Notes under the pieces: model-generated | Told to the model about the DNA's origin: nothing | Seen by the model: only the letters and a program-made list of their open reading frames with translations | The model's database searches: none | Part shown: piece after piece, positions 1-64,000 of the stretch | Numbering within the stretch: position 1 is the first letter of the stretch | How the letters are laid out: each line of letters begins with the position of its first letter | Assembly: GCF_011059185.1 (NCBI RefSeq) | Contig: NZ_JAALFE010000010.1 | Coordinates: 62,001-126,000 of the forward strand | DNA from: Paragemmobacter kunshanensis | Lineage (GTDB): Bacteria > Pseudomonadota > Alphaproteobacteria > Rhodobacterales > Rhodobacteraceae | Length of the DNA: 64,000 nt | Direction: 5' to 3' | Translations under genes and position numbers: made by a program

Positions 1-2
1 AT

Positions 3-194
3 GGCGCCGATCCGGCAACCCCCGTCGCCATCGTCGAAAACGTCTCGCGCCCCGAACAGCGCATCATCGCCGCCACCCTCTCCACCCTCCCCGAAGCCGT
101 GGCGCAGGTGGACGGCCCCGCCGTCCTGCTCTACGGCCTCGCCCCCCGCCGCGCCCGCGCGGCGCTCTCCGAATTGAAGGAAGCCACCGCATGA
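3..194 (+). CDS. Uroporphyrinogen-III C-methyltransferase, C-terminal end (partial)
   Basis: Only the last 63 codons are in the window; the gene begins upstream. The translated tail reads GADPATPVAIVEN followed by SRPEQRIIAATL and a final LLYG segment. These match the C-terminus of the SUMT family (CysG/CobA), which uses SAM to methylate uroporphyrinogen III to precorrin-2 for siroheme or cobalamin. The TGA stop (192-194) overlaps the ATG of the next gene (191), giving a four-base ATGA coupling. Because a siroheme-dependent sulfite reductase lies in the same operon, a role in siroheme supply (cysG-type) is more likely than cobalamin. The missing N-terminus means a fused CysG cannot be excluded. 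Confidence 0.8.
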   Translation, partial: GADPATPVAIVENVSRPEQRIIAATLSTLPEAVAQVDGPAVLLYGLAPRRARAALSELKEATA

Positions 195-493
195 GCCGCC
201 GCTTCACCCCCAAGGTTGTCACCGCCAACCGCCTGCGCGAAGGCGATGTGGTCTATCTCACCGCCGATGACCGCTGGTCCCCCTTCCACCACGAGGCCGA
301 ACTGATCGAGGACGAGGCCCATGCCCAGATGCGCCTCCTGCATGGGGCGGCGCAGAAACTGGTTGTGGTCGGCGCCTATCTCGCCGATGCCAAGCCCGGC
401 CCCAACGGCCCGGAACCCACGCATTTCCGCGAGGAATTCCGCACCCGCGGCCCCTCGAACTACAACCACGGCAAGCAGGCCGATTACGCGTAG
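191..493 (+). CDS. DUF2849 family protein
   Basis: This 100-residue protein opens MSRRFTPKVVTANRL and has a conserved EGDVVYL segment. It matches the DUF2849 family, which in alphaproteobacteria typically sits between the siroheme methyltransferase and sulfite reductase genes, as here. No signal peptide, membrane segment or metal motif is visible, so it is probably a small cytosolic protein. Its start overlaps the upstream stop (ATGA), so translation is probably coupled. Its TAG stop (491-493) lies inside the first copy of a tandem hairpin repeat. Its biochemical role is unknown; the operon context suggests a part in sulfite reduction or siroheme handling. Confidence 0.8.
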   Translation: MSRRFTPKVVTANRLREGDVVYLTADDRWSPFHHEAELIEDEAHAQMRLLHGAAQKLVVVGAYLADAKPGPNGPEPTHFREEFRTRGPSNYNHGKQADYA

Positions 494-543
494 GGCGGAG
501 TTCACCCCGCCTCCCCCTCCCGTAGGGCGGGGTTCACCCCGCC
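490..543. repeat. Tandem 22-bp GC hairpin repeat, two copies with 32-bp period
   Basis: Two near-identical units, at 490-511 and 522-543, each begin GTAGGGCGG and end TTCACCCCGCC. Each folds into a GGCGGGG/CCCCGCC hairpin with a TTCA loop (the first copy has one A for G). The first copy contains the stop codon of the DUF2849 gene and the second lies 30 bases before cysI. They could affect mRNA stability or relative expression within the operon; this is inference. Confidence 0.75.
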
Positions 544-573
544 CCCCCGACCCGAAATTCAAAGGCCGCACCG

Positions 574-2244
574 ATGTACAGCTATTCCGAATTCGACGAA
601 GCCTTCGTCCGCGAACGTGTCGCCCAGTTCACTCATCAGGTGGAACGCCGCCTCGACGGCTCGCTGACCGAGGATGAATTCCGCCCCCTGCGCCTGATGA
701 ACGGCCTCTACCTGCAACTCCACGCCTATATGCTGCGCGTGGCCATCCCCTATGGCACGATCAACCCGCGCCAGATGCGCCAACTCGCCCATATCGCCCA
801 GACCTGGGACAAGGGCTATGGCCACTTCACCACCCGCCAGAACATCCAGTTCAACTGGCCCAAGCTGGAAGACGTGCCGAAGATGCTGCAAGCCCTGGCC
901 GATGTGGGCATGCACGCCATCCAGACCTCGGGCAACTGCGTCCGCAACGTCACCGCCGACCATTTCGCCGGCGCGGCTGCAGATGAAATCGAAGATCCCC
1001 GCCCCGTCGCCGAACTTTTGCGCCAATGGTCCACCGACCACCCGGAATTCCAGTTCCTGCCCCGCAAGTTCAAGATCGCCATCACCGGCAGCCCGCATGA
1101 CCGCGCCGTCACCCGCGCGCATGACATCGGACTGCGCATGGTGCGCAACGCGGCGGGCGAACCGGGCTTCGAGGTGATCGTGGGCGGCGGCCTTGGCCGC
1201 ACCCCCATGATCGGCCACACCGTGCGGAATTTCCTGCCCAAGGCCGACCTGCTGCCTTACGTCGAAGCCGTCCTCAGCGTCTACAACACGCTCGGCCGTC
1301 GCGACAACAAATACAAGGCCCGCATCAAGATCACCGTGCATGAGACGGGCAAGGAAGAAATCACCCGCCTGATCGAAGAGCGTTTCGCCGAACTCCGCCC
1401 CCTCTTCGGCGGCAACGACCAGAAACTTCTGGCCGAAATCGAAGAGGCCTTCGCCCCCCCCGCCTTCCGCAACGCGCCGACGGACGCCTACGACGCCTTC
1501 TACAAGGCCGACCCGACCTTCCGGTCCTGGGCCGACACCAACCTCACCGCCCATCGCAACGCGCAATACGCCATCGTCACCATCAGCCTCAAGGCACATG
1601 GGGAAACCCCCGGCGATGCTACGGCTGACCAGATGCGCCTGATCGCGGACCTTGCCGAAACCTACGGCCATTCCGAAATCCGCATCAGCCACGAACAGAA
1701 CGTCATCCTTCCCCATGTCCACAAGGCCGACCTCCCCGCGCTGCACGCCGCGCTGGTCAATGCGGGTCTGGGGACGGCCAATGTCGGCCTGATCTCCGAC
1801 ATCATCGCCTGCCCCGGCATGGATTACTGCGCGCTCGCCACCGCGCGCTCGATCCCGATCGCCCAGCAGATCGCCACCCGCTTCGACGAATTGAAGCTGG
1901 AACACGACATCGGCCCGCTGAAGATCAAGATCTCCGGCTGCATCAACGCCTGCGGCCATCACCATGTGGGCCATATCGGCATCCTCGGGCTGGATCGTGC
2001 AGGGGTGGAGAATTACCAGATCACCCTCGGCGGCGACGGCACCGAAACCGCCGCCATCGGCGACAAGACCGGCCCCGGCTTCGCCTATGACGAAATCGTG
2101 CCTGCCATCGAACGCATCGTCCGCGCCTATCTCGAAATCCGGCAGTCGCCCGAGGAAACCTTCCTCGACGCCTTCCGCCGCGTCGGGATGGACCCGTTCA
2201 AGGCCGCGCTCTACGACGAGGAAGGCGAAAAGGATGCCGCGTGA
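574..2244 (+). CDS. cysI: Assimilatory sulfite reductase, siroheme/4Fe-4S hemoprotein
   Basis: This 556-residue protein reduces sulfite to sulfide in cysteine biosynthesis (nitrite/sulfite reductase family). Two ferredoxin-like half-domains surround the siroheme site. The cluster ligands are visible as CPGMDYC (Cys413, Cys419) and CINAC (Cys456, Cys460), the C-X5-C plus C-X3-C pattern of the family. No flavoprotein subunit (CysJ) is nearby; a ferredoxin reductase follows at 3472, so electrons probably come through ferredoxin. The gene overlaps cysH by 11 bases. An AAAGG box lies before the ATG. Family and operon are secure; sulfite rather than nitrite as substrate rests on the cysH neighbour. 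Confidence 0.93.
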   Translation: MYSYSEFDEAFVRERVAQFTHQVERRLDGSLTEDEFRPLRLMNGLYLQLHAYMLRVAIPYGTINPRQMRQLAHIAQTWDKGYGHFTTRQNIQFNWPKLEDVPKMLQALADVGMHAIQTSGNCVRNVTADHFAGAAADEIEDPRPVAELLRQWSTDHPEFQFLPRKFKIAITGSPHDRAVTRAHDIGLRMVRNAAGEPGFEVIVGGGLGRTPMIGHTVRNFLPKADLLPYVEAVLSVYNTLGRRDNKYKARIKITVHETGKEEITRLIEERFAELRPLFGGNDQKLLAEIEEAFAPPAFRNAPTDAYDAFYKADPTFRSWADTNLTAHRNAQYAIVTISLKAHGETPGDATADQMRLIADLAETYGHSEIRISHEQNVILPHVHKADLPALHAALVNAGLGTANVGLISDIIACPGMDYCALATARSIPIAQQIATRFDELKLEHDIGPLKIKISGCINACGHHHVGHIGILGLDRAGVENYQITLGGDGTETAAIGDKTGPGFAYDEIVPAIERIVRAYLEIRQSPEETFLDAFRRVGMDPFKAALYDEEGEKDAA

Positions 2245-2992
2245 CACCTCCACCCCGGAAGGCAACGTCGCAAACCGCGTTGCTCTCCTGAACGCACGTT
2301 ACAAGCACCACGGGGCAACCGCGGTGCTGGAACATGCGCTCAAGGATGCCGATCTGGGAAAGGTGGCGCTCGTCTCCTCCTTCGGGGCGGAATCGGTTGT
2401 CCTGCTGCACCTCGTCTCGGTCATCGCGCCCGAAACGCCCGTCCTTTTCATCGACACGCGGATGCTCTTTCAGGAAACGCTGGATTACCAGCGCGAACTG
2501 GCCGAGAAACTCGCGCTCTGCGATATCCGCACCATCCGCGCCCATCCAGGCAAGGTCGCTTTTGAGGACCCGGACGGCACGCTGCACCAGTTCAACACCG
2601 ATGCCTGCTGCGCTGTGCGCAAGATCGAACCGTTGGAGCGCGCGCTGGCCGATTTCGACGGCTGGATCACGGGGCGCAAACGCTATCAGGGCGCAACCCG
2701 CGATCAGGTCGAATTCTTCGAAGCCGAAGGCGAGACGCGCATCAAGGTCAATCCCCTCGCCCATTGGGGGCGCGAGGATCTTGAGGAATACATGGTCGAA
2801 AACCGCCTGCCCCGCCATCCGCTGGTGGCCAGGGGCTACCCCTCCATCGGTTGCGCCCCCTGCACCAGCCCCGTGAAGCCGGGCGAAGACCCGCGCGCAG
2901 GCCGTTGGCGCGGCAGCCAGAAAACCGAATGCGGCATCCATTTCATCGACGGCAAGCCCGTCCGCACCACGACGAAGGAGAACGCGGCATGA
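2234..2992 (+). CDS. cysH: Phosphoadenylyl/adenylyl-sulfate reductase, 4Fe-4S type
   Basis: This 252-residue PAPS/APS reductase family enzyme reduces activated sulfate to sulfite. The catalytic motif ECGIH (Cys233) is near the C-terminus. It also has the Cys pair CC (125-126) and CAPC (207, 210), which bind the 4Fe-4S cluster in bacterial APS-using enzymes. The E. coli PAPS-specific enzyme lacks these cysteines, so APS is the expected substrate. The ATG at 2234 is inside the end of cysI; a longer in-frame reading upstream is only the cysI shadow. The stop overlaps the next gene's ATG (ATGA at 2989). Confidence 0.92.
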   Translation: MPRDTSTPEGNVANRVALLNARYKHHGATAVLEHALKDADLGKVALVSSFGAESVVLLHLVSVIAPETPVLFIDTRMLFQETLDYQRELAEKLALCDIRTIRAHPGKVAFEDPDGTLHQFNTDACCAVRKIEPLERALADFDGWITGRKRYQGATRDQVEFFEAEGETRIKVNPLAHWGREDLEEYMVENRLPRHPLVARGYPSIGCAPCTSPVKPGEDPRAGRWRGSQKTECGIHFIDGKPVRTTTKENAA

Positions 2993-3396
2993 CCGTGATC
3001 GTCACCGATAGCGGCTTCGGCCCCGAAGACTGGAACGCCCCCATCGTGGCGCTGGCCGACCTCGCCACGCATCAGGGCGCCGTGGATCTGTCCAATACCG
3101 ACGACCCCACCGCCCTGCAGCCCCATCTCGCCGATCTCTCGCTCATCCGCGTGGCCTTCCCCGCCTTCAACGACGGCCGCGCCTTCACCATCGCGCGCCG
3201 CCTGCGGATGCTGGGCTACACGGGCCGCCTGCGCGCCCATGGCCATGTCATCGCCGACCAATACGCCATGATCCGCCGCGTGGGCTTTGACGAGGTGGAA
3301 ATCCCCGAAGACCTCGCCGCCCGCCAGCCTGCCCCCCAATGGGCCTTCCGCGCCAACTGGCAGGACCACCACTATCAGGCCCGCCTGCGCGCCTGA
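2989..3396 (+). CDS. DUF934 family protein, sulfite-reduction operon
   Basis: This 135-residue protein contains the family's typical IRVAFPAFNDGRAFTIARRL segment, a YTGRLRA stretch and a tail ending NWQDHHYQARLRA. DUF934 proteins commonly accompany cysI and cysH in proteobacteria and are often labelled as probable sulfite-reduction oxidoreductases, but no cofactor motif is visible here. The start codon overlaps the cysH stop by four bases, so the two are translationally coupled. It is the last gene of the tight cys block; fpr follows after 75 bases. Exact function is unknown. Confidence 0.85.
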   Translation: MTVIVTDSGFGPEDWNAPIVALADLATHQGAVDLSNTDDPTALQPHLADLSLIRVAFPAFNDGRAFTIARRLRMLGYTGRLRAHGHVIADQYAMIRRVGFDEVEIPEDLAARQPAPQWAFRANWQDHHYQARLRA

Positions 3397-3471
3397 TCGG
3401 CCACACCCGCAACCTGCGACGCCCCGCGCCCTAGCCGCGCGGCCCGTCTTCCCTTATGCCCGGACCAGACC

Positions 3472-4308
3472 ATGACCGAACAAGGTGCCACGATGGACGC
3501 CCCCGCCAGAACCGAAACGGCCAAGCCGCACCTGCCCGACGCGCAAACCGTGACGCAGGTCACGCATTGGACGGACAGGCTCTTTTCCTTCCGCGTCACC
3601 CGCCCCCGCTCCCTCCGCTTCCGTTCGGGCGAATTCGTGATGATCGGCCTTCTGGGCGATAACGGCAAACCGCTCTTGCGCGCCTATTCCATCGCCTCCC
3701 CCGCCTGGGATGAGGAGCTGGAGTTCTACTCGATCAAGGTGCCCGACGGCCCGCTCACATCCAAGCTCCAACATATCCAGCCGGGGGATGAAATCATCCT
3801 GCGCCCCAAACCCGTGGGAACCCTGGTCCATGACGCGCTCCTGCCCGGCAAACGCCTCTGGTTCCTTGCCACCGGCACCGGCCTCGCCCCCTTCGCATCC
3901 CTGATGCGCGAACCGGAAACCTACGAGAAATACGATCAGGTCATCATGATGCACACCTGCCGCGAGGTGGCCGAGCTTGAATACGGCCGCCAACTGGTGG
4001 AAAGCCTCAAGGACGATCCCCTGATCGGCGAATTGGTGGGCGACAAGCTCCTCTACTATCCCACCACCACGCGCGAACCCTTCCACCACATGGGCCGCGT
4101 GACCGACAACCTCACCTCCGGCAAGGTCTTCGCCGATCTGGGCCTGCCGCCCATGAACCGGGAAGAGGACCGCGCCATGGTCTGCGGCTCGCTCGCCTTC
4201 AACATCGACGTCAAGAAGATCCTCGAAGATTTCGGCCTGACCGAGGGCGCGAATTCCGATCCGCAGCAATTCGTGGTCGAAAAGGCCTTCGTCGGCGACG
4301 GCATCTGA
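3472..4308 (+). CDS. fpr: Ferredoxin/flavodoxin-NADP+ reductase, bacterial subclass II
   Basis: This 278-residue flavoenzyme exchanges electrons between NADPH and ferredoxin or flavodoxin. FAD binding is shown by RAYS (70-73) and nucleotide binding by GTGLAPF (135-141). It ends AFVGDGI, the C-terminal extension typical of Rhodobacter-type FPRs, which contacts FAD in place of an aromatic residue. Two in-frame ATGs (3472 and 3493) are possible starts; the first is used. Its position behind cysI-cysH suggests, by inference, that it feeds sulfite reductase through ferredoxin. A hairpin at 4343-4372 probably ends the transcript. Confidence 0.93.
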   Translation: MTEQGATMDAPARTETAKPHLPDAQTVTQVTHWTDRLFSFRVTRPRSLRFRSGEFVMIGLLGDNGKPLLRAYSIASPAWDEELEFYSIKVPDGPLTSKLQHIQPGDEIILRPKPVGTLVHDALLPGKRLWFLATGTGLAPFASLMREPETYEKYDQVIMMHTCREVAELEYGRQLVESLKDDPLIGELVGDKLLYYPTTTREPFHHMGRVTDNLTSGKVFADLGLPPMNREEDRAMVCGSLAFNIDVKKILEDFGLTEGANSDPQQFVVEKAFVGDGI

Positions 4309-4342
4309 TCGCAGCCACGGCCTGCCCGCCCCCTCCATGACA

Positions 4343-4372
4343 AAGGCCGCGTCGGTTGCCCCGCGCGGCCTT
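4343..4372. terminator. Hairpin between convergent fpr and the Ala-rich gene
   Basis: AAGGCCGCG (4343-4351) pairs with CGCGGCCTT (4364-4372) around a 12-base loop, 35 bases after the fpr stop. There is no long T run. The position between converging genes fits a bidirectional terminator. Confidence 0.55.
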
Positions 4373-4376
4373 GCCA

Positions 4377-4472
4377 CTTCATCTTGGCCCAAATACCCCT
4401 GCGCCCTTTCCACCGGATACGCCGGTCGGGTCTCGGGCCCCGGGGGGTGCGGGGGGCTGGACAGCCCCCCGC
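4377..4472. repeat. Composite intergenic repeat, copy a (box plus G/C hairpin)
   Basis: A box containing CATCTTGGCCCAAATACC (22 bases at 4377-4398) is followed by a G/C-run hairpin, GGGGGGCTG-GACA-GCCCCCC, ending near 4470. The same 22-base box occurs as an exact reverse complement at 11803-11824. Variants lie near 19570, 30644, 34581 and 37139. This copy lies immediately 3' of two converging genes and may also serve as a terminator. Confidence 0.75.
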
Positions 4473-4479
4473 TCCGCGA

Positions 4480-5043
4480 TCAAAGCCCCAGCGCCGCGCG
4501 CACCTGATCGACCGCCGTCTGCACCAGCGCCGGGTTCGAACCCGCCGCCTCGACCGCTGCCTTCAGCGTGGTCTTCGTGGTCGCATCCAGCTGCGACGCG
4601 TCGATCAGCGCCGAAATCCGCGCCGGATCGAAATTGGCAGCGTCCAGCGCGGCAGCCGCCTCGTCCTGCACCGTGGCAGCACCCTCGGTCACCGCTGCGG
4701 TCGCGTCGGCTGCGCCCTCGGTCACCGCCTCGGCGGCCCCTTCGACAGCCTCGCCCACGGCCGCGGCCGCATCCTCGGCAGCGCCTTCCACGGCAGCGGC
4801 GGCTTCCTCGGCGGCGGCAGCAGCCGCAGCCTCGGCCTCGGCCGCAGCAGCCGCCGCAGCTTCCGCCTCGGCGGCGGCCGCCGCTTCCGCGGCCGCGGCT
4901 TCCGCCGCTGCAGCCTCTTCCGCTGCCGCCGCCGCGGCGGCGGCTTCCTCGGCCGCGCGCTGCGCCGGCACATAGCTGAACTGGTAATAGCCAAGCCCGG
5001 CCAGAACCACCACTGCCGCGCCGATCATGACATTTCTGTTCAT
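4480..5043 (-). CDS. Ala/Glu-rich membrane-anchored protein of unknown function
   Basis: This 187-residue protein starts MNRNVMIGAAVVVLAGLGYYQFSYVP, a single N-terminal membrane segment (about residues 5-23). About 90 residues follow that are almost only Ala and Glu, predicted to form a long helix. A more ordinary C-terminal domain (about 130-187) ends VDQVRAALGL. The topology suggests an inner-membrane anchor with a helical stalk facing the periplasm. I do not recognise a family. The low-complexity tract resembles that of the OmpA-like protein at 8160-10316, although the ordered parts are unrelated. It converges with fpr and diverges from infC. Confidence 0.7.
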   Translation of the reverse strand: MNRNVMIGAAVVVLAGLGYYQFSYVPAQRAAEEAAAAAAAAEEAAAAEAAAAEAAAAAEAEAAAAAAAEAEAAAAAAAEEAAAAVEGAAEDAAAAVGEAVEGAAEAVTEGAADATAAVTEGAATVQDEAAAALDAANFDPARISALIDASQLDATTKTTLKAAVEAAGSNPALVQTAVDQVRAALGL

Positions 5044-5186
5044 CTCTTGTCTCCCATTCCCGGATCACTTCCGGTTGCATCGTTCATATGGACCTTCTGG
5101 CCCGGGAATTGAACCCCCCGCGGCCATCCCGGCAGCACCAACCGCCGCCTCCCGCCGCTTTTGCCTTGTTTGCCAAGCGATTCCCG

Positions 5187-5215
5187 TTGAAACAGCCGCC
5201 ATCGCCGACTAGATT
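5187..5215 (+). promoter_or_regulatory. Candidate sigma-70 promoter of infC
   Basis: TTGAAA (5187-5192) and TAGATT (5210-5215) are separated by exactly 17 bases. They lie 37 bases upstream of the ATA start of infC, so the 5' leader would be about 30 bases with the Shine-Dalgarno inside it. Confidence 0.55.
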
Positions 5216-5251
5216 GCGCGCGCAGCCTGAAACCGCAGAAGGACCACCACC

Positions 5252-5791
5252 ATAGCCCGCAGACCCCACAACGCCCCGCCGCAACGCGAAACGGGCCCCC
5301 GCGTGAACGATCGCATCCGTTCCCCGGAAATCCGCCTGATCGGCGCAGATGGCGAAAACATCGGGGTTGTGACCCCCGCCCGCGCCATGGCCATGGCCGA
5401 AGAAGCCGGCCTTGATCTGGTCGAGATCAGCCCCAATGCGGAACCTCCGGTCTGCAAGATCATGGATTTCGGCAAGTTCAAATACGAACAGCAAAAGCGC
5501 GAGGCCGAAGCGCGCAAGAAGCAGAAGATCATCGAGATCAAGGAAATCAAGTTCCGTCCCGGAACCGATACCCATGACTACGACGTGAAGATGCGCTCGG
5601 TGATGAAATTCCTCGACGAAGGCGACAAGGTGAAGGTCACCCTGCGCTTCCGGGGCCGCGAAATGGCGCACCAGGAGCTTGGCCTCGATCTGCTCAACCG
5701 CGTGGCCGCCGATGTGGGCGATGCCGGCAAGGTCGAGTCGATGCCGAAACTCGAAGGCCGCCAGATGGTGATGATGATCGCCCCGAAATAG
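5252..5791 (+). CDS. infC: Translation initiation factor IF-3 (ATA start)
   Basis: This 179-residue factor binds the 30S subunit, prevents premature 50S joining and proofreads the start codon. The body is highly conserved: [32 protein letters not shown] and [17 protein letters not shown] at 5303 would give 162 residues but has no ribosome binding site. An in-frame ATA at 5252 lies 9 bases after AGAAGGA (5236-5242) and adds [17 protein letters not shown], a typical alphaproteobacterial IF-3 N-terminus. infC genes commonly use rare start codons (AUU, AUA), which allow IF-3 to repress its own translation. The ATA choice is therefore well supported, though it is inferred. A terminator follows. 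Confidence 0.92.
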
Positions 5792-5819
5792 GGCAGGTCC
5801 TGCCGAACCCCTGAAAAGG

Positions 5820-5844
5820 CCGCGCCCTACGCGCGGTCTTTTTC
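5820..5844 (+). terminator. Intrinsic terminator of infC
   Basis: CCGCGC (5820-5825) and GCGCGG (5831-5836) form a stem with a 5-base loop, followed directly by TCTTTTTC. It lies 29 bases after the infC stop. Confidence 0.85.
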
Positions 5845-5886
5845 ATGCCGCCCCCGGCAGCGCAGCCGCCCAGCGGGCGGCCCCCT

Positions 5887-5906
5887 GATTTTTCGCATGA
5901 AAAATC
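5887..5906. repeat. AT-core hairpin repeat, single copy
   Basis: GATTTTTC (5887-5894) and GAAAAATC (5899-5906) surround a GCAT loop. The sequence resembles arms of the triplet hairpins at 16228-16330 and 29311-29414. It lies just 3' of the minus-strand gene ending at 5909 and could be its terminator. Confidence 0.7.
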
Positions 5907-5908
5907 GT

Positions 5909-6910
5909 CTAGGTCGGCTCGCGCAATTGCGGGCGCAGCGGGATCTCCTTCAACAGCCCGCCCACCCCCATCGCCGCAATGTCGGCATCCGTCACGGCAA
6001 GGCCGCAGGCCAGCCGTTCCAGCACCCAATCCGCCCCGTTCAGCGCGGGGCTGCGCGCACAGCCCGGCAGGCCGATCACCGGCCGCCCGCCCAGACGGCC
6101 ATGGAACAGCAGATTGCCCGGATCGACCGGCATGCCGAAACGGGCCACCGTCCCGCCCGCCGCCCGCACCGCCGCCGGTCCCGTATCCATCAGGTCCGAC
6201 GTGGCACTCCCCGTCAGCAGCAGCACCATCTCCCCCCCGGCCCGCCGCAGCGCCCCGGTCAGCGCCGCGCCCTCATGCGGCACGCTCTCCACCCCGGTCA
6301 ATCGCATCCCCAGCGCGCGCAACCGCCCCTCGACGGCCCGCCGCCCCTTCGCCGCCACCTTCGCATCCAGCCCCGGCGCCTCGGTCATCACCAGCGAGGC
6401 CTCCCGCAGCACCACCGGCATCACCCGGATCGCCGCACGCGCCAGATCCCGCGCCCGGTCCAGCGCCGCCCGCTCCACCCCATAGGCGATGATCTTCACC
6501 GTCCCCACCAGCGTGCCCGCCGTCACCCGCTGCCAGGGTGGCAGCGTGGCCAGCGTGATGGCCGGATGCACCAGGTTCATCCGGTGGATCGCCGCCTCGT
6601 CCAGCGCCACGATCCCCGGCCCCATCGCATTCAGGTTCACCCGCCCGGTAAAGGCCGTCCCCGGCTGCACCCCCTGCCCCACCGGATCGGGCACCAGCGC
6701 CGCCGCCAGCTCCGCCGCGGCCATGTCCTCGGCCACATCGCCGGGGCCCATCCGCGCCACGGTGACATGGGTCAGCCCCTGCCCCCGCAGCGCCGCGATC
6801 TCGGCCGCGCCCAGGATCACGCCCTTCCGCAACCGCCCGCCCGGCACCGGCTCGGAATGCGCCAGCACCGCCCCCGCCGCCATCTCAAGCGCCACCTCCC
6901 CGAAGAACAT
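5909..6910 (-). CDS. Molybdopterin-binding protein (MoaB/MogA-like fold)
   Basis: This 333-residue protein carries a C-terminal molybdopterin-binding domain. LLLTGSATSDLMDTGPAAV and GRPVIGLPGCARSPALNG are visible, comparable to the MogA/MoeA/CinA fold. The N-terminal part (GRLRKGVILGAAEIAALR) resembles MoeA-type regions seen in proteins encoded beside xdhC. The ATG is two bases after the stop of the xdhC-like gene, so the two are co-transcribed. A role in preparing or delivering molybdenum cofactor is inferred; the exact step (insertase, cytidylyl transfer or carrier) cannot be read from the sequence. Confidence 0.75.
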   Translation of the reverse strand: MFFGEVALEMAAGAVLAHSEPVPGGRLRKGVILGAAEIAALRGQGLTHVTVARMGPGDVAEDMAAAELAAALVPDPVGQGVQPGTAFTGRVNLNAMGPGIVALDEAAIHRMNLVHPAITLATLPPWQRVTAGTLVGTVKIIAYGVERAALDRARDLARAAIRVMPVVLREASLVMTEAPGLDAKVAAKGRRAVEGRLRALGMRLTGVESVPHEGAALTGALRRAGGEMVLLLTGSATSDLMDTGPAAVRAAGGTVARFGMPVDPGNLLFHGRLGGRPVIGLPGCARSPALNGADWVLERLACGLAVTDADIAAMGVGGLLKEIPLRPQLREPT

Positions 6911-6912
6911 CC

Positions 6913-7914
6913 TCAGCCCTTCCGCAGGCTCTGCGTGATCTGCGCCATGATCGACACCGCGATTTCGGCCGGGCTCTTCGCGCCGATATCCAGCCCGACA
7001 GGCGCATGAATGCGCGCGATGGCCGCCGCGTCAAAGCCCGCCGCCCCCAGCCGCTCCACCCGCTTGGCATGGGTGCGCGTCGATCCCAGGCAGCCCAGAT
7101 AGAACACCTCCGACCGCAGCGCCGCCGCGATGGCCGGATCGTCCAGCTTGGCATCATGGGTCAGCGTCACGATGGCCGTGCGCGCATCCGGCGCCAGCGC
7201 CGCCAGCGCCTCGTCCGGCCAGTCATCCAGGATCCGCTCGCCCGGAAAACGCGCCTCCGATCCGAAGGCGGATCGCGGATCGACCAGCGTGCAGTCATAA
7301 CCGCAAAGCCGCGCCATCTGCAAAAGCGGCTGCGCGATATGCACGGCCCCCACCACGATCAACCGCAGGGGCGGGTTGTGGATCGCGATGAAACGCCCGT
7401 CCTCCTCCATCCCCGACCGGTCCGCCCGGAACCGCGCCTCCAGCGCCGCCTCCTCGCCCCGCGCGATCAGCCGCCGCGACCAGTCGCCGGGATGCACCGC
7501 CATCGCCACCGCCCGCCGCGCCGCCCGCGCCGCCACCAGATCGGCCAGCATCGCCTCGGGCAGCGCCTCGGCGCCAGCCCCCACCGGCTCCACCAGCACC
7601 CGGATCGTCCCGCCGCAGGCCAGGCCCACCGCGAAGGCCGTCTCGTCGCTGACACCAAAGCTCAGCACCCGCGACCGCCGATCCTCCAGCGCCGCCAGCG
7701 CCTCGGTCACCACCGCGCCTTCCACACAGCCGCCCGAAACCGATCCCATGATCTCGCCCGTCCCCGAAATCGCAAGCTGGCTGCCCGCCTGACGTGGGGC
7801 CGATCCCCAGGTCTCGATCACCGTGGCCAGCGCCGCGCCGCGCCCCTCACGATGCCAGCGCAGGGCGATTTCGGGCAGGCTGTCATGTTCGGCGCGTCCG
7901 CTCGTCTCGGTCAT
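6913..7914 (-). CDS. XdhC/CoxI-family molybdoenzyme maturation protein (CoxF-like)
   Basis: This 333-residue XdhC family member has the N-terminal signature GSAPRQAG and GSVSGGCVEGAVV, and a Rossmann-like C-terminal domain with YLGCLGSTRTHAKR and GLDIGAKSPAEIAVSIMAQI. XdhC proteins bind molybdenum cofactor and promote its sulfuration before insertion into xanthine dehydrogenase-family enzymes. The chosen ATG (MTETSGRAEHD) is preceded by GGAGGAG; longer in-frame starts exist at 7926 and 7938. The downstream gene starts two bases after its stop. CoxD- and CoxE-like genes are on the same strand further upstream, matching the CoxDEF accessory set. No target enzyme lies next to it. Confidence 0.85.
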   Translation of the reverse strand: MTETSGRAEHDSLPEIALRWHREGRGAALATVIETWGSAPRQAGSQLAISGTGEIMGSVSGGCVEGAVVTEALAALEDRRSRVLSFGVSDETAFAVGLACGGTIRVLVEPVGAGAEALPEAMLADLVAARAARRAVAMAVHPGDWSRRLIARGEEAALEARFRADRSGMEEDGRFIAIHNPPLRLIVVGAVHIAQPLLQMARLCGYDCTLVDPRSAFGSEARFPGERILDDWPDEALAALAPDARTAIVTLTHDAKLDDPAIAAALRSEVFYLGCLGSTRTHAKRVERLGAAGFDAAAIARIHAPVGLDIGAKSPAEIAVSIMAQITQSLRKG

Positions 7915-8017
7915 CGGCTCCTCCATCGCGGGGATCATGCGCCGCAAGCCCGCCCCGCGCCACTGGCAAAAGGTGGCAGGCCGCGGGAAAGAAGAGATCA
8001 GCCCCCGGAAAACAAAC

Positions 8018-8044
8018 GCGCCGTGGATCAGGGATCCACGGCGC
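8018..8044 (-). terminator. Intrinsic terminator of the OmpA-like gene
   Basis: A 12-bp stem (GCGCCGTGGATC at 8018-8029, complementary arm 8033-8044) has a 3-base loop. Read on the minus strand it is followed by TTTGTTTT, a terminator-like tail. It lies 115 bases past the stop of the gene at 8160-10316. Confidence 0.75.
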
Positions 8045-8144
8045 GGGTGCAATGCCGAGCAGGGAGGAACGGCACGCGTCCGGGCGGAGCAAGGGAGGGA
8101 ACCGCCCGATGCAGCCACCCTGCCCGCCCCGCCCGGGCCTTGCC

Positions 8145-8158
8145 TTGATTCAGGTCAA
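8145..8158. promoter_or_regulatory. FNR/CRP-type box candidate
   Basis: TTGATTCAGGTCAA matches the FnrL/FNR consensus TTGAT-N4-ATCAA with one mismatch. It abuts the stop of the OmpA-like gene and lies 230 bases upstream of the xdhC-like gene, with a terminator in between. The link to any promoter is uncertain. Confidence 0.35.
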
Positions 8159-8159
8159 C

Positions 8160-10316
8160 TCACCGCAATTCCGCACTGCGCAGAAGCGGCGTGATCACCC
8201 GCACGGCCACGCGGCGGTTCTGCCGCTCGGCCTCCTGCGTTTCGATCCGCAGGTCGGATTCGCCATATCCCTGCACCACCATGTTCTCCGGCGGCACATC
8301 GAAATACTCGGTCAGCGCCAGCGCCACGCTTTCCGCCCGCCGGTCCGACAGCGTCAGGTTCAGCGAGGCCGCCCCCACCGCATCGGTATGGCCCTCGATC
8401 AGGAAGATCTCGCCCGGATTCTCGGCGATCATCGACCGCATGAACCGCCCCAGCGAGGCCAGCGATTCCGCCTGTTCCGCCTTGATCGCCGCCGATCCCG
8501 TATCGAAGGTGATGTTGTTCACATCCACCGTCGCCGCCAGACGGCGCACCTGCGGGATGTCGCGGATCTGGCGCAGGCTGAAGGTCCGGCCCAGTTCCTC
8601 GGCATCCAGCGCGGCCATCCGCGCCCGAAGCAGCGCATCCTCTTCCGAACTCGACAGGCTGATCACCCGTCCGCGCGGCGCGGGCAGGCGGCTGACATCA
8701 ATCCGCTCCTCGGGTTGCAGATCGTTGATCAGCACCACCTCGCGGCCCAGCGAATCATAGGTCGCGCGGCGCAGCACCCGCCCCGTCGCATCGCGGATCG
8801 TCACCACCTGCGTGCCATCCCCGCGTTCGACGATGGTCCGGGTCGATCCGTCGCGGAAGCTTTCGGTCCGCACCGTCGAACCGGGGCGGCGCAGCAGCGT
8901 GTCGTCATCCTTGTAGACGTAATAGTTGCCATCCCCGCGCCGCACGACCACCCGGTCGCCCGTGTTGGACACCACCTCGTCGCGATTGGCATTGATGATT
9001 GCCCCGACGGCCAGCGCCCCAAGGGCCACCAGCCCGAACTTCTGCAGATCCGTCAGCCCGCGATCATTGCCCGAGGCCGCCGCCGCCGCCGTCGCCAGCG
9101 AGGCCGATGCAGGGGCCGAGAAATCCTGCGCCGAAGACCGCGTGCTCTCTTCGGTGATCTCCTGCACCACCACATCGGTGGCATCGGGTGCCGGGGTTGC
9201 CTCGGTGGCCGTAGCCTCCGCCGCCGCCTCGGGAACAAGCGTCAGCGCCGCGCCGGGTTCCGCCACCGCGCCGCCCTCCGGCTGGGCCAGCAATTCGCTC
9301 AGGGTTTCCACGGCCTCGACGCTGGGCGCCTCGGGCGCGGCCGGATCGACCAGAATCGCCGGATCGGTCACGGCCTCCACCGCTTCCGCCACAGGCGCAT
9401 CGGCCGTGGCCTCGACCGTCGCGCCCTCCTCTGCCGGGGCAGCCTCATCCCCGGGCGCGGCTTCCGCCGGGGCTTCCTCGGTCAGCGCCTCCTCGGCCGG
9501 GGCGTCCGCCGGGGCCTCTTCGGCGACAGTCGCCTCTGCCGGGGCCTCTTCCGCCGCCCCCGCTTCTGCGGGGCTTTCCTCGACGACAGCCTCTTCCGGC
9601 GCCACCTCGGTTGCGGGGGCCTCTTCGGGTGCGGCCTCTTCCGTCACGGCGCCCTCTTCGGCCTGGCCTTCCTCGACAGGCAGAGCCTCCACCGCTTCGC
9701 CACCCGCTTCATCCGGAACCGCAGCCTCAGCTTCCGCCGCAGCCGCAGCCTCTGCTTCCGCCTGCGCGGCTGCCGCAGCCTCTGCCTCGGCCTGGGCCTG
9801 CGCTTCTGCCGCTGCCGCAGCCTCCGCTTCTGCCTGGGCCTGCGCTTCAGCCGCCGCCGCAGCCTCTGCTTCCGCTGCAGCCGCTGCTTCGGCTTCTGCC
9901 TGCGCCTGCGCTTCCGCCGCCGCTGCAGCCTCGGCTTCCGCAGCCGCCGCGGCCTCCGCCTCAGCCTGGGCCTGCGCTTCCGCTGCCGCGGCGGCCTCTG
10001 CTTCTGCCTGTGCCTGGGCTTCCGCCTCTGCCGCTGCCGCGGCTTCCGCTGCTGCGGCGGCCTCTGCCTCGGCCTGTGCCTGCGCCTCTGCGGCGGCGGC
10101 GGCCTCTGCCTCGGCTTGCGCGGCGGCCTCGGCCGCCAATTGCTCCATCACGGCATTCATGTCGCAAGGCGCATCCGCCGTGCCTTCGCACAGGACGCGC
10201 CCGTCATCCGCGATGATGCTGCCCTCTGCCGTCAGGGTCTGGGCCATCAGCGGCAGCGGCGCGACCTGGGTCAGCGCCACCGACAGAGCCGTGGTCGAGA
10301 TCAGGAACTTCTTCAT
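8160..10316 (-). CDS. OmpA-family protein with long Ala/Glu/Gln repeat region
   Basis: This 718-residue envelope protein has a signal peptide (MKKFLISTTALSVAL to MAQT). About 140 low-complexity residues (57-196) built from AEAEAAAAAEAQAQ-like units follow, then an acidic Pro/Ala/Glu stretch and a hydrophobic segment (FGLVALGALAVGAII, near 423). A C-terminal OmpA domain (about 598-715) contains ITFDTGSAAI, EGHTDAVG and NLTLSDRRAESV, the peptidoglycan-binding signature. It probably links the outer envelope to peptidoglycan. The chosen ATG has AAGGA six bases upstream; an earlier ATG at 10346 has no such site. It sits between coxE-like and xdhC-like genes but its own terminator suggests a separate unit. 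Confidence 0.85.
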   Translation of the reverse strand: MKKFLISTTALSVALTQVAPLPLMAQTLTAEGSIIADDGRVLCEGTADAPCDMNAVMEQLAAEAAAQAEAEAAAAAEAQAQAEAEAAAAAEAAAAAEAEAQAQAEAEAAAAAEAQAQAEAEAAAAAEAEAAAAAEAQAQAEAEAAAAAEAEAAAAAEAQAQAEAEAAAAAEAQAQAEAEAAAAAQAEAEAAAAAEAEAAVPDEAGGEAVEALPVEEGQAEEGAVTEEAAPEEAPATEVAPEEAVVEESPAEAGAAEEAPAEATVAEEAPADAPAEEALTEEAPAEAAPGDEAAPAEEGATVEATADAPVAEAVEAVTDPAILVDPAAPEAPSVEAVETLSELLAQPEGGAVAEPGAALTLVPEAAAEATATEATPAPDATDVVVQEITEESTRSSAQDFSAPASASLATAAAAASGNDRGLTDLQKFGLVALGALAVGAIINANRDEVVSNTGDRVVVRRGDGNYYVYKDDDTLLRRPGSTVRTESFRDGSTRTIVERGDGTQVVTIRDATGRVLRRATYDSLGREVVLINDLQPEERIDVSRLPAPRGRVISLSSSEEDALLRARMAALDAEELGRTFSLRQIRDIPQVRRLAATVDVNNITFDTGSAAIKAEQAESLASLGRFMRSMIAENPGEIFLIEGHTDAVGAASLNLTLSDRRAESVALALTEYFDVPPENMVVQGYGESDLRIETQEAERQNRRVAVRVITPLLRSAELR

Positions 10317-10383
10317 CGGACATCCTTTCACATTCACGCGCATCACGTCTGCGCGGCTGGGGACAGATGATCGTCTTTGGCGC

Positions 10384-10398
10384 TGATATGCGATATCA
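10384..10398. promoter_or_regulatory. Palindrome upstream of the OmpA-like gene
   Basis: TGATAT-GCG-ATATCA is a perfect inverted repeat, extended by GGCGC and (one base offset) GCGCC flanks over 10379-10404. It lies 68 bases upstream of the OmpA-like start codon, a promoter position. The binding protein is unknown. Confidence 0.4.
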
Positions 10399-10445
10399 AG
10401 CGCCGGTTTCCGCCCCGGATCGGCATGCCCTTGCCGAGTGCCGGG

Positions 10446-11702
10446 TCACTCCGCCCCGATCATCGCCATCAGCCGGGCCTTCTCGCCGCTGTCGCCTGCC
10501 TCGGAAATCGCGGCCCCCAGCGCCTCGATCGAGGCGATGGAATGGCCGGCGCGGAAACTGTCCACATGGGGCAGCATCGCGCGGATGCCCATGGCGCGCG
10601 GGGCGAAGCCCTCCCAGCGCAGAAGGGGGTTCAGCCAGATCAGCCGCCGGCAGGAGAGATGCAGCCGTTCCATTTCCGCGGCCAGCGCGCCGCTGTCATC
10701 CCGATCCAGCCCGTCGGTGATCAAAAGCACCACCGCCCCCTGCCCCAACACCCGGCGCGACCAGTCGCGATTGAAGGCGCGCAGGCAGGCCCCGATCCGC
10801 GTGCCGCCCGACCAGTCCTGCGCCTCGGCCCCCGCCGCCTTCAGCGCGGCATCCACATCGCGGTTCTTCAGGTGGCGCGTGATATTGGTCAGCCGCGTGC
10901 CGAATGTGAAGGCATGCACCCGCGCCCAGCCCTGGCCTTTCCGGTTGGCCACCGCATGGACGAAATGCAGCACCAGCCGGGAATACTGGCTCATCGACCC
11001 CGAAATGTCGCACAGCACCACAAGGTTCGGCCACCGCTCCCCCGGCGCGCGGCGCATCAGGCGCGTGACCTCGCCCCCCTGCCGCAGCGCCGCCCGCAGC
11101 GTGCGCCGCCCGTCGATGCGCCGCCCGGCCAGATCGGCCACCATCCGCCGCGTCACCAGCGGGCGCACCGGCAGGGCCAGCCGGGCCAGCATGCGCCTGG
11201 CCTCGGCCATTTCGGACATGCTCATCTGTTCGAAATCGAGCGTCTTCAGCCGCTCTTCATGCGACATGGTCGCCGTGGCGTCGATCTCGATCTCGGTCTC
11301 TTCCTCGCGCAAGGCGCCCTCGCGTTCGGGCAGGTCCACCTCCCGCCCGTCCAACAAAGCCTCTGCCGCCCGCTTCTCGGCGGCATCGGCCAGGCGCTCC
11401 TCCTGCACCCCGCGCAAGGCGGGCAAGAGCAGGGTCATCATCTGTTCAAGGAATTGCGGATCGCGCCAGTAGAGGCGGAAGACCTGCTCGAACACCGCGC
11501 GCTGTTCGGGGCGGCTGACGAAACAGGCATGCAGCGTCCAGAAGAAATCCACCTTCTCGGTGAAGCCTGCCGCCTCCACCGCCCTGATGGCGTCGATCAC
11601 CCGCCCCGGCCCGATGGGCAGCCCCGCCCGCCGCAGCGCCCGCGCGAAATGCGCGATGTTATGCGCAAGCTTGCCGTCTTCAGGCAGCGCCGGATCCTGC
11701 AT
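10446..11702 (-). CDS. CoxE-like VWA-domain protein
   Basis: This 418-residue protein has a C-terminal von Willebrand A domain. The metal-ion-dependent adhesion site is visible: DISGSMS (232-238), then SGGTRIG and TDGLD. The N-terminal two thirds is helical and charged (EREGALREEETEIEI). It matches the CoxE family, which works with a MoxR-type AAA+ ATPase (CoxD, encoded next at 11847) to mature the active site of CO dehydrogenase-type molybdoenzymes. The start at MQDPALPEDG is chosen because the preceding residues are GC-rich shadow; the ribosome binding site is weak. No CO dehydrogenase genes are nearby, so the client enzyme is unknown. Confidence 0.85.
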   Translation of the reverse strand: MQDPALPEDGKLAHNIAHFARALRRAGLPIGPGRVIDAIRAVEAAGFTEKVDFFWTLHACFVSRPEQRAVFEQVFRLYWRDPQFLEQMMTLLLPALRGVQEERLADAAEKRAAEALLDGREVDLPEREGALREEETEIEIDATATMSHEERLKTLDFEQMSMSEMAEARRMLARLALPVRPLVTRRMVADLAGRRIDGRRTLRAALRQGGEVTRLMRRAPGERWPNLVVLCDISGSMSQYSRLVLHFVHAVANRKGQGWARVHAFTFGTRLTNITRHLKNRDVDAALKAAGAEAQDWSGGTRIGACLRAFNRDWSRRVLGQGAVVLLITDGLDRDDSGALAAEMERLHLSCRRLIWLNPLLRWEGFAPRAMGIRAMLPHVDSFRAGHSIASIEALGAAISEAGDSGEKARLMAMIGAE

Positions 11703-11714
11703 CCTCACGCCCCG

Positions 11715-11824
11715 CCATGACCGGGGCGGGGGGCACCCTGCCCCCCGCACCCCCCGCATCGCCTGACCCGCAGCGCCGCGTGGGACACCGGCGTTGCGAG
11801 GCGGGTATTTGGGCCAAGATGAAG
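11715..11824. repeat. Composite intergenic repeat, copy b
   Basis: The box at 11803-11824 (GGTATTTGGGCCAAGATG within it) is the exact reverse complement of the box at 4377-4398. A G/C-run hairpin of GGGGGGC...GCCCCCC type lies at about 11726-11746. The copy follows the 3' end of the coxD-like gene and precedes the coxE-like start. Confidence 0.75.
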
Positions 11825-11846
11825 GGGCGGGCTCATCCCGGATCCC

Positions 11847-12761
11847 TCATGTGAAGACGAGGCCCTTCTTCACCTCATCCAGCAGCCTCTTCGCCTCGGA
11901 TCCCTGGATCTTCTGGATGTCGTCCTGATATTTCAGGATCGCGCCCAGCGTATCGGCGATCACCTCGGGCGACAGCTGGATCACATCCAGCGCCAGAAGG
12001 CATTTGCACCAGTCGATGGTTTCCGCCACGCCCGGCTTCTTGAACAGATCCTCCGACCGCAGGCGTTGCACGAAGGCCACCACCTCGCGGCTGAGCGCGG
12101 CCGAAGCCTCGGGCGCGCGGGCCTGCAGGATCTCCAGCTCGCGCTCGAAGCCGGGGTAATCCACCCAGTGATAGAGGCAGCGCCGCTTCAGCGCATCATG
12201 CACCTCGCGCGTGCGGTTGGAGGTGAGGATCACGAGGGGCGGTTCGGGGGCCTTGACCGTGCCGAGTTCCGGGATCGTCACCTGGAAATCCGAAAGCGCC
12301 TCCAGCAGGAAGGCCTCGAAGGGTTCGTCGGTGCGGTCCAGCTCGTCGATCAGCAGGACCGGCGCGCCGCCGGGCTGGGGCCGCATGGCCGCCAGCAGGG
12401 GCCGCTCGATCAGATACTCCTCGGTGAAAAGCTCGGCCTTCAGCGCGTCGCGATCCGCGCCGCCGCCCGCTTCGGCCGTGCGGATCGCGATCATCTGGGC
12501 CGCGAAGTTCCATTCGCAGACCGCCGATGCCGCATCCAGCCCCTCATGGCATTGCAGCCGGATCAGCCGCCGCCCCAGACCCGCCGCCAGGACCTTGGCG
12601 ATCTCGGTCTTGCCGACCCCCGCCTCGCCCTCGAGGAACAGCGGCCGGCCCAGCCGCAGCGACAGGAAGACCACCGTCGCCAGCGCGCGCGAGGCGACAT
12701 AGCCCTGCCCCGCCAGCAGCGTTCCGACCGCGTCGATGGATTGGGGCAATGCCTGCACCAT
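11847..12761 (-). CDS. MoxR-family AAA+ ATPase (CoxD-like)
   Basis: This 304-residue ATPase has Walker A GEAGVGKT (45-52) and Walker B VLLIDELDR (135-143), plus sensor-1 LTSNRTREV. MoxR ATPases act as chaperones with VWA-domain partners; here the partner is the CoxE-like product encoded 145 bases downstream. The CoxD member of the family matures the copper/molybdenum centre of CO dehydrogenase. The ATG at 12761 (MVQALPQS) has AAGGA just upstream; an in-frame ATG at 12791 would add ten residues. It is the first gene of the minus-strand block and diverges from a glycosyltransferase gene. Confidence 0.88.
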   Translation of the reverse strand: MVQALPQSIDAVGTLLAGQGYVASRALATVVFLSLRLGRPLFLEGEAGVGKTEIAKVLAAGLGRRLIRLQCHEGLDAASAVCEWNFAAQMIAIRTAEAGGGADRDALKAELFTEEYLIERPLLAAMRPQPGGAPVLLIDELDRTDEPFEAFLLEALSDFQVTIPELGTVKAPEPPLVILTSNRTREVHDALKRRCLYHWVDYPGFERELEILQARAPEASAALSREVVAFVQRLRSEDLFKKPGVAETIDWCKCLLALDVIQLSPEVIADTLGAILKYQDDIQKIQGSEAKRLLDEVKKGLVFT

Positions 12762-12892
12762 GTCTTCCTTCCCTGCCAAGGCCCGCGCCATGCTTGGCCC
12801 TGCCCCTGTGGCGGGTCAAGCCGCCATGGCCGCGCATGCGACCAATGGAGGGGGGCGCTTGCAATGCCCGCCCCCCATGCTATCGCTGGGCC

Positions 12893-13903
12893 ATGCGTGT
12901 GTTGGCGATCCTGACGGTGCGGAACGAAGGCAGCTTCCTTGTGGAATGGCTGGCCCATCACCGCGCGGCGGGCATTACCGATGTGCTGGCCTTCTCCAAC
13001 GATTGCACCGACGGCACCGACCTCATGCTCGACCGGCTGGAGCAGATGGGCTGGCTGACCCATCTGCGCAATGACGGCCCGCATGAGAAGGGTCCGCAAT
13101 GGCACGCGCTGAAGGCCGCCGCGGGGCATCCGCTGGTGAAGGCCGCCGACTGGATCCTCGTCCTCGACATCGACGAATTCGTGAACATCCATTGCGGCGA
13201 CCGCACCATCCCCGCCCTTCTGCGCGCCCTGCCCGAGGCCGATGCCATCACCCTGACCTGGCGGATGTTCGGCAATGCGGGCGTGGTCCGGCTGACCGAC
13301 GATCCGGTGACCGAAACCTTCACCCGCGCCGCGCCCGATCCACTGGAATGGCCCTGGCGCGCGGTGATGTTCAAGACGCTCTACCGCAATGACGGCCGTT
13401 TCGGCCAACCCGGCGTGCATCGCCCCAAGGGCCAGGTCACCGACCGCCAGCGCTGGCATGACAGCGCCGGTCGCCCGCTGCCAGGTGGGCCGCAGCGCAT
13501 CTTCTCGCCCCTCGGCCTGCCGCATTACGGCCTGGCGCAACTGAACCACTATGCGCTGGGGTCGATGGAGGGCTATCTCGTCAAGGCAGACCGGGGCCGC
13601 GCCAATCGCGATGCCTCGGCCTTTGATCTGGGATACTGGGTGGACCGCAATCATTGCGGGGTCGAGGATCGCTCGATCCTCGACCTGCCCAGCGCCGACC
13701 TGCGGGCAGAGCTGATGGCCGATCCCCGGCTGTCCGAACTGCATCACAGGGCCTTCGCCTGGCGCCAGGCCCGCTTTGCCGACCTGATGCGCGAAGAGGG
13801 TTGGCGCGCCCTGTTCGGACGGCTGATGATGACGCCCCCCACCGCGCGCCTGACGGCCGCCGAGGCGCGGATGATCTGGACCCACGCCCTGCCCGGGCGC
13901 TGA
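12893..13903 (+). CDS. Glycosyltransferase family 2 (PF13704-like) protein
   Basis: This 336-residue protein starts MRVLAILTVRNEGSFLVEWLAHHRAAGI, the usual N-terminus of Glyco_tranf_2_4 proteins. A nucleotide-sugar-binding LDIDEF motif (91-96) supplies the DxD. Later conserved pieces include HRPKG and LNHYALGS. It probably transfers a sugar to a cell-surface polysaccharide or lipid; donor and acceptor cannot be told. No membrane segment is seen. Longer in-frame readings upstream are unlikely, being low-quality shadow of the divergent ATPase gene. Confidence 0.8.
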   Translation: MRVLAILTVRNEGSFLVEWLAHHRAAGITDVLAFSNDCTDGTDLMLDRLEQMGWLTHLRNDGPHEKGPQWHALKAAAGHPLVKAADWILVLDIDEFVNIHCGDRTIPALLRALPEADAITLTWRMFGNAGVVRLTDDPVTETFTRAAPDPLEWPWRAVMFKTLYRNDGRFGQPGVHRPKGQVTDRQRWHDSAGRPLPGGPQRIFSPLGLPHYGLAQLNHYALGSMEGYLVKADRGRANRDASAFDLGYWVDRNHCGVEDRSILDLPSADLRAELMADPRLSELHHRAFAWRQARFADLMREEGWRALFGRLMMTPPTARLTAAEARMIWTHALPGR

Positions 13904-14101
13904 TCCGCCCCTCTGCCCGGCGCGGCAGGTGCGGCCCCCGACCCTGCCTCCCGGCATGCCTTGACAGTTGACCGGAAAAGCCGCGTTCCGCAAAACAAAT
14001 GCCACAAACTTGCCGTTTGCCCCGGCTAGAAGCATCGGCAAAACACAGATCAAGGCTCGGGGAATCGCCCGGCCAGACCCGAGCAGAAGGGGCCGCCGCC
14101 C

Positions 14102-15124
14102 ATGTCAGACCGCGCCGATGGCGACCTTGCCGATCCCGACCGCGACGATGCGGATCAGCCAGGGCAGGCCCGCCCCCAGGCCGTGCTGACGCGCGAGGAA
14201 TGGTTCGCCCGGATCGAGGAGCTTTGCGCCGAAGAGGGCTATTTCGAACCGCTGGGCCGCAGGCATCATGCCTATTTCCACGACGATGGCCCGATCCTTC
14301 TGGTCACCTTCGAATCGCTGGACCAGATCCTGGCGCGTGACGGGCAGATGCCCTTTGGACATGACGTTGCCCTGGCCAATGGCTGGTCGCATCTGACGAT
14401 CATCTGCGAAGGGGAAACCTGGTTCCGCGATCCGGCCGTCTGGGGCTATTTCGACCGCCTCGTCGACGAGGCCTTCTTCGAGGATTTCGACCGCGTCCTC
14501 TTCTATGGTGCCGGGGCCGGCGGCTATGCCGCCTGCGCCTTTTGCGTCTGTGCCCCCGGCTCCTCGGTCCTCGCGATCAGTCCGCGCGCGACGCTCGATC
14601 CTGCCGTCGCGGGCTGGGATCACCGCAACCCTGCCCTGCGTCGGCTCGATTTCACCACCCGCTACGGCTATGCCCCCGACATGACGGAAGGGGCCAGCCG
14701 TGTCTTCGTGGTCTACGATCCCCTGATGGCCGAGAATGCCATGCATGCCGCGCTGTTCCGCGCACCCTGGGTGACGGCGCTGCCCACCCGCCATTTCGGC
14801 GACACGATCGAGAACACCATCCGCATCATGGGCCTGCTGCCTGCCCTGCTGACGGCAGCCTGCGAGAACCGGCTCGACACGCTGACCTTTGCGCGCATCT
14901 GGCGCGCCCGCCGCCGCTATGCCCCCTATCTGCGCGCCATCCTGCGCAAGGTCGATCAGGCCCAGCGCCCGAAACTGGCGCTGATGATCTGCCGCTCGGC
15001 CGTGCAGCGCCAGGCGGGGCCGCGCTTCCGCCGCAGGCTGCAGGATCTCGAAGCCCATCTCGGCCTGCCCCCCAGCGCCCCCCGGGCCGACGGGGAGGCC
15101 ACCCCTGATCGCGACGGCGACTGA
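14102..15124 (+). CDS. Conserved hypothetical, alpha/beta-hydrolase-like core
   Basis: This 340-residue protein has a strongly acidic N-terminus (MSDRADGDLADPDRDDAD) and a central segment DRVLFYGAGAGGYAACAF that looks like the strand-elbow-helix of alpha/beta hydrolases, although the nucleophile position (G-A-G-A-G-G) lacks a Ser. Similar roseobacter proteins are sometimes labelled PAPS reductase, but none of the catalytic Cys motifs of that family are present, so I reject that name. AAGGGG lies upstream of the ATG. It precedes pyrC by 59 bases. Function unknown. Confidence 0.7.
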   Translation: MSDRADGDLADPDRDDADQPGQARPQAVLTREEWFARIEELCAEEGYFEPLGRRHHAYFHDDGPILLVTFESLDQILARDGQMPFGHDVALANGWSHLTIICEGETWFRDPAVWGYFDRLVDEAFFEDFDRVLFYGAGAGGYAACAFCVCAPGSSVLAISPRATLDPAVAGWDHRNPALRRLDFTTRYGYAPDMTEGASRVFVVYDPLMAENAMHAALFRAPWVTALPTRHFGDTIENTIRIMGLLPALLTAACENRLDTLTFARIWRARRRYAPYLRAILRKVDQAQRPKLALMICRSAVQRQAGPRFRRRLQDLEAHLGLPPSAPRADGEATPDRDGD

Positions 15125-15183
15125 CCCGCCCGCCGCACCAATCGGCACTGGAAAGCGCGGGCAAGTTGCGCTAGGCGCAGGGC

Positions 15184-16224
15184 ATGACCCAGAGCCTGAC
15201 CCTCCGCCGCCCCGATGACTGGCATCTCCATCTGCGCGATGGGGCCATGCTCAAGGGCGTGCTGCCCGAAACCGCGCGCCATTTCGCCCGCGCGATCATC
15301 ATGCCCAACCTCGTGCCGCCGGTGGTGACGGGCGATCAGGCCGCCGCCTATCGCGACCGCATCCTCGCGGCCCTGCCCGAAGGCATGACTTTCGAGCCGC
15401 TGATGACGCTCTATCTGACCGAAACCACCGATCCCGAGGACGTGGCCGCCGCCCATGCTTCCGGCCTCGTCAAGGCGGTCAAGCTCTACCCGGCAGGTGC
15501 CACGACCAATTCCCATGGCGGCGTGCGCGATCTCGGGAAAGTCACCGCCGTGCTGGAGCGCATGGCCGAAATCGGGCTTCCGCTCTGCGTCCATGGCGAG
15601 GTGACCACGCCCGAAGTCGACATCTTCGACCGCGAGGCCGTCTTCATCGACACCGTCCTCGATCCCCTGCGCCGCCGCATCCCCGGCCTGCGCGTGGTGA
15701 TGGAACACATCACCACCGAGGAAGGCGTGGCCTATGCCCGTGCCGGGGGCGAAACGCTGGGGGCCACCATCACCACCCATCACCTGATCATCAACCGCAA
15801 CCACATCCTGGTGGGCGGGATCAAGCCGCATTACTACTGCCTGCCCGTGGCCAAGCGCGAGAAGCATCGCCTCGCCCTGCGCGCCGCCGCCACCAGCGGC
15901 GACGGGCGCTTCTTCCTCGGCACCGACAGCGCCCCACATGTCGATGCATTGAAGGAACATGCCTGCGGCTGTGCGGGTTGCTTCACCGCGACGAACACGA
16001 TGCAGCTCCTTGCCCATGTCTTCGAAGAGGACGGCGCGCTCGACCGGCTGGAAGCCTTCAGCAGCCTGAACGGCCCCCGCTTCTATGGCCTTCCCCCGAA
16101 CGAGGACCGCCTCACCCTCACCCGGGGCGCCCCCGCCCAATGGCCTGCCAAGATCTTCACCGAGGCAGGCCCCGTCACCGTCTTCGACCCGGGCTTTCCC
16201 GTCCACTGGCACGTCGAGGCCTGA
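15184..16224 (+). CDS. pyrC: Dihydroorotase, class II
   Basis: This 346-residue zinc enzyme cyclises carbamoyl-aspartate to dihydroorotate in pyrimidine synthesis. The metal ligands HLHLRDG (His14, His16), the carbamylated lysine in KLYPAG (Lys100) and the catalytic Asp in GTDSAPH (Asp248) are all visible. Length and motifs match the E. coli-type single-domain enzyme. pyrE follows after 126 bases that hold three perfect hairpins, so the two genes form a de novo pyrimidine pair with a structured spacer. Confidence 0.95.
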
Positions 16225-16227
16225 ACC

Positions 16228-16330
16228 GCGGAAAATTTTCCTGAAAATTTTCCGCCCCCCCGTTCCGAAGAATTTTTGGCAAAAATTCTTCGGTCTTGTC
16301 CCGAAAATCTTTCACTGAAAGATTTTCGGG
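16228..16330. repeat. Triplet of AT-core hairpins between pyrC and pyrE
   Basis: Three consecutive perfect inverted repeats: 16228-16255 (13-bp arms GCGGAAAATTTTC, 2-base loop), 16265-16293 (14-bp arms CCGAAGAATTTTTG, 1-base loop) and 16300-16330 (14-bp arms CCCGAAAATCTTTC, 3-base loop). The arms have related A/T-rich cores capped by G/C. A second triplet lies at 29311-29414 and a single copy at 5887-5906. The last hairpin ends 11 bases before the pyrE ribosome binding site. Confidence 0.9.
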
Positions 16331-16350
16331 CCTGCCGACAGGAGTTGACC

Positions 16351-17031
16351 ATGATCCCGACCGCCTTCCCGCCGAAAGAGGAAATCGCCCGCCTGACCGC
16401 GCGGGCACTGCTGGAAATCAAGGCCGTCCATTTCAATGCCGAAACGCCCTTCACACTGGCCTCCGGCCTGCCCTCGCCCACCTATATCGACTGCCGCAAG
16501 CTGATCAGCTATCCGCGCATCCGTTCCACGCTGATGGATTTCCTGACCGTGACGGTGATGCGCGATGCCGGCTTCGAGGCCTTTGACAACATCGCCGGCG
16601 GGGAAACCGCCGGCATTCCCTTCGCCGCGCTGGTCGCCGAACGCATGGCGCTGCCGATGACCTATGTCCGCAAGAAGCCCAAGGGCTATGGCCGCAACGC
16701 CCGCATCGAAGGCGCGATGACCGAAGGCCAGCGCGTCCTTCTGGTCGAAGACCTCACCACCGATGGCGGTTCCAAACTGTCCTTCGTCGATGCAATCCGC
16801 GAGACGGGCGCAACCTGCGCCCATACCGCGGTCATCTTCTACTATGGCATCTTCCCGGAAACGACCCGGCGCCTTGCCGATCATGGCGTCGCGCTGCATC
16901 ATCTGTGCACCTGGTGGGACGTTCTGGCCGAGGCGCGCGCCTCTGCGGCCTTCGATGCCGCCACCCTGGCCGAGGTCGAAAGCTTCCTGCACGATCCCCG
17001 CGCCTGGCAGGCGGCCCGCCAGGCGAAGTGA
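16351..17031 (+). CDS. pyrE: Orotate phosphoribosyltransferase
   Basis: This 226-residue enzyme joins orotate to PRPP giving OMP. The PRPP loop [14 protein letters not shown] (about 129-142) is intact, and [10 protein letters not shown] carries the conserved lysines of the flexible loop. The chosen ATG (MIPTAFPP) is preceded by ACAGGAG six bases away; an upstream in-frame ATG inside the hairpin array is rejected. The pyrC-pyrE pairing supports the assignment. Confidence 0.95.
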
Positions 17032-17118
17032 CCGAAGTTTCCTGTGGGCGGCCCTGTGGATGCTTTGTGGGGGAATCGCCCGCCTTTGCGCGGATCCCGC
17101 CCCGTCCTGGTGTCCGCC

Positions 17119-17147
17119 GCGACAGGCAAGGCAAGATATGGTAGAAT
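17119..17147 (+). promoter_or_regulatory. Weak promoter candidate upstream of dnaB
   Basis: GCGACA (17119-17124) and TAGAAT (17142-17147) with a 17-base spacer lie 112 bases before the dnaB ATG. The -35 matches only four of six consensus positions. Confidence 0.3.
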
Positions 17148-17258
17148 GCCCCCCTGATATCCGAGTCGGGCTGGCGTTTTCCACAGGGTTGTTCCCGCCT
17201 GTTCCACCGGATGAAAACGGGGCAGAGACGACCCCGGCAGTCCCGACCCGAGGCAGAG

Positions 17259-19558
<2,300 letters not shown>

Positions 19559-19569
19559 CGCGCCTTCCC

Positions 19570-19626
19570 CTTCATCTTGGCAACAAATACCCTCCAGGGG
19601 TGAATGGCCGGGCGCGCAGCGCCCGG
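19570..19626. repeat. Composite intergenic repeat, copy c (divergent)
   Basis: A variant box, CATCTTGGCAACAAATACC (within 19570-19592), is followed by a CCGGGCG-CGCA-GCGCCCGG-type hairpin (about 19608-19626). It lies directly 3' of the SDR gene and probably serves as its terminator. The remaining 170 bases to alr hold no feature I can support. Confidence 0.6.
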
Positions 19627-19797
19627 ACAGAGGGGACGGAACGTCCCCTGACGACGGAGCCGTAGCGCGGCACGCGCGGAGGCGACAGGAAAGGCTTGCG
19701 CGAAGCGCGCCGCAAGATCACGCCTCGCCACCCCGTGATGCCCTGCCGCCAGAATTCCCTTGACCGCAGCCCCGCCCCTGCCGAAAACCCCCGCACC

Positions 19798-20859
19798 ATG
19801 GCCACAGCTACCCTCACCATCGACCTCGACGCCATCGCCGCCAACTGGCGCGCGCTGGACCGTCTTTCCACCCCCGTCGTGCAGACCGCCGCCGTCGTCA
19901 AGGCCGATGCCTATGGCCTCGGGATCGACCGTGTCGCCCCGGCGCTGGCCCGCGCGGGCGCGCGGCGCTTCTTCACCGCCGTCGCGGAAGAAGGCGCCAG
20001 ATTGCGCCAAATCCTCGGCCCCGGCCCCCAGATCGGCATCCTCGGCGGCCATATGGCGGGCGATACCGAGATGATCCACGATCTCGACCTGACACCGATG
20101 CTGAACTCGCTCCAGCAGGTCACGCGGCACCTCGAATCCCTGCCCGGCCACCCCTTCGGCATCCAGCTTGACACCGGCATGAACCGGCTCGGCATGGAAG
20201 AGGCCGAATGGCGCGCCATCGCCCCCATCGTGCTGGAGGCGGGCCCCGTCTTCCTGATGTCCCATCTCGCCTGCGCCGATGAGCCCGACAACCCGATGAA
20301 CGCGGCCCAACTGGCGCAGTTCCATCACATGACCGACGGGCTCGGCATCCCGCGCAGCTTCGCCGCCACCGGCGGCATCCTGCTTGGCCCCGACTACCAT
20401 TTCGATCTCACCCGCCCCGGCATCGGCCTCTATGGCGGCCAGCCCTTCGATGCGGCCCAACCCGTCGTCACCCTGTCCCTGCCCGTCATCCAGACGCGCG
20501 ATGTGGCAAAGGGCGAAACCGTGGGCTATGCCAATGCCTGGACGGCCGACCGCGCGACGACCGTCGCCACCCTCTCGGCCGGCTATGCCGATGGCCTGCC
20601 GCGCACGCTCTCGAACAAGGTCCGGCTCTGGGATGGCGACACGCCCGTCCCCCTGATCGGCCGCGTCTCGATGGACCTGATCACCGCCGATATCGGCCAC
20701 CTTTCCGAAATCCCGCGCAGCCTCGATATCCTCGGCCCGCATCAGGGCGTCGATGACCTCGCCGCCATCGCGGGCACCATCGGATACGAGATCCTCACCG
20801 CGCTCGGCCCGCGCTATGCGCGCCGCCATGTCACCCGGCAGACCGGGGGGCAGGCATGA
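19798..20859 (+). CDS. alr: Alanine racemase
   Basis: This 353-residue PLP enzyme interconverts L- and D-alanine for peptidoglycan. The PLP lysine is in [10 protein letters not shown] (Lys35) and the catalytic tyrosine in VGYANAW (Tyr244). GIGLYGG and RVSMDLI are further family motifs. The start [10 protein letters not shown] is chosen by alignment to family N-termini; an in-frame ATG 102 bases upstream would add unrelated sequence. The stop overlaps the ATG of the transporter permease (20856). Confidence 0.93.
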
Positions 20860-21641
20860 CCGCCCTCACCGCGCCCCTTGCCGCGCTTGGGCGGCCCGTG
20901 CTGGCCGCCCTCGCCGCCATCGGGCGCGTCACGCTCTTTGCCGCCGCCGTCATCGGCCATATCTTCCGCCCACCCTTCTACCCGCGCGAATTCCTGCATG
21001 CGCTGATGCAGATCGGCTGGTTCTCGCTCCCCGTCGTGGGCCTCACCGCCGTCTTCACCGGCGGCGCGCTGGCGCTGCAGATCTATTCCGGCGGCGCCAG
21101 GTTCAACGCCGAGTCGGTGGTCCCCTCCATCGTCGCCATCGGCATGGTGCGCGAACTCGGCCCCGTCTTGGGCGGCCTCATGGTCGCCGCCCGCGTCGCC
21201 TCTTCCATCGCGGCGGAAATCGGCACGATGAAGGTCACCGAACAGATCGACGCGCTGGTCACCCTCTCCACCAACCCGATCAAATACCTCGCCGTCCCGC
21301 GCGTCCTCGCCGCCACCTTGGCCGTCCCCGTCCTCGTCGCCGTGGGCGACGCCATCGGCATCGCGGGCGGCTGGCTCGTGGGGGTGAACCGCCTCGGCTT
21401 CAACTCCGGCACCTATCTGCAGAACACGGTGGATTTCCTGGAAAGCTGGGATGTCATCTCGGGCCTCTGGAAAGGCGCCGCCTTCGGCTTCATTGTGGCC
21501 ATCATGGGCTGCTACCACGGCATGCATTCCGGCCGCGGCGCGCAGGGCGTGGGGGCCGCGACCAAATCCGCCGTGGTGGGCGCATCCGTCCTGATCCTCG
21601 CTGCCAATTACATCCTCACCGAACTGTTCTTCTCCGCATGA
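20856..21641 (+). CDS. mlaE: MlaE-family ABC transporter permease
   Basis: This 261-residue membrane protein has about five segments. The MlaE signature [18 protein letters not shown] and the conserved [31 protein letters not shown]-type region are clear. Mla systems move phospholipids between inner and outer membranes to keep outer-membrane asymmetry. It is coupled to alr upstream (4-base overlap) and to the ATPase gene downstream (ATGA at 21638). The usual substrate-binding MlaD gene is not in this cluster. Confidence 0.88.
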
Positions 21642-22384
21642 TCACCCTCTCCGCCGTCACCAAGACCTTCGGCAAGAACCGCGTCCTGCGCGGGGTGGAT
21701 CTGACCATCCCCTCGGGGCAAAGCATGGTGATCATCGGCGGCTCCGGCACCGGGAAATCGGTGCTGCTCAAATGCATCCTCGGCCTTGTGCAGCATGATA
21801 CCGGCACCATCACGCTGGATGGGCAGGACGTGACGAAAGCCGACCGCGACGCCTTCCTCGCCCGCTTCGGCATGCTCTTCCAGGGCGGCGCACTGTTCGA
21901 CAGCCTCCGCGTCTGGGAAAACGTGGCCTTCCGCCTGATGCGTGGCCCCACCAAGCGCCCCAAGGCCGAGGCGCGCGAGATCGCCATCGAGAAACTCCGC
22001 CGCGTCGGCCTCAAGCCAGAGGTCGCCGACCTCTTCCCCGCCGAGCTTTCGGGCGGCATGCAGAAACGCGTGGGCCTTGCCCGCGCCATCGCGGCAAGCC
22101 CTGAAATCATCTTCTTCGACGAACCCACCACCGGGCTTGACCCGATCATGGCCGGCGTCATCAATGACCTGATCCGCGAGATCGTGACAGAGATGGGCGC
22201 CACCGCCATGACCATCACCCATGACATGACCTCGGTCCGCGCCATCGCCGACCGCGTGGCCATGCTGCATGACGGCGTGATCCAGTGGACCGGCCCCATC
22301 GCCGATCTGGAAACCACCCCCGATCCCTTCGTCCAGCAATTCATCCACGGCCGCGCGACCGGCCCCATCGCCGCCGTGCGCTGA
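21638..22384 (+). CDS. mlaF: MlaF-family ABC transporter ATPase
   Basis: This 248-residue ATPase has Walker A GGSGTGKS (34-41), signature LSGGMQKR and Walker B EIIFFDEPTTGLDP. MQKRVGLARAI is typical of Mla-type ATPases. It energises the permease encoded just upstream, with which it overlaps by four bases. Its stop shares a base with the next ATG (TGATG at 22382). mlaD, mlaC and mlaB homologues do not follow; instead a small membrane protein does. Confidence 0.88.
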   Translation: MITLSAVTKTFGKNRVLRGVDLTIPSGQSMVIIGGSGTGKSVLLKCILGLVQHDTGTITLDGQDVTKADRDAFLARFGMLFQGGALFDSLRVWENVAFRLMRGPTKRPKAEAREIAIEKLRRVGLKPEVADLFPAELSGGMQKRVGLARAIAASPEIIFFDEPTTGLDPIMAGVINDLIREIVTEMGATAMTITHDMTSVRAIADRVAMLHDGVIQWTGPIADLETTPDPFVQQFIHGRATGPIAAVR

Positions 22385-22758
22385 TGGATGCCTGGATCCA
22401 GAACGCGCTCGCCCTGCTCTCCGGCTCCGGCATCGTGCGCGCCCTCGTGGCCGCCATTCCCGTCACCATCGCCGTTGCCGCCCTCGCAGGCTGGCGCCAG
22501 AGGGTCGAAGGCGCGGGCCTTCTGGCCCTGGCGGCCTGCGCCTTCTGCCTCTGGCTGATCCTGCCCTGGCATCCCGCCTATCTGGAACTGCATCAGGCCA
22601 GCCTGATCCTCTCCATCCTCTGCTGGCTCTGGCTGGTCTGGGCCTGGGCGCGGCATGTGCTGGGCGAATGGCCCGCGCCGATCTGGGGCCACTGGATCGT
22701 GGGAACCCTGCTCTGGATCCTGCCCGTCTGCGCGATCCTCGTGCTGGTCCTCGGCTGA
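22384..22758 (+). CDS. Small membrane protein, unknown
   Basis: This 124-residue protein has three or four hydrophobic segments (around 15-38, 44-62, 72-90 and 102-123), rich in Trp. It starts at the TGATG overlap with mlaF, so it is translated in the same operon. I do not recognise a family. An accessory role to the two-gene Mla-type transporter is possible from position only. Confidence 0.65.
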   Translation: MDAWIQNALALLSGSGIVRALVAAIPVTIAVAALAGWRQRVEGAGLLALAACAFCLWLILPWHPAYLELHQASLILSILCWLWLVWAWARHVLGEWPAPIWGHWIVGTLLWILPVCAILVLVLG

Positions 22759-22873
22759 CTGTTTCCGCATTCGAAACAATCCCGCCCGCCACCCGCCACT
22801 GTCGCACCAGAACCCGGAACCATCGAAAAACATTTGCCGAATCTGCCCGCCCTGCGCTTGCCTGCATGGGGTA

Positions 22874-23659
22874 ATGAGTGTGGTGGTGCCGATGTCCCCT
22901 GTCGTTTCAGGCAATCTCAGGATTGCCCTGCAGATCCTGCAATCCGCGGCCAGCGGTCTTGTCCTGCTTCTCGCCCTTGCCCTGACGGGGGCAAGCCTGC
23001 TCGCCGCCCTCGGCCATCTGCCCTGGCCCGACATCGCGCTCGCCTTCGGGGGCCAACCCCTGCCCCATGCCGGGATCTGGGCGCAACTCGGGCTGAACGC
23101 CTTCCTCCTGCTGCTCTGCCTCTTCCTGCCCGCCAATGCCCGCATGGCGCGGCTTGAACGCAGCCACCGCTCCTTCGCCATGGGGCTCGAGGATGTGGCC
23201 CATGCCTATCGCATCGCCCATGCCGCCGATCGCGCGGGCGTCTTCGCCCTGTCGGGCGAATTCGAATCCCTGCGCGCCCGCCTTGCCCATCTGCGCGATC
23301 ATCCCGATCTGGCCCATCTCGAACCCGAACTCCTGCAACTCGCCGCACAGATGAGCTTTCAGACACGCGATCTTGCCCATACCTATTCCGATGCCCGCGT
23401 CGCCCGCGCCCGCGAATTCCTGAAACACCGCCAGGAAGAGGCCGCCACCCTGACCGAACGCATCGCCCTTGCCCGCCACATCACCGATGACCTGCGCCGC
23501 TGGCTCACGGATATCGAATCCGAGGAACGCCAGGCCGAAGTTCAGATCAAGCGGCTCGAGGCCGACCTGCGCGATATCCTGCCCCAGCTCGGCTATGCGA
23601 TGGAACCGGACGAACCCCGCGATGCCACCGTGGTGCAACTGCCAAAGCCGGGGAAATGA
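22874..23659 (+). CDS. Two-TM coiled-coil protein (often mis-titled DNA repair protein)
   Basis: This 261-residue protein has two N-terminal membrane segments (about 18-40 and 62-82), followed by a cytoplasmic, mostly helical region. SHRSFAMGLEDVAHAYRIAHAADR, SLRARLAHLRDHPDLAHLEPEL and a coiled coil (SEERQAEVQIKRLEADLRDIL) are visible. Similar roseobacter proteins are called DNA repair protein, but no repair motif is evident. Start choice is uncertain (22874 or 22892). A small inverted repeat (TGTTTC/GAAACA at 22760-22778) lies in the 115-base gap before it. Confidence 0.65.
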   Translation: MSVVVPMSPVVSGNLRIALQILQSAASGLVLLLALALTGASLLAALGHLPWPDIALAFGGQPLPHAGIWAQLGLNAFLLLLCLFLPANARMARLERSHRSFAMGLEDVAHAYRIAHAADRAGVFALSGEFESLRARLAHLRDHPDLAHLEPELLQLAAQMSFQTRDLAHTYSDARVARAREFLKHRQEEAATLTERIALARHITDDLRRWLTDIESEERQAEVQIKRLEADLRDILPQLGYAMEPDEPRDATVVQLPKPGK

Positions 23660-23695
23660 CTTGAACCCATGGCGCGGGGCGGGCCAGATGCGCCC

Positions 23696-24124
23696 ATGCG
23701 CCCCGCTGTCCTTCTCAACCTCTCGCTCCTGATCCTCTTTCCCGTGGCATGGTTCGCGCCGCTTCTGCGCGCGGGGCTGCTGCCGCTGTTCGGCCTGTCG
23801 GAAATCTCGGTCGTCACCGGGCTGCAATCGCTCTGGTCCACAGATCCGGCGCTGGCCCTTCTGGTCAGCTTCCTCGCCCTCTTCGCCCCCTATGCCAAGG
23901 TCCTGGGCCTCGCGCTGATCGACTTCCGCCTCCTCTCGCCCCGCGCCCTGCCCGCCCTGCGCGTCCTGGGCCGCCTCGCCATGGCCGATATCTTCCTTGT
24001 CGCCCTCTACATCGTGCTGGCAAAAGGCCCCGGCTTCGGCACCATCGAAACCGCCTGGGGCCTCTGGCTCTTCACCGCCTGCGTGGGCCTCTCGCTGCTT
24101 CTCTCCCACCGCCACCGCCCTTGA
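23696..24124 (+). CDS. PqiA-like (paraquat-inducible protein A) membrane protein
   Basis: This 142-residue, four-segment membrane protein contains the sequence FAPYAKVLGLALIDFRLLSP and GRLAMADIFLVALYIVLAK, which match half of the PqiA domain. PqiA proteins are inner-membrane parts of lipid transport systems related to Mla. It has one PqiA unit, where E. coli PqiA has two. Lying three genes after mlaEF, it may take part in envelope lipid transport; this is inference. radA begins 31 bases downstream. Confidence 0.75.
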   Translation: MRPAVLLNLSLLILFPVAWFAPLLRAGLLPLFGLSEISVVTGLQSLWSTDPALALLVSFLALFAPYAKVLGLALIDFRLLSPRALPALRVLGRLAMADIFLVALYIVLAKGPGFGTIETAWGLWLFTACVGLSLLLSHRHRP

Positions 24125-24155
24125 ACCCCCGCCACCGACCCGCTACCCAATGGGC

Positions 24156-25514
24156 ATGAGCAAATCCTCCCCCGCCTTCACCTGCACCGCCTGCGGCGCC
24201 GTCCACCGCAAATGGGCGGGCAAATGCGATGCCTGCGGGGCCTGGAACTCCATCGTGGAAGAGGCCCCCCTCTCCACCGGCCCCAAATCCCTTGGCGCCA
24301 AGGGCAAGACCATCCCCCTCACCGACCTCGCCACCGAAGAGGCCCCGCCCCCCCGCGCGGCCTCGGGCATGGAGGAGCTTGACCGCGTCCTCGGCGGCGG
24401 CCTCGTCCCCGCCTCGGCCATCCTCGTGGGCGGCGATCCCGGCATCGGGAAATCCACCCTGCTGCTGCAGGCCACCGCCAGCTTCGCCCGGCGCGGCCTC
24501 AAATGCCTCTACATCTCGGGCGAAGAGGCCGCGGCCCAGGTCCGCATGCGCGCCCAGCGCCTGGGCCTGACCGATGCCCCCGTCGCCCTCGGTGCCGAAA
24601 CCGCGCTGCGCGACATCCTCACCACGCTCGATGCCGAACGCCCCCAGCTTGCCGTCATCGACTCGATCCAGACCATGTGGCTGGATACGGTCGAGGCAGC
24701 CCCCGGCTCCGTCTCACAGGTCCGCGCCGCGGCGCATGAACTTGTCACCTTCGCCAAACGGCGCGGCGTCGCCATCATCCTTGTCGGCCATGTCACCAAG
24801 GAAGGCCAGATCGCCGGTCCCCGCGTCGTGGAACACATGGTCGATACCGTCCTCTATTTCGAAGGCGAACGCGGCCACCAGTTCCGCATCCTGCGGGCCG
24901 TCAAGAACCGCTTCGGCCCCGCCGATGAGATCGGCGTGTTCGAAATGACAGGCGATGGCCTGTCGCAGGTCACCAACCCCTCGGCGCTCTTCCTGTCGGA
25001 TCGCGGCCAGTCCAGCCCCGGCTCCGCCGTCTTCGCGGGCATCGAAGGCACAAGGCCGGTCCTGACCGAAATCCAGGCCCTCGTCGCGCCCTCCAACCTC
25101 GGCACGCCGCGCCGCACGGTCGTCGGCCTCGATAGCGGCCGCCTCTCCACCATCCTCGCCGTGCTGGAATCCCGCTGCGGCATCCCCTTCGCGGGCCTTG
25201 ACGTCTTCCTCAACGTCGCGGGCGGCATGCGCGTGTCGGAACCCGCCGCCGATCTCGCCGTCGCCGCCGCCCTCCTTTCCGCCCGCGAAGATGTGGCGCT
25301 TCCGCCAGACATGGTGCTTTTCGGCGAAATCTCCCTCTCTGGCGCCCTCCGCCCCGTCGGTCAGACCGAAAACAGGTTGAAAGAAGCCTCGAAACTTGGT
25401 TTCTCACAGGCGATTGCGCCGGACCGCTCCAAGATCGGGGCGGAAACGGGGATGCGGGTGCGTCAGATGCCCGACCTCACGGCCTTCGTGGGCGAGATGT
25501 TCGGGGCGGGCTGA
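24156..25514 (+). CDS. radA: DNA repair protein RadA
   Basis: This 452-residue RecA-like ATPase promotes branch migration in recombinational repair. It has the N-terminal zinc finger (Cys10, Cys13, Cys24, Cys27), Walker A GGDPGIGKST (92-101), the RadA-specific KNRFG motif (250-254) and a C-terminal Lon-like domain (FLNVAGGMRVSEPAADLAVAAAL). The start MSKSSPAFTC is used; an in-frame ATG two codons earlier is equally possible. No clear ribosome binding site is seen. Confidence 0.95.
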   Translation: MSKSSPAFTCTACGAVHRKWAGKCDACGAWNSIVEEAPLSTGPKSLGAKGKTIPLTDLATEEAPPPRAASGMEELDRVLGGGLVPASAILVGGDPGIGKSTLLLQATASFARRGLKCLYISGEEAAAQVRMRAQRLGLTDAPVALGAETALRDILTTLDAERPQLAVIDSIQTMWLDTVEAAPGSVSQVRAAAHELVTFAKRRGVAIILVGHVTKEGQIAGPRVVEHMVDTVLYFEGERGHQFRILRAVKNRFGPADEIGVFEMTGDGLSQVTNPSALFLSDRGQSSPGSAVFAGIEGTRPVLTEIQALVAPSNLGTPRRTVVGLDSGRLSTILAVLESRCGIPFAGLDVFLNVAGGMRVSEPAADLAVAAALLSAREDVALPPDMVLFGEISLSGALRPVGQTENRLKEASKLGFSQAIAPDRSKIGAETGMRVRQMPDLTAFVGEMFGAG

Positions 25515-25546
25515 TCCTCCCCGGCAGGACAGGAGCAGGACGGCAC

Positions 25547-26140
25547 ATGGAAGGTTTCACACTGATCGACGCGGTCGTTGCCGGCGTCATCGTGCTTTCG
25601 GCGATCCTCGCCTATTCGCGCGGCCTCGTCCGCGAAGCCATGGCCATCGTCGGCTGGATCGGCGCGGCGCTGGTGGCCTTCCTCTTCGCCGAACAGGTGC
25701 AACCCCTCGTCAAGGAACTGCCCGTCGTGGGCGAATTCCTCGGCGACAGTTGCGAACTCTCCATCATCGCGGCCTTCGCCGTGGTCTTTGCCGTGGCGCT
25801 GATCCTCGCCTCGCTCTTCACGCCGCTCCTCTCCTCGGCCATCCACCGCACCGCGCTTGGCGGCCTCGATCAGGGCCTTGGCTTCCTCTTCGGCGTCGCG
25901 CGCGGCGTGCTTCTCGTCGCCGTGGCCTTCCTCGTCTATGATCGCGCCGTGGCCTCCAACGCCATCCCCATGGTCGATGACAGCCGCTCTGCCAAGGTCT
26001 TCGCCTCCTTCCAGGACAATATCGACGCCCAGATGCCGACCGATGCCCCCGGCTGGATCGTCGCCCGCTACAACGACCTCACGCAGGTCTGCGTCGGCAC
26101 CGCCGCCCCGGCCGAAACCGCCCCCGCCACCTCGGGCTGA
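25547..26140 (+). CDS. cvpA: CvpA-family membrane protein
   Basis: This 197-residue protein with four membrane segments begins MEGFTLIDAVVAGVIVLSAI. The CvpA signatures AYSRGLVREAMAIVGWIGAAL and GGLDQGLGFLFGVARGVLL are present. Its position just before purF is the classic arrangement. In E. coli cvpA supports colicin V production and envelope stress tolerance; the molecular role is not settled. GCAGGA lies upstream of the ATG. Confidence 0.88.
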   Translation: MEGFTLIDAVVAGVIVLSAILAYSRGLVREAMAIVGWIGAALVAFLFAEQVQPLVKELPVVGEFLGDSCELSIIAAFAVVFAVALILASLFTPLLSSAIHRTALGGLDQGLGFLFGVARGVLLVAVAFLVYDRAVASNAIPMVDDSRSAKVFASFQDNIDAQMPTDAPGWIVARYNDLTQVCVGTAAPAETAPATSG

Positions 26141-26237
26141 TCCGTCGCCGCATCGCAGCACAGGCCAAAGGGGGCGTGACTTCCCCCTGACAAAGCACTA
26201 GATCAGACGCACAGCTTTCCTCGGATTCGGAGGCCCC

Positions 26238-27701
26238 ATGCGCCCCTTCCTCTCGCACCCCTTCGATGATGACAAATTGAAGGAGGAATGCGGCGTATTC
26301 GGCGTGATCGGCGTCGCCGATGCGGCAAATTTCGTGGCCCTCGGCCTGCATGCCCTGCAGCATCGCGGGCAAGAGGCGGGGGGGATCGTCTCCTACGATC
26401 CCGAACAGGGCTTCAACTCCGCCCGCCGCTTCGGCTATGTCCGCGACAATTTCACCAAGGCCGACGTGATGGATACCCTGCCGGGCGAACTGGCCATCGG
26501 CCATGTGCGCTATTCCACCGCAGGTTCCAAGGGCGCGACCGCCATCCGCGACGTGCAGCCCTTCTTCGGCGAATTCTCCATGGGCGGGGCGGCCATCGCT
26601 CATAACGGCAACCTGACCAATGCCGCCGCCCTGCGCCGCGAACTCATCGAACGCGGCTCGATCTTCCAGTCCTCTTCCGACAGCGAATGCATCATCCACC
26701 TGATGGCGCGGTCGATCCAGAAGACGATCCCCGAACGCATCAAGGATGCGCTCCGCCGCGTCGAAGGCGCCTTTTCCGTCGTTGCCATGACGCGCACCAA
26801 ACTCATCGGGGTGCGCGATCCCCTTGGCGTCCGCCCCCTCGTCCTCGGCCGGATCGGCGATCACGGCTGGGCGCTCTCGTCGGAAACCTGCGGTCTCGAC
26901 ATCATCGGTGCCGATTTCATCCGCGAAATCGACCCCGGCGAGATGGTGGTGATCGAGAACAACAAGGTCGACAGCTTCCGCCCCTTCTCGCCCGCCAAAT
27001 CGCGGTTCTGCATCTTCGAACATGTCTATTTCTCGCGCCCCGACTCTATCCTCGGTGGCCGCTCCGTCTATGAAACCCGCCGCCAGATCGGCGTGGAACT
27101 GGCGCGCGAAGCGCCGGTCGAGGCCGATCTCGTCTGCCCCGTCCCCGACAGCGGCACCCCCGCCGCCATCGGCTTCGCGGCAGAGTCCGGCATCCCCTTC
27201 GGGCTTGGCATCACGCGCAACCAGTATATGGGGCGCACCTTCATCGAACCGACCGAACAGATCCGCAACATGGGCGTGCGGCTGAAGCTCAACGTCAACC
27301 GCGCCCTGATCAAGGGCAAGCGCGTGATCCTTGTCGATGACTCGGTCGTCCGCGGCACCACCTCGCGCAAGATCAAGGACATGATCCTCGATGCAGGCGC
27401 GGCCGAGGTCCACTTCCGCATCGCCTCCCCCCCCACCGCATGGCCCTGCTTCTATGGCGTCGACACGCCCGAACGCTCCAAGCTCCTCGCCGCCACCATG
27501 TCCGAGGATGAGATGCGCGACTGGATCGGCGTCGACAGCCTGAAATTCATCTCGCTCGACGGCCTCTACCGCGCTGCGGGCGAGGCGGCGGGCCGCGATG
27601 CTGCCAATCCGCGCTATTGCGATGCCTGCTTCTCGGGCGATTACCCGGTCGCCCCCTCGGACAAGATCGAGGAAGGCTTCCAGATGAAGGCCGCCGAGTA
27701 A
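26238..27701 (+). CDS. purF: Amidophosphoribosyltransferase
   Basis: This 487-residue enzyme makes phosphoribosylamine from PRPP and glutamine, the first purine step. A 17-residue propeptide precedes the nucleophile Cys18 (EECGVFGVIG). The PRPP-binding loop VILVDDSVVRGTTS (about 362-375) is intact. Cys residues in the C-terminal YCDACFSG could hold an Fe-S cluster as in the Bacillus-type enzyme. CGGAGG lies four bases before the ATG. Confidence 0.95.
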   Translation: MRPFLSHPFDDDKLKEECGVFGVIGVADAANFVALGLHALQHRGQEAGGIVSYDPEQGFNSARRFGYVRDNFTKADVMDTLPGELAIGHVRYSTAGSKGATAIRDVQPFFGEFSMGGAAIAHNGNLTNAAALRRELIERGSIFQSSSDSECIIHLMARSIQKTIPERIKDALRRVEGAFSVVAMTRTKLIGVRDPLGVRPLVLGRIGDHGWALSSETCGLDIIGADFIREIDPGEMVVIENNKVDSFRPFSPAKSRFCIFEHVYFSRPDSILGGRSVYETRRQIGVELAREAPVEADLVCPVPDSGTPAAIGFAAESGIPFGLGITRNQYMGRTFIEPTEQIRNMGVRLKLNVNRALIKGKRVILVDDSVVRGTTSRKIKDMILDAGAAEVHFRIASPPTAWPCFYGVDTPERSKLLAATMSEDEMRDWIGVDSLKFISLDGLYRAAGEAAGRDAANPRYCDACFSGDYPVAPSDKIEEGFQMKAAE

Positions 27702-27809
27702 TCCGTCCGCCCCATCAGGCGCTGGACCGCCACCGCTGGCCAGAAGGCGCACTTGCCCCTTCAGCTTGTATGAATTACCCACGCCCGGCCAGCTACGGAG
27801 CCTGATCCC

Positions 27810-28472
27810 ATGACCCAGAAGATCGCCCTCGTCACCGGCGCCTCGCGCGGCCTCGGCGCGGCCATGGCCGAACAGCTTGCCCTGCGCGGCTGGCATGTCG
27901 TCGCCGTCGCCCGCACAGTGGGCGCGCTGGAGGAACTCGATGATCGCGTGAAATCCGCGGGTCTCCCCGGGGCCGGCACGCTGACGCTCGCCCCCATGGA
28001 CATCACCAATGACGATGCCATGCGCCATCTCTGCCGCTCCATCCATGATCGCTGGGGCCATCTCGATCTCTGGGTCCATACCGCCATCCACGCCGCCCCT
28101 CTCGCCCCCATGGGCAGCCTTGATGCCAAGGACTGGGAAAAGTCCATCGCCACCAACACCCGCGCCACGGGCCTGCTGATCCCCATGGTGGACCCCCTCC
28201 TGCGCGCCGCCCCCGATGGCGGCACGGCCTTCTTCCCCGATGACCCCAAGGGTGGCGAAAAGTTCCACGGCGCCTATGGCGCAACCAAGGCCGCGCAGAT
28301 GGCGCTGGCCCGATCCTGGGCCGCCGAAGCGGCGAAACACGGCCCGCGCATCCTCATTGCCGAACCCGCCCCCATGCCCACCGCCACCCGCGCCCGCTTT
28401 CACCCCGGTGAAGATCGCGCAAGACTTGCCGATATCCGCAGCGAGGCAAGCCGCCTCCTCGATCTGATCTGA
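27810..28472 (+). CDS. SDR-family protein lacking the usual catalytic serine
   Basis: This 220-residue short-chain dehydrogenase family protein has TGASRGLG and YGATK. The region before the tyrosine reads AFFPDDPKGGEKFHGAYGATK, where the usual Ser about 13 residues ahead is replaced by Pro/Asp. The NNAG position reads VHTAIHA, also divergent. Activity as a normal dehydrogenase is therefore doubtful. CGGAG lies upstream of the ATG. It sits alone between purF and another SDR gene, separated from the latter by a perfect palindrome. Confidence 0.75.
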   Translation: MTQKIALVTGASRGLGAAMAEQLALRGWHVVAVARTVGALEELDDRVKSAGLPGAGTLTLAPMDITNDDAMRHLCRSIHDRWGHLDLWVHTAIHAAPLAPMGSLDAKDWEKSIATNTRATGLLIPMVDPLLRAAPDGGTAFFPDDPKGGEKFHGAYGATKAAQMALARSWAAEAAKHGPRILIAEPAPMPTATRARFHPGEDRARLADIRSEASRLLDLI

Positions 28473-28480
28473 CCCTCGGC

Positions 28481-28502
28481 GCAAACTGACATGTCAGTTT
28501 GC
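28481..28502. promoter_or_regulatory. 22-bp perfect palindrome (operator or hairpin)
   Basis: The 11-base half GCAAACTGACA is followed directly by its exact reverse complement, with core TGACATGTCA and no loop. It lies 9 bases after the previous stop and 62 bases before the next SDR ATG. The absence of a loop and of a T run favours a protein-binding site over a terminator. Confidence 0.55.
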
Positions 28503-28564
28503 CCTTGCCCCGGCGGGCCGCTTCCGCTTGACTGCGCGTCACAAGGATAAGGGATCACCGCACC

Positions 28565-29299
28565 ATGCGCCTCGCCGGAAAGACCGCCTTCTGTACCGCC
28601 TCCGGAGCCGGGATCGGCCTTGCCACCGTCCGCGCCTTCAAGGCCGAAGGTGCCCGTGTCATTGCCACCGACATCAGCAGCAAGGCGGTCGAAGACCTGC
28701 GCGCCGAAGGGTTCGAGGCGCACCGCCTCGACGTGACCGATGGCACAGCCGTCGCCGCCATGGCAGCCAAGGTTGGCGCCGTCGACATCCTCTTCAATTG
28801 CGCGGGCTTCGTCCATGCGGGCACGATCCTCGATTGCGAGGAAAAGGATTTCGACTTTTCCTTCGAGTTGAACGTCAAGGCGCTCTACCGCGTCACACGC
28901 GCCTTTTTGCCCGCGATGCTGGAAAACGGCGGCGGTTCAATCGTCAACATCGCCTCGGTCGCCTCCTCCATCATCGCGGCCCCCAACCGCTTCGTCTATG
29001 GCGCAACCAAGGCCGCCGTGATCGGCATCACCAAATCCATCGCCGCCGACTATGTGACGCGCGGCATCCGCTGCAACGCGATCTGCCCGGCCACGGTGGA
29101 ATCCCCTTCGCTGGAACAGCGGATGCGCGCGCAAGGCGATTACGAGGCCGCGCGCGCCGCCTTCATCGCGCGCCAGCCCATGGGCCGCATCGGCCAGCCC
29201 GAGGAAATCGCCCATCTCGCGGTCTACCTCGCCTCCGACGAGGCCGCCTTCCTGACCGGCCAGGCGATCAACATCGACGGCGGCTGGACCAACATCTGA
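28565..29299 (+). CDS. SDR-family oxidoreductase (DHRS6/KDF dehydrogenase-like)
   Basis: This 244-residue enzyme has TASGAGIGLA, NCAGFVHAGT, Ser in NIASVASS and YGATK. The C-terminus FLTGQAINIDGGWTNI and the spacing resemble the group holding human DHRS6/BDH2 and bacterial 2-keto-3-deoxy-L-fuconate dehydrogenases. Substrate is not determined by the sequence. The ribosome binding region is AAGGATAAGGGATCACC. A hairpin triplet follows its stop, and a palindrome (28481-28502) precedes it. Confidence 0.8.
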   Translation: MRLAGKTAFCTASGAGIGLATVRAFKAEGARVIATDISSKAVEDLRAEGFEAHRLDVTDGTAVAAMAAKVGAVDILFNCAGFVHAGTILDCEEKDFDFSFELNVKALYRVTRAFLPAMLENGGGSIVNIASVASSIIAAPNRFVYGATKAAVIGITKSIAADYVTRGIRCNAICPATVESPSLEQRMRAQGDYEAARAAFIARQPMGRIGQPEEIAHLAVYLASDEAAFLTGQAINIDGGWTNI

Positions 29300-29310
29300 C
29301 ATCGGGCGCA

Positions 29311-29414
29311 GCGAAAATTCTTCTGCGAAGAATTTTCGCCCCACCACCGACCCGGAAGATTTTTCTACGAAAAATCTTCATCTTCCTGAAAATTCTTCGC
29401 TGAAGAATTTTCAG
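29311..29414. repeat. Triplet of AT-core hairpins after the SDR gene
   Basis: Three perfect inverted repeats: 29311-29339 (13-bp arms GCGAAAATTCTTC, loop TGC), 29355-29379 (11-bp arms GAAGATTTTTC, loop TAC) and 29386-29414 (13-bp arms CTGAAAATTCTTC, loop GCT). They are related to the triplet at 16228-16330. They fill the gap between two convergent genes. Confidence 0.9.
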
Positions 29415-29417
29415 CCC

Positions 29418-30533
29418 TCAAACAACCGCCAGCGCCTCCTCGATCCCGGCCCAGAGCGCCTCGACCGGCTCCACCCCGATCGACAGCCGCAGGAACCCGT
29501 CCGGCACGGCATCGCCCCAGCGCGCGCGGCGTTCGCCCGCGCTATGGGTGGACCCGAAACTCGTCGTCCGCGCCATATAGGGGCAGGCCGCAAGGAACCG
29601 CTCGGCCGCTTCGGCACTCTCAAGCACCATACCGATCAGAAAGCCGAATCCCCGCGCCTGCCGCGCCATCACCGCATGCGCGGGATCGCCCGCAAGCCCC
29701 GGATAGCGCAGCCCCCCGACCTTGGGATGCGCGGCCAGCCGTTCTGCAATCACCTGCGCGCTCGCGCACATCCGCGACAGGCGCAGTTCCAGCGTCTCGA
29801 TCCCGCGATGCACCAGCCAGGCCTCGAAGGCCCCCGGCACCGCACCCGACAGTTTCCGCCAATCCCGCACCCGCGCCATCAGCCCCGCATCCTGCCCCGC
29901 GACATGACCGAACAGCACATCCGAATGCCCCCCCGGCGCCTTGGTATCCGCCGCGACCACAAGATCGGCCCCAAGGTCCAGCGGGCGCTGCAGCACCGCC
30001 GTCAGCGTCGTGTTATCCACGATCACCGTCGCCCCGGCCGCCTTGGCGCGCGCTGCGACGGCGGCGATGTCGCAGGCATCCAGACCCGGATTCGAAGGTG
30101 TCTCGACATAGACGATCCCCGCCCCGGTGAAATCGGCCTTGTCCATCTCCACCGTCGGCACATAGTCCAGCGTCACGCCGAAGGGTTTCAGGAACCCTTC
30201 CGCGAAAAGCCGCACGGTGTAGTAACCGTCCGAGGGCAAAACGACCCGCCGCCCCGGCGTGACGGCGGCAAACAAGGCCGCCGAAATCGCCGCCATCCCC
30301 GAGGGAAAGCTGATGCAGGGCGCGCCTTCAAGGACGGCAAGCTGCGCCTCCACCTCTTCCCATGTCGGCATCGACATGCGCCCATAAAGGAACCCGCCCA
30401 GATCGCTGCGCGGCAGGTGATAGGTCGCCGCACTCACCAGCGGCGGCGTCACCGGATCGCCCTGCTCCAGCCGCGCCGCGCGATGGTGCAGCAGGTCGGC
30501 AAAGCGGCGGTCGTCCTCGGGGCGGTTCGTCAT
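29418..30533 (-). CDS. PLP-dependent Cys/Met metabolism lyase (cystathionine lyase family)
   Basis: This 371-residue enzyme is of the cystathionine gamma-synthase/beta-lyase fold. The PLP lysine is in ADTKAPGGHSDVLFG (Lys198), and SFPSGMAAISAAL, YVETPSNPG and VDNTTLT are family motifs. The reaction (beta- or gamma-elimination, or sulfhydrylation) cannot be decided. The ATG has AAAGGAG upstream; more N-terminal codons fall in a repeat. It is the last gene of the minus-strand catabolic block, separated from the dehydrogenase gene by a composite repeat, so it may be independent. Confidence 0.85.
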   Translation of the reverse strand: MTNRPEDDRRFADLLHHRAARLEQGDPVTPPLVSAATYHLPRSDLGGFLYGRMSMPTWEEVEAQLAVLEGAPCISFPSGMAAISAALFAAVTPGRRVVLPSDGYYTVRLFAEGFLKPFGVTLDYVPTVEMDKADFTGAGIVYVETPSNPGLDACDIAAVAARAKAAGATVIVDNTTLTAVLQRPLDLGADLVVAADTKAPGGHSDVLFGHVAGQDAGLMARVRDWRKLSGAVPGAFEAWLVHRGIETLELRLSRMCASAQVIAERLAAHPKVGGLRYPGLAGDPAHAVMARQARGFGFLIGMVLESAEAAERFLAACPYMARTTSFGSTHSAGERRARWGDAVPDGFLRLSIGVEPVEALWAGIEEALAVV

Positions 30534-30612
30534 GGCGCAGATCTCCTTTGCGCCGACCCTTTCCCGGCAGCAGGCGGAATGCAAGGCAGGACGTGGCGCG
30601 GGATGGAGAGAC

Positions 30613-30665
30613 CCGGGGGCGCTTCGCCCCCCGGACCCCCCGAGGATATTTGAGAACAGATGAAG
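30613..30665. repeat. Composite intergenic repeat, copy d
   Basis: A type-B box (GGATATTTGAGAACAGATG within 30644-30665) adjoins a hairpin GGGGGCG-CTTC-GCCCCCC with a following GGACCCCCC run. On the minus strand it lies directly after the stop of the dehydrogenase gene ending at 30670. Confidence 0.75.
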
Positions 30666-30669
30666 TGGC

Positions 30670-31569
30670 CTATTCCAGACGTGCCGGGAACCCCGCCGCC
30701 CGAAGATCCGTTCCCAGCGCATCCTCCAGCAGTTTCACGATCTGCGTCGATTGCGCCGTCCCGCCATAGACCGCCTTGCCCTTCATGAAGGTCTGGTTGG
30801 TCAGCGACGCAAGGTCCAGCGGCACCCCGAATTCCTTCCCGAACCCCATCGCGAAGCCCAGATCCTTCAACGCCAGATCCATGGTGAAGGCGATGTCATA
30901 GCTGCCGTTCAGGATGAGCTGCCCCTCCGTCTCATGCACGAAGGACGTCCCCGAGGATGCCGCGATGGCCTCCCAGGCCGTCTTCAGGTCCAGCCCCCCG
31001 CGCTTGGCCAGCATCAAGGCCTCGCCATCCGCCACCAGATGGATGAAGGCCAGCATGTTGGTGATCACCTTGATGATCGCGGCACTGCCCAAGGGCCCCA
31101 TGTGGAAGATGCGGCTGCCGATCGCCTGCAACGCCGGGCGATGCATCTCGAACAGGTCGGCATCCCCGCCCACCAGCACCGTGATCTCGCCCCGCGCCGC
31201 CAGATGCACGCCGCCTGTCACGGGGGCCTCCAGCAGCCGCACGCCCCCCGTTCGCGCCAGCCCCGCCAGCCGCAGGATATCCTCGCGCCCCAGGGTCGAA
31301 TTCTCGATCCAGGTGGCCTCCGGCTTCATTGTGGTCAGCAACTGCGCCAGCACCGCCTCGGACACGGCAGGCGAGGGCAGGCAGGTGAAGACGTGATCCA
31401 CCTGCGCCGCCACCTCTGCCGGGCTGTCGGCCACCGTGGCCCCCATCGCCCGGTGCCGCTCTGCCAGGGCAGGATCGCGGTCATGGACCACGACCTCATG
31501 CCCCGCCCGGATCAGGCTGGCCGCCAGATGCCCGCCAAGGTTCCCCAGCCCAACATATCCGTATTTCAT
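30670..31569 (-). CDS. NAD(P)-binding beta-hydroxyacid dehydrogenase (HIBADH family)
   Basis: This 299-residue protein has N-terminal GLGNLGG (dinucleotide binding), ENSTLGREDILRL, substrate-binding APVTGGVHLAARG and the catalytic lysine in IIKVITNML. The family oxidises beta-hydroxyacids such as 3-hydroxyisobutyrate, tartronate semialdehyde or related products. Nine bases separate its start from the aldehyde dehydrogenase stop, so it belongs to the catabolic operon. It likely handles a hydroxyacid or semialdehyde produced there, by inference. Confidence 0.88.
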   Translation of the reverse strand: MKYGYVGLGNLGGHLAASLIRAGHEVVVHDRDPALAERHRAMGATVADSPAEVAAQVDHVFTCLPSPAVSEAVLAQLLTTMKPEATWIENSTLGREDILRLAGLARTGGVRLLEAPVTGGVHLAARGEITVLVGGDADLFEMHRPALQAIGSRIFHMGPLGSAAIIKVITNMLAFIHLVADGEALMLAKRGGLDLKTAWEAIAASSGTSFVHETEGQLILNGSYDIAFTMDLALKDLGFAMGFGKEFGVPLDLASLTNQTFMKGKAVYGGTAQSTQIVKLLEDALGTDLRAAGFPARLE

Positions 31570-31578
31570 TCCAGCCCC

Positions 31579-33009
31579 TTACGCCCCATGCCCCACGATG
31601 GCCTTGACCTCGCAGAAGTCATGGATGCCCCAATCGGCATATTCCCGGCCATTGCCCGATTGCTTGTATCCGCCAAAGGGCGCGAAAGTATCCCAGGCCG
31701 GATAGTTCAGGCTCACCTGCCCCGCGCGCAGGCGGCGACCCACGGCCACCGCCTCGGCCGTCGGCCCCTGCACATAGGCGGCAAGGCCATAGACCGTGTC
31801 ATTGGCCATCGCCACGGCCTGATCCACCGTCTCATAGCCGATCACCGACAGGACAGGACCGAAGATTTCCTCCCGCGCGATGGTCATGTCATTGGTCACA
31901 TGACCAAAGATCGTGGGCCGCGCGAACCAGCCCCGGTTCAGCCCGGCAGGCCGCCCCACGCCGCCCGTCACCAGTGTTGCCCCCTCGTCGATCCCTTTCT
32001 GGATCAACCCCTGCACCTTGTCGAACTGCAGCTTGGAAATCAGCGGCCCCATCGTCACCGCGGGATCGTTCGGATCGCCCACGACCACGGCTTCCGCCGC
32101 CTCCTTCGCCACGGCAAGCGCCTCATCCATCCGCGCGGCAGGCACGAACATCCGCGTCGGCGCATCGCAGGACTGCCCCGTATTGCCGAAACATCCCTCG
32201 ACGCCGCCCGCAACCGCCGCGGCCAGATCGGCCCCCGGCAGGATGATATTGGCCGACTTGCCGCCCAGTTCCTGCGCCACCCGCTTCACCGTCGGCGCCG
32301 CCGCCGCCGCCACCGCCGTGCCGGCCCGGGTCGATCCGGTGAAGGACACCATATCCACCTCCGGATGCGCCGACATGCGCGCGCCCACCTCCGGCCCGGT
32401 CCCGTTCACCATGTTGAACACACCCGCCGGCACCCCCGCCGCATGGCAGACCTCGGCGAACAGCACCCCCGACAGGGGCGCGATCTCCGACGGCTTCAGC
32501 ACCATGGTGCAGCCCGCCGCAATGGCGGGCGCCACCTTGCAGGCGATCTGGTTCATCGGCCAGTTCCAGGGCGTGATCAGCGCGCAAACCCCGATCCCTT
32601 CACGGATGATCAGCGTATCGCCCCGCATCTCTTCCCAATGGAATTCCTTCGCCGCCTTGATCGTGCTTTCGATATGCACCTGCCCCGCCCAGGCCTGCGC
32701 CTCGCGCGCCCAGGCCATGGGGGCGCCCATCTCGGTCGACATGGCAACCGCGAATTCCTCATAGCGCTTGTTGTATTCGGCAAGGATCGCCTCCAGCAGC
32801 GCGATCCGATCCTTGGCCTTCCAGGCGGTGAACCCGTCAAAGGCCGCCCGCGCCGCCGCAATGGCCCGATCCGCATCGGCCACCGATCCCAGCGCCACCT
32901 GCGCCACGATCTCCTCGCTCGCCGGATTCTCCACCCCCATGGTGCTGCCTCCCAGCGGCGCCACCCATTCCCCGTTGATGTAGAACTTCGAAAGATTTGC
33001 GTAGGTCAT
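31579..33009 (-). CDS. Aldehyde dehydrogenase family protein
   Basis: This 476-residue NAD(P)+-dependent enzyme has PWNWP, FTGSTRAG, ELGGKSAN and catalytic Cys in NTGQSCDAP (about 281), all intact. EIFGPVLSV and GGYKQSGNGRE are further family motifs. The start MTYANLSKFYINGEW is supported by GGGAA just upstream. It is seven bases from the MttB-like gene. In this context it could oxidise formaldehyde-derived or betaine-aldehyde-type aldehydes; the substrate is not readable. Confidence 0.9.
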   Translation of the reverse strand: MTYANLSKFYINGEWVAPLGGSTMGVENPASEEIVAQVALGSVADADRAIAAARAAFDGFTAWKAKDRIALLEAILAEYNKRYEEFAVAMSTEMGAPMAWAREAQAWAGQVHIESTIKAAKEFHWEEMRGDTLIIREGIGVCALITPWNWPMNQIACKVAPAIAAGCTMVLKPSEIAPLSGVLFAEVCHAAGVPAGVFNMVNGTGPEVGARMSAHPEVDMVSFTGSTRAGTAVAAAAAPTVKRVAQELGGKSANIILPGADLAAAVAGGVEGCFGNTGQSCDAPTRMFVPAARMDEALAVAKEAAEAVVVGDPNDPAVTMGPLISKLQFDKVQGLIQKGIDEGATLVTGGVGRPAGLNRGWFARPTIFGHVTNDMTIAREEIFGPVLSVIGYETVDQAVAMANDTVYGLAAYVQGPTAEAVAVGRRLRAGQVSLNYPAWDTFAPFGGYKQSGNGREYADWGIHDFCEVKAIVGHGA

Positions 33010-33016
33010 TGTTCCC

Positions 33017-34570
33017 TCACCGGAAATAGATGTTGAACCGCGCCCTGATCGCGGCGTCGATCTCGGGCTCCACCCGGCAGCCCGCCTTGGACAGGATCTC
33101 ATTCTTGCGCCGGATCGCGCCATCCAGCAACAGGGGTTTGCCCGCCTCGTTCCATTCCTTCGGGCTCATCCGGTTGCCCACCTTGGGATAGACATATTCC
33201 GTCTGCATCAGGCTCAGCGTCTGGTCCGATCCCAGATAATGCCCCGGCCCGCCCAGACAGACCTCCTTCATTGCCTCGATGGAGGTGCTGTCTTCCGTCA
33301 CATCAATCCCCCGCACAAGCCGCATCGCCTGCCCCAGCAGATCATCGCCCAGCACAAGGCTCTCCAGACAGAACCCCAGCAGCGAGGCATGCATCCCCAC
33401 CGCCTCATAGCACATGTTCAACCCGGCAAGGCCCGCCAGTGCATTGGTGATCCCCTGCTCCCATCCCGCCTGCATGTCCGGCAGCTTGCTGTCCGAAATC
33501 CCCGACGCCGCGCCTCCGGGCAGCCCATAGAACCGGTGCATCTGCGCACAGCCCGCCGTCAGCAGCGCCTGCTCCGCAGACCCCCCGCTCATCGCCCCCG
33601 TCCGCAGGTCCGAAACGAAGGGCCAGGTCCCGAAAATCGCGGGCGCCCCTTTCTTGATCGCATTCACATAGACGACGCCTGCCAGACATTCCGCCACCGC
33701 CTGCACGATGGTCAGCGCGATGGGCGCCGGCGCCGTCGCCCCTGCCTGCCCCGCAGACAGCAGCAGCATGGGCATCCCCCGCCGGATGCAATCCTCCATC
33801 GTGATGCAGGACTCTTCCGCAAACTTCATCGGCGGCACGACAAAACAGTTGGAGTTGGAAACGAAGGGCCGCTCCACCCACTTCTCCTCGCCCCCGGCCA
33901 CCATATAGAGCATGTCGAAGCAATCCGCGACATGGGCAGGATCGCTAAAGCTCGTCCCCACATGCTTCTTCGTGCCCGCAAGACAGGCGTAAAGCGTGTT
34001 CAGGTCCATCTCGCGATTGTCCACCACATCGCGGCAGACCATCGTGCGCTGGTAGAAATGGATGTTGTCGAGGTTATCGACCAGCCGCGCCCCGTCATAC
34101 AGGTCCTGCGCGGTGGACTCGCGATAGTCCAGCGTGATCGGGTCGACGATATGCACCGCCGCCCCCGCCGTGCCGAAATGCACATTCGTCCCGGTCAGAT
34201 GCAGATCATGCTTCGGATCGCGGGCATAAAGCGTGATATCCCGCGCCGCCACCGCCAGCATGTCCTCGACCAGCGCGCGGGGGAACCGCAGCCGCCCGTC
34301 ATCCCCTTGGATGGCCCCGGCGGCGGTCATGATCTCCACCCCCGATTTCGGCGCCTGGCTCAGCCCGATCACCTCCAGCGCCTCCAGCGCCGAGGCATGG
34401 ATCTTCGCCATCCCCGCCTCCGTCAGCGGCTTGTACTGCCCCCCCGGCATCCCCCCGCGCACGGGCCGCACATCATCCGCCAAAGGCGCCGCCCGCAGCG
34501 CCACCCGCGCCGACCGCCCGCCCGACCGCCGCGCCCGTGCCGGTTCGCAAACCTCACCGATATCGCTCAT
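33017..34570 (-). CDS. Non-pyrrolysine MttB-family methyltransferase
   Basis: This 517-residue member of the trimethylamine methyltransferase superfamily (COG5598) contains VHFGTAGAAVHIVDP, MPMLLLSAGQAGATAP and GLPGGAASGISDSK. True MttB uses pyrrolysine at an in-frame amber codon; this frame is uninterrupted with no amber, so it is of the MtgB type, some of which demethylate glycine betaine or other quaternary amines. Those enzymes pass methyl to a corrinoid protein, which is not encoded in the window. It is followed by aldehyde dehydrogenase and preceded by two DMGDH-like genes. Confidence 0.88.
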   Translation of the reverse strand: MSDIGEVCEPARARRSGGRSARVALRAAPLADDVRPVRGGMPGGQYKPLTEAGMAKIHASALEALEVIGLSQAPKSGVEIMTAAGAIQGDDGRLRFPRALVEDMLAVAARDITLYARDPKHDLHLTGTNVHFGTAGAAVHIVDPITLDYRESTAQDLYDGARLVDNLDNIHFYQRTMVCRDVVDNREMDLNTLYACLAGTKKHVGTSFSDPAHVADCFDMLYMVAGGEEKWVERPFVSNSNCFVVPPMKFAEESCITMEDCIRRGMPMLLLSAGQAGATAPAPIALTIVQAVAECLAGVVYVNAIKKGAPAIFGTWPFVSDLRTGAMSGGSAEQALLTAGCAQMHRFYGLPGGAASGISDSKLPDMQAGWEQGITNALAGLAGLNMCYEAVGMHASLLGFCLESLVLGDDLLGQAMRLVRGIDVTEDSTSIEAMKEVCLGGPGHYLGSDQTLSLMQTEYVYPKVGNRMSPKEWNEAGKPLLLDGAIRRKNEILSKAGCRVEPEIDAAIRARFNIYFR

Positions 34571-34580
34571 TCCGCAAGCC

Positions 34581-34680
34581 CTTTCGTCTCGGCCCAAATA
34601 CCCATCTTCCCCGCCTCCACCCCGCGCCACATCCGTGGTCCCGCGCCGGGGGGTCCGGGGGGCCGCATGGCCCCCCGGGT
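34581..34680. repeat. Composite intergenic repeat, copy e
   Basis: A box with GGCCCAAATACCC (34591-34603) and a hairpin GGGGGGCC-GCAT-GGCCCCCC preceded by a CGGGGGGTCC run (about 34647-34678). On the minus strand the hairpin follows the flavoprotein stop and the box supplies sequence just before the MttB-like start, including GAAAGGG. Confidence 0.7.
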
Positions 34681-34684
34681 TCGA

Positions 34685-37129
34685 TCACATCCGCACCCGC
34701 TCCGATTTCGGGTCGTGCATCGGCACCAGCGACGCCACGGCCGCATGCCGCACCCCCGCCACCTCGATCTCGTAACGCGACGCCAGGACCTCCGCCTCGC
34801 TCTCCCCCGTGCAAGGCACATAGCCCATGCCCACCGCCCCGCCGAGGAAATGCCCGTAATTCCCGCTCGTCACCGGCCCCACGATCCGCCCATCCCGCAC
34901 GATCGCCTCATTGTGGAACAGCATGACCGACGGGTCCTCCACCCGGAACTGCACCATCCGACGGCTCAACCCCGCCTCGGCCTTGCGCAGCACCGCATCC
35001 CGGCCCGTGAACCCCGCCTTCTTCTTCGACACGGCAAAGCCAAGCCCTGCCTCCAGCACATGATCCTCATCGGTGATGTCATGGCCCCAATGCCGATAGG
35101 CCTTCTCGATCCGGCAAGAATCCAGCGTATGTATCCCGCACAGCGTCAGCCCAAGCCCCGCCCCCGCCTCTTCCAGCGCCTCGAAGACATGCGCCGTCTG
35201 GTCGGAACTCACATACAGCTCCCAGCCCAGTTCGCCCACGTAAGTTACCCGATGCGCCCGCGCCAGGCCCATGCCCACCTCGATCTCCCGCGCCATCCCG
35301 AACGGATGCGCCGCGTTGGAGAAATCGTCCGGCGACACCGCCGCCATCAGGTCCCGCGCCTTGGGTCCCATGATGCACAAAACCGACTCCGCCGCCGTCA
35401 TGTCGGTAATGACCACGAACTCATCCGCCCGCGCCCGCCTCAGCAACGCCAGATTGCGCTGCAACGTCGCCCCCGGCACCACCAGCAGGAAAGCCGTCTC
35501 TGACAGCCGCGTGACGGTCAGGTCCGCCTCGATCCCGCCGCGCGCGTTCAGGAACATCGTATAGACGATGCGCCCCACCGGAACATCCACCTCCGCCGAA
35601 CAGACCCGGTTCAGGAAGGCGCACGCATCCCGCCCCTCCACCCTGATCTTGCCGAAGGACGTCATGTCAAAGAACCCGACCCCCTCGCGCACGGCCATAT
35701 GCTCGGCCTTCTGGTTCTCAAACCAGTTCTGCCCCTTCCAGTCATAGCGGTATTCCCGCTCCTGCCCCGGACGCGCGAACCAGTTCGCCCGCTCCCAACC
35801 CGCGACCTCGCCGAACACCGCGCCCCGCGCCTTCAGATGCTCATGCAGCGGCGTCCGCCGCACGCCCCGGCTCGTCTCCACCTGCCGGAAGGGGAAGTGG
35901 TCGGCATAAAGCAGCCCCAGCGTCTCGCTCACCCGCTCCTTCAGATAGGCGCGGTTGCGCTGGAAGGGCTGCGCCCGGCGGATATCCACCTCCCACAGAT
36001 CGAAGGGCGGCTCTCCTTCCGTGATCCAGGACGCCAGCGCCATCCCCGCGCCCCCCGATCCCGCGATGCCCACCGAATTATACCCCGCGGCAATCCAATA
36101 CCCCCGCAACTCCGGCGCCTCGCCCAGATAATAGCGGTCATCCGGCGTGAAACTCTCAGGCCCGTTGAAGAACGTATGGATCCCCGATGTCTGGAACAAA
36201 GGCATCCGGTCCATCGCCTTCTCAAGGATGGGCATGAAGTGATCCCAATCCTCGGGCAGCGTGTCGAACATGAAATCCTCGCGGATCCCCCCCATCCCCC
36301 AGGGCTTCGCCTTGGGTTCAAAGGCGCCGATCATCATCTTGCCCGCGTCCGATTTGTAATAGGCGCATTCATCCGGCACCCGCAGCACAGGCAGATGGCC
36401 CAACCCCTCCACGGGTTCGGTGATCAGGTAGAAATGCTCGCAGGCATGCAGCGGCAACGTCACGCCTGATTGCGCCGCAAGGTCGCGCCCCCACATCCCC
36501 CCGCAATTCACCACCACATCGGCGCCAATGAACCCCGGCTCCCCGTCCGAGGACACATAATCCACCCCCGTCACGCGCCCCCCCGCCTGACGCACACCCA
36601 CCACCTTCGTATGCTCGAAAATCTGCGCGCCCCGCATCCGCGCGCCCTTGGCAAGCGCCATGGCGATATTGGCCGGGTCGCATTGCCCGTCCAGCGGCAG
36701 ATGCACCGCCCCCACCACGTCCGAAACGTTCAGATGCGGATACATCTCCTTGACTTGGGCAGGCGAGATTTCCGCCACATCCACCCCGAAGATGCGCGCC
36801 ACGGTGGCCTGCCGCAGCAACTCCTCCCGCCGATGCTCGGTCAGCGCCACCGAGATGCTGCCCACCTGCCGCATCCCCGTCGCCACCCCCGTCTCCGCCT
36901 CCAGCTTGACGTAAAGGTCCGCCGAATACTTCGCCAGCCGCGTCATGTTCGCCGACCCGCGCAACTGCCCGATCAGCCCCGCCGCATGCCATGTCGTGCC
37001 AGATGTCAACTGCTTCCGCTCCAGCAGCACCACATCCGTCCACCCGGCCTTGGCCAGATGATAGGCCACCGAACAGCCCGACACGCCCCCGCCGATCACC
37101 ACCGCCCGCGCCCGCACCGGAATTCCCAT
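34685..37129 (-). CDS. DMGDH/sarcosine dehydrogenase-like flavoprotein with GcvT domain (1)
   Basis: This 814-residue protein has an N-terminal FAD domain (VIGGGVSGCS, 12-20) with TTWHAAG (His48). That histidine carries covalent FAD in dimethylglycine and sarcosine dehydrogenases. The C-terminal half is a GcvT/aminomethyltransferase-like folate domain (YVGELGWELYV and LDSCRIEKAYRHWGHDI). The family oxidatively demethylates N-methyl glycines, passing the one-carbon unit to tetrahydrofolate. A paralogue of identical length follows upstream in the operon. The ATG lies behind AAGGGCAGGG, part of a composite repeat. Confidence 0.9.
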   Translation of the reverse strand: MGIPVRARAVVIGGGVSGCSVAYHLAKAGWTDVVLLERKQLTSGTTWHAAGLIGQLRGSANMTRLAKYSADLYVKLEAETGVATGMRQVGSISVALTEHRREELLRQATVARIFGVDVAEISPAQVKEMYPHLNVSDVVGAVHLPLDGQCDPANIAMALAKGARMRGAQIFEHTKVVGVRQAGGRVTGVDYVSSDGEPGFIGADVVVNCGGMWGRDLAAQSGVTLPLHACEHFYLITEPVEGLGHLPVLRVPDECAYYKSDAGKMMIGAFEPKAKPWGMGGIREDFMFDTLPEDWDHFMPILEKAMDRMPLFQTSGIHTFFNGPESFTPDDRYYLGEAPELRGYWIAAGYNSVGIAGSGGAGMALASWITEGEPPFDLWEVDIRRAQPFQRNRAYLKERVSETLGLLYADHFPFRQVETSRGVRRTPLHEHLKARGAVFGEVAGWERANWFARPGQEREYRYDWKGQNWFENQKAEHMAVREGVGFFDMTSFGKIRVEGRDACAFLNRVCSAEVDVPVGRIVYTMFLNARGGIEADLTVTRLSETAFLLVVPGATLQRNLALLRRARADEFVVITDMTAAESVLCIMGPKARDLMAAVSPDDFSNAAHPFGMAREIEVGMGLARAHRVTYVGELGWELYVSSDQTAHVFEALEEAGAGLGLTLCGIHTLDSCRIEKAYRHWGHDITDEDHVLEAGLGFAVSKKKAGFTGRDAVLRKAEAGLSRRMVQFRVEDPSVMLFHNEAIVRDGRIVGPVTSGNYGHFLGGAVGMGYVPCTGESEAEVLASRYEIEVAGVRHAAVASLVPMHDPKSERVRM

Positions 37130-37138
37130 CGCCCTGCC

Positions 37139-37196
37139 CTTCATCTGTTCTAAAATATCCTGCGGGGGGTCCGGGGGGCGCAAAGTCCCCCGGTCC
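37139..37196. repeat. Composite intergenic repeat, copy f
   Basis: A type-B box (CATCTGTTCTAAAATATCC within 37139-37160) is followed by a GGGGGGTCC run and a GGGGG...CCCCC hairpin (to about 37195). On the minus strand the box runs into the ribosome binding site of the flavoprotein gene starting at 37129. Confidence 0.75.
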
Positions 37197-37205
37197 CGCA
37201 GCCGA

Positions 37206-39650
37206 TCACGCGCGCAACCGCTCGTTCTTCGCATCCCACAGCGGCGCATCCTCGCAGACCACCGCCCGGCACCGCTCGCCGAAGATTTCCACCTCGACCA
37301 CCGTCCCCGGCACCGCGAGGTCCGCCCGCAGCATCCCCAGCGCCACGACCTTTCCAACCCGATGCCCGAAATAGCCGCTCGTCGTCTCCCCGACGACGGC
37401 CCCCTCATGCCACAGCGTCGACATGTAAGGCGGATCGCACTCCCCCGCTTCCACGGTCAGCGTCACGAAGCGCTTGGATACGCCCCGCTGCCTCTCCGCC
37501 TCCAGCGCGGCCTTGCCCCGGAAGTCGGGCTTGGCCCAATCCACGAACCGCTCCAGCCCGCCCTGCAAGACCGTGTAATCGGTCGAAAGGTCCCCCTTCC
37601 ACGCCCGATACCCCTTCTCCACCCGCAAGGAATTCAGCGCGAACATCCCGAAGGGCCGCAGGCCCAAGGGCCGCCCCGCCGCCATCACCGCGTCAAAGAC
37701 CGCAGGCGTATCCGCCACGCGGGAATGGATCTCCCACCCCAATTCCCCGGCAAAGCTCACCCGGAACAGCCCAACCTCCGCCCCCGCGATCCGCGCCATC
37801 TGAAAGGTCAGCCAGCCCTTGCCCAGATCGGCCTCGCACCCCGCCGCCACCAGAACCTCGCGCGCCTTCGGCCCCGTCAGGATCTGGGTCGACCATGCCT
37901 CCGTCTCATCCACCAGCGTCAAACCGGCAGGCAAGGTGGACAAGAGCCACTCCTTGTCATGCATCTGCGCGGTCGCCGCCGTGATCAGCAGCACCTCCTC
38001 CTCCGCGATCCGCGCCACCGACATCTCGGTGACGATCCGCCCCTTCCCATCCGCGAAATAGGCCAGCCCCAGCCGCCCCACCCCCGGCACGCGTCCCGTG
38101 ATCTGCGCCGACAGCCACGCCACCGTCCCCGCGCCCGTCACCCGGAACCGGCTGAACCCCGGCAGGTCGAGGATGCCGCAGGCATCCCGCACCGCGAGGC
38201 ACTCCTCCCGCACCGCACCGAACCACGGGCCTTCCCGGTCCCAGGTCCGCTGCGCCGCCTCGCTCACATCATCGCCGGGCCGCGCATACCACAGCGCCCG
38301 CTCCCACCCGTTATATGGCCCGAACTGCGCCCCCATCGCCGCCGTCCGGTCATGCACCGCCGACAGCTTCTTCCCCCGCCCCACAGGCCAGACGTGATGC
38401 GGGAAATGGATGGCATATTCATGCCCATAGACCTCCATCCCCTTCTCCACGCAGTATTGCGGGTCCTCGAACCCGGTAAAGCGGCGCGGATCACAGGACC
38501 ACATGTCCCATTCCGTCGCCCCCTCTGTCACCCATTCGGCCAGAACCTTGCCCGCCCCGCCCGCCTGACAGATGCCAAAGGTGAAGACACAGGCCTCGAA
38601 CGCATTCGGCACACCGGGCATAGGCCCGATCAATGGGTTCCCGTCCGGGGTATAGGGGATAGGCCCGTTGATCACCTTGGTCAGATTGGCCTGCCCCAGC
38701 AGCGGCACCCGCGCCATGGCGTCGTTGATATGCCACTCCAACCGCTCCAGATCATCCGGGAACAGCTGGAAGGAAAAATCCTCCGGCATCGGATCATCGG
38801 GCGTCGCCCAATGCGCGCGGCAGGGGTTCTCATACGGCCCCAGATTGAACCCGTATTTCTCCTGCCGCAGGTAATAGGACGAATCCACATCCCGCAGCAG
38901 CGGCAGCTTGTGACCCACCCCCTTGGACCACGACTCCAACTCCGGGATCGTGTCGAACAGCAGATACTGATGGCTCATCACCATCATCGGCAGATCGCGC
39001 CCGAACATCTTGGCGACCTCGCGCGCGTAGTAACCGGCGGCATTTACCACGATCTCGCAGCGGATCTCGCCCTTGGGCGTCTCCACCACCCACTCGTCGC
39101 CCTCGCGCCGCACACCCGTCGCGGGGCAGAACCGCTCGATCCGCGCCCCCATCGCCCGCGCCCCCTTGGCCAGCGCCTGCGTCAACTGCGCGGGGTCGAT
39201 GTCGCCGTCATAGGGGTCATACAACGCCCCCGTCAGATCATGCGTCTCAAGGAAGGGATAGCGCGACCGGATCTCATCGGGCGACAGGATATCAAGGTCC
39301 ATCCCCTGATACCGCCCCATCCCCACGACGCGCTTGAACTCCTGCAACCGCTCGCGGCTATGCCCCAGCCGCACCGACCCGGTCACGTGATAGTTCATCG
39401 GGTAATCGACGGCCTCCCCCAGCCCCCGATACAGCTGCGCCGAATAGCGCTGCATGTTCATGATCGACCAGCTGGACGAAAAGGTCGGCACGTTCCCCGC
39501 CGCATGCCAGGTGGACCCGGCAGTCAATTCGTTCTTCTCCAACAGGACGCAATCCGTCCACCCCGCCTTGGCAAGGTGATACAGCGACGACGCCCCCACC
39601 GCGCCCCCGCCAATGATCACCACCCGCGCGCTCGTGGGAAAATCCGCCAT
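37206..39650 (-). CDS. DMGDH/sarcosine dehydrogenase-like flavoprotein with GcvT domain (2)
   Basis: This 814-residue paralogue of the neighbouring gene has VIIGGGAVGAS, STWHAAG (His49, the expected covalent-FAD histidine) and a C-terminal GcvT-like half (FAGELGWEIHS, LNSLRVEKGYRAWKGDL). The two copies are clearly divergent in sequence, so they are not a recent duplication and may act on successive N-methyl intermediates. It is the first gene of the minus-strand block and diverges from a LysR gene with 115 bases between the two starts. Confidence 0.9.
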   Translation of the reverse strand: MADFPTSARVVIIGGGAVGASSLYHLAKAGWTDCVLLEKNELTAGSTWHAAGNVPTFSSSWSIMNMQRYSAQLYRGLGEAVDYPMNYHVTGSVRLGHSRERLQEFKRVVGMGRYQGMDLDILSPDEIRSRYPFLETHDLTGALYDPYDGDIDPAQLTQALAKGARAMGARIERFCPATGVRREGDEWVVETPKGEIRCEIVVNAAGYYAREVAKMFGRDLPMMVMSHQYLLFDTIPELESWSKGVGHKLPLLRDVDSSYYLRQEKYGFNLGPYENPCRAHWATPDDPMPEDFSFQLFPDDLERLEWHINDAMARVPLLGQANLTKVINGPIPYTPDGNPLIGPMPGVPNAFEACVFTFGICQAGGAGKVLAEWVTEGATEWDMWSCDPRRFTGFEDPQYCVEKGMEVYGHEYAIHFPHHVWPVGRGKKLSAVHDRTAAMGAQFGPYNGWERALWYARPGDDVSEAAQRTWDREGPWFGAVREECLAVRDACGILDLPGFSRFRVTGAGTVAWLSAQITGRVPGVGRLGLAYFADGKGRIVTEMSVARIAEEEVLLITAATAQMHDKEWLLSTLPAGLTLVDETEAWSTQILTGPKAREVLVAAGCEADLGKGWLTFQMARIAGAEVGLFRVSFAGELGWEIHSRVADTPAVFDAVMAAGRPLGLRPFGMFALNSLRVEKGYRAWKGDLSTDYTVLQGGLERFVDWAKPDFRGKAALEAERQRGVSKRFVTLTVEAGECDPPYMSTLWHEGAVVGETTSGYFGHRVGKVVALGMLRADLAVPGTVVEVEIFGERCRAVVCEDAPLWDAKNERLRA

Positions 39651-39727
39651 CTCGCCCTCCGTCCATTCCGCGCGGAAGGATGACAGCCAAACCCTGCCCT
39701 TTCAATTCGGCCCCGACCCGCCTATTG

Positions 39728-39742
39728 ATCGGAAAACCCGAT
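39728..39742. promoter_or_regulatory. Candidate LysR-type regulator site
   Basis: ATCGG-AAAAC-CCGAT, within an interrupted TTGATCGG...CCGATTAG dyad, lies in the shared promoter region between the divergent flavoprotein and LysR genes, 24 bases before the LysR ATG. Position and symmetry fit an LTTR recognition site. Confidence 0.5.
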
Positions 39743-39765
39743 TAGGCAGCCCCCCTCACGCACCC

Positions 39766-40617
39766 ATGCAGATCGACCATCTCGAAACCTTCCTCGACCT
39801 CTGCGAAACCCGCAGCTTCAACCGCACGGCAGAACGGCTGGGCCTTACGCAATCCACCATCTCCGCCCGCATCGCCGCCTTGGAACAGGCGCTGGGATCA
39901 AAACTCTTCACCCGCTCCCGCGCCGGAACCGACCTCACCACCGAAGGTGCGCGGTTTGAGCCCCATGCCCGCGCCCTGCGCCATGAATGGCACGAGGCGC
40001 GCCGCCGCATCCAGGTCCCCGACCGCGCCGCCCACCTGATCCGTCTCGGCATCCAGAACGACCTTGCCGCCCAGCATATCGGCGAATGGATCGCCGATTT
40101 CCGCCGCGCGCTCCCCGATACCGCCTTCTACATCGAACCCGATTATTCCAACCAGATGTGCGCCGATGTCCTGACGGGCATCCTCGACTTCGCCGTGATG
40201 TATTCCCCCAAACCCCACCCCGACCTGCACTTCTCGGAACTGGGCGAAGTCACCTATCGCATGATCAGCACCGACACCGACCGCCGGGCCGAGGTGAACC
40301 CCCAGACCTTCATCTTCGCCCATTTCTCGCCGATGTTCGAAGCGATGCACCGCGACCTGACGCCGGAATTCGCCTCCGCCCCCGTCTCGGTGGGCCAAAG
40401 CGCGACGGTCGCCTCCCTCCTCACCGCGATGGGCGGCGCGGGCTATGTGCTGGAACGCACCGCCACCCAGATGCTCGCCTCGGGCCGCTTCCGCGAGGTG
40501 ACGGATGCCCCAGTCCTGCGCCAGCCGGTCTATGCCGCCACCCACCTGCGCCACCGCATCACGCCCCTGCACCGCAAGCTCCACCGCATCCTGCAGCGCC
40601 GCCTGACGGGGCGCTGA
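39766..40617 (+). CDS. LysR-family transcriptional regulator
   Basis: This 283-residue regulator has an N-terminal winged helix (LETFLDLCETRSFNRTAERLG, LTQSTISARIAALEQALG) and a C-terminal effector domain. LysR proteins often control the divergently transcribed gene; here that is the 814-residue flavoprotein and the operon behind it. The chosen start MQIDHLETF is standard for the family. The co-inducer is unknown, perhaps the imported amine. Confidence 0.9.
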   Translation: MQIDHLETFLDLCETRSFNRTAERLGLTQSTISARIAALEQALGSKLFTRSRAGTDLTTEGARFEPHARALRHEWHEARRRIQVPDRAAHLIRLGIQNDLAAQHIGEWIADFRRALPDTAFYIEPDYSNQMCADVLTGILDFAVMYSPKPHPDLHFSELGEVTYRMISTDTDRRAEVNPQTFIFAHFSPMFEAMHRDLTPEFASAPVSVGQSATVASLLTAMGGAGYVLERTATQMLASGRFREVTDAPVLRQPVYAATHLRHRITPLHRKLHRILQRRLTGR

Positions 40618-40689
40618 CCCCGGGATCAGCTGCCTCTCGGTGCATACGCCCTGCTGCACTGCGCATCTGCACCGGGCGTTGCACACCCT

Positions 40690-41346
40690 TCAGGGCCCGG
40701 AAAGCCGCCCCTCGGCCCCGAAGTGCCGCGGAAAGAAGGCCGCCGCCGCCGCCCAGACCGTGGCCATCGCCTCCTCCCGGTCATAGGGTGCCTGCATCGT
40801 CATCAGGTCCAGCCAGACCCCTTCGGTCACCACCCGCAGCACCCGCGCGATCCGCCCGGCATGGCCGGGATAGCCGCCAAGACTTAACAGATCATCGCAA
40901 AGACGCTCCAGAACATCCTGATATTCCTGATCATTTGATCCGCAATGCTCCTGGTACATCGGGCGGCTCTGCGCCTCACCCCAGAAGGAACACCAGGCCG
41001 CCAGCTTTTCCGGCGTGCAGATCGCCGGGGCGAAATCCGAAGCCATCAGCGCCGCGATCCTGTCGGCGGGGTGATCCGACGCCCCCGCCAGCGCCGCCTG
41101 CCAATTGGCGCGATACTCCTCCGACAGGTGATCCAGCGTCGCCGCCAGCAGCTTTTCCTTTGATTCAAAATGGAAATTTGCCAATCCATGCGAAAGCCCC
41201 GCCCGCCGGGCCACCTCGCCCAGCGTGGTGCGCGCATAGCCATGGTCGGCCATCACGGCGATGGTCGCCTCGATCAGTTGCAGCCGGCGCTCCCCCCGGC
41301 TCAACTTCCGGCGCGGCGCGGCGACAGCTTCCGTCAAACTGGCCAT
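40690..41346 (-). CDS. TetR-family regulator, BetI-like
   Basis: This 218-residue regulator has an HTH (TTLGEVARRAGLSHGLANFHF) and a BetI-type C-terminal domain (LAAWCSFWGEAQSRPMYQEH). BetI represses choline/glycine betaine genes in E. coli. It is divergent from the Rieske oxygenase gene with 132 bases between, containing a perfect TGATTGA/TCAATCA palindrome. Control of the Rieske-transporter operon is therefore likely. Ligand not established. Confidence 0.88.
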   Translation of the reverse strand: MASLTEAVAAPRRKLSRGERRLQLIEATIAVMADHGYARTTLGEVARRAGLSHGLANFHFESKEKLLAATLDHLSEEYRANWQAALAGASDHPADRIAALMASDFAPAICTPEKLAAWCSFWGEAQSRPMYQEHCGSNDQEYQDVLERLCDDLLSLGGYPGHAGRIARVLRVVTEGVWLDLMTMQAPYDREEAMATVWAAAAAFFPRHFGAEGRLSGP

Positions 41347-41431
41347 TTTCCATCCTCGCCCATCACTCGCCCATCCTTTCCATAGCCGCATGGCGCTGGA
41401 AAACAAGGGATTTCCGCAGTCTTCACCATTT

Positions 41432-41449
41432 TGATTGACAGTTCAATCA
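41432..41449. promoter_or_regulatory. 18-bp palindromic operator for the BetI-like regulator
   Basis: TGATTGA-CAGT-TCAATCA is a perfect 7+4+7 inverted repeat, overlapping a consensus TTGACA hexamer (41435-41440). It lies 30 bases before the Rieske ATG and 85 bases before the regulator ATG. The ATTGA-N4-TCAAT core resembles sites of BetI-type repressors. Confidence 0.65.
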
Positions 41450-41478
41450 GATTCCAGCGACCATCTGCAAAGCTGTAA

Positions 41479-42621
41479 ATGAGATTCCCGATGCCCGCCC
41501 CCCAAGGCCCGCTGCTCGATCACTGCCCCCCCGGCTTGCCCCCGGACGCCTATCGCGGCGCCGACTGGTTCGTCCGCGAAATGGCGGGGCCCTGGTCGCG
41601 CCACTGGGTCGCCGCGGGCCGCCTCTCCGATCTGCCGCCGGGCCGGATGCGGCGCATCATGGTGGGCGCGCATCCCGTCCTGCTCTGCCATGATGTTGGG
41701 GGGAAACTCTCCGCCTTCCACAACATCTGCCGCCATCGCGGGGCCGAGCTTTGCGCAGCCGGGGAACAGCCGCTGGGCAAGCGCATCTCCTGCCCCTATC
41801 ACGCCTGGGCCTACAGCGCCGCCGATGGCCGCCTCATCGCCACCGGCCATGCCCGCCCCACGGCGGATTTCGATGCCGCGTCCCATGGTCTGCGCCCGGT
41901 CGCGATCAAGGTCTGGAACGGCTTCATCTTCCTGTCCTGCGCCGAAGATCCCGCCCCCCTCAGGGCGGATGTTCCCCTGTCGATTTTCGACAATTGGCCC
42001 ATGGATCAATTGGTTACAGGTCATCGTTGGGAAAACGAGATTGCCTGCAACTGGAAGGTTTTCTGGGAAAACTACTCCGAATGCCTGCATTGCCCCGGCA
42101 TCCATCCCGAACTCTGCGATCTGGTCCCGGTCTATGGCAAGGGCGTCATGGCCCATGACGAGCGCCCCGACTGGACGCCCGACCAGCCCCCCGCGCCCCC
42201 CCTGCGCAGCGGCGCGCAAAGCTGGACTCTGACAGGCCTGCCCGCCGCCGCCCCCTTCCCCGGTCTGACCGCCGCCGAACGCGCGGCGGGGCATACCTTC
42301 CTCACGCTCTGGCCCTCTCTCTTCGTCGTGGCCCATGTCGATTACGTCCGCTCCGTCCGCGTGGAACCGCTTTCCCCCACCCGGATGCGCCTGGTTGCGG
42401 AATGGCATTTCGCCCCCGAAACCCTTGCCGACAGCGCCTTCGATCCCGCCCAGGTCGCGGCTTTCGCGAAACTTGTTCTCACACAGGACGCCGCCGCCTG
42501 CGAGATGAACCAGCGCGGCCTTTCGGCACCCGCCGCCATGACCGCCCGCCTGATGCCCGAGGAATACGAGCTTCACCGCTTCCACCAATGGGTGCTTTCC
42601 GAGATGGAGATCCCGACATGA
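41479..42621 (+). CDS. Rieske-type oxygenase, GbcA/CntA-like
   Basis: This 380-residue oxygenase alpha subunit has the Rieske motif C84-X-H86 and C105-X2-H108. The mononuclear iron site is ENYSECLHCPGIH (His204, His209), with Glu197 where most ring-hydroxylating oxygenases have Asp. A bridging Glu is known in carnitine oxygenase CntA and quaternary-amine relatives. It therefore probably oxidises a quaternary ammonium compound (N-demethylation or C-N cleavage). Reductase and ferredoxin genes are absent here. It overlaps the second Rieske gene by four bases. Start uncertain (41479 or 41491). Confidence 0.88.
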   Translation: MRFPMPAPQGPLLDHCPPGLPPDAYRGADWFVREMAGPWSRHWVAAGRLSDLPPGRMRRIMVGAHPVLLCHDVGGKLSAFHNICRHRGAELCAAGEQPLGKRISCPYHAWAYSAADGRLIATGHARPTADFDAASHGLRPVAIKVWNGFIFLSCAEDPAPLRADVPLSIFDNWPMDQLVTGHRWENEIACNWKVFWENYSECLHCPGIHPELCDLVPVYGKGVMAHDERPDWTPDQPPAPPLRSGAQSWTLTGLPAAAPFPGLTAAERAAGHTFLTLWPSLFVVAHVDYVRSVRVEPLSPTRMRLVAEWHFAPETLADSAFDPAQVAAFAKLVLTQDAAACEMNQRGLSAPAAMTARLMPEEYELHRFHQWVLSEMEIPT

Positions 42622-43826
42622 CCACGCATCCCCTGCGCTCTCAGCCCGTTCCCAACAGTTGGGACAGGCGCGGCCTTCCGGGCTGGACCTATCATTCCCC
42701 GGCGCTGTTCGATCTTGAACGCGACCATGTCTTCCTGAACCACTGGCAGGTGGTCGGCCATGTGAACGACCTGCCCGAAAAGGGCGACTGGATCACCTAT
42801 GACATGCTCGGCGAACGCGCCGTCGTGATGCGTGGCGCCGATGGCGAGGTGCGCGCCTTCCACAACCTCTGCCGCCACCGCGGCGCGCGTGTGGTGGATG
42901 GCGACCGGGGCCAGTGCCGCGGCTCCATCGTCTGCCCCTTCCACGGCTGGGTCTACAACCTTGACGGCACCCTGCGCGGCGCGTCGCAGCCCACCAGCTT
43001 CGACAGCATGGATCGCGCGAAGTTCGGCCTGAAACCCATTGAAATGCAAACATTCCACGGGTTCATATTCCTGCGTTTCCACCCCGGCCCGCAGGCCGAT
43101 ATCGCCGATCTCCTCGCCCCCTTCGATGCCGATTTCGCCGCCTACCGCACGGCTGACATCCTGCCCGTCGCCACGCCTTACTGGTCAACCGAACTGCCGG
43201 TGAACTGGAAATCCGTCCGCGATGTCGACAATGAAGGCTATCATGTCCCCCTCGCCCATCCGGGCCTGCAGGATCTTTATGGCCGCGACTATCGCGACAT
43301 CTTCCTGTCCGACGGGCTGAACATCTCCATCGGCCGCTACGGCGATACGCCCGGGCGGCTCTGGTCCGTGCGCCACTACAACCGCCTGTCCCGCGCGCGC
43401 GATCACCTGCCGCCGCATCTGGCCGGGGCCTGGACCTATTATGGCCTATTCCCCCAGATCGTCTTCGCCTTCACCCCGGAAGGCGTTCAATACTATCACG
43501 AAATCCCGCTTGGCCCCGGCCTTACCCGGCTGACCGGCCGCCTCTATCGCAACCCCGATGAATCCCGGCAGGAACGGCTTGCCCGCTACCTTGCCATGCG
43601 GATCGACCGCGACACCTCGGCCGAGGATCAGCAGCTTTCGATCTGGTCGAACGAATCCATGAAATCCTCGGCCTTCGACAATTTCCACCTCTCCGATCTG
43701 GAATGGGGCCTGCGCCGCCACCATGACGACCTGCGCGCCCTTCTGCCCGTGATGAAACTCGACACCCCCCCGCCCGAGGATCGCATGGCCGCGGTCAATC
43801 AGGAAATGCTTGGCGCGACAGGCTGA
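42618..43826 (+). CDS. Second Rieske-type oxygenase alpha subunit
   Basis: This 402-residue protein has C85-X-H87 and C106-X2-H109 of the Rieske cluster and DNEGYHVPLAH (His209, His214, with Asp204) as the iron site. It thus has the usual Asp bridge, unlike its neighbour. It begins at an ATGA overlap with the first Rieske gene, so both are made together. They may act in sequence on the same substrate or form a mixed enzyme; neither can be decided. An ABC importer gene set follows after 62 bases. Confidence 0.88.
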   Translation: MTTHPLRSQPVPNSWDRRGLPGWTYHSPALFDLERDHVFLNHWQVVGHVNDLPEKGDWITYDMLGERAVVMRGADGEVRAFHNLCRHRGARVVDGDRGQCRGSIVCPFHGWVYNLDGTLRGASQPTSFDSMDRAKFGLKPIEMQTFHGFIFLRFHPGPQADIADLLAPFDADFAAYRTADILPVATPYWSTELPVNWKSVRDVDNEGYHVPLAHPGLQDLYGRDYRDIFLSDGLNISIGRYGDTPGRLWSVRHYNRLSRARDHLPPHLAGAWTYYGLFPQIVFAFTPEGVQYYHEIPLGPGLTRLTGRLYRNPDESRQERLARYLAMRIDRDTSAEDQQLSIWSNESMKSSAFDNFHLSDLEWGLRRHHDDLRALLPVMKLDTPPPEDRMAAVNQEMLGATG

Positions 43827-43888
43827 TCGCGCTTAGCCTTGCAGGATCAAGACCGGAACACCGGCACGCAGACAACAGGGAGACCGCC

Positions 43889-44992
43889 ATGAAACTGACC
43901 CGTCGCAACGCCCTTCTGACGCTTGGCAGCACCTTGGCTGTCCCCTATGTCCGCCCCTCCTGGGCGCAGGCCGGCACCGTGAATGTCTACAACTGGTCCG
44001 ACTATATCGGCGAAACCACCATCGCGGATTTCGAAGCCGAAACCGGCATCGGCGTGGTCTACGACCTTTACGCCAGCGCCGAAGAGATGCAGGCCAAGAT
44101 GCTGGCAGGCTCCACAGGCTATGATGTCGTCGTCATGGCGGGCCTGTCGCTGCCGCAATTCGTGACGGCGGGCGTCTATCAGAAACTGGATCGCAGCCGC
44201 CTTTCGGGCTGGTCCAACCTTGATCCTGCCATCCTGAAGATCGTCGAAGGCTTCGATCCGGGCAACGAATACGGCGTTCCCTACATGTGGGGATCGGTCG
44301 GCATCACCTATAACCTCGACATGGTGCGCGAACGCCTGCCCGACGCCAACCTTGCCTCTCTCGACACGCTGTTCAAACCGGAAAACGCCGCCAAACTGGC
44401 CGATTGCGGGATCTCCATCCTCGACAGCCCCACCGATATCGGCTTCATGGTCCTCAGCTATCTGGGCATTGATCCCAACACCGCAGGCCCCGCCGAATAT
44501 GCCAGGATGGCCGAGGCTTTCGCCCCCATCCGCGACTATATCGCCACCTTCGACAACGCCAATTACCTGACCGCCATCCCCAATGGCGAACTCTGCGCCA
44601 TCAACAACTGGTCGGGCGATTACGGCGTGGCAAAGGCGCGCGCCGCCGAAGCCGGGATCGAGATGGACCTTGCCTATTTCGTGCCCGAAACCGGCGCCCC
44701 GGCATGGTTCGATCTGCTCTGCCTGCCCTCGGACGCCCCCAATACCGACAATGCCTATGCCTTTGTCGATTACCTTCTGCGCCCCGAGGTGATCGCCGCC
44801 TGCACCAACTACACGGGCTATGCCAATGCCAACAAGGCGGCAACGCCGCTGGTCGACCCCTCCATCGCAGGCGATCCCGCCGTCTATCCCGATGAGGCGA
44901 CGCTGGCGCGCATGTATACCCCCGCGGCCCAGACCGAAGAACAGGACCGCGAGATCACCCGCATCTGGGCCACCATCAAGTCCGGCGGCTGA
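43889..44992 (+). CDS. PotD-like periplasmic binding protein of an ABC importer
   Basis: This 367-residue protein has a Tat-type signal (LTRRNALLTLGSTLAV, cleavage after WAQA). The mature start VNVYNWSDYIGETTI is the hallmark of spermidine/putrescine-binding proteins. IPNGELCAINNWSGDY is another family segment. It probably binds a cationic amine in the periplasm. The gene leads potA/B/C-like genes in one operon with the Rieske oxygenases, suggesting the same compound is imported and attacked. CAGGGAG precedes the ATG. Confidence 0.9.
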   Translation: MKLTRRNALLTLGSTLAVPYVRPSWAQAGTVNVYNWSDYIGETTIADFEAETGIGVVYDLYASAEEMQAKMLAGSTGYDVVVMAGLSLPQFVTAGVYQKLDRSRLSGWSNLDPAILKIVEGFDPGNEYGVPYMWGSVGITYNLDMVRERLPDANLASLDTLFKPENAAKLADCGISILDSPTDIGFMVLSYLGIDPNTAGPAEYARMAEAFAPIRDYIATFDNANYLTAIPNGELCAINNWSGDYGVAKARAAEAGIEMDLAYFVPETGAPAWFDLLCLPSDAPNTDNAYAFVDYLLRPEVIAACTNYTGYANANKAATPLVDPSIAGDPAVYPDEATLARMYTPAAQTEEQDREITRIWATIKSGG

Positions 44993-44994
44993 TC

Positions 44995-46092
44995 ATGACC
45001 GGGGCCAGCGCGCCGTTCCTCAGGATCGAGGGCGTTTCAAAGACCTTCGGCACCTTTCAGGCGGTGCGCGACGTGTCGCTGACCATCACCAAGGGCGAAA
45101 TCTTCGCCCTTCTCGGCGGCTCTGGCTGCGGAAAGACCACCCTCCTTCGGATGCTGGCCGGGTTCGAGGAACCCAGCGCGGGCCGCATCTTCCTCGATGG
45201 GCAGGACATGACGGGCGTCCCCCCCTGGGAACGCCCCGTCCACATGATGTTTCAAAGCTATGCGCTCTTTCCCCATATGACGGTGGAAAAGAACGTGGGC
45301 TACGGGCTGAAGCACGAACGCATGTCCGCCCCCGAACGGGCCGACCGCGTGCGCGCCATGCTGGATCTGGTGCAACTCACCCCCTTCGCCCAACGCAAGC
45401 CGCATCAGATCTCGGGTGGCCAGCGCCAGCGCGTGGCCCTTGCCCGCGCCCTTGCCCGCCAGCCAAAGCTTCTGCTTCTGGACGAACCTCTCGCCGCGCT
45501 GGACAAGAAACTGCGCGAACATACCCAGTTCGAACTGATGTCGATCCAGGAACGGACGGGCGTCACCTTCATTGTCGTGACCCATGACCAGGAAGAGGCG
45601 ATGACCCTGGCTGATCGCATCGCCGTCATGGATCGTGGCCAGGTGCAGCAGGTCGGCCCCCCCGGCGAGGTTTACGAACATCCCGCCTCGCGTTTTGTGG
45701 CGAACTTCCTCGGCTCCATCACCCAGTTCGAGGCGACGGTGACCGCCGTCAACGGCACCCGCGCGCGCCTCTCCGTTCCCGCCTTCGCGGCCGAGGTCGA
45801 AACCGGCACCCTGCCCGGCCTTGCCGTGGGGGAAAAGCTGACCCTCGGCCTGCGCCCGGAAAAGGTGGCGCTTCAGCGCGACCCTCCCGATGCGGCGAAT
45901 GTCCTGTCGGGCGAGGTGAAGGATCTGGCCTATTTCGGCAAGGACAGCCTCTATCGCGTCATCCTGCCGGGCGGTGGCCTGATGTCGGTGCATGCCGTGA
46001 ACGCCCGGCGCGGCGGCGATGCCCGCCCCGACTGGCATGATCGCGTCTGGCTCAGCTTCGAGCCCGCCGCCGCCATCCTGCTGCGGGAGTGA
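44995..46092 (+). CDS. PotA-like ABC importer ATPase
   Basis: This 365-residue ATPase has Walker A GGSGCGKT, signature ISGGQRQRVALARAL and Walker B LLLLDEPLAALD. A C-terminal TOBE domain (LTLGLRPEKV) is typical of polyamine/opine importer ATPases. It energises the permeases encoded next. It starts two bases after the binding-protein stop and ends four bases before the first permease start. Confidence 0.92.
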   Translation: MTGASAPFLRIEGVSKTFGTFQAVRDVSLTITKGEIFALLGGSGCGKTTLLRMLAGFEEPSAGRIFLDGQDMTGVPPWERPVHMMFQSYALFPHMTVEKNVGYGLKHERMSAPERADRVRAMLDLVQLTPFAQRKPHQISGGQRQRVALARALARQPKLLLLDEPLAALDKKLREHTQFELMSIQERTGVTFIVVTHDQEEAMTLADRIAVMDRGQVQQVGPPGEVYEHPASRFVANFLGSITQFEATVTAVNGTRARLSVPAFAAEVETGTLPGLAVGEKLTLGLRPEKVALQRDPPDAANVLSGEVKDLAYFGKDSLYRVILPGGGLMSVHAVNARRGGDARPDWHDRVWLSFEPAAAILLRE

Positions 46093-46096
46093 CGCG

Positions 46097-47016
46097 ATGC
46101 AAACCCGCCTGTCGCGCTGGTTCAACGGCAAGGGATGGTCAGACCTGATCATCGGGCTGCCCTATCTCTGGCTCGTGCTGTTCTTCCTGTTGCCCTTCGT
46201 GATCGTCCTTGCCATGAGCGTGGCCACCCGCACTCCGACGGCCCCGCCCTTCGGCTATGGCGGCGAGAATCCGCTTGTGAATTTCAATGGTTACGCCCGT
46301 CTCTTCACGGACGATCTTTACATCCGCTCCTTCCTCACCTCACTGGGCAATGCCGCCGTCGCAACGATCCTCTGCCTGCTGATCGGCTATCCGATGGCGC
46401 TTGGCCTGACCCGCGTCTCGAAGGGCTGGCGCAACATCCTTCTGATGCTGGTGATCCTGCCCTTCTGGACCTCGTTCCTTCTGCGCGTCTATGCCTGGAT
46501 GGGGATGATGGGCAAGAACAGCTGGTTCAACCAGATGCTCACCAGCGCCTGGAACTGGATCACGCCAGAAGGCTGGGCCGCACCTCTCTGCCGCTGATGC
46601 ATTCGAACTTCGCCGTCGTGCTGGTCATGGTCTATACCTACCTGCCCTTCATGATCCTGCCGCTCTATGCCAGCCTCGAACGGCTTGACCCGACGCTGGA
46701 TGAGGCGGCGATGGACCTTGGCACCCGCCCCTTCGGCGTCTTCCGCGACGTGACGCTGCCGCAATCCATCCCCGGCATCGTGGCGGGCGGGCTTCTGGTC
46801 TTCATCCCCGCTGCCGGGGAACTGGTGATCCCCTCGCTTGTCGGCGATGCGGCAAGCCCGATGATCGGGCGCGTCATCTCGGACGAATTCACCTCGGCGC
46901 GGGATTGGCCCATGGCCTCCTCCGTCGCGGTGGCGCTGCTGCTGATCATGGTCATCCCCACCATGCTCTACAGCCGCTATCAGGCCAAGGCCGACGGGGC
47001 AGAGGCAAAGCCATGA
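46097..47016 (+). pseudogene. PotB/PotH-like permease split by a frameshift
   Basis: Two reading frames together make one complete permease. Codons 46097-46597 give 166 residues (MQTRLSRWFN to GWAAPLCR), covering the first membrane segments up to MLVILPFWTSFLLRVYAWMGMMGKNSWFN. The other frame carries on at LPLMHSNFAVVLVMVYTYLPFMILPLY, with EAAMDLGTRPFGVFRDV (EAA loop) and ends at 47016. One base inserted, or two removed, near 46580-46590 (CCTCTCTG) would restore the frame. A TGATG at 46595-46599 could restart translation at MHSNF (139 residues). Sequencing error, a true mutation, or a coupled split permease are all possible. All other genes of the importer are intact. Confidence 0.85.
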
Positions 47017-47852
47017 ACCGTCGCCCCTGGTTTCTCTTCACCGTCCTCTGCTTCGGCTTCGCCTTCTTCTACGTGCCGATCCTGTCGATGATCGTCTATT
47101 CCTTCAACGAAAGCCGCCTTGCCACCGTCTGGGGCGGCTTCTCGACGAAATGGTATGTCTCGCTTCTGTCCAACCGCCAGGTCGGGGCGGCGCTGGTCCT
47201 GTCGCTCAAGATCGCCGTCATCTCTGCCTCTATCGCCACGATCCTCGGCACGCTTGCCGGCATCGCACTGGCGCGCTTCACCCGCTTCCGGGGCCGCCTG
47301 CTCTTCTCGGGCCTCGTCACCGCCCCGCTTGTCATGCCCGAGGTGATCACCGGCATCTCCTCGCTCATGCTCTTCATCCTGATGGCCGACTGGATCGGCT
47401 GGCCCGGCCAGCGCGGATTTACCACCATAACGCTGGCGCATATCACCTTTTCCATGGTCTTCGTCACCACCATCGTCCAGGCCCGGATGATCCAGTCCGA
47501 CCGCGCGATCGAAGAGGCCGCGATGGACCTCGGCTCGCGCCCCTGGCAGGTGATGTGGGACATCACCCTTCCCACGATCTTCCCCGCCATCCTTTCGGGC
47601 TGGCTTCTGGCCTTCACCATCTCGCTCGATGATGTGGTGATCACCTCCTTCACCACCGGCCCCGGCAACACCACCCTGCCGCTGCTGATCTGGTCCAAGG
47701 TCAAGCTGGGCGTCACCCCCGATATCAACGCGCTGGCCACGCTCACCGTGCTGGCCGTCGGCACCGGCGTCGTGATTGCGGGCATCATCCTCAACCGCGC
47801 CGAACGCCGCCGCGTTCTGGACGAACGCATGGCCTACCGTTCCAATGACTGA
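47013..47852 (+). CDS. PotC-like ABC importer permease
   Basis: This 279-residue permease with six membrane segments has the polyamine-type motif MIVYSFNESRL near the N-terminus and the EAA loop EEAAMDLGSRPWQVMWDITLP. ISLDDVVITSFTTGPGNTTLP is typical of PotC. It begins at an ATGA overlap with the second permease half, and its last bases overlap the next gene by 8. It should pair with the split PotB-like protein. Confidence 0.92.
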   Translation: MNRRPWFLFTVLCFGFAFFYVPILSMIVYSFNESRLATVWGGFSTKWYVSLLSNRQVGAALVLSLKIAVISASIATILGTLAGIALARFTRFRGRLLFSGLVTAPLVMPEVITGISSLMLFILMADWIGWPGQRGFTTITLAHITFSMVFVTTIVQARMIQSDRAIEEAAMDLGSRPWQVMWDITLPTIFPAILSGWLLAFTISLDDVVITSFTTGPGNTTLPLLIWSKVKLGVTPDINALATLTVLAVGTGVVIAGIILNRAERRRVLDERMAYRSND

Positions 47853-48714
47853 CCGCCCCGAAACCCTGCTCGACCTTCCCCTCGGCACGCCCGGGGCCGG
47901 GCGGATCCGCTATGGTGCCGCCATGGCCCTGTATCAGCAGGGCAAGCTTTCCCCCGCGGAACTGGAGGCATGGCGCATCGCCGCCGCCTCCGACAGCCGC
48001 CCCGCCGATGAGGTGCTGGCCGCCCATGGCCTGCCCGCCCCACCCCGACAAAGCCCGGACGCCGCCGCCACCCTCTCTCGCCTGATGGAGGAGGCGGGCG
48101 CCTATCTCGCCCCGCTGCATTGCCCCGGCGCGGCCGAACTGCGCCGCGTGCTGGCCCGCCGCAGCCCCGCTGCCCTGCAGCCAGCCGCGCAGGGCCTGCC
48201 CGTCGTCACGGCCCATCTCGCCGCCGCCCTTGCCGCGCTGGCGGCCACGCACCCGGCCCTGTCAGCCGCCATTGCCGCTTCCGCCCCGCATCTTGGCTGG
48301 CGCGTCTATGACAGATACCCCCCCGAAGAGATCGGCATCGCCTTTGCCACGGGCCATGCCTTCTGCCCGCTGCTCGGCCCCGATGCCCCCTTCGCCGAGG
48401 AGACGGCCGAATTCGGCCTCTTCCTCATCGCGCCCCATGTGCTTTACCGCGATCACTGCCATGCCGCGCCCGAACTCTACCTGCCGCTGACCGGCCCGCA
48501 TGGCTGGCGCTTCGGCCCCGACCGGCCCCTGATCGTGAAGCCTGCGCATCGCCCGGTCTGGAACGATCCGCACCGCCCCCATCTCACCAAGGTCGGCCCG
48601 ACCCCCTTCCTCGGCTTCTACGGCTGGACGGGCGACATCGACGAACCGGCCCGCGTCCTGCCCGCCACCGACTGGCCGCAGCTCGAAGCCCTGCGCCTGA
48701 TGGCCGAACCATGA
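47845..48714 (+). CDS. DMSP-lyase-like cupin protein
   Basis: This 289-residue protein has a C-terminal cupin with FGLFLIAPHVLYRDHCHAAPELYLPL. The H-x-H-x4-E-x-Y pattern is that of metal ligands in the dimethylsulfoniopropionate lyase family (DddQ/DddW/DddL-like), and GWRFG follows as in those enzymes. The N-terminal half is helical and Ala-rich without a clear signal. Whether it cleaves DMSP is not shown; the family also includes relatives of unknown activity. It is translationally overlapped with the importer gene, so it may act on the imported compound. Confidence 0.7.
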   Translation: MTDRPETLLDLPLGTPGAGRIRYGAAMALYQQGKLSPAELEAWRIAAASDSRPADEVLAAHGLPAPPRQSPDAAATLSRLMEEAGAYLAPLHCPGAAELRRVLARRSPAALQPAAQGLPVVTAHLAAALAALAATHPALSAAIAASAPHLGWRVYDRYPPEEIGIAFATGHAFCPLLGPDAPFAEETAEFGLFLIAPHVLYRDHCHAAPELYLPLTGPHGWRFGPDRPLIVKPAHRPVWNDPHRPHLTKVGPTPFLGFYGWTGDIDEPARVLPATDWPQLEALRLMAEP

Positions 48715-48844
48715 TCCGCCCCGTCCCCCGATGCCCCCCCGCCCTGCGTCTACGGACGAGCATTCCTGGCCGTCCCGATACCCCCTTCAAGGGCCGCGCC
48801 GTCCATCGCGCGACCCGCTTCTTCTGACAGAAAGGCCCGATCCC

Positions 48845-49204
48845 ATGTCCTTCACCAAAGACGAACGCCGCATCGCCAACATCAAGGAGGCCGCCTTCAC
48901 CCCCTTCGTCTATCCCGATGGCGTGGCCCTCGGGGACGAGATCCTGCAACTCGACAGTGACAAGCCGCTCGGCGAAGGTTTCCACGTCTATCGCATGCCC
49001 GCCGGGATGCGCACCCGCACGCATATCCACAACGGCCATGAACAGTTCCTCATCCTCGAAGGCGAACTGATCGAAGATGACGGCACCGTCTTCCGGCCCG
49101 GTGATCTGGTCTTCTACCGCGACGGCACCGAACACAATTCCTACACCCCGAACGGATGCCTCCTTGCCGTCCATATCGTCGGCCCCGAAACGCCGACCGA
49201 ATGA
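48845..49204 (+). CDS. Small cupin-domain protein
   Basis: This 119-residue single-domain cupin has THIHNGHEQFLILEG (metal-binding H-x-H and E) and the second motif PGDLVFYRDGTEHNSY. It lies 130 bases after the DMSP-lyase-like gene, probably in the same transcript. No enzymatic role can be assigned. It is the last recognisable gene of the catabolic island. Confidence 0.8.
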   Translation: MSFTKDERRIANIKEAAFTPFVYPDGVALGDEILQLDSDKPLGEGFHVYRMPAGMRTRTHIHNGHEQFLILEGELIEDDGTVFRPGDLVFYRDGTEHNSYTPNGCLLAVHIVGPETPTE

Positions 49205-49673
49205 CCGCCGAATCGCGCTGCGAATCGCCCTGCCCTGCATCGGGGCGGGGCGCCAAGTTTTGATCCATTTTTTCAATATCTTGTTAACGATTCCTAGCTT
49301 TCCGGATTGAGGACGCGGGATCGTTTCCAGAACGTCCAAAGACCCGCCGCAGAACAGGAATTGGCCACAACCTCCGCGCGGCACCTCTCCCTAATCGGTT
49401 GCGATGTGTCCGAATTGTGGTAACAATTTGACTCAAGGCGAGCCCATTCGCCGCCCGCATGTCGGCCTCGCGCCGGATCGGGAAAGCCGGATCGCAGATG
49501 GTGGGGGCCATCCGCAAGACCGGCCAGGGCGCAGGACGGAAGGCCCAAGCTGCCAGGGTGTGTGTTATGTGTGTTCGTGTTTCGCAAGCCGTCTTCGACG
49601 GCGGGTCAGTCCCCCACGGGACAATCGCCCGAAAGTCATCCCAGCGCGCCTCTCGCCGCGAAGGGGGTGCCGC
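49205..49673. other. 469-base gene-free stretch with AT-rich segment
   Basis: No convincing gene is present. Positions 49258-49310 are unusually AT-rich (GATCCATTTTTTCAATATC, then GTTAACGATT). A perfect AATTGT-GGTA-ACAATT dyad lies at 49413-49428, overlapping a possible promoter TTGCGA (49399)-16-TAACAA (49421). An open frame from 49404 that starts MCPNCGNNL continues in frame to the next gene, but its middle reads like non-coding Arg/Pro sequence. A leader region for the gene at 49674 is the most likely use. Confidence 0.5.
49413..49428. promoter_or_regulatory. AATTGT-N4-ACAATT dyad
   Basis: Perfect 6+4+6 inverted repeat (spacer GGTA) overlapping a candidate -10 region, 245 bases before the next start codon. 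The regulator is unknown. Confidence 0.4.
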
Positions 49674-50123
49674 ATGGGCCTGATGCTTCCCACACAGGGC
49701 CCCTCTGCCTTTGTCGCCGCCACCCCTGCGCTTGAAAATGTCCAGGCGGTCGAGGCCGTGATGCTCTCGCAGGGTCTGCGCCTGCGCGTCGGTCCCCGTC
49801 CCGACGATCTCTGCCCGGTCGAGGAACTGTCGATCGGCGAACCCGTCTGGGATCTCGCCAGCCAGCGCCTGATCGACATCGAGGCGATGTCCTGCGCCAC
49901 GCTCGATACCGCGCGCCTGGCCGAACTCGGCCTGCGGGCGCAAACGCTGCCGATGCAGGGGGGCCTCGGCTATCTCGCCCTGTCCTCCACCCGCCTTGCC
50001 GCCACGCCGCTGCGTCCACAGCCGGAGACAGGCCCGATCGTGTTCTTCCGGTTCTGGCCCGAAGCCCGGCTCGTGGCCGAAATCGAAGGCCGCGCCGTCC
50101 TGTTCCGCCACAGCCTTCTGTGA
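49674..50123 (+). CDS. Short Hint-domain-like protein, uncertain
   Basis: This 149-residue protein has segments VEELSIGEPVWDLASQRLIDIEAMSC and FFRFWPEARLVAEIEGRAVLF that recall the Hint (hedgehog/intein) fold common in roseobacter surface proteins. It lacks the N-terminal catalytic Cys of active Hint domains. AAGGGGG lies seven bases before the ATG. It could be a diverged remnant. Function unknown. Confidence 0.55.
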   Translation: MGLMLPTQGPSAFVAATPALENVQAVEAVMLSQGLRLRVGPRPDDLCPVEELSIGEPVWDLASQRLIDIEAMSCATLDTARLAELGLRAQTLPMQGGLGYLALSSTRLAATPLRPQPETGPIVFFRFWPEARLVAEIEGRAVLFRHSLL

Positions 50124-50176
50124 CTGGGGGCCGGATCGCGTGATCCTGCCCTGCCACAGGGCATAAGGATCCCCGT

Positions 50177-50190
50177 CTGATCTGGATCAG
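50177..50190. promoter_or_regulatory. FNR/CRP-type box upstream of the YeeE/YedE gene
   Basis: CTGATCTGGATCAG is a perfect dyad (extended to TCTGATC/GATCAGA over 50176-50191). It matches TTGAT-N4-ATCAA except at the two outermost positions. It lies 79 bases before the start of the transporter gene, so oxygen- or redox-linked control is possible. Confidence 0.4.
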
Positions 50191-50268
50191 AGACAGCAAC
50201 CCGGATTTCCGCAAGACTGGCAAGGTCGGCGCGATTGGCATGCCGCCGCCTGATCAGGGGATTGCCGG

Positions 50269-51330
50269 ATGGATCTGACCTATCTGCTCGACCATGTCGA
50301 CGAAGCCCTTCTCGGCGCGCTGCTGGGGCTGTTCGTGGGGGGCGTGTTCGGTATCGCGGCCCAAAGGTCTTCCTTCTGTCTCAGGGCGGCGACCGTGGAA
50401 TTCGCCCGTGGCCAGCTTGGCCCCCGCACGGCCGTCTGGCTGCTTGCCTTCTCGACGGCCGTGATCTGGGTTCAGGCGGCGCGGCTGGCCGGGCTCTTTG
50501 CCCCGGAAGAGGCACGCATGATGGCGGTCACCGGATCCTGGTCCGGGGCCATCATCGGCGGGCTGATGTTCGGCGCGGGCATGGTGCTGGCGCGCGGCTG
50601 CTCGGGGCGCCTGCTGGTGCTTGCCGCAACAGGCAACCTGCGCTCGGTCATCTCGGGCCTGGTCTTCGCCGTGACAGCCCAGATGGCGCTGCATGGCTGG
50701 CTTTCCCCTTTGCGCAACTGGCTGGCCGGGCTGTGGACAACCCCGAACGGCCGCAACATCGACATGCTCGCCACTCTTGGCCTGCCGGACGGGATGGGGC
50801 TTGTCCTCGGGCTGGCCACGGCAGGAATGGCACTCTGGCTGGCGGCCCGCCACGCCATCGGCTGGGTGCAACTCGTCTTCGCCTCGGGCGTGGGCTTTGC
50901 CATCGCGCTCGGCTGGGTGCTGACCTTCAGCCTCTCTCAGCAGGCCTTCGATCCCGTCACCGTGACATCCGCCACCTTTTCGGGTCCCTCCGCCAATACG
51001 CTGATGTTCTTCCTGACCGAAAGCCCGGACCTGGATTTCGACATCGGCCTGGTGCCCGGCGTCTTTCTCGGGGCCTTCATCGCCGCCGCCCTGTCGCGCC
51101 AGCTTCGGTTTCAGGGCTTTGACGGCGAAAGCCAGATGCGCCGGTCGCTGACAGGGGCCGTGCTGATGGGCTTCGGGGCGATGCTGGCGGGCGGCTGCGC
51201 CATCGGCGCGGGTGTCACCGGCGGCTCGATCTTCGTGGCCACCGCCTGGATCGCGCTGCTCTGCATGTGGATCGGCGCGGTGATCACCGATTTCCTTGTC
51301 GATCAGGCAGGCCGCACCGTGGCGGCCTGA
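50269..51330 (+). CDS. YeeE/YedE-family sulfur transporter (SoxT-like)
   Basis: This 353-residue membrane protein with about nine segments has the conserved cysteines of the family: QRSSFCLR, LARGCSGR and GGCAIGAGVTGGS. Members such as TsuA carry thiosulfate, and SoxT proteins of sulfur oxidisers belong here. It converges on soxH with three bases between stops. A role in importing thiosulfate or a sulfur compound for signalling or metabolism is inferred from family and position. A candidate FNR-type box precedes it. Confidence 0.88.
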   Translation: MDLTYLLDHVDEALLGALLGLFVGGVFGIAAQRSSFCLRAATVEFARGQLGPRTAVWLLAFSTAVIWVQAARLAGLFAPEEARMMAVTGSWSGAIIGGLMFGAGMVLARGCSGRLLVLAATGNLRSVISGLVFAVTAQMALHGWLSPLRNWLAGLWTTPNGRNIDMLATLGLPDGMGLVLGLATAGMALWLAARHAIGWVQLVFASGVGFAIALGWVLTFSLSQQAFDPVTVTSATFSGPSANTLMFFLTESPDLDFDIGLVPGVFLGAFIAAALSRQLRFQGFDGESQMRRSLTGAVLMGFGAMLAGGCAIGAGVTGGSIFVATAWIALLCMWIGAVITDFLVDQAGRTVAA

Positions 51331-51333
51331 TCC

Positions 51334-52287
51334 CTATTCGAATTCCATCTCGGCAAAGACCACACCGGCATTCTTCGTGGCCAGTTCCTCGAAGGTGTCC
51401 AGATGCGCCCAGGCCGACTGGTCCACGTAATAGGCCCCGGCCAGATCGCCGCCCGCGTCCAGATGCGCGCCGATCTTCGCCCGCAGATCCACCAGATAAT
51501 CATGCGTGTAACGCGTCACCTGCGCCAGGTTCGTGGGATGCCCATGGCCGGGGATCACGTAAGTCGGGGCAAGCGGCGCGAAAGCCGTCTCCCATGTCTC
51601 GATCCAGCAACTGGTGCAGGTGCCTTCAAAGATCGGCGGCATGCGCTCGTGAAAGGCGATGTCGCCTGCGATCATCATCGACCAGGCCGGTATCCAGACC
51701 TGCGTATCCCCGGGCGAATGCGCAGGCCCCAGATGCAGCACCTCGACTGTGACACCCCCCATCTCCACCACCTTGCGGTCGGTGAAGGTCTCGCTCGGCA
51801 GGGCGATCACCGTGCCCTCGGCATTCGGCCCGGCATAGCGCTGCAGCGCCGCCAGATCCTGCGCCGACCCATCGGCGAATTCCGCCGCCGCCTCTTCATG
51901 GGCAAGGATCGGCACGCCCTGCGCCGCCCAATAGCCATTGCCCAGCATGGAATGGCCCTGCCCGTTCTCGTTGATCACCAGCCGGACAGGCTGCGCAGTC
52001 ACCGCCCGGATCTCGGCATGCAGCGCCTCGGCCAGCTTCCAGCTCGCCCCGGAATTCACCACGATCACCCCGTCCCCCGTCACGATGAAGGACAGGTTGT
52101 TGTTATGTCCCGCATTCTCCATCGTCGGCGGCGCCGTGGCCCCGATGGCGGAAAAGACATGCGGGATCACCTCGACAGGTTTCGAATAAAGCACCGATTG
52201 CGGATACTGGTCCGCGATATCCTCTGACGCGGACAGGGGCATTCCTGCCCAGGTGGCGGCCATCAGCCAGGCAAGGCGCATCCGCAT
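51334..52287 (-). CDS. soxH: SoxH-like MBL-fold protein with altered metal motif
   Basis: This 317-residue periplasmic metallo-beta-lactamase-fold protein has a signal peptide (LAWLMAATWAGMPLSA). The usual HxHxDH motif is replaced by NENGQGH. Other ligands, HLGPAHSPGDT, AGDIAFHE and PGHGHP, remain. The ATG shares a base with the soxG stop (TGATG), so it is coupled; a GTG one codon earlier is also possible. By gene order it corresponds to the last sox gene (soxH) of Paracoccus. A role in sulfur metabolism is inferred; metal binding may be changed. Confidence 0.75.
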   Translation of the reverse strand: MRMRLAWLMAATWAGMPLSASEDIADQYPQSVLYSKPVEVIPHVFSAIGATAPPTMENAGHNNNLSFIVTGDGVIVVNSGASWKLAEALHAEIRAVTAQPVRLVINENGQGHSMLGNGYWAAQGVPILAHEEAAAEFADGSAQDLAALQRYAGPNAEGTVIALPSETFTDRKVVEMGGVTVEVLHLGPAHSPGDTQVWIPAWSMMIAGDIAFHERMPPIFEGTCTSCWIETWETAFAPLAPTYVIPGHGHPTNLAQVTRYTHDYLVDLRAKIGAHLDAGGDLAGAYYVDQSAWAHLDTFEELATKNAGVVFAEMEFE

Positions 52288-53192
52288 CACGCCTCCACGA
52301 AGCGATAGCCGCTTTCCGCCCGCTCCACCCGCCCGATCCCGCCGCCCGGCAGGTGATAGCCGATCATCGGCATCCCCCCCTCGGCCAGCCGCTCCAGCAA
52401 GGCGACCCGCGTCGCCGCCGCCATCGCCCCATCCTGATCAGAGCCCGAGGCCCAGTCCGGCCGCTCGAAGGCCACGTGATGATTGCCGATGGCATCGCCC
52501 ACGACCATCGCCCCCCCGGCCCCGATCTCCCAGGCCAGATGTCCGGGCGTATGACCCGGCGTCAGCCGCGCGATGATCCCCGGCAGCACCTCGTCGCCAT
52601 CCGCGACAAGCCGCACCACATCGGCAATCACCGCAAGCCGCCGCGCCGCGCCGACGGCGAAACTCGCCCGCGCCTCGCCGATGCTGTCCACCGTGGCCGG
52701 GTCCATCCAGTAGTCGAATTCCGCCTGCCCCATCACGAATTCCGCCGCCGGAAAGACCGGCTCGTCGAATTCATCCAGCAGACCCCACAGATGATCGGGA
52801 TGCCCATGGGTGAACAGCACATGCGTCACCTCCTCTTCGCTGATCGCCAGCACCTCCATCGCCTCGGCCAGCTTTCCCGCGCTCGGCTGGAAATCCGGGC
52901 CTGATCCCACGTCGAACAGCACGACATTCGCGCCATCGCGCAGCAGCGACACATTGCAGGGCGGCGTCAGCTGATCCGTGGGCAGGCCATATCTGGCGAC
53001 GATCTCCGCCATCTCGTCCTGCGGCATCCCCCCCAGGATGAAATCCCCCGGCAGGACCAGCGATCCGTCCGACAGCGTGTCGATCTGCACCCCGCCCAGC
53101 GTCAGCGTCGATCCCGCCCAAAGCCGCCGGGGAAGCATCGGCCCCGCGGCCGTGGCCAGCGCGGCAGTCAGGATATGGCGTCGTGTCAGCAT
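52287..53192 (-). CDS. soxG: SoxG-like periplasmic MBL-fold hydrolase
   Basis: This 301-residue protein has a Tat signal (LTRRHILTAALATAAG) and intact metal motifs: HGHPDH, TPGHTPGHL and VVGDAIGNHH. It is a zinc-type metallohydrolase exported folded. Sox clusters often end with two such hydrolases; order suggests soxG, though databases may call it SoxH. The start MLTRRH is chosen for the Tat motif; an ATG 11 codons upstream would add non-signal sequence. Confidence 0.75.
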   Translation of the reverse strand: MLTRRHILTAALATAAGPMLPRRLWAGSTLTLGGVQIDTLSDGSLVLPGDFILGGMPQDEMAEIVARYGLPTDQLTPPCNVSLLRDGANVVLFDVGSGPDFQPSAGKLAEAMEVLAISEEEVTHVLFTHGHPDHLWGLLDEFDEPVFPAAEFVMGQAEFDYWMDPATVDSIGEARASFAVGAARRLAVIADVVRLVADGDEVLPGIIARLTPGHTPGHLAWEIGAGGAMVVGDAIGNHHVAFERPDWASGSDQDGAMAAATRVALLERLAEGGMPMIGYHLPGGGIGRVERAESGYRFVEA

Positions 53193-53260
53193 CTTCTTGT
53201 CCGTCTCTGCGAAAGGTGCGGGCATCCCGCCAGGATGCCCGCCAGTCTGGGAGGAACGCG

Positions 53261-54526
53261 TCAGCCGAACATGTCGGCGGTGATCCCGGCATACCAGCCG
53301 AGGGATTCCTCGTAGGTTGCCTTGCGCAGCGCGGCATCCTCGCCCGTCGCGCTGATGAAACTGTCGACCGAGGCGATCTTTTCCGGCGTCGGCTCATAGG
53401 ATGCGCCGACCTTCACCCCATCCTCGGGCGCGATCAGCGACCAGCAGGTATTGGTGTATTTCGCAGGGAAAGCCTTCGATCCCGTCAGTTCCGCCCGGAT
53501 CGTCATCACAGCCACCTTGGCCTGGCTGTTGGCGGCAAAGCCCGATTTCGGCATGTCGCCCTGCGCGCTGGAATCGCCCAGCACATAGACATTCTCATCC
53601 GCCTTGGACTTCATGCTGTCGGGATGCACGGGCGCCCAGCCGCTGTCATCGGTCACCCCGGCGATCTGGGCGATCTTGCCCGCGATCTGGCCCGGGATCA
53701 CGTTGCAGCAATCCACCTTCTGCACCTCGCCATCGACGACGATCTCCATCGTCTCGGGGCGCACCTCGACCGCGGCACCCCCGAATTCGGGGCCGACCCA
53801 TTCCACCATGCCGTCATAATGCAGCCCCCAGCCTTCCTCGAACAGCGCCTGCTTGGAATACTTGTCCTTGGGATCAAGGATCAGGATCTTCGCCGTCGGG
53901 TTCTTCTGCTTCAGGACATGCGCCACCATGCTGATCCGCTCATAGGGGCCGGGCGGGCAGCGATAGGGATTGGGCGGCGCGACCATGGCGAAGGTGCCGC
54001 CCTCGGGCATCGCCTCCACCATCGCCTTCAGAAGCTGCGTCTGCGGCCCGGCCTTGTAGGCATGGGGCATGATCTCGGCATGCGCATCGACCGACCAGCC
54101 GGGAACCGAGCCCTCCTTGAAATCTATCCCCGGCGACAGGATCAGCCGATCATAGGGCAGCACCTGCCCCCCGGCCAGCGTCACCGTCCGCGCGGCCCGG
54201 TCCACGCCCGTGGCCATGTCGTTGATGACCGTCACCCCGCCCGCGGCCACCTTGTCATAGCCGTGCTGCAGGCTTTCGAATTCCCGGAACCCGCCGATAT
54301 AGAGGTTGGAGAAGAAGCAGGTCGTGTAGATCGGATTTGCCTCGACCAGCGTCACATCCAGCGCGCCTGCGCTGTCCTTGGCAAGGTAGCGTGCCGCCGT
54401 GGCCCCGCCGGCACCGCCCCCGATGATCACCACCCGGGGCTTTGCCTGCCCCCAGACCATGGGCGCAGACAGGGCTGCCCCCGCCGCAAGGGTCGTTCCG
54501 ATGAAAAGACGTCTGTTCAGTTTCAT
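53261..54526 (-). CDS. soxF: SoxF, sulfide dehydrogenase flavoprotein
   Basis: This 421-residue periplasmic flavoprotein resembles the flavocytochrome c sulfide dehydrogenase flavin subunit. It has a Tat signal (NRRLFIGTTLAAG), a dinucleotide site (VIIGGGAGGATAARYL) and YTTCFFSN, whose Cys matches the covalent FAD link in FCSD. VYVLGDSS and SGFAANSQAKV are further family motifs. It pairs with SoxE (cytochrome subunit), the previous gene in transcription order, and stimulates thiosulfate oxidation in Paracoccus. Confidence 0.92.
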   Translation of the reverse strand: MKLNRRLFIGTTLAAGAALSAPMVWGQAKPRVVIIGGGAGGATAARYLAKDSAGALDVTLVEANPIYTTCFFSNLYIGGFREFESLQHGYDKVAAGGVTVINDMATGVDRAARTVTLAGGQVLPYDRLILSPGIDFKEGSVPGWSVDAHAEIMPHAYKAGPQTQLLKAMVEAMPEGGTFAMVAPPNPYRCPPGPYERISMVAHVLKQKNPTAKILILDPKDKYSKQALFEEGWGLHYDGMVEWVGPEFGGAAVEVRPETMEIVVDGEVQKVDCCNVIPGQIAGKIAQIAGVTDDSGWAPVHPDSMKSKADENVYVLGDSSAQGDMPKSGFAANSQAKVAVMTIRAELTGSKAFPAKYTNTCWSLIAPEDGVKVGASYEPTPEKIASVDSFISATGEDAALRKATYEESLGWYAGITADMFG

Positions 54527-54586
54527 GCGCGTGTCCTCCCTGATTGCGAATGATCCGGACCCGGTTTCTCCGGGCCTCGCGGCTTG

Positions 54587-55300
54587 TCACTTCAGCGTGG
54601 CGAAATAGGCAGCCAGGGCTGCAATCTCGTCATTCGACAGGCGCCCCGCCATCATCTGCATCACCGGATGGGGGCGCAGCCTGTCCTTGTAGGCATGCAT
54701 GGCGACGACGAAATCCTCTTCCGGCCAGCCAGTCACCGACGGGATGCCCTGATCCGATCCATCCGCCTGATGGCAGGTCGTGCATTCCGACGACAGGTAG
54801 GCGCCGTAATCCGGATCCCCCTGAATGGCGAGGATCGCGGGATCCACCGCATGATCCGTCATGATCGCCGTCGGCTCCGCCTCGGGGATGTCGCGCGGCT
54901 TGTCCGACCATTCGCGGATATAGGCCAGAAGCGCCAACCGCGCCTCGGGATCCGCCATGCCGCGATAATTCATCCGCGTGCCGGAAACCAGGGCCTTGGG
55001 ATTGTGGACATAGGCATCCAGCGTCTCCAGCGTCCAGGTCAGCCCATCCGCCCCCATCCGCGCCATCGACTTGGAATAGGTGAAATCCTCAAGCGCCCCG
55101 GCCCGACGCCCGAACAGCCCGTTCAACCGCGGCCCGACCCGGTTCTTCGCCCCTTCCCCGATCTGGTGGCAGGCGGAACATTGCTTCTTGAACAGCGCCT
55201 CGCCCCGTTCGGCATCCCCGATCTCCTCCGCCCCCGCCGCCACGGCAGCAAGGGCGAAGAGGGCCAGCAGCGATGGAAACCGGCCCCCCATCCCCGTCAC
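54587..55300 (-). CDS. soxE: SoxE, diheme c-type cytochrome
   Basis: This 237-residue secreted cytochrome has two heme sites, CSACH (41-45) and CTTCH (173-177). The start is GTG at 55300, within a GTGA overlap with the soxD stop, so translation is coupled; an ATG three codons in is an alternative. SoxE forms the SoxEF sulfide dehydrogenase with SoxF, the next gene. It sits in the normal position between soxD and soxF. Confidence 0.9.
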
Positions 55301-56436
55301 TCCGCGAAAGTCGCCAGATAGGCGATGATCGCATCGCGTTCCTCGGGCTTCTTCAGGCCCGCGAAGGTCATCTTCGTGCCCTTCATGAAGGCCTTGGGGT
55401 TCTCGAGGAAGGCATGCAGGCTTGCCGCATCCCAGACCAGCCCGCCCGCCGCCATTTCCGCCAGCGGTTTGGAATACTTGAACCCGTCCACCGTTCCGGC
55501 CGCCCGGTCGATCATCCCGTTCAGCACCGGCCCCGTCGCGTTCTTCGCGCCGTCACCCACCTTGTGGCAGGCCGCGCATTTCTTGAAGACCTTCTCGCCC
55601 GCCGCGATCAGCTCCGGATCAGCCCCCGCCTCCTCGACCACGGCCTCCTCGACCACGGCCTCCTCCGCCACGGCTTCCGGCTCGGCCGCGGGCTCTTCCA
55701 CGACCGCCTCGCCTTCCGCCGCCACGGCGACAACCTCAGCCCCGCCTTCCGTCGCCACCGCGGCGCGCAGGTCCGGCAGGCTGCCCGCCGGACGCCCGTC
55801 CGGATCTTCCGGCGTCACGTTCAGATCAACCGCGCGCTTGGTGATCTTTGGCACACCTTCCGCGCAACCCGTCATGCAGGGCTCGCCCTTGAACAGCACA
55901 TATTCCGTCTCGGGGCGGTCATCGGGATAGAAGCCGTCATTGTTGGGCAGGACGATCTCGGTGAAATTCTCGTTCGTCAGGACGAAATCCTCGTCCACCA
56001 ACCCGTTGGAATACAGAAGGAAGGCGGTGATCGCATAGGTCTCGTCCACGCTCACCGTCTGGGCCGAACCGAAGGGCATCGACCGATGCACATAATCCCA
56101 GACCGTCGAAAGATGCGGCCAGTAGCTGCCGATGGTCTTCACCGGGCGCGGATCGGTCAGCGACCCCTCGCCCCCGGCCAGCACCGGCCAGCTGTCCAGC
56201 CCTTCGGCGAATTCCCCATGGCAAGAGGCGCATTTGTCAGCAAACACCTCTTCCCCGGTCAGCACATCCCCCGACCCGGGCTTCAGCCCCTGCCCGTCCG
56301 GCAGCACGGACACGTCCCAGGCGGCAATCTCTTCGGGCAGCGCCGCCCGGCCCAGCCCCAGCGTTTCGGCCATGACCGGGCCCGTGGTCAGGAAAAGCGC
56401 GCAGGAGGCCAGCAGAAGCTTACGCGATCTCGACAT
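55297..56436 (-). CDS. soxD: SoxD, diheme cytochrome c subunit of sulfur dehydrogenase
   Basis: This 379-residue cytochrome has a signal peptide ([20 protein letters not shown]), heme 1 at CASCH (69-73) and heme 2 at CAACH (287-291). Between the two domains is an acidic Ala/Glu/Val linker (about 228-275) with tandem EEAVV repeats. SoxD takes electrons from the SoxC molybdenum subunit. GGGGAGG six bases before the ATG fixes the start, which overlaps the soxC end by 17 bases. Confidence 0.93.
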
Positions 56437-57715
56437 TCTCGACCTCCCCATCCGCCTTGACCCACCAGGTCTGGATGCCGTTGTTGTGATAGACATTGTT
56501 CAGGCCGCGGATTTCGCGCAGGGCCTGCTTGGTGGGCTGCACATAGCCCGTCTCGTCCACCGCCCGCGATTGCAGGAACAGCTCCGACCCGTCCCAGTCG
56601 ATATCCAGATGGAACCGCGTCAGCGCCTTCTTCTTGGCATCGCCCGAGATGCGCGCCGTCTGCCAGTTGCGCCCGCCATCCAGCGACACATCCACCCGGT
56701 TAATCGCCCCGTTGCCCGACCAGGCCAGTCCGCTGATCACCAGCGGCCCCTTGCCATGCCGGATCGGCACCTGCGGGCTGGGCGAGGTGATGACCGATTT
56801 CGCATCCATCACCCAGGTCCATTTCCGCGCCCGGCCATCGGGCATCAGATCGGTATACTTCGACGTCTCTTCCCGGCTTTCCACCGCGCGGTCATAAACC
56901 CCGATCCGGCGCAGCCACTTCACCCACATGTTGCCTTCCCAGCCCGGCACGACCAGCCGGACAGGATAGCCATGTTCCTTGCGCAGCGCCTCGCCATTGG
57001 CAAAGAAGGCGACCATCACATCGTCCAGCGCCTTTTCCATCGGGATGGACCGCCCGTTCGAAGACGCATCCGCCCCCTCGACATAGACCCATTTCCCTTC
57101 CGTCTGCACCCCGGCCTCGGCCAAGAGGTCGCGCAGCATGACGCCGGTATATTCCATGTTGTGGATCATGCCTTGGGTGTACTGGCAGCCCTCAAGCTGC
57201 GCGCCACCCCATTCCATGCCCCCATTCGCCGCGCATTCGCAGAAGGCCGTCGTCACATGGCGCGGGAAGCGGGTCAGATCCTCATAGGTAAAGACCAGCG
57301 GCCGATCAACCAGCCCGTTGATCATCAGCCGGTAATCCTGCTTCGACAATTCGATGGCGCCGGAATGGTGCCGTTCAAAGGCGCAGCCCTGCGGCGTGAT
57401 CGTGCCTTCCAGCGCATGGATCGGCGTGAAGTTGATCGACGAAACCGGGCTTTCCGTCAGCCATTCCACATTGCGCCGCGTGACATGGGATTCAAACCGG
57501 ATCGGCATGCCATAGGGCGCCGCATCCACCGCATCCCCGAACGAGGATGCCCAGTCCTGCACCTCGGTGATCAGCGGATCGGGCCCTTCCGCCCGCGCCG
57601 CCCCGGCCCCCGCCACCAGCCCGGCCCCGGCCAGGGCCGAGTTGCGCAGGAAACCCCGGCGCGACGGGCCGCGCCCCTCTTTCGTCGTCTCTTCAGACAT
57701 GCGTTCGTCAGTCAT
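56420..57715 (-). CDS. soxC: SoxC, molybdenum subunit of sulfane dehydrogenase
   Basis: This 431-residue sulfite-oxidase-family protein has a Tat signal ([17 protein letters not shown]), the molybdenum-ligand region CECAANGG and a C-terminal dimerisation domain. SoxCD oxidises the cysteine-bound sulfane sulfur on SoxY, releasing six electrons, so organisms with it do not form sulfur globules. AAGGA lies ten bases before the ATG. It is 25 bases downstream of soxB. Confidence 0.95.
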
Positions 57716-57740
57716 TGGCGCACGGTCCTTTTCGCTGATC

Positions 57741-59435
57741 TCAAATGCCGGTCACGGTGACCGAATCTCGCGGTTCCACCTTCACGGTGCCAAGCTTGCG
57801 GATATGGGCCTCGACCACGTCCCAGATCTGCGGCCCTTCGGTGCCTTCGTTCACGCTGGCCCAACCGGCCACCGTGTAGGATTTCGCGGCATCAATCGCC
57901 TCGCCCGTATCGGTCAGCGTCAGGTTGCCGATGCGCTTGCCGATCTCCTGCGTGACGTCGATGGAAAACCCAAGGCCGCCCACCCGCACCATGTCGCCGC
58001 CCTGCTGGTAATAGGGGTCGGGGTTGAACAGGTTGTCGGCCACGTCCTCAAGGATTGTCCGCAGCGTCTCGCCCGTCATCTCGGTCCGGTAGCAGGCGCC
58101 ATAGGTCATCGAGGTGACGTTGTGGATATCCTCGCGCGTGATCGCATCGCCTGGCATCAGCGATGCCCCCCAGCGCACCCCGGGCGACATGGCGATCTGC
58201 GCATCGCGTTCCGACCGGATCGCATCGCAGATCAGATCATCCCAGGTCCCTTGGAAATTGCCGCGCCGGTAAAGCAGGCTTTCCGTCGTGCCGATCTTCT
58301 CTTCCATCTGCTCTTTGAACGGCGCGCGTTCCGTCTCGATCATCGCGGCCATGTCGGCATCCGGCGTGATCACGTCTGCAAAGATGGGGATCAGCTTGTG
58401 CCTGAAGCCCATCATCCGCCCGTCCCGCACATCCAGATCGACCCGGCTCACGAATTTCCCGTGGCTGCCCGAGGCGATCAGGATCGTCTCGCCCACCAGA
58501 ACCGGCTCGGGGATCGCGTCATGGGTATGGCCGGTCAGGATCACGTCGATCCCCTTCACCCGCCCCGCCATCTTGCGGTCCACGTCGAACCCGTTATGCG
58601 ACAGGCAGACCACCAGATCGACACCCTCGGCGCGAACCTCGTCCACCATCTCCTGCATGCGCTCTTCGCGGATGCCGAAGCTGTATTCGGGGAACATCCA
58701 TTTCGGGTTCGCGATGGGCATATAGGGGAAGGCCTGCCCGATCACCGCGATCCGCACGCCGCCGCGTTCAAAGATCGTATAGGGCTCGAAGGCCGGCTCA
58801 TCCCATTCCGCGTCGAAGATATTCGCGCCAAGGAACGGGAATTTCAGCTGTGTCTCGACGATCTCCTTCACTCGCTCGGTGCCATAGGTCCATTCCCAAT
58901 GGCTCGTCATCGCCTCGACGCCCAGCGCATTCATCACATTCACCATGTCCTGACCCTTGGTCAGGAAACTGCTCATCGACCCGTGCCAGGTATCCCCTCC
59001 ATCCAGGATCAGCGCCTCGGGCCGCGCCGCGCGGATGGATTTCACCACCCTCGCCACCCGATCCATCCCGCCCATGCGGCCATAGGTCTTGCCCAGCGCG
59101 GTGAAGTCCTCGTAGGTCAGCGCATAGGCCTCGGGCGAGGCCGGGGTCAGCTTGAACATCTCGATGAAGTCGCGGCCCACCACATGCGGCGGCTTGCCCT
59201 TCGCATCGCCCACGCCGATGTTCCATTCCGGCTCGCGGAACCAGATCGGCTTCAACTGGGCGTGGATGTCGGTGACATGCACCAGCGTGACATTCCCGAA
59301 ATCCTCGAAGGCCAGAAGCTGGTCCTCGGTCAGCGCCTGCTGCGCCGCCAGCTTCGACCAGTTGCCGAACCCCGATATCCCCAGGATGGCCGAAGCCGCC
59401 ACCGATGCCTGCAGGAATTCGCGCCGCGTGATCAT
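57741..59435 (-). CDS. soxB: SoxB, thiosulfohydrolase
   Basis: This 564-residue dimanganese enzyme removes the terminal sulfonate as sulfate from SoxY-bound thiosulfate. It has a Tat signal (ITRREFLQASVAASA), metal ligands in HVTDIHAQL, LDGGDTWHGS, LSHNGFD and LTGHTHD, and the SoxB-specific SMTYGACYR. AGGAG eight bases before MITRRE sets the start. A 122-base gap with a strong hairpin separates it from soxA. Confidence 0.95.
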   Translation of the reverse strand: MITRREFLQASVAASAILGISGFGNWSKLAAQQALTEDQLLAFEDFGNVTLVHVTDIHAQLKPIWFREPEWNIGVGDAKGKPPHVVGRDFIEMFKLTPASPEAYALTYEDFTALGKTYGRMGGMDRVARVVKSIRAARPEALILDGGDTWHGSMSSFLTKGQDMVNVMNALGVEAMTSHWEWTYGTERVKEIVETQLKFPFLGANIFDAEWDEPAFEPYTIFERGGVRIAVIGQAFPYMPIANPKWMFPEYSFGIREERMQEMVDEVRAEGVDLVVCLSHNGFDVDRKMAGRVKGIDVILTGHTHDAIPEPVLVGETILIASGSHGKFVSRVDLDVRDGRMMGFRHKLIPIFADVITPDADMAAMIETERAPFKEQMEEKIGTTESLLYRRGNFQGTWDDLICDAIRSERDAQIAMSPGVRWGASLMPGDAITREDIHNVTSMTYGACYRTEMTGETLRTILEDVADNLFNPDPYYQQGGDMVRVGGLGFSIDVTQEIGKRIGNLTLTDTGEAIDAAKSYTVAGWASVNEGTEGPQIWDVVEAHIRKLGTVKVEPRDSVTVTGI

Positions 59436-59511
59436 CCGTCTGTCTCCTCTGGGCATGCGTCCACGCATCGCGCCTATGGCGCGTCCGTGCTGCCCGATTG
59501 TCCCGAAAACC

Positions 59512-59539
59512 CGCGCCCCTGGATCACACCCGGGGCGCG
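59512..59539 (-). terminator. Hairpin between soxA and soxB
   Basis: CGCGCCCC (59512-59519) pairs with GGGGCGCG (59532-59539) around a 12-base loop. On the minus strand it is followed by GGTTTTC and lies 18 bases past the soxA stop. It could be a partial terminator or mRNA-stabilising hairpin inside the sox operon. Confidence 0.55.
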
Positions 59540-59557
59540 CGGCAATGCCTCAAGCGG

Positions 59558-60421
59558 TCAGTGACGAACCGACACGCCTTCCACGCTCAGCCCGTTCCCG
59601 CGCGACGCGACATACAGTTCCAACGCCTTGAACTCGTCCGAATCCGGCTTGAACGTCTCGGCCCGCGTGTCGCGGACACAGCCCACAAAGCGCTGCTGTG
59701 CCGAAAGAATCCCCGCATCCTTCAGTCGATAGACCGGGAACCCGTTGATCTGACCCTGCGACAGGTGATCGGCCCGGATCATCTGGCCCTGATTGTCCTC
59801 GTGGCAATTCGCGCAAGACATCTCAAGCTGGCCAAAGCGGGTGTAATAGATCTCCTTGCCCTTTTCCCAGAACGGGGCCGCGGCGCCGTCGATGGCCACA
59901 TTCACCACCTCGCCCCGCGACTGCATGGAGATCAGCGCCAGCATGTCCTTCATCTTGTCGCTGGTCATGCCCCAGGCCTCAAGGCCCATCCGCTCGGTCA
60001 CGCATTCGTTGACATAGTTCTCGACCGTCATCAGCGCGCCCGTCCCGGCATCGACGCGCGGCGTCACAGCGCGCAGGCCCTTCATCGACTCGGGCCCTTC
60101 ATGGCAACCGGCGCAGCTTTCGCCCTTGGCCCCGATCTCCTGGTTCCACAGATCCATCCCCCGGTCGACAAAGACCATCCCGGGATTGTCGAAATCGTCC
60201 CGCTGCAGATCGCGCGTCTCATCCTCGCGGTAATGCCAGCCGGAATAGATCGTATCCATCACATCCTTCAGATGATCCGGCGCCGTCGTCGTCGTCACGA
60301 ACTCGATCGCGCCATCGTCGGTCTCGACGACCAGCGTATCCTCGACCGGGTCGGCAAGGGCCGTGCCCGCAAGGGCAAGGCCAAGGGCCGTGGCGGCCAA
60401 TCCTGATTTGGTTGCTCGCAT
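59558..60421 (-). CDS. soxA: SoxA, diheme cytochrome c of SoxAX
   Basis: This 287-residue cytochrome has a signal peptide, two heme sites CAGCH (103-107) and CANCH (203-207), and the active-site Cys248 in FVGCVRDTR, whose persulfide ligates heme. It couples thiosulfate to SoxY with SoxX. Having both hemes puts it in the Paracoccus/Rhodovulum type rather than the monoheme type. It begins 28 bases after soxZ. Confidence 0.95.
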   Translation of the reverse strand: MRATKSGLAATALGLALAGTALADPVEDTLVVETDDGAIEFVTTTTAPDHLKDVMDTIYSGWHYREDETRDLQRDDFDNPGMVFVDRGMDLWNQEIGAKGESCAGCHEGPESMKGLRAVTPRVDAGTGALMTVENYVNECVTERMGLEAWGMTSDKMKDMLALISMQSRGEVVNVAIDGAAAPFWEKGKEIYYTRFGQLEMSCANCHEDNQGQMIRADHLSQGQINGFPVYRLKDAGILSAQQRFVGCVRDTRAETFKPDSDEFKALELYVASRGNGLSVEGVSVRH

Positions 60422-60449
60422 GCGCTTGTCCTCCCTGTCGGCGCTGCGG

Positions 60450-60779
60450 TCAGGCGACGGCGATGGGCTTCACGTCTTCGTAGACGGAGCCATCATCATC
60501 ATACCAGGTGAACTTGAATTCACCGGCCGCATCCACCTTGGCGTCGAACTCGAAATAGGGGTTCGTCGACACCGCCGGATCAATCGCCACATCCACCACA
60601 TTGACCCCGTTCAGGTCGCAGGTGAAGCGGTTGATGATCGACCGCGGGATCAGCTTGCCCTCGGCGTCCTTGCGCTGCCCGGATTCCATCTTGTGGCTGA
60701 TCAGGGCCTTGATCGTGACCACCTCGCCCGCGGCTGCGGATTTCGGCACTTTCACGCGGGGTTTTGCATCATCTGCCAT
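60450..60779 (-). CDS. soxZ: SoxZ, sulfur carrier partner
   Basis: This 109-residue protein starts MADDAKPRVKVPKSAAAGEVV and contains HKMESGQRKDAEGKLIPR and FTWYDDDGSVYE, all typical of SoxZ. It has no signal peptide and is exported bound to SoxY, which carries the Tat signal. The gene is 23 bases after soxY. A longer upstream open frame is only the shadow of soxY. Confidence 0.95.
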   Translation of the reverse strand: MADDAKPRVKVPKSAAAGEVVTIKALISHKMESGQRKDAEGKLIPRSIINRFTCDLNGVNVVDVAIDPAVSTNPYFEFDAKVDAAGEFKFTWYDDDGSVYEDVKPIAVA

Positions 60780-60802
60780 GGTATATCTCCCTCTCCCTGA
60801 TC

Positions 60803-61222
60803 TCAGCCGCCGCAGCCGCCGATGGTGACCTTCACGGTCGCCTGCGCCTGCACGATCGACCCGTCGGCCATCTTGGCCATGGCGATCACATCCTGCGTCT
60901 TGGCCAGGCGGATGCGCGTCGCCGCGCGCTGGCTGCCTGCCGCCGGCCCGAAGGTGAAGGTCGCCACCGCAGGCTCGGGGTTGCCCGCCGCCAGCAGCAG
61001 GATCGCCACCGCGCCGGGGGCATCCACCTCGACCGGAACCGTATTGCCGTTCTCGGCGATCTCGGGCGTCGTCAGCGTGATGCCGCCCGCCCCCGCCGCC
61101 GCGCCACCCGTGAAGGCCGCCGTCAGTTCCTCGACCGTGGCCGCCGCACTCAGCCCCGGAAAGGCCGCCGCGGCGATCCCGCCAAGGCCAACCCAAAGGG
61201 CGTTCCGTCTGGAAAGGTTCAT
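60803..61222 (-). CDS. soxY: SoxY, covalent sulfur carrier
   Basis: This 139-residue protein has a Tat signal (LSRRNALWVGLGGIAAAA) and ends GGCGG, the flexible C-terminus whose Cys137 carries the sulfur intermediates. AAGGAG six bases before the ATG at 61222 sets the start; the ATG at 61228 directly abuts the Shine-Dalgarno. All Sox steps act on this cysteine. Confidence 0.95.
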   Translation of the reverse strand: MNLSRRNALWVGLGGIAAAAFPGLSAAATVEELTAAFTGGAAAGAGGITLTTPEIAENGNTVPVEVDAPGAVAILLLAAGNPEPAVATFTFGPAAGSQRAATRIRLAKTQDVIAMAKMADGSIVQAQATVKVTIGGCGG

Positions 61223-61251
61223 CGTCATCTCCTTGGCTCTCCTCTGGGCCG

Positions 61252-61725
61252 TCATTCCTTAAGGGTCATCAGAAAGGCCACCACATCCTCGATCTGCTGC
61301 GCCGTCAGGATCGGCGGCAGGTCTCCCTCGGGCGCCTTGCCCGAATAGGCGGCGCCGGGGCGGATGAAGCCTTCGGTCTTGTAGAAGGCGGGCATGAAGC
61401 TGCCCTCGAAGGTCATCTTCGCATTGGCGACGATGCCGCGCAGCTGCGCCTCGGACCAGCGGTCCGCCACCCCGTCCAGCGGCGGCGCGATGGTGCCGGG
61501 GAATTGCACATTCGGGATGCCGTTCACCTGATGGCAGGCAACGCAATTGCCCAGCGCATTGGTGGTCATCACCTTGGCGCCCTCCTCAGGATTGCCCGGC
61601 ATGCCCGAAAGCGAAGCCTCGATCGCCCCCTCGACGAAGGCCACATCCTTGGGTGCCGTCTCAGACATTGCCGGCACCGCCGCGGCAAAAGCCGCCACCG
61701 CCGCCAGCCAAAGCCGACCAGTCAT
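61252..61725 (-). CDS. soxX: SoxX, monoheme cytochrome c of SoxAX
   Basis: This 157-residue protein has a signal peptide (MTGRLWLAAVAAFAAAVPAMS) and one heme site CVACH (61-65). The distal methionine is likely in FEGSFMPAFYK. It forms SoxAX with the soxA product. GGGAGG six bases upstream supports the start. It is the first gene of the main sox transcript, behind an AT-rich promoter region of 102 bases. Confidence 0.94.
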   Translation of the reverse strand: MTGRLWLAAVAAFAAAVPAMSETAPKDVAFVEGAIEASLSGMPGNPEEGAKVMTTNALGNCVACHQVNGIPNVQFPGTIAPPLDGVADRWSEAQLRGIVANAKMTFEGSFMPAFYKTEGFIRPGAAYSGKAPEGDLPPILTAQQIEDVVAFLMTLKE

Positions 61726-61804
61726 TGCGATCCTCCCTGATCTCTCCCTGCCCTCACGATAACAACGGGATGCGACGGCATGCAACAGAAATATATGTAT
61801 CTGT

Positions 61805-61823
61805 GAATATTCCTATATATAGG
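61805..61823. promoter_or_regulatory. Palindromes in the soxW-soxX gap (candidate SoxR region)
   Basis: GAATATTC (61805-61812) and CCTATATATAGG (61812-61823) are adjoining perfect palindromes in an AT-rich island upstream of soxX. In Paracoccus the ArsR-type repressor SoxR is known to bind the soxW-soxX and soxS-soxV gaps. The GAATATT core recurs at 63206 in the other gap. Confidence 0.55.
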
Positions 61824-61827
61824 CTAT

Positions 61828-62403
61828 TCAATCACTTGCGCCCTGCTGTTCCAGGGCCATCTGCTCGGCGACGAATTTCTGGAAATGCTCGCCCGACTCA
61901 TAGCCATGGTCGCGGACCCATGTCAGCAGCGCCGCCGTCGTCCCCTTGCCAAAGGCCCCCGGCATCATCGCGACCGAGGCATCGGCCGCCGTCGCGCCCT
62001 CGGCCACCTCTTCGGGCAGGAAGATCAGCGTGGGCGTGAACATCACGCCCCAGCGCACGGCCATCTCCTTCTCGCTCAGTGCGGTGCCGTCGAAATCGGT
62101 CACCTCCACATCGCCGAACAGGTTCAACTGCACCACGAAATAGCTCTCGCGGATCAGCGCATCGACCTTTGGGTCGGGAAAAATCTCTTCATGCATCTTG
62201 GTGCAATAGATGCAGCCCCGCTGCTCCACCGTGATCAGCAGGCGCTTGCCCTCGGCATTGGCCTCGGCCAGATCCTCGCGCAGATCCTTGAAGGTCTCGC
62301 GCAGCCAGTCGGGCTTGTGCAGCCCGTCATCGCCCAGTTCCACCGCCATCGCGGGCAGCGCCGAAAGCACCAGCGCCGCCATCATCCCTGCAAGCCGCGT
62401 CAT
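61828..62403 (-). CDS. soxW: SoxW, periplasmic thioredoxin-like protein
   Basis: This 191-residue protein has a signal peptide (AALVLSALPAMA) and the redox pair CIYC (Cys64, Cys67) in a thioredoxin-like fold (RLLITVEQRGCIYC, MFTPTLIFL). SoxW receives electrons from SoxV in the periplasm. The start is 16 bases after the soxV stop. Confidence 0.92.
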   Translation of the reverse strand: MTRLAGMMAALVLSALPAMAVELGDDGLHKPDWLRETFKDLREDLAEANAEGKRLLITVEQRGCIYCTKMHEEIFPDPKVDALIRESYFVVQLNLFGDVEVTDFDGTALSEKEMAVRWGVMFTPTLIFLPEEVAEGATAADASVAMMPGAFGKGTTAALLTWVRDHGYESGEHFQKFVAEQMALEQQGASD

Positions 62404-62419
62404 CGCATCCTCCCCTTCG

Positions 62420-63157
62420 TCATCTCAAGGTGCCAGACCAGTCGAAATTGCGGATCATCCAATCCGCGATCAGGTTCACCGAATTGGTGGCGATCAGGAT
62501 GCCGAAGACGATCAGCATCACCCCCATCGCCTTTTCCACATGCCCCATCAGCGCCCGATGCCGCGCCACCCAGGCCAGGAACGGCCCTGCAAAGGCCGCC
62601 GCCAGCACGAAGGGCAAGGTCATGCCCAGCCCATAGACCAAAAGCAGCGCCCCCCCGCGCCACAAGTCACCCATGCCGCTGGCCACCATCAGGATTGCCG
62701 CCAGCGCAGGCCCCACGCAGGGCGTCCAGCCGAAACCGAAGGCCAGCCCCATCACATAGGCCCCGATCAGCGTGCGCGGCTTGGCTTCCGTCTGCACCCG
62801 CGCCTCGCGGTAGAACAGCGCGATTCTCAGCACGCCCAGGAAATGCAACCCGAACAGGATCAGCACCCCGCCCGCCACCCAGGACAGCACTTCCTTCCAT
62901 TGCAGGAACACCCGCCCCAGCGCCGTGGCCCCCAGCCCCAGAAGCACGAAGATCGACGTCACCCCCAGCGCAAAGGCCACCGCCTGCACCACAAGCCGCC
63001 GCTGCGCGCCCGGCGCGATCGTGCCCCCGTCGCGCAATTCCTTGACCGAAAGCCCCGCCATATAGGACAGATAGAAGGGCACCATCGGCAGGATGCAGGG
63101 CGAAAGAAAAGACAAAAGCCCGGCCAGCGCCGCACCCGTGAAGGAAACTTCCAGCAT
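62420..63157 (-). CDS. soxV: SoxV, CcdA-type membrane thiol transporter
   Basis: This 245-residue membrane protein with six segments has FLSPCILPMVPFYLSYMAG (Cys21) and FGWTPCVGPAL (Cys147), the redox-active pair of CcdA/SoxV. It carries reducing equivalents from cytoplasmic thioredoxin to SoxW and keeps SoxYZ reduced. It diverges from soxS across a 78-base AT-rich gap. Confidence 0.93.
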   Translation of the reverse strand: MLEVSFTGAALAGLLSFLSPCILPMVPFYLSYMAGLSVKELRDGGTIAPGAQRRLVVQAVAFALGVTSIFVLLGLGATALGRVFLQWKEVLSWVAGGVLILFGLHFLGVLRIALFYREARVQTEAKPRTLIGAYVMGLAFGFGWTPCVGPALAAILMVASGMGDLWRGGALLLVYGLGMTLPFVLAAAFAGPFLAWVARHRALMGHVEKAMGVMLIVFGILIATNSVNLIADWMIRNFDWSGTLR

Positions 63158-63197
63158 CGCTCCCTCCCCGAAGCGCTGCCTTGCCCAAATGGCAAAG

Positions 63198-63225
63198 TTA
63201 CATTAGAATATTACTATCTTTATAT
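63198..63225 (+). promoter_or_regulatory. Candidate soxS promoter and SoxR region
   Basis: TTACAT (63198-63203), a 16-base spacer and TTATAT (63220-63225) fit a promoter. GAATATT (63206-63212) lies in the spacer and repeats the palindromic core seen upstream of soxX. Overlap with the -10 suggests repression by SoxR; this is inference. Confidence 0.45.
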
Positions 63226-63235
63226 GGGCGTCAAC

Positions 63236-63664
63236 ATGGGCAACCGCCTTCCCCCGCCGTCATCGGTTCCCTTCCCTGGCTCTGCCGGGGCCTCTCGCGG
63301 GCATATCCTCCGCGCCGCGCTTGTCGCGCTGGCCCTGCTTCTGGCCTGGGCCGCGCCGATGGCACAGGCGCAGGGCCTGCAACTGGCCATGGTGGAACAG
63401 CCGGGCTGCATCTACTGCGCCCGCTGGCACGCGGAAGTCGGCCCCGAATACCCGCTGACCGCCGAAGGCATCGCCGCCCCTCTGCTGCAACTCCAACTGC
63501 GCGAACCGCTTCCCGACGGCGTCACGCTCCGCGCCCCGCCCGTCTTCACCCCCACCTTCATCCTGCTGCGCGACGGAACCGAACTCTCGCGCATCGAAGG
63601 CTATCCGGGCGAAGATTTCTTCTGGCCCCTGCTGGCGCAGATGATCGCCGCCGCCGGGAACTGA
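63236..63664 (+). CDS. soxS: SoxS, periplasmic thiol-disulfide oxidoreductase
   Basis: This 142-residue protein has a hydrophobic export segment (LRAALVALALLLAWAAPMAQA) and CIYC (Cys58, Cys61) with the trailing PPVFTPTFILLRDG of the thioredoxin fold. SoxS reactivates SoxYZ in Paracoccus. Two in-frame ATGs are possible: 63224, which overlaps a candidate -10 element, and 63236, used here. No clear ribosome binding site precedes either, so the start is the weakest part of this call. It lies beside soxR in the same direction. Confidence 0.85.
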   Translation: MGNRLPPPSSVPFPGSAGASRGHILRAALVALALLLAWAAPMAQAQGLQLAMVEQPGCIYCARWHAEVGPEYPLTAEGIAAPLLQLQLREPLPDGVTLRAPPVFTPTFILLRDGTELSRIEGYPGEDFFWPLLAQMIAAAGN

Positions 63665-63792
63665 TGCATCCCGGTTCCAGCCCGCCCCGCCATGTCCGGC
63701 AGCCGCACGAAAATGTTGTGATCGCCCGCCAATAGGTTCATCTAGGCGGCAGAACAGACGGGGACAGCACACTGGATCTGAGCGCCGCAGAC

Positions 63793-64000
63793 ATGGACAA
63801 GGCCGTGACATCCCCCAGCCTCGCCGAACTCGTGGCCGAGGCAGAGACCGCCGCGAATTTTCTCAAGGCGCTCGGCCATGACGGCCGCCTGACGATCCTG
63901 TGCCACCTGCATGGCGGCCCGAAAAGCGTCACCGAACTTGAAAACCTGCTCTCCGCGCGTCAGGCTGTCGTCAGCCAGCAACTCGCCCGCCTGCGCCTCG
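63793..64000 (+). CDS. soxR: SoxR, ArsR-type repressor (partial, runs off the window)
   Basis: The first 69 codons show an ArsR/SmtB winged helix: FLKALGHDGRLTILCHLHGG, then VTELENLLSARQAVVSQQLARLRL (recognition helix). Cys37 (in LTILCHL) is a possible redox-sensing residue. The order soxR-soxS divergent from soxVW matches Paracoccus, where SoxR represses sox genes in the absence of thiosulfate. The stop lies beyond the window. Confidence 0.88.
   Translation, partial: MDKAVTSPSLAELVAEAETAANFLKALGHDGRLTILCHLHGGPKSVTELENLLSARQAVVSQQLARLRL

Follow-up and report, generated by a model that had tools for sequence, protein, structure and literature searches.

A 20-kb segment (positions 29418-49204) of the Paragemmobacter kunshanensis DNA analyzed here, a stretch of 64,000 nucleotides that we call the window, raises the question of whether its neighboring genes for methylated or cationic amines form one catabolic pathway. 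A preliminary description had proposed a single island, and profile and sequence searches confirmed that every family it named is present: two Rieske oxygenases, two flavoproteins with the domain order DAO-FAO_M-GCV_T-GCV_T_C, a PF06253 (MttB) methyltransferase, an aldehyde dehydrogenase (ALDH), a HIBADH-like dehydrogenase, LysR and BetI-type TetR regulators, PotD/A/B/C (with potB identified by tblastn against relatives), and a PF16867 DMSP_lyase cupin, to which a second, small cupin (48845-49204) is to be added. That the families handle amines with methyl groups or positive charges is supported, and NCBIfam names no oxygenase, flavoprotein, MttB, or cupin above cut-off. The segment consists of two halves, module A (29418-40617) and module B (40690-49204), with the following features.

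29418..30533, minus strand: cystathionine gamma-lyase at the module A edge, over the NF005758 cut-off; adjoins module A in the closest relatives
30670..31569, minus strand: HIBADH-like beta-hydroxyacid dehydrogenase, module A
31579..33009, minus strand: aldehyde dehydrogenase, module A; BADH-like, under the equivalog cut-off
33017..34570, minus strand: non-Pyl MttB-family methyltransferase, module A; nearest solved relatives 2qne and 9yce
34685..37129, minus strand: DMGDH-like flavoprotein 1 (DMG1), module A; DAO-FAO_M-GCV_T-GCV_T_C
37206..39650, minus strand: DMGDH-like flavoprotein 2 (DMG2), module A; nearest solved relative mitochondrial DMGDH
39766..40617, plus strand: LysR regulator, divergent, module A
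40690..41346, minus strand: BetI-like TetR regulator, module B; TetR_C_6
41431..41451, no strand: TTGATTGACAGTTCAATCAGA, a conserved palindrome between the TetR and Rieske genes, module B; putative TetR operator
41479..42621, plus strand: Rieske oxygenase 1, module B; nearest solved relatives 3vca and 4qup (demethylase)
42618..43826, plus strand: Rieske oxygenase 2, module B, the cluster core gene; nearest solved relative carnitine monooxygenase CntA
43889..44992, plus strand: PotF-type polyamine-binding-protein relative, module B; acidic pocket conserved
44995..46092, plus strand: PotG/PotA-type ATPase, module B
46097..47016, plus strand: PotH/PotB-type permease, module B; frame broken near 46580 in the assembly
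47013..47852, plus strand: PotI/PotC-type permease, module B
47845..48714, plus strand: DMSP_lyase-family cupin (PF16867), module B; models as DddQ
48845..49204, plus strand: small cupin (Cupin_7), module B; in 14 of 52 full-flank module B loci

The outcome set beforehand as refuting the single island, that these genes are unlinked in related genomes, is what the gene-neighborhood search found. Module B loci were taken as the best 80 of 521 matches, and 52 of the 80 had full flanks. Near module B in these 52 loci, at 60% identity or above, MttB was found once and ALDH twice, and DMG1, DMG2, and HIBADH were not found; LysR, at 45% or above, was likewise found in none. Below threshold, a DMG1 relative (45-47% identity) occurs near module B in loci L117, L128, L149, L152, and L168, and a 45% MttB in L163. 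Each half forms a syntenic block in many genomes, so that the grouping of its genes is not due to chance.

In relatives, module A has its own conserved chromosomal site between purF and hutC, with the order radA-cvpA-purF-SDR...LysR-hutC-hutF (gene names by reading), the loci having been chosen by hand, mostly where MttB and DMG2 seemed close, which biases the synteny rate. Here hutC/hutF lie ∼35 kb past LysR with module B inside that gap, and the adjacency of the two modules is thus explained by a ∼35-kb insertion. On the strength of this insertion and of the separate neighborhoods in relatives, a single pathway for A and B was rejected. The palindrome also separates them: counted over the 60 loci that have both the TetR and the forward gene, it is exact in the TetR gap of 49 and has at most one mismatch in all 60, compared with 1 and 4 sites, respectively, elsewhere in 1.14 Mb. 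No exact copy was found around the A-type MttB in 36 stretches (0.67 Mb), and control of module A by the regulator of module B was rejected on this ground. Among other stretches, the exact palindrome occurs in L021, L025, and L193 and was not found in L022-L024, L026-L029, L194, L195, L278, L292, L293, or L295. We think it probable that the segment comprises two adjacent operons, with separate histories and regulators, for methylated or cationic nitrogen compounds.

The MttB-family protein of module A scores 358.6 bits to PF06253 (cut-off 25) and has Ile at the Pyl position with no stop, which rules out pyrrolysine use; at 331.5 of 525 bits it does not reach the trimethylamine enzyme equivalog TIGR02369. 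The genome encodes nine MttB homologues, and of four compared with the module A protein, three share 24-27% identity with it and one 42%. Both flavoproteins contain, besides the domain order given above, a TWHAAG stretch whose His we take to be the flavin-linked His of DMGDH-type proteins. Genes for an MtgC-like corrinoid protein and a RamA-like activase are present in the genome, unlinked to module A, and the edge gene missing from the preliminary description, cystathionine gamma-lyase, scores 502.5 bits to NF005758 (cut-off 440). Judged from sequence, module A is best read as a LysR-controlled operon for cobalamin/folate-linked demethylation. The cobalamin-dependent MttB-family enzyme, presumably served by the unlinked MtgC-like protein, would move methyl groups to folate, the two DMGDH-like dehydrogenases would likewise pass methyl groups to folate, and the ALDH and hydroxyacid dehydrogenase would oxidize the remainder. 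The successive demethylation proposed earlier is plausible for module A, with its two DMGDH-like proteins and MttB. A hydroxyacid as end product would concern this module alone, as module B has no HIBADH-like gene.

For module B, residues were counted over stop-free matches covering at least 75% of the query (73 PotD, 61 Rieske-1, 78 Rieske-2, and 59 cupin sequences from the 80 loci) plus the window sequence. The bridging Glu that had been ascribed to one oxygenase is indeed there, but in both, as E201 in 62/62 Rieske-1 and E206 in 79/79 Rieske-2 aligned sequences; the Rieske Cys/His and the two iron His are kept in 61-62 of 62 and in 79 of 79, respectively. We take 3vca/4qup, nearest to Rieske-1, to be the stachydrine demethylase Stc2. 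True GbcA identity was rejected, as the pair scores 143.4 and 131.0 against NF058607, far from the equivalog cut-off of 670. No oxygenase reductase gene was found among the scanned window genes or in module B. The importer also falls short of its equivalogs (PotF 345.1 of 636, PotG 438.5 of 613, PotI 320.4 of 476), and true PotF identity of the binding protein was thereby rejected. Of the two permease genes, the first differs from two relatives by a single base near 46580, where its frame is broken. In the binding-protein pocket, mapped onto the PotF ligand contacts, three Asp are kept in 73/74 sequences (Asp38, Asp244, and Asp275), and one Asp (Asp183) and three Trp (among them Trp241) in 74/74. 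The further PotF contacts Ser38, Ser85, and Tyr87 are not kept, the first position being Ala in 41, Ser in 32, and Gly in 1, the second Ala in 38, Ser in 33, and others in 3, and the third Leu in 39 with Ile, Gln, Met, and others in the rest.

The DddQ active site (PMC4437653) consists of Tyr120, His123, His125, Glu129, Tyr131, and His163. All six have counterparts in the module B cupin: H204 (59/60), H206 (60/60), E210 (59/60), Y212 (59/60), H246 (56/60), and Y201, kept in at least 90% of 23 sequences. Its predicted structure matches DddQ with a Foldseek E of 5.8e-14, at an identity of about 20% (19-24% over the best six matches). The TetR protein scores 105.6 of the 201.3 bits required by BetI TIGR03384, and true BetI identity was rejected; a regulator of the BetI kind would suit choline or another small quaternary amine no less than a polyamine.

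Module B occurs in many Rhodobacterales genomes, on rhizobial plasmids, and in small-genome alphaproteobacteria. Across the 52 full-flank loci, PotD, PotA, and PotC were found in 50 each, the cupin in 51, TetR in 46, and Rieske-1 in 42. A folate-binding aminomethyltransferase (AMT) in 28 of the 52 suggests an N-methylated substrate, and Rieske-2 near agmatinase in locus L293, from a 2.4-Mb relative, suggests a polyamine context; genes of L293 and L028 that resemble glutamine synthetase stay under the gamma-glutamylputrescine synthetase cut-off. In ten of the 52 loci, Rieske-2 is accompanied by the importer and both cupins while Rieske-1, aminotransferase, and AMT are absent, so that not every variant needs an N-methylated substrate. 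By eye, genes in the ∼35-kb gap of this genome resemble those flanking module B in loci L112/L115. For the PYR1-type flavoprotein of other B clusters, a close copy at another site of this genome was rejected (best match 30%), and the best solved relative of this protein is a phytoene dehydrogenase. PYR1-type proteins may be PYROXD2-like. An association of PYROXD2 with methyllysine (PMC9730628) was considered for them but not adopted. In the literature searched on trimethyllysine or on methylated polyamines with Rieske oxygenases, we found no published module B.

Module B most likely serves to import and oxidatively dealkylate a di- or polyamine-like cation that in many cases carries N-methyl groups. 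The BetI-type TetR would control the uptake and oxidation operon, and the PotFGHI-type importer, with its polyamine-type acidic contacts kept, would take up the cationic amine. The Rieske oxygenases, of the CntA/Stc2 kind, would hydroxylate a carbon adjoining nitrogen and thereby cleave a C-N bond (demethylation or dealkylation), after which the DddQ-fold metal cupin would probably carry out an elimination on a carboxylated fragment. More specifically, module B might be an aerobic route, so far unreported, by which N-methylated polyamines or related dications are degraded, with the Rieske pair replacing the usual amine oxidases and the cupin an aza-counterpart of DMSP lyase, but we consider this elaboration unlikely. 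The cupin would then eliminate an amine from R2N-CH2-CH2-COO-, an oxidized aminopropyl arm that corresponds to DMSP with nitrogen in place of sulfur, yielding acrylate and a smaller amine.

A functional link between the halves would have the module B importer take up a quaternary amine for sequential demethylation by the module B Rieske proteins and the module A MttB and flavoproteins. Besides their adjacency in the window, A-type MttB was present in 12/12 module B genomes tested, 10 of them at 85-97% identity, and in 16/18 Rieske-2 genomes against 167/274 others (hand count; Fisher p 0.012, uncorrected for kinship). The TetR of module B is adjoined by A-type MttB in L160 and L161 and by an A-like ALDH (67-68%) in L171 and L191. 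The B clusters closest to this one, the four loci L112-L115, are without the AT3-PYR1-PYR2-AMT set of other B clusters, yet their genomes contain module A at another site (readable in that of L114 only up to a contig end). This reading is nonetheless improbable, as the modules lie apart in most relatives read, their regulators differ, with the palindrome absent around A, and the insertion explains their adjacency. For module A alone, the aerobic glycine betaine pathway, with MttB as MtgB and the flavoproteins demethylating dimethylglycine and sarcosine, is possible but doubtful. It draws on 9yce, a glycine betaine methyltransferase, being among the nearest solved relatives of MttB, on flavoprotein 2 being nearest to DMGDH, on the MtgC-like and RamA-like proteins of the genome, and on the operation of this route in Ruegeria pomeroyi (PMC12478193). 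In Sinorhizobium, however, the A-type MttB (75%) is on pSymB, whereas MtgBCDE is placed with the cobalamin biosynthesis operon (PMC12478193). The SMc tag of MtgBCDE suggests a chromosomal location. The module A protein is, moreover, among the three weakest of the nine homologues to PF06253, and betaine needs neither ALDH nor HIBADH.

It is quite unlikely that either module is the published homarine operon, whose name we take to be homABCDER, although module A does have six core genes, one of them for a regulator, and so fits that name. The hom operon occurs in SAR11, whereas the class search, among the matches listed (28 of 289), gave A-type MttB in no genome smaller than one of 1.3 Mb at 64% completeness, a weak point against. 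A conserved homarine pathway of environmental bacteria is in print (cited in PMC13390433), and that source reports N-methylglutamate dehydrogenase in homarine catabolism; the N-methyl group thus seems to be kept until this step, and a demethylation operon fits badly. Very unlikely, finally, is a sulfonium (DMSP-like) operon in module B, with a true DMSP lyase cupin and a DMSP importer. The six DddQ residues and the structural match speak for it, as does a faint TetR match to the acrylate regulator AcuR (29.5 of 247 bits), but the importer belongs to the PotF type and has a pocket of the diamine kind, and the cupin sequence is only remotely similar to solved DMSP lyases (best E 1.6e-5).

Our preferred reading, of two operons, leaves in module B a combination of polyamine-type importer, two oxygenases, and DMSP-lyase-like cupin that is found in many relatives yet unnamed, its oxygenases and cupin being named by no family model. 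Its wide occurrence makes it probable that its substrate is an amine common in the environment, and the palindrome offers a direct handle on its regulon. A polyamine-linked DMSP-lyase-like cupin would, if true, widen the roles of the cupin DMSP lyase family.

Compared with known systems, the module A MttB resembles MtgB, from the glycine betaine demethylase MtgBCD, as a PF06253 methyltransferase without pyrrolysine, with corrinoid and activase genes in the genome, but belongs to a separate subfamily, and its neighbors are not mtgC/mtgD but the pair of DMGDH-like genes, ALDH, and HIBADH. The flavoproteins share domain order and the TWHAAG stretch with DMGDH and differ in forming a diverged pair that shares its operon with MttB. 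In module B, the Rieske proteins share with CntA, Stc2, and GbcA the 2Cys-2His center, the mononuclear iron His pair, and the bridging Glu, whereas two distinct oxygenases per operon, no reductase, and linkage to a polyamine-type importer set them apart. That importer has the F-G-H-I order, families, and acidic ligand pocket of the PotFGHI putrescine importer; it differs in scoring under the cut-offs, in three changed contacts, in Asp183 where PotF has Glu, and in lying inside an oxygenase operon. The TetR shares with BetI the TetR_C_6 domain and a TGATTG-type palindrome, which we take to resemble the BetI operator, but has no betAB alongside within the window. With DddQ, DddL, DddW, and DddK the cupin shares its predicted fold, metal ligands, and two Tyr, and it differs from these lyases in its identity of about 20% and its place in an amine-type operon.

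The preliminary description treated window 29418-49204 as a single quaternary-amine/onium catabolic island, a reading that proved wrong because the linkage between its two halves is not conserved in relatives' gene neighbourhoods; the region very probably comprises two modules. Its amine theme is probably right, and family searches bore out every family it named, to which we add a cystathionine gamma-lyase (CGL) at the left edge and a second small cupin.

Window 29418-40617: module A, laid out as a LysR regulator and then DMG2-DMG1-MttB-ALDH-HIBADH(-CGL), DMG1 and DMG2 being DMGDH-like flavoproteins
Window 40690-49204: module B, a TetR regulator, Rieske-1, Rieske-2, a PotFGHI-type importer, a DddQ-like cupin and a small cupin
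Window 49674-50123: 149-aa gene that follows the small cupin, with a counterpart (by eye) also after module B in loci L112 and L115
Window ~51.3-63 kb: sulfur-oxidation-type gene set (by reading)

The two Rieske genes overlap by 4 bases, and from PotD through the DddQ-like cupin genes either overlap or lie within 4 bases of each other, spacing that suggests operons. Near window 46580 a single-base difference relative to L112 and L115 breaks the potB/potH frame, either a real loss or an assembly error in this genome (4.46 Mb, 117 contigs).

Linkage was counted in the 52 of the best 80 B loci, themselves from 521 in a scan of named genomes, that have at least 7.5 kb upstream and at least 7 kb downstream, with identity thresholds of 60% for MttB, DMG1, DMG2, ALDH and HIBADH and 45% for LysR. 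The B genes keep together (cupin 51/52; PotD, PotA and PotC 50/52; TetR 46/52; Rieske-1 42/52), joined by accessory aminotransferase (29/52) and folate-binding aminomethyltransferase (AMT, 28/52) genes. From module A, ALDH was found in 2 of the 52 and MttB in 1, and DMG1, DMG2, HIBADH and LysR in none. An A-type MttB is present in each of the 12 B genomes tested; it adjoins B's TetR in one, Roseovarius azorensis (L160/L255), and the MttB surroundings retrieved for the remaining 11 contain no B block. Other neighbours of B's TetR are an A-subfamily MttB (69-71%) in L160 and L161 (R. azorensis and one MAG), an ALDH 67-68% identical to that of module A in L171 and L191 (and L025), and, upstream in L128, L149, L152, L168 and L117, a distinct DMGDH-like gene (45-47% identical to DMG1). 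By hand count, A-type MttB occurs in 16/18 genomes with Rieske-2 versus 167/274 without it (one-sided Fisher test, p 0.012, with no correction for kinship), so that functional cooperation of A and B is possible, though their linkage is not conserved.

In five of the 12 B genomes (L239/L240, L241, L242, L243 and L246) module A lies between radA-cvpA-purF and hutC-hutF (gene names by reading), and its hutC side is also seen in L244 and three further module-A loci. Here hutC starts ~35 kb past LysR, with hutF at contig position 138616-139941. The intervening ~35 kb, which runs from window 40618 to near contig position 137,900, is absent at that site in relatives and holds module B, the sulfur-oxidation-type genes, an ABC permease/amidase/deaminase block and a flavin monooxygenase, the last two matching (by eye) genes that flank B in L112 and L115. 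From these relatives we infer an insertion of B's neighbourhood into the site between LysR and hutC, rather than the reverse event.

At E<=1e-100, a cut-off that also admits paralogues, DMG2-like proteins occur in 274 and A-type MttB in 183 of the 292 genomes of the order. MttB and DMG2 occur together at >=60% in 16 of 20 loci, a rate biased by hand-picking these from the matches, mostly where the two looked close. Some A variants (L096, L100, L103, L105, L107) carry homocysteine methyltransferase-like, quinone-reductase-like or PEP-mutase-like genes (named by reading sequence) between the core genes, not all three in each. The present genome has MttB homologues in nine places; of four paralogues compared with the window copy, three share 24-27% identity with it and the fourth 42%.

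Rieske-1 occurs in 11/292 genomes of the order (E<=1e-40) and Rieske-2 in 18/292 (E<=1e-100) and, across the class, in 10/385 (E<=1e-110), four of these of 1.7-2.4 Mb. The best 80 of 521 loci include Rhodobacter, Tabrizicola, Cypionkella, Gemmobacter, Defluviimonas and other genera. Between TetR and Rieske-1 may stand an aminotransferase, two CrtI/amine-oxidase-type flavoproteins and the AMT, and between the cupins an amidohydrolase and a methyltransferase; both sets, Rieske-1 and the small cupin are variable. The set is found, minus the small cupin, on a Fuscovulum plasmid and as a rearranged subset on Rhizobium and Shinella plasmids, and the four closest clusters (L112-L115, Rieske-2 86-88% identical) lack Rieske-1 and the AMT set.

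The TetR-Rieske gap contains TTGATTGACAGTTCAATCAGA (window 41431-41451), the sole match in the window at <=3 mismatches, with none in 100 shuffles. The pattern TGAYTGR-N4-YCARTCA, which we take to resemble the BetI operator, is exact in this gap in 49/60 B loci and within one mismatch in 60/60, against 1 exact site and 4 at <=1 mismatch in the remaining 1.14 Mb and no exact site in 36 stretches (0.67 Mb) around A-type MttB, some without the rest of A. B's TetR has a BetI-type C-terminal domain. The putative operator would so belong to the near group of B loci, because the more distant variants L022, L023, L026-L029, L194, L195 and L293 have no exact site; the closer L024 also lacks one.

In module B, Rieske-1 is nearest to 3vca/4qup, presumably stachydrine demethylase, and Rieske-2 to carnitine monooxygenase; both keep their catalytic residues with little or no variation, and the CntA-like bridging Glu ascribed to one oxygenase is present in both. 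The binding protein is nearest to solved polyamine- and putrescine-binding proteins and, at positions matched by hand to the PotF contacts from that comparison, has Asp183, Trp241 and Trp273 in 74/74 sequences and Asp38, Asp244 and Asp275 in 73/74, whereas another three contacts have been lost. A di- or polyamine would suit this predicted acidic pocket better than a zwitterionic betaine would. The AMT (GCV_T), in about half of B clusters, points to N-methyl groups, the L193 copy scoring best in NCBIfam, though below cut-off, against the C-terminal portion of TMAO demethylase. Polyamines are suggested by L293, a low-GC alphaproteobacterium of 2.4 Mb in which Rieske-2 and the Pot importer have an agmatinase and two class-III aminotransferases (all three over cut-off) and two glutamine-synthetase-like genes nearby; this genome offers a small model for module B. 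Taken together, these lead us to favour a di- or polyamine that is cationic and often N-methylated, the chances of a polyamine-like class being about even. The cupin exceeds the PF16867 cut-off (72.2 of 27 bits), the best eight structural matches of its model (pLDDT 89.9) are DMSP lyases, mostly DddQ, and all six active-site residues listed for DddQ in PMC4437653 are conserved.

The window MttB has Ile at the position of pyrrolysine in methanogen MttB, and both DMGDH-like flavoproteins keep a TWHAAG stretch. Module A can fairly be read as removing up to three N-methyl groups, and a demethylating role for it seems rather likely. Glycine betaine is suggested by the nearest solved relatives of MttB (2qne/9yce, glycine betaine methyltransferase). 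Against it, PMC12478193 places Sinorhizobium MtgBCDE together with a cobalamin biosynthesis operon, and the A-type MttB (75%) on pSymB adjoins LysR and DMG2. The present genome encodes one RamA-like protein and a single B12-binding_2 (PF02607) match, with no second such as a full MetH: a 245-aa protein of split-MetH/MtgC type (contig C30, 227153-227890; L279:5153-5890) whose gene adjoins a DUF1638-like gene (by reading). These three genes match the description of the aerobic MtgBCD of Ruegeria pomeroyi, in which SPO2162 is the DUF1638 protein, in PMC12478193.
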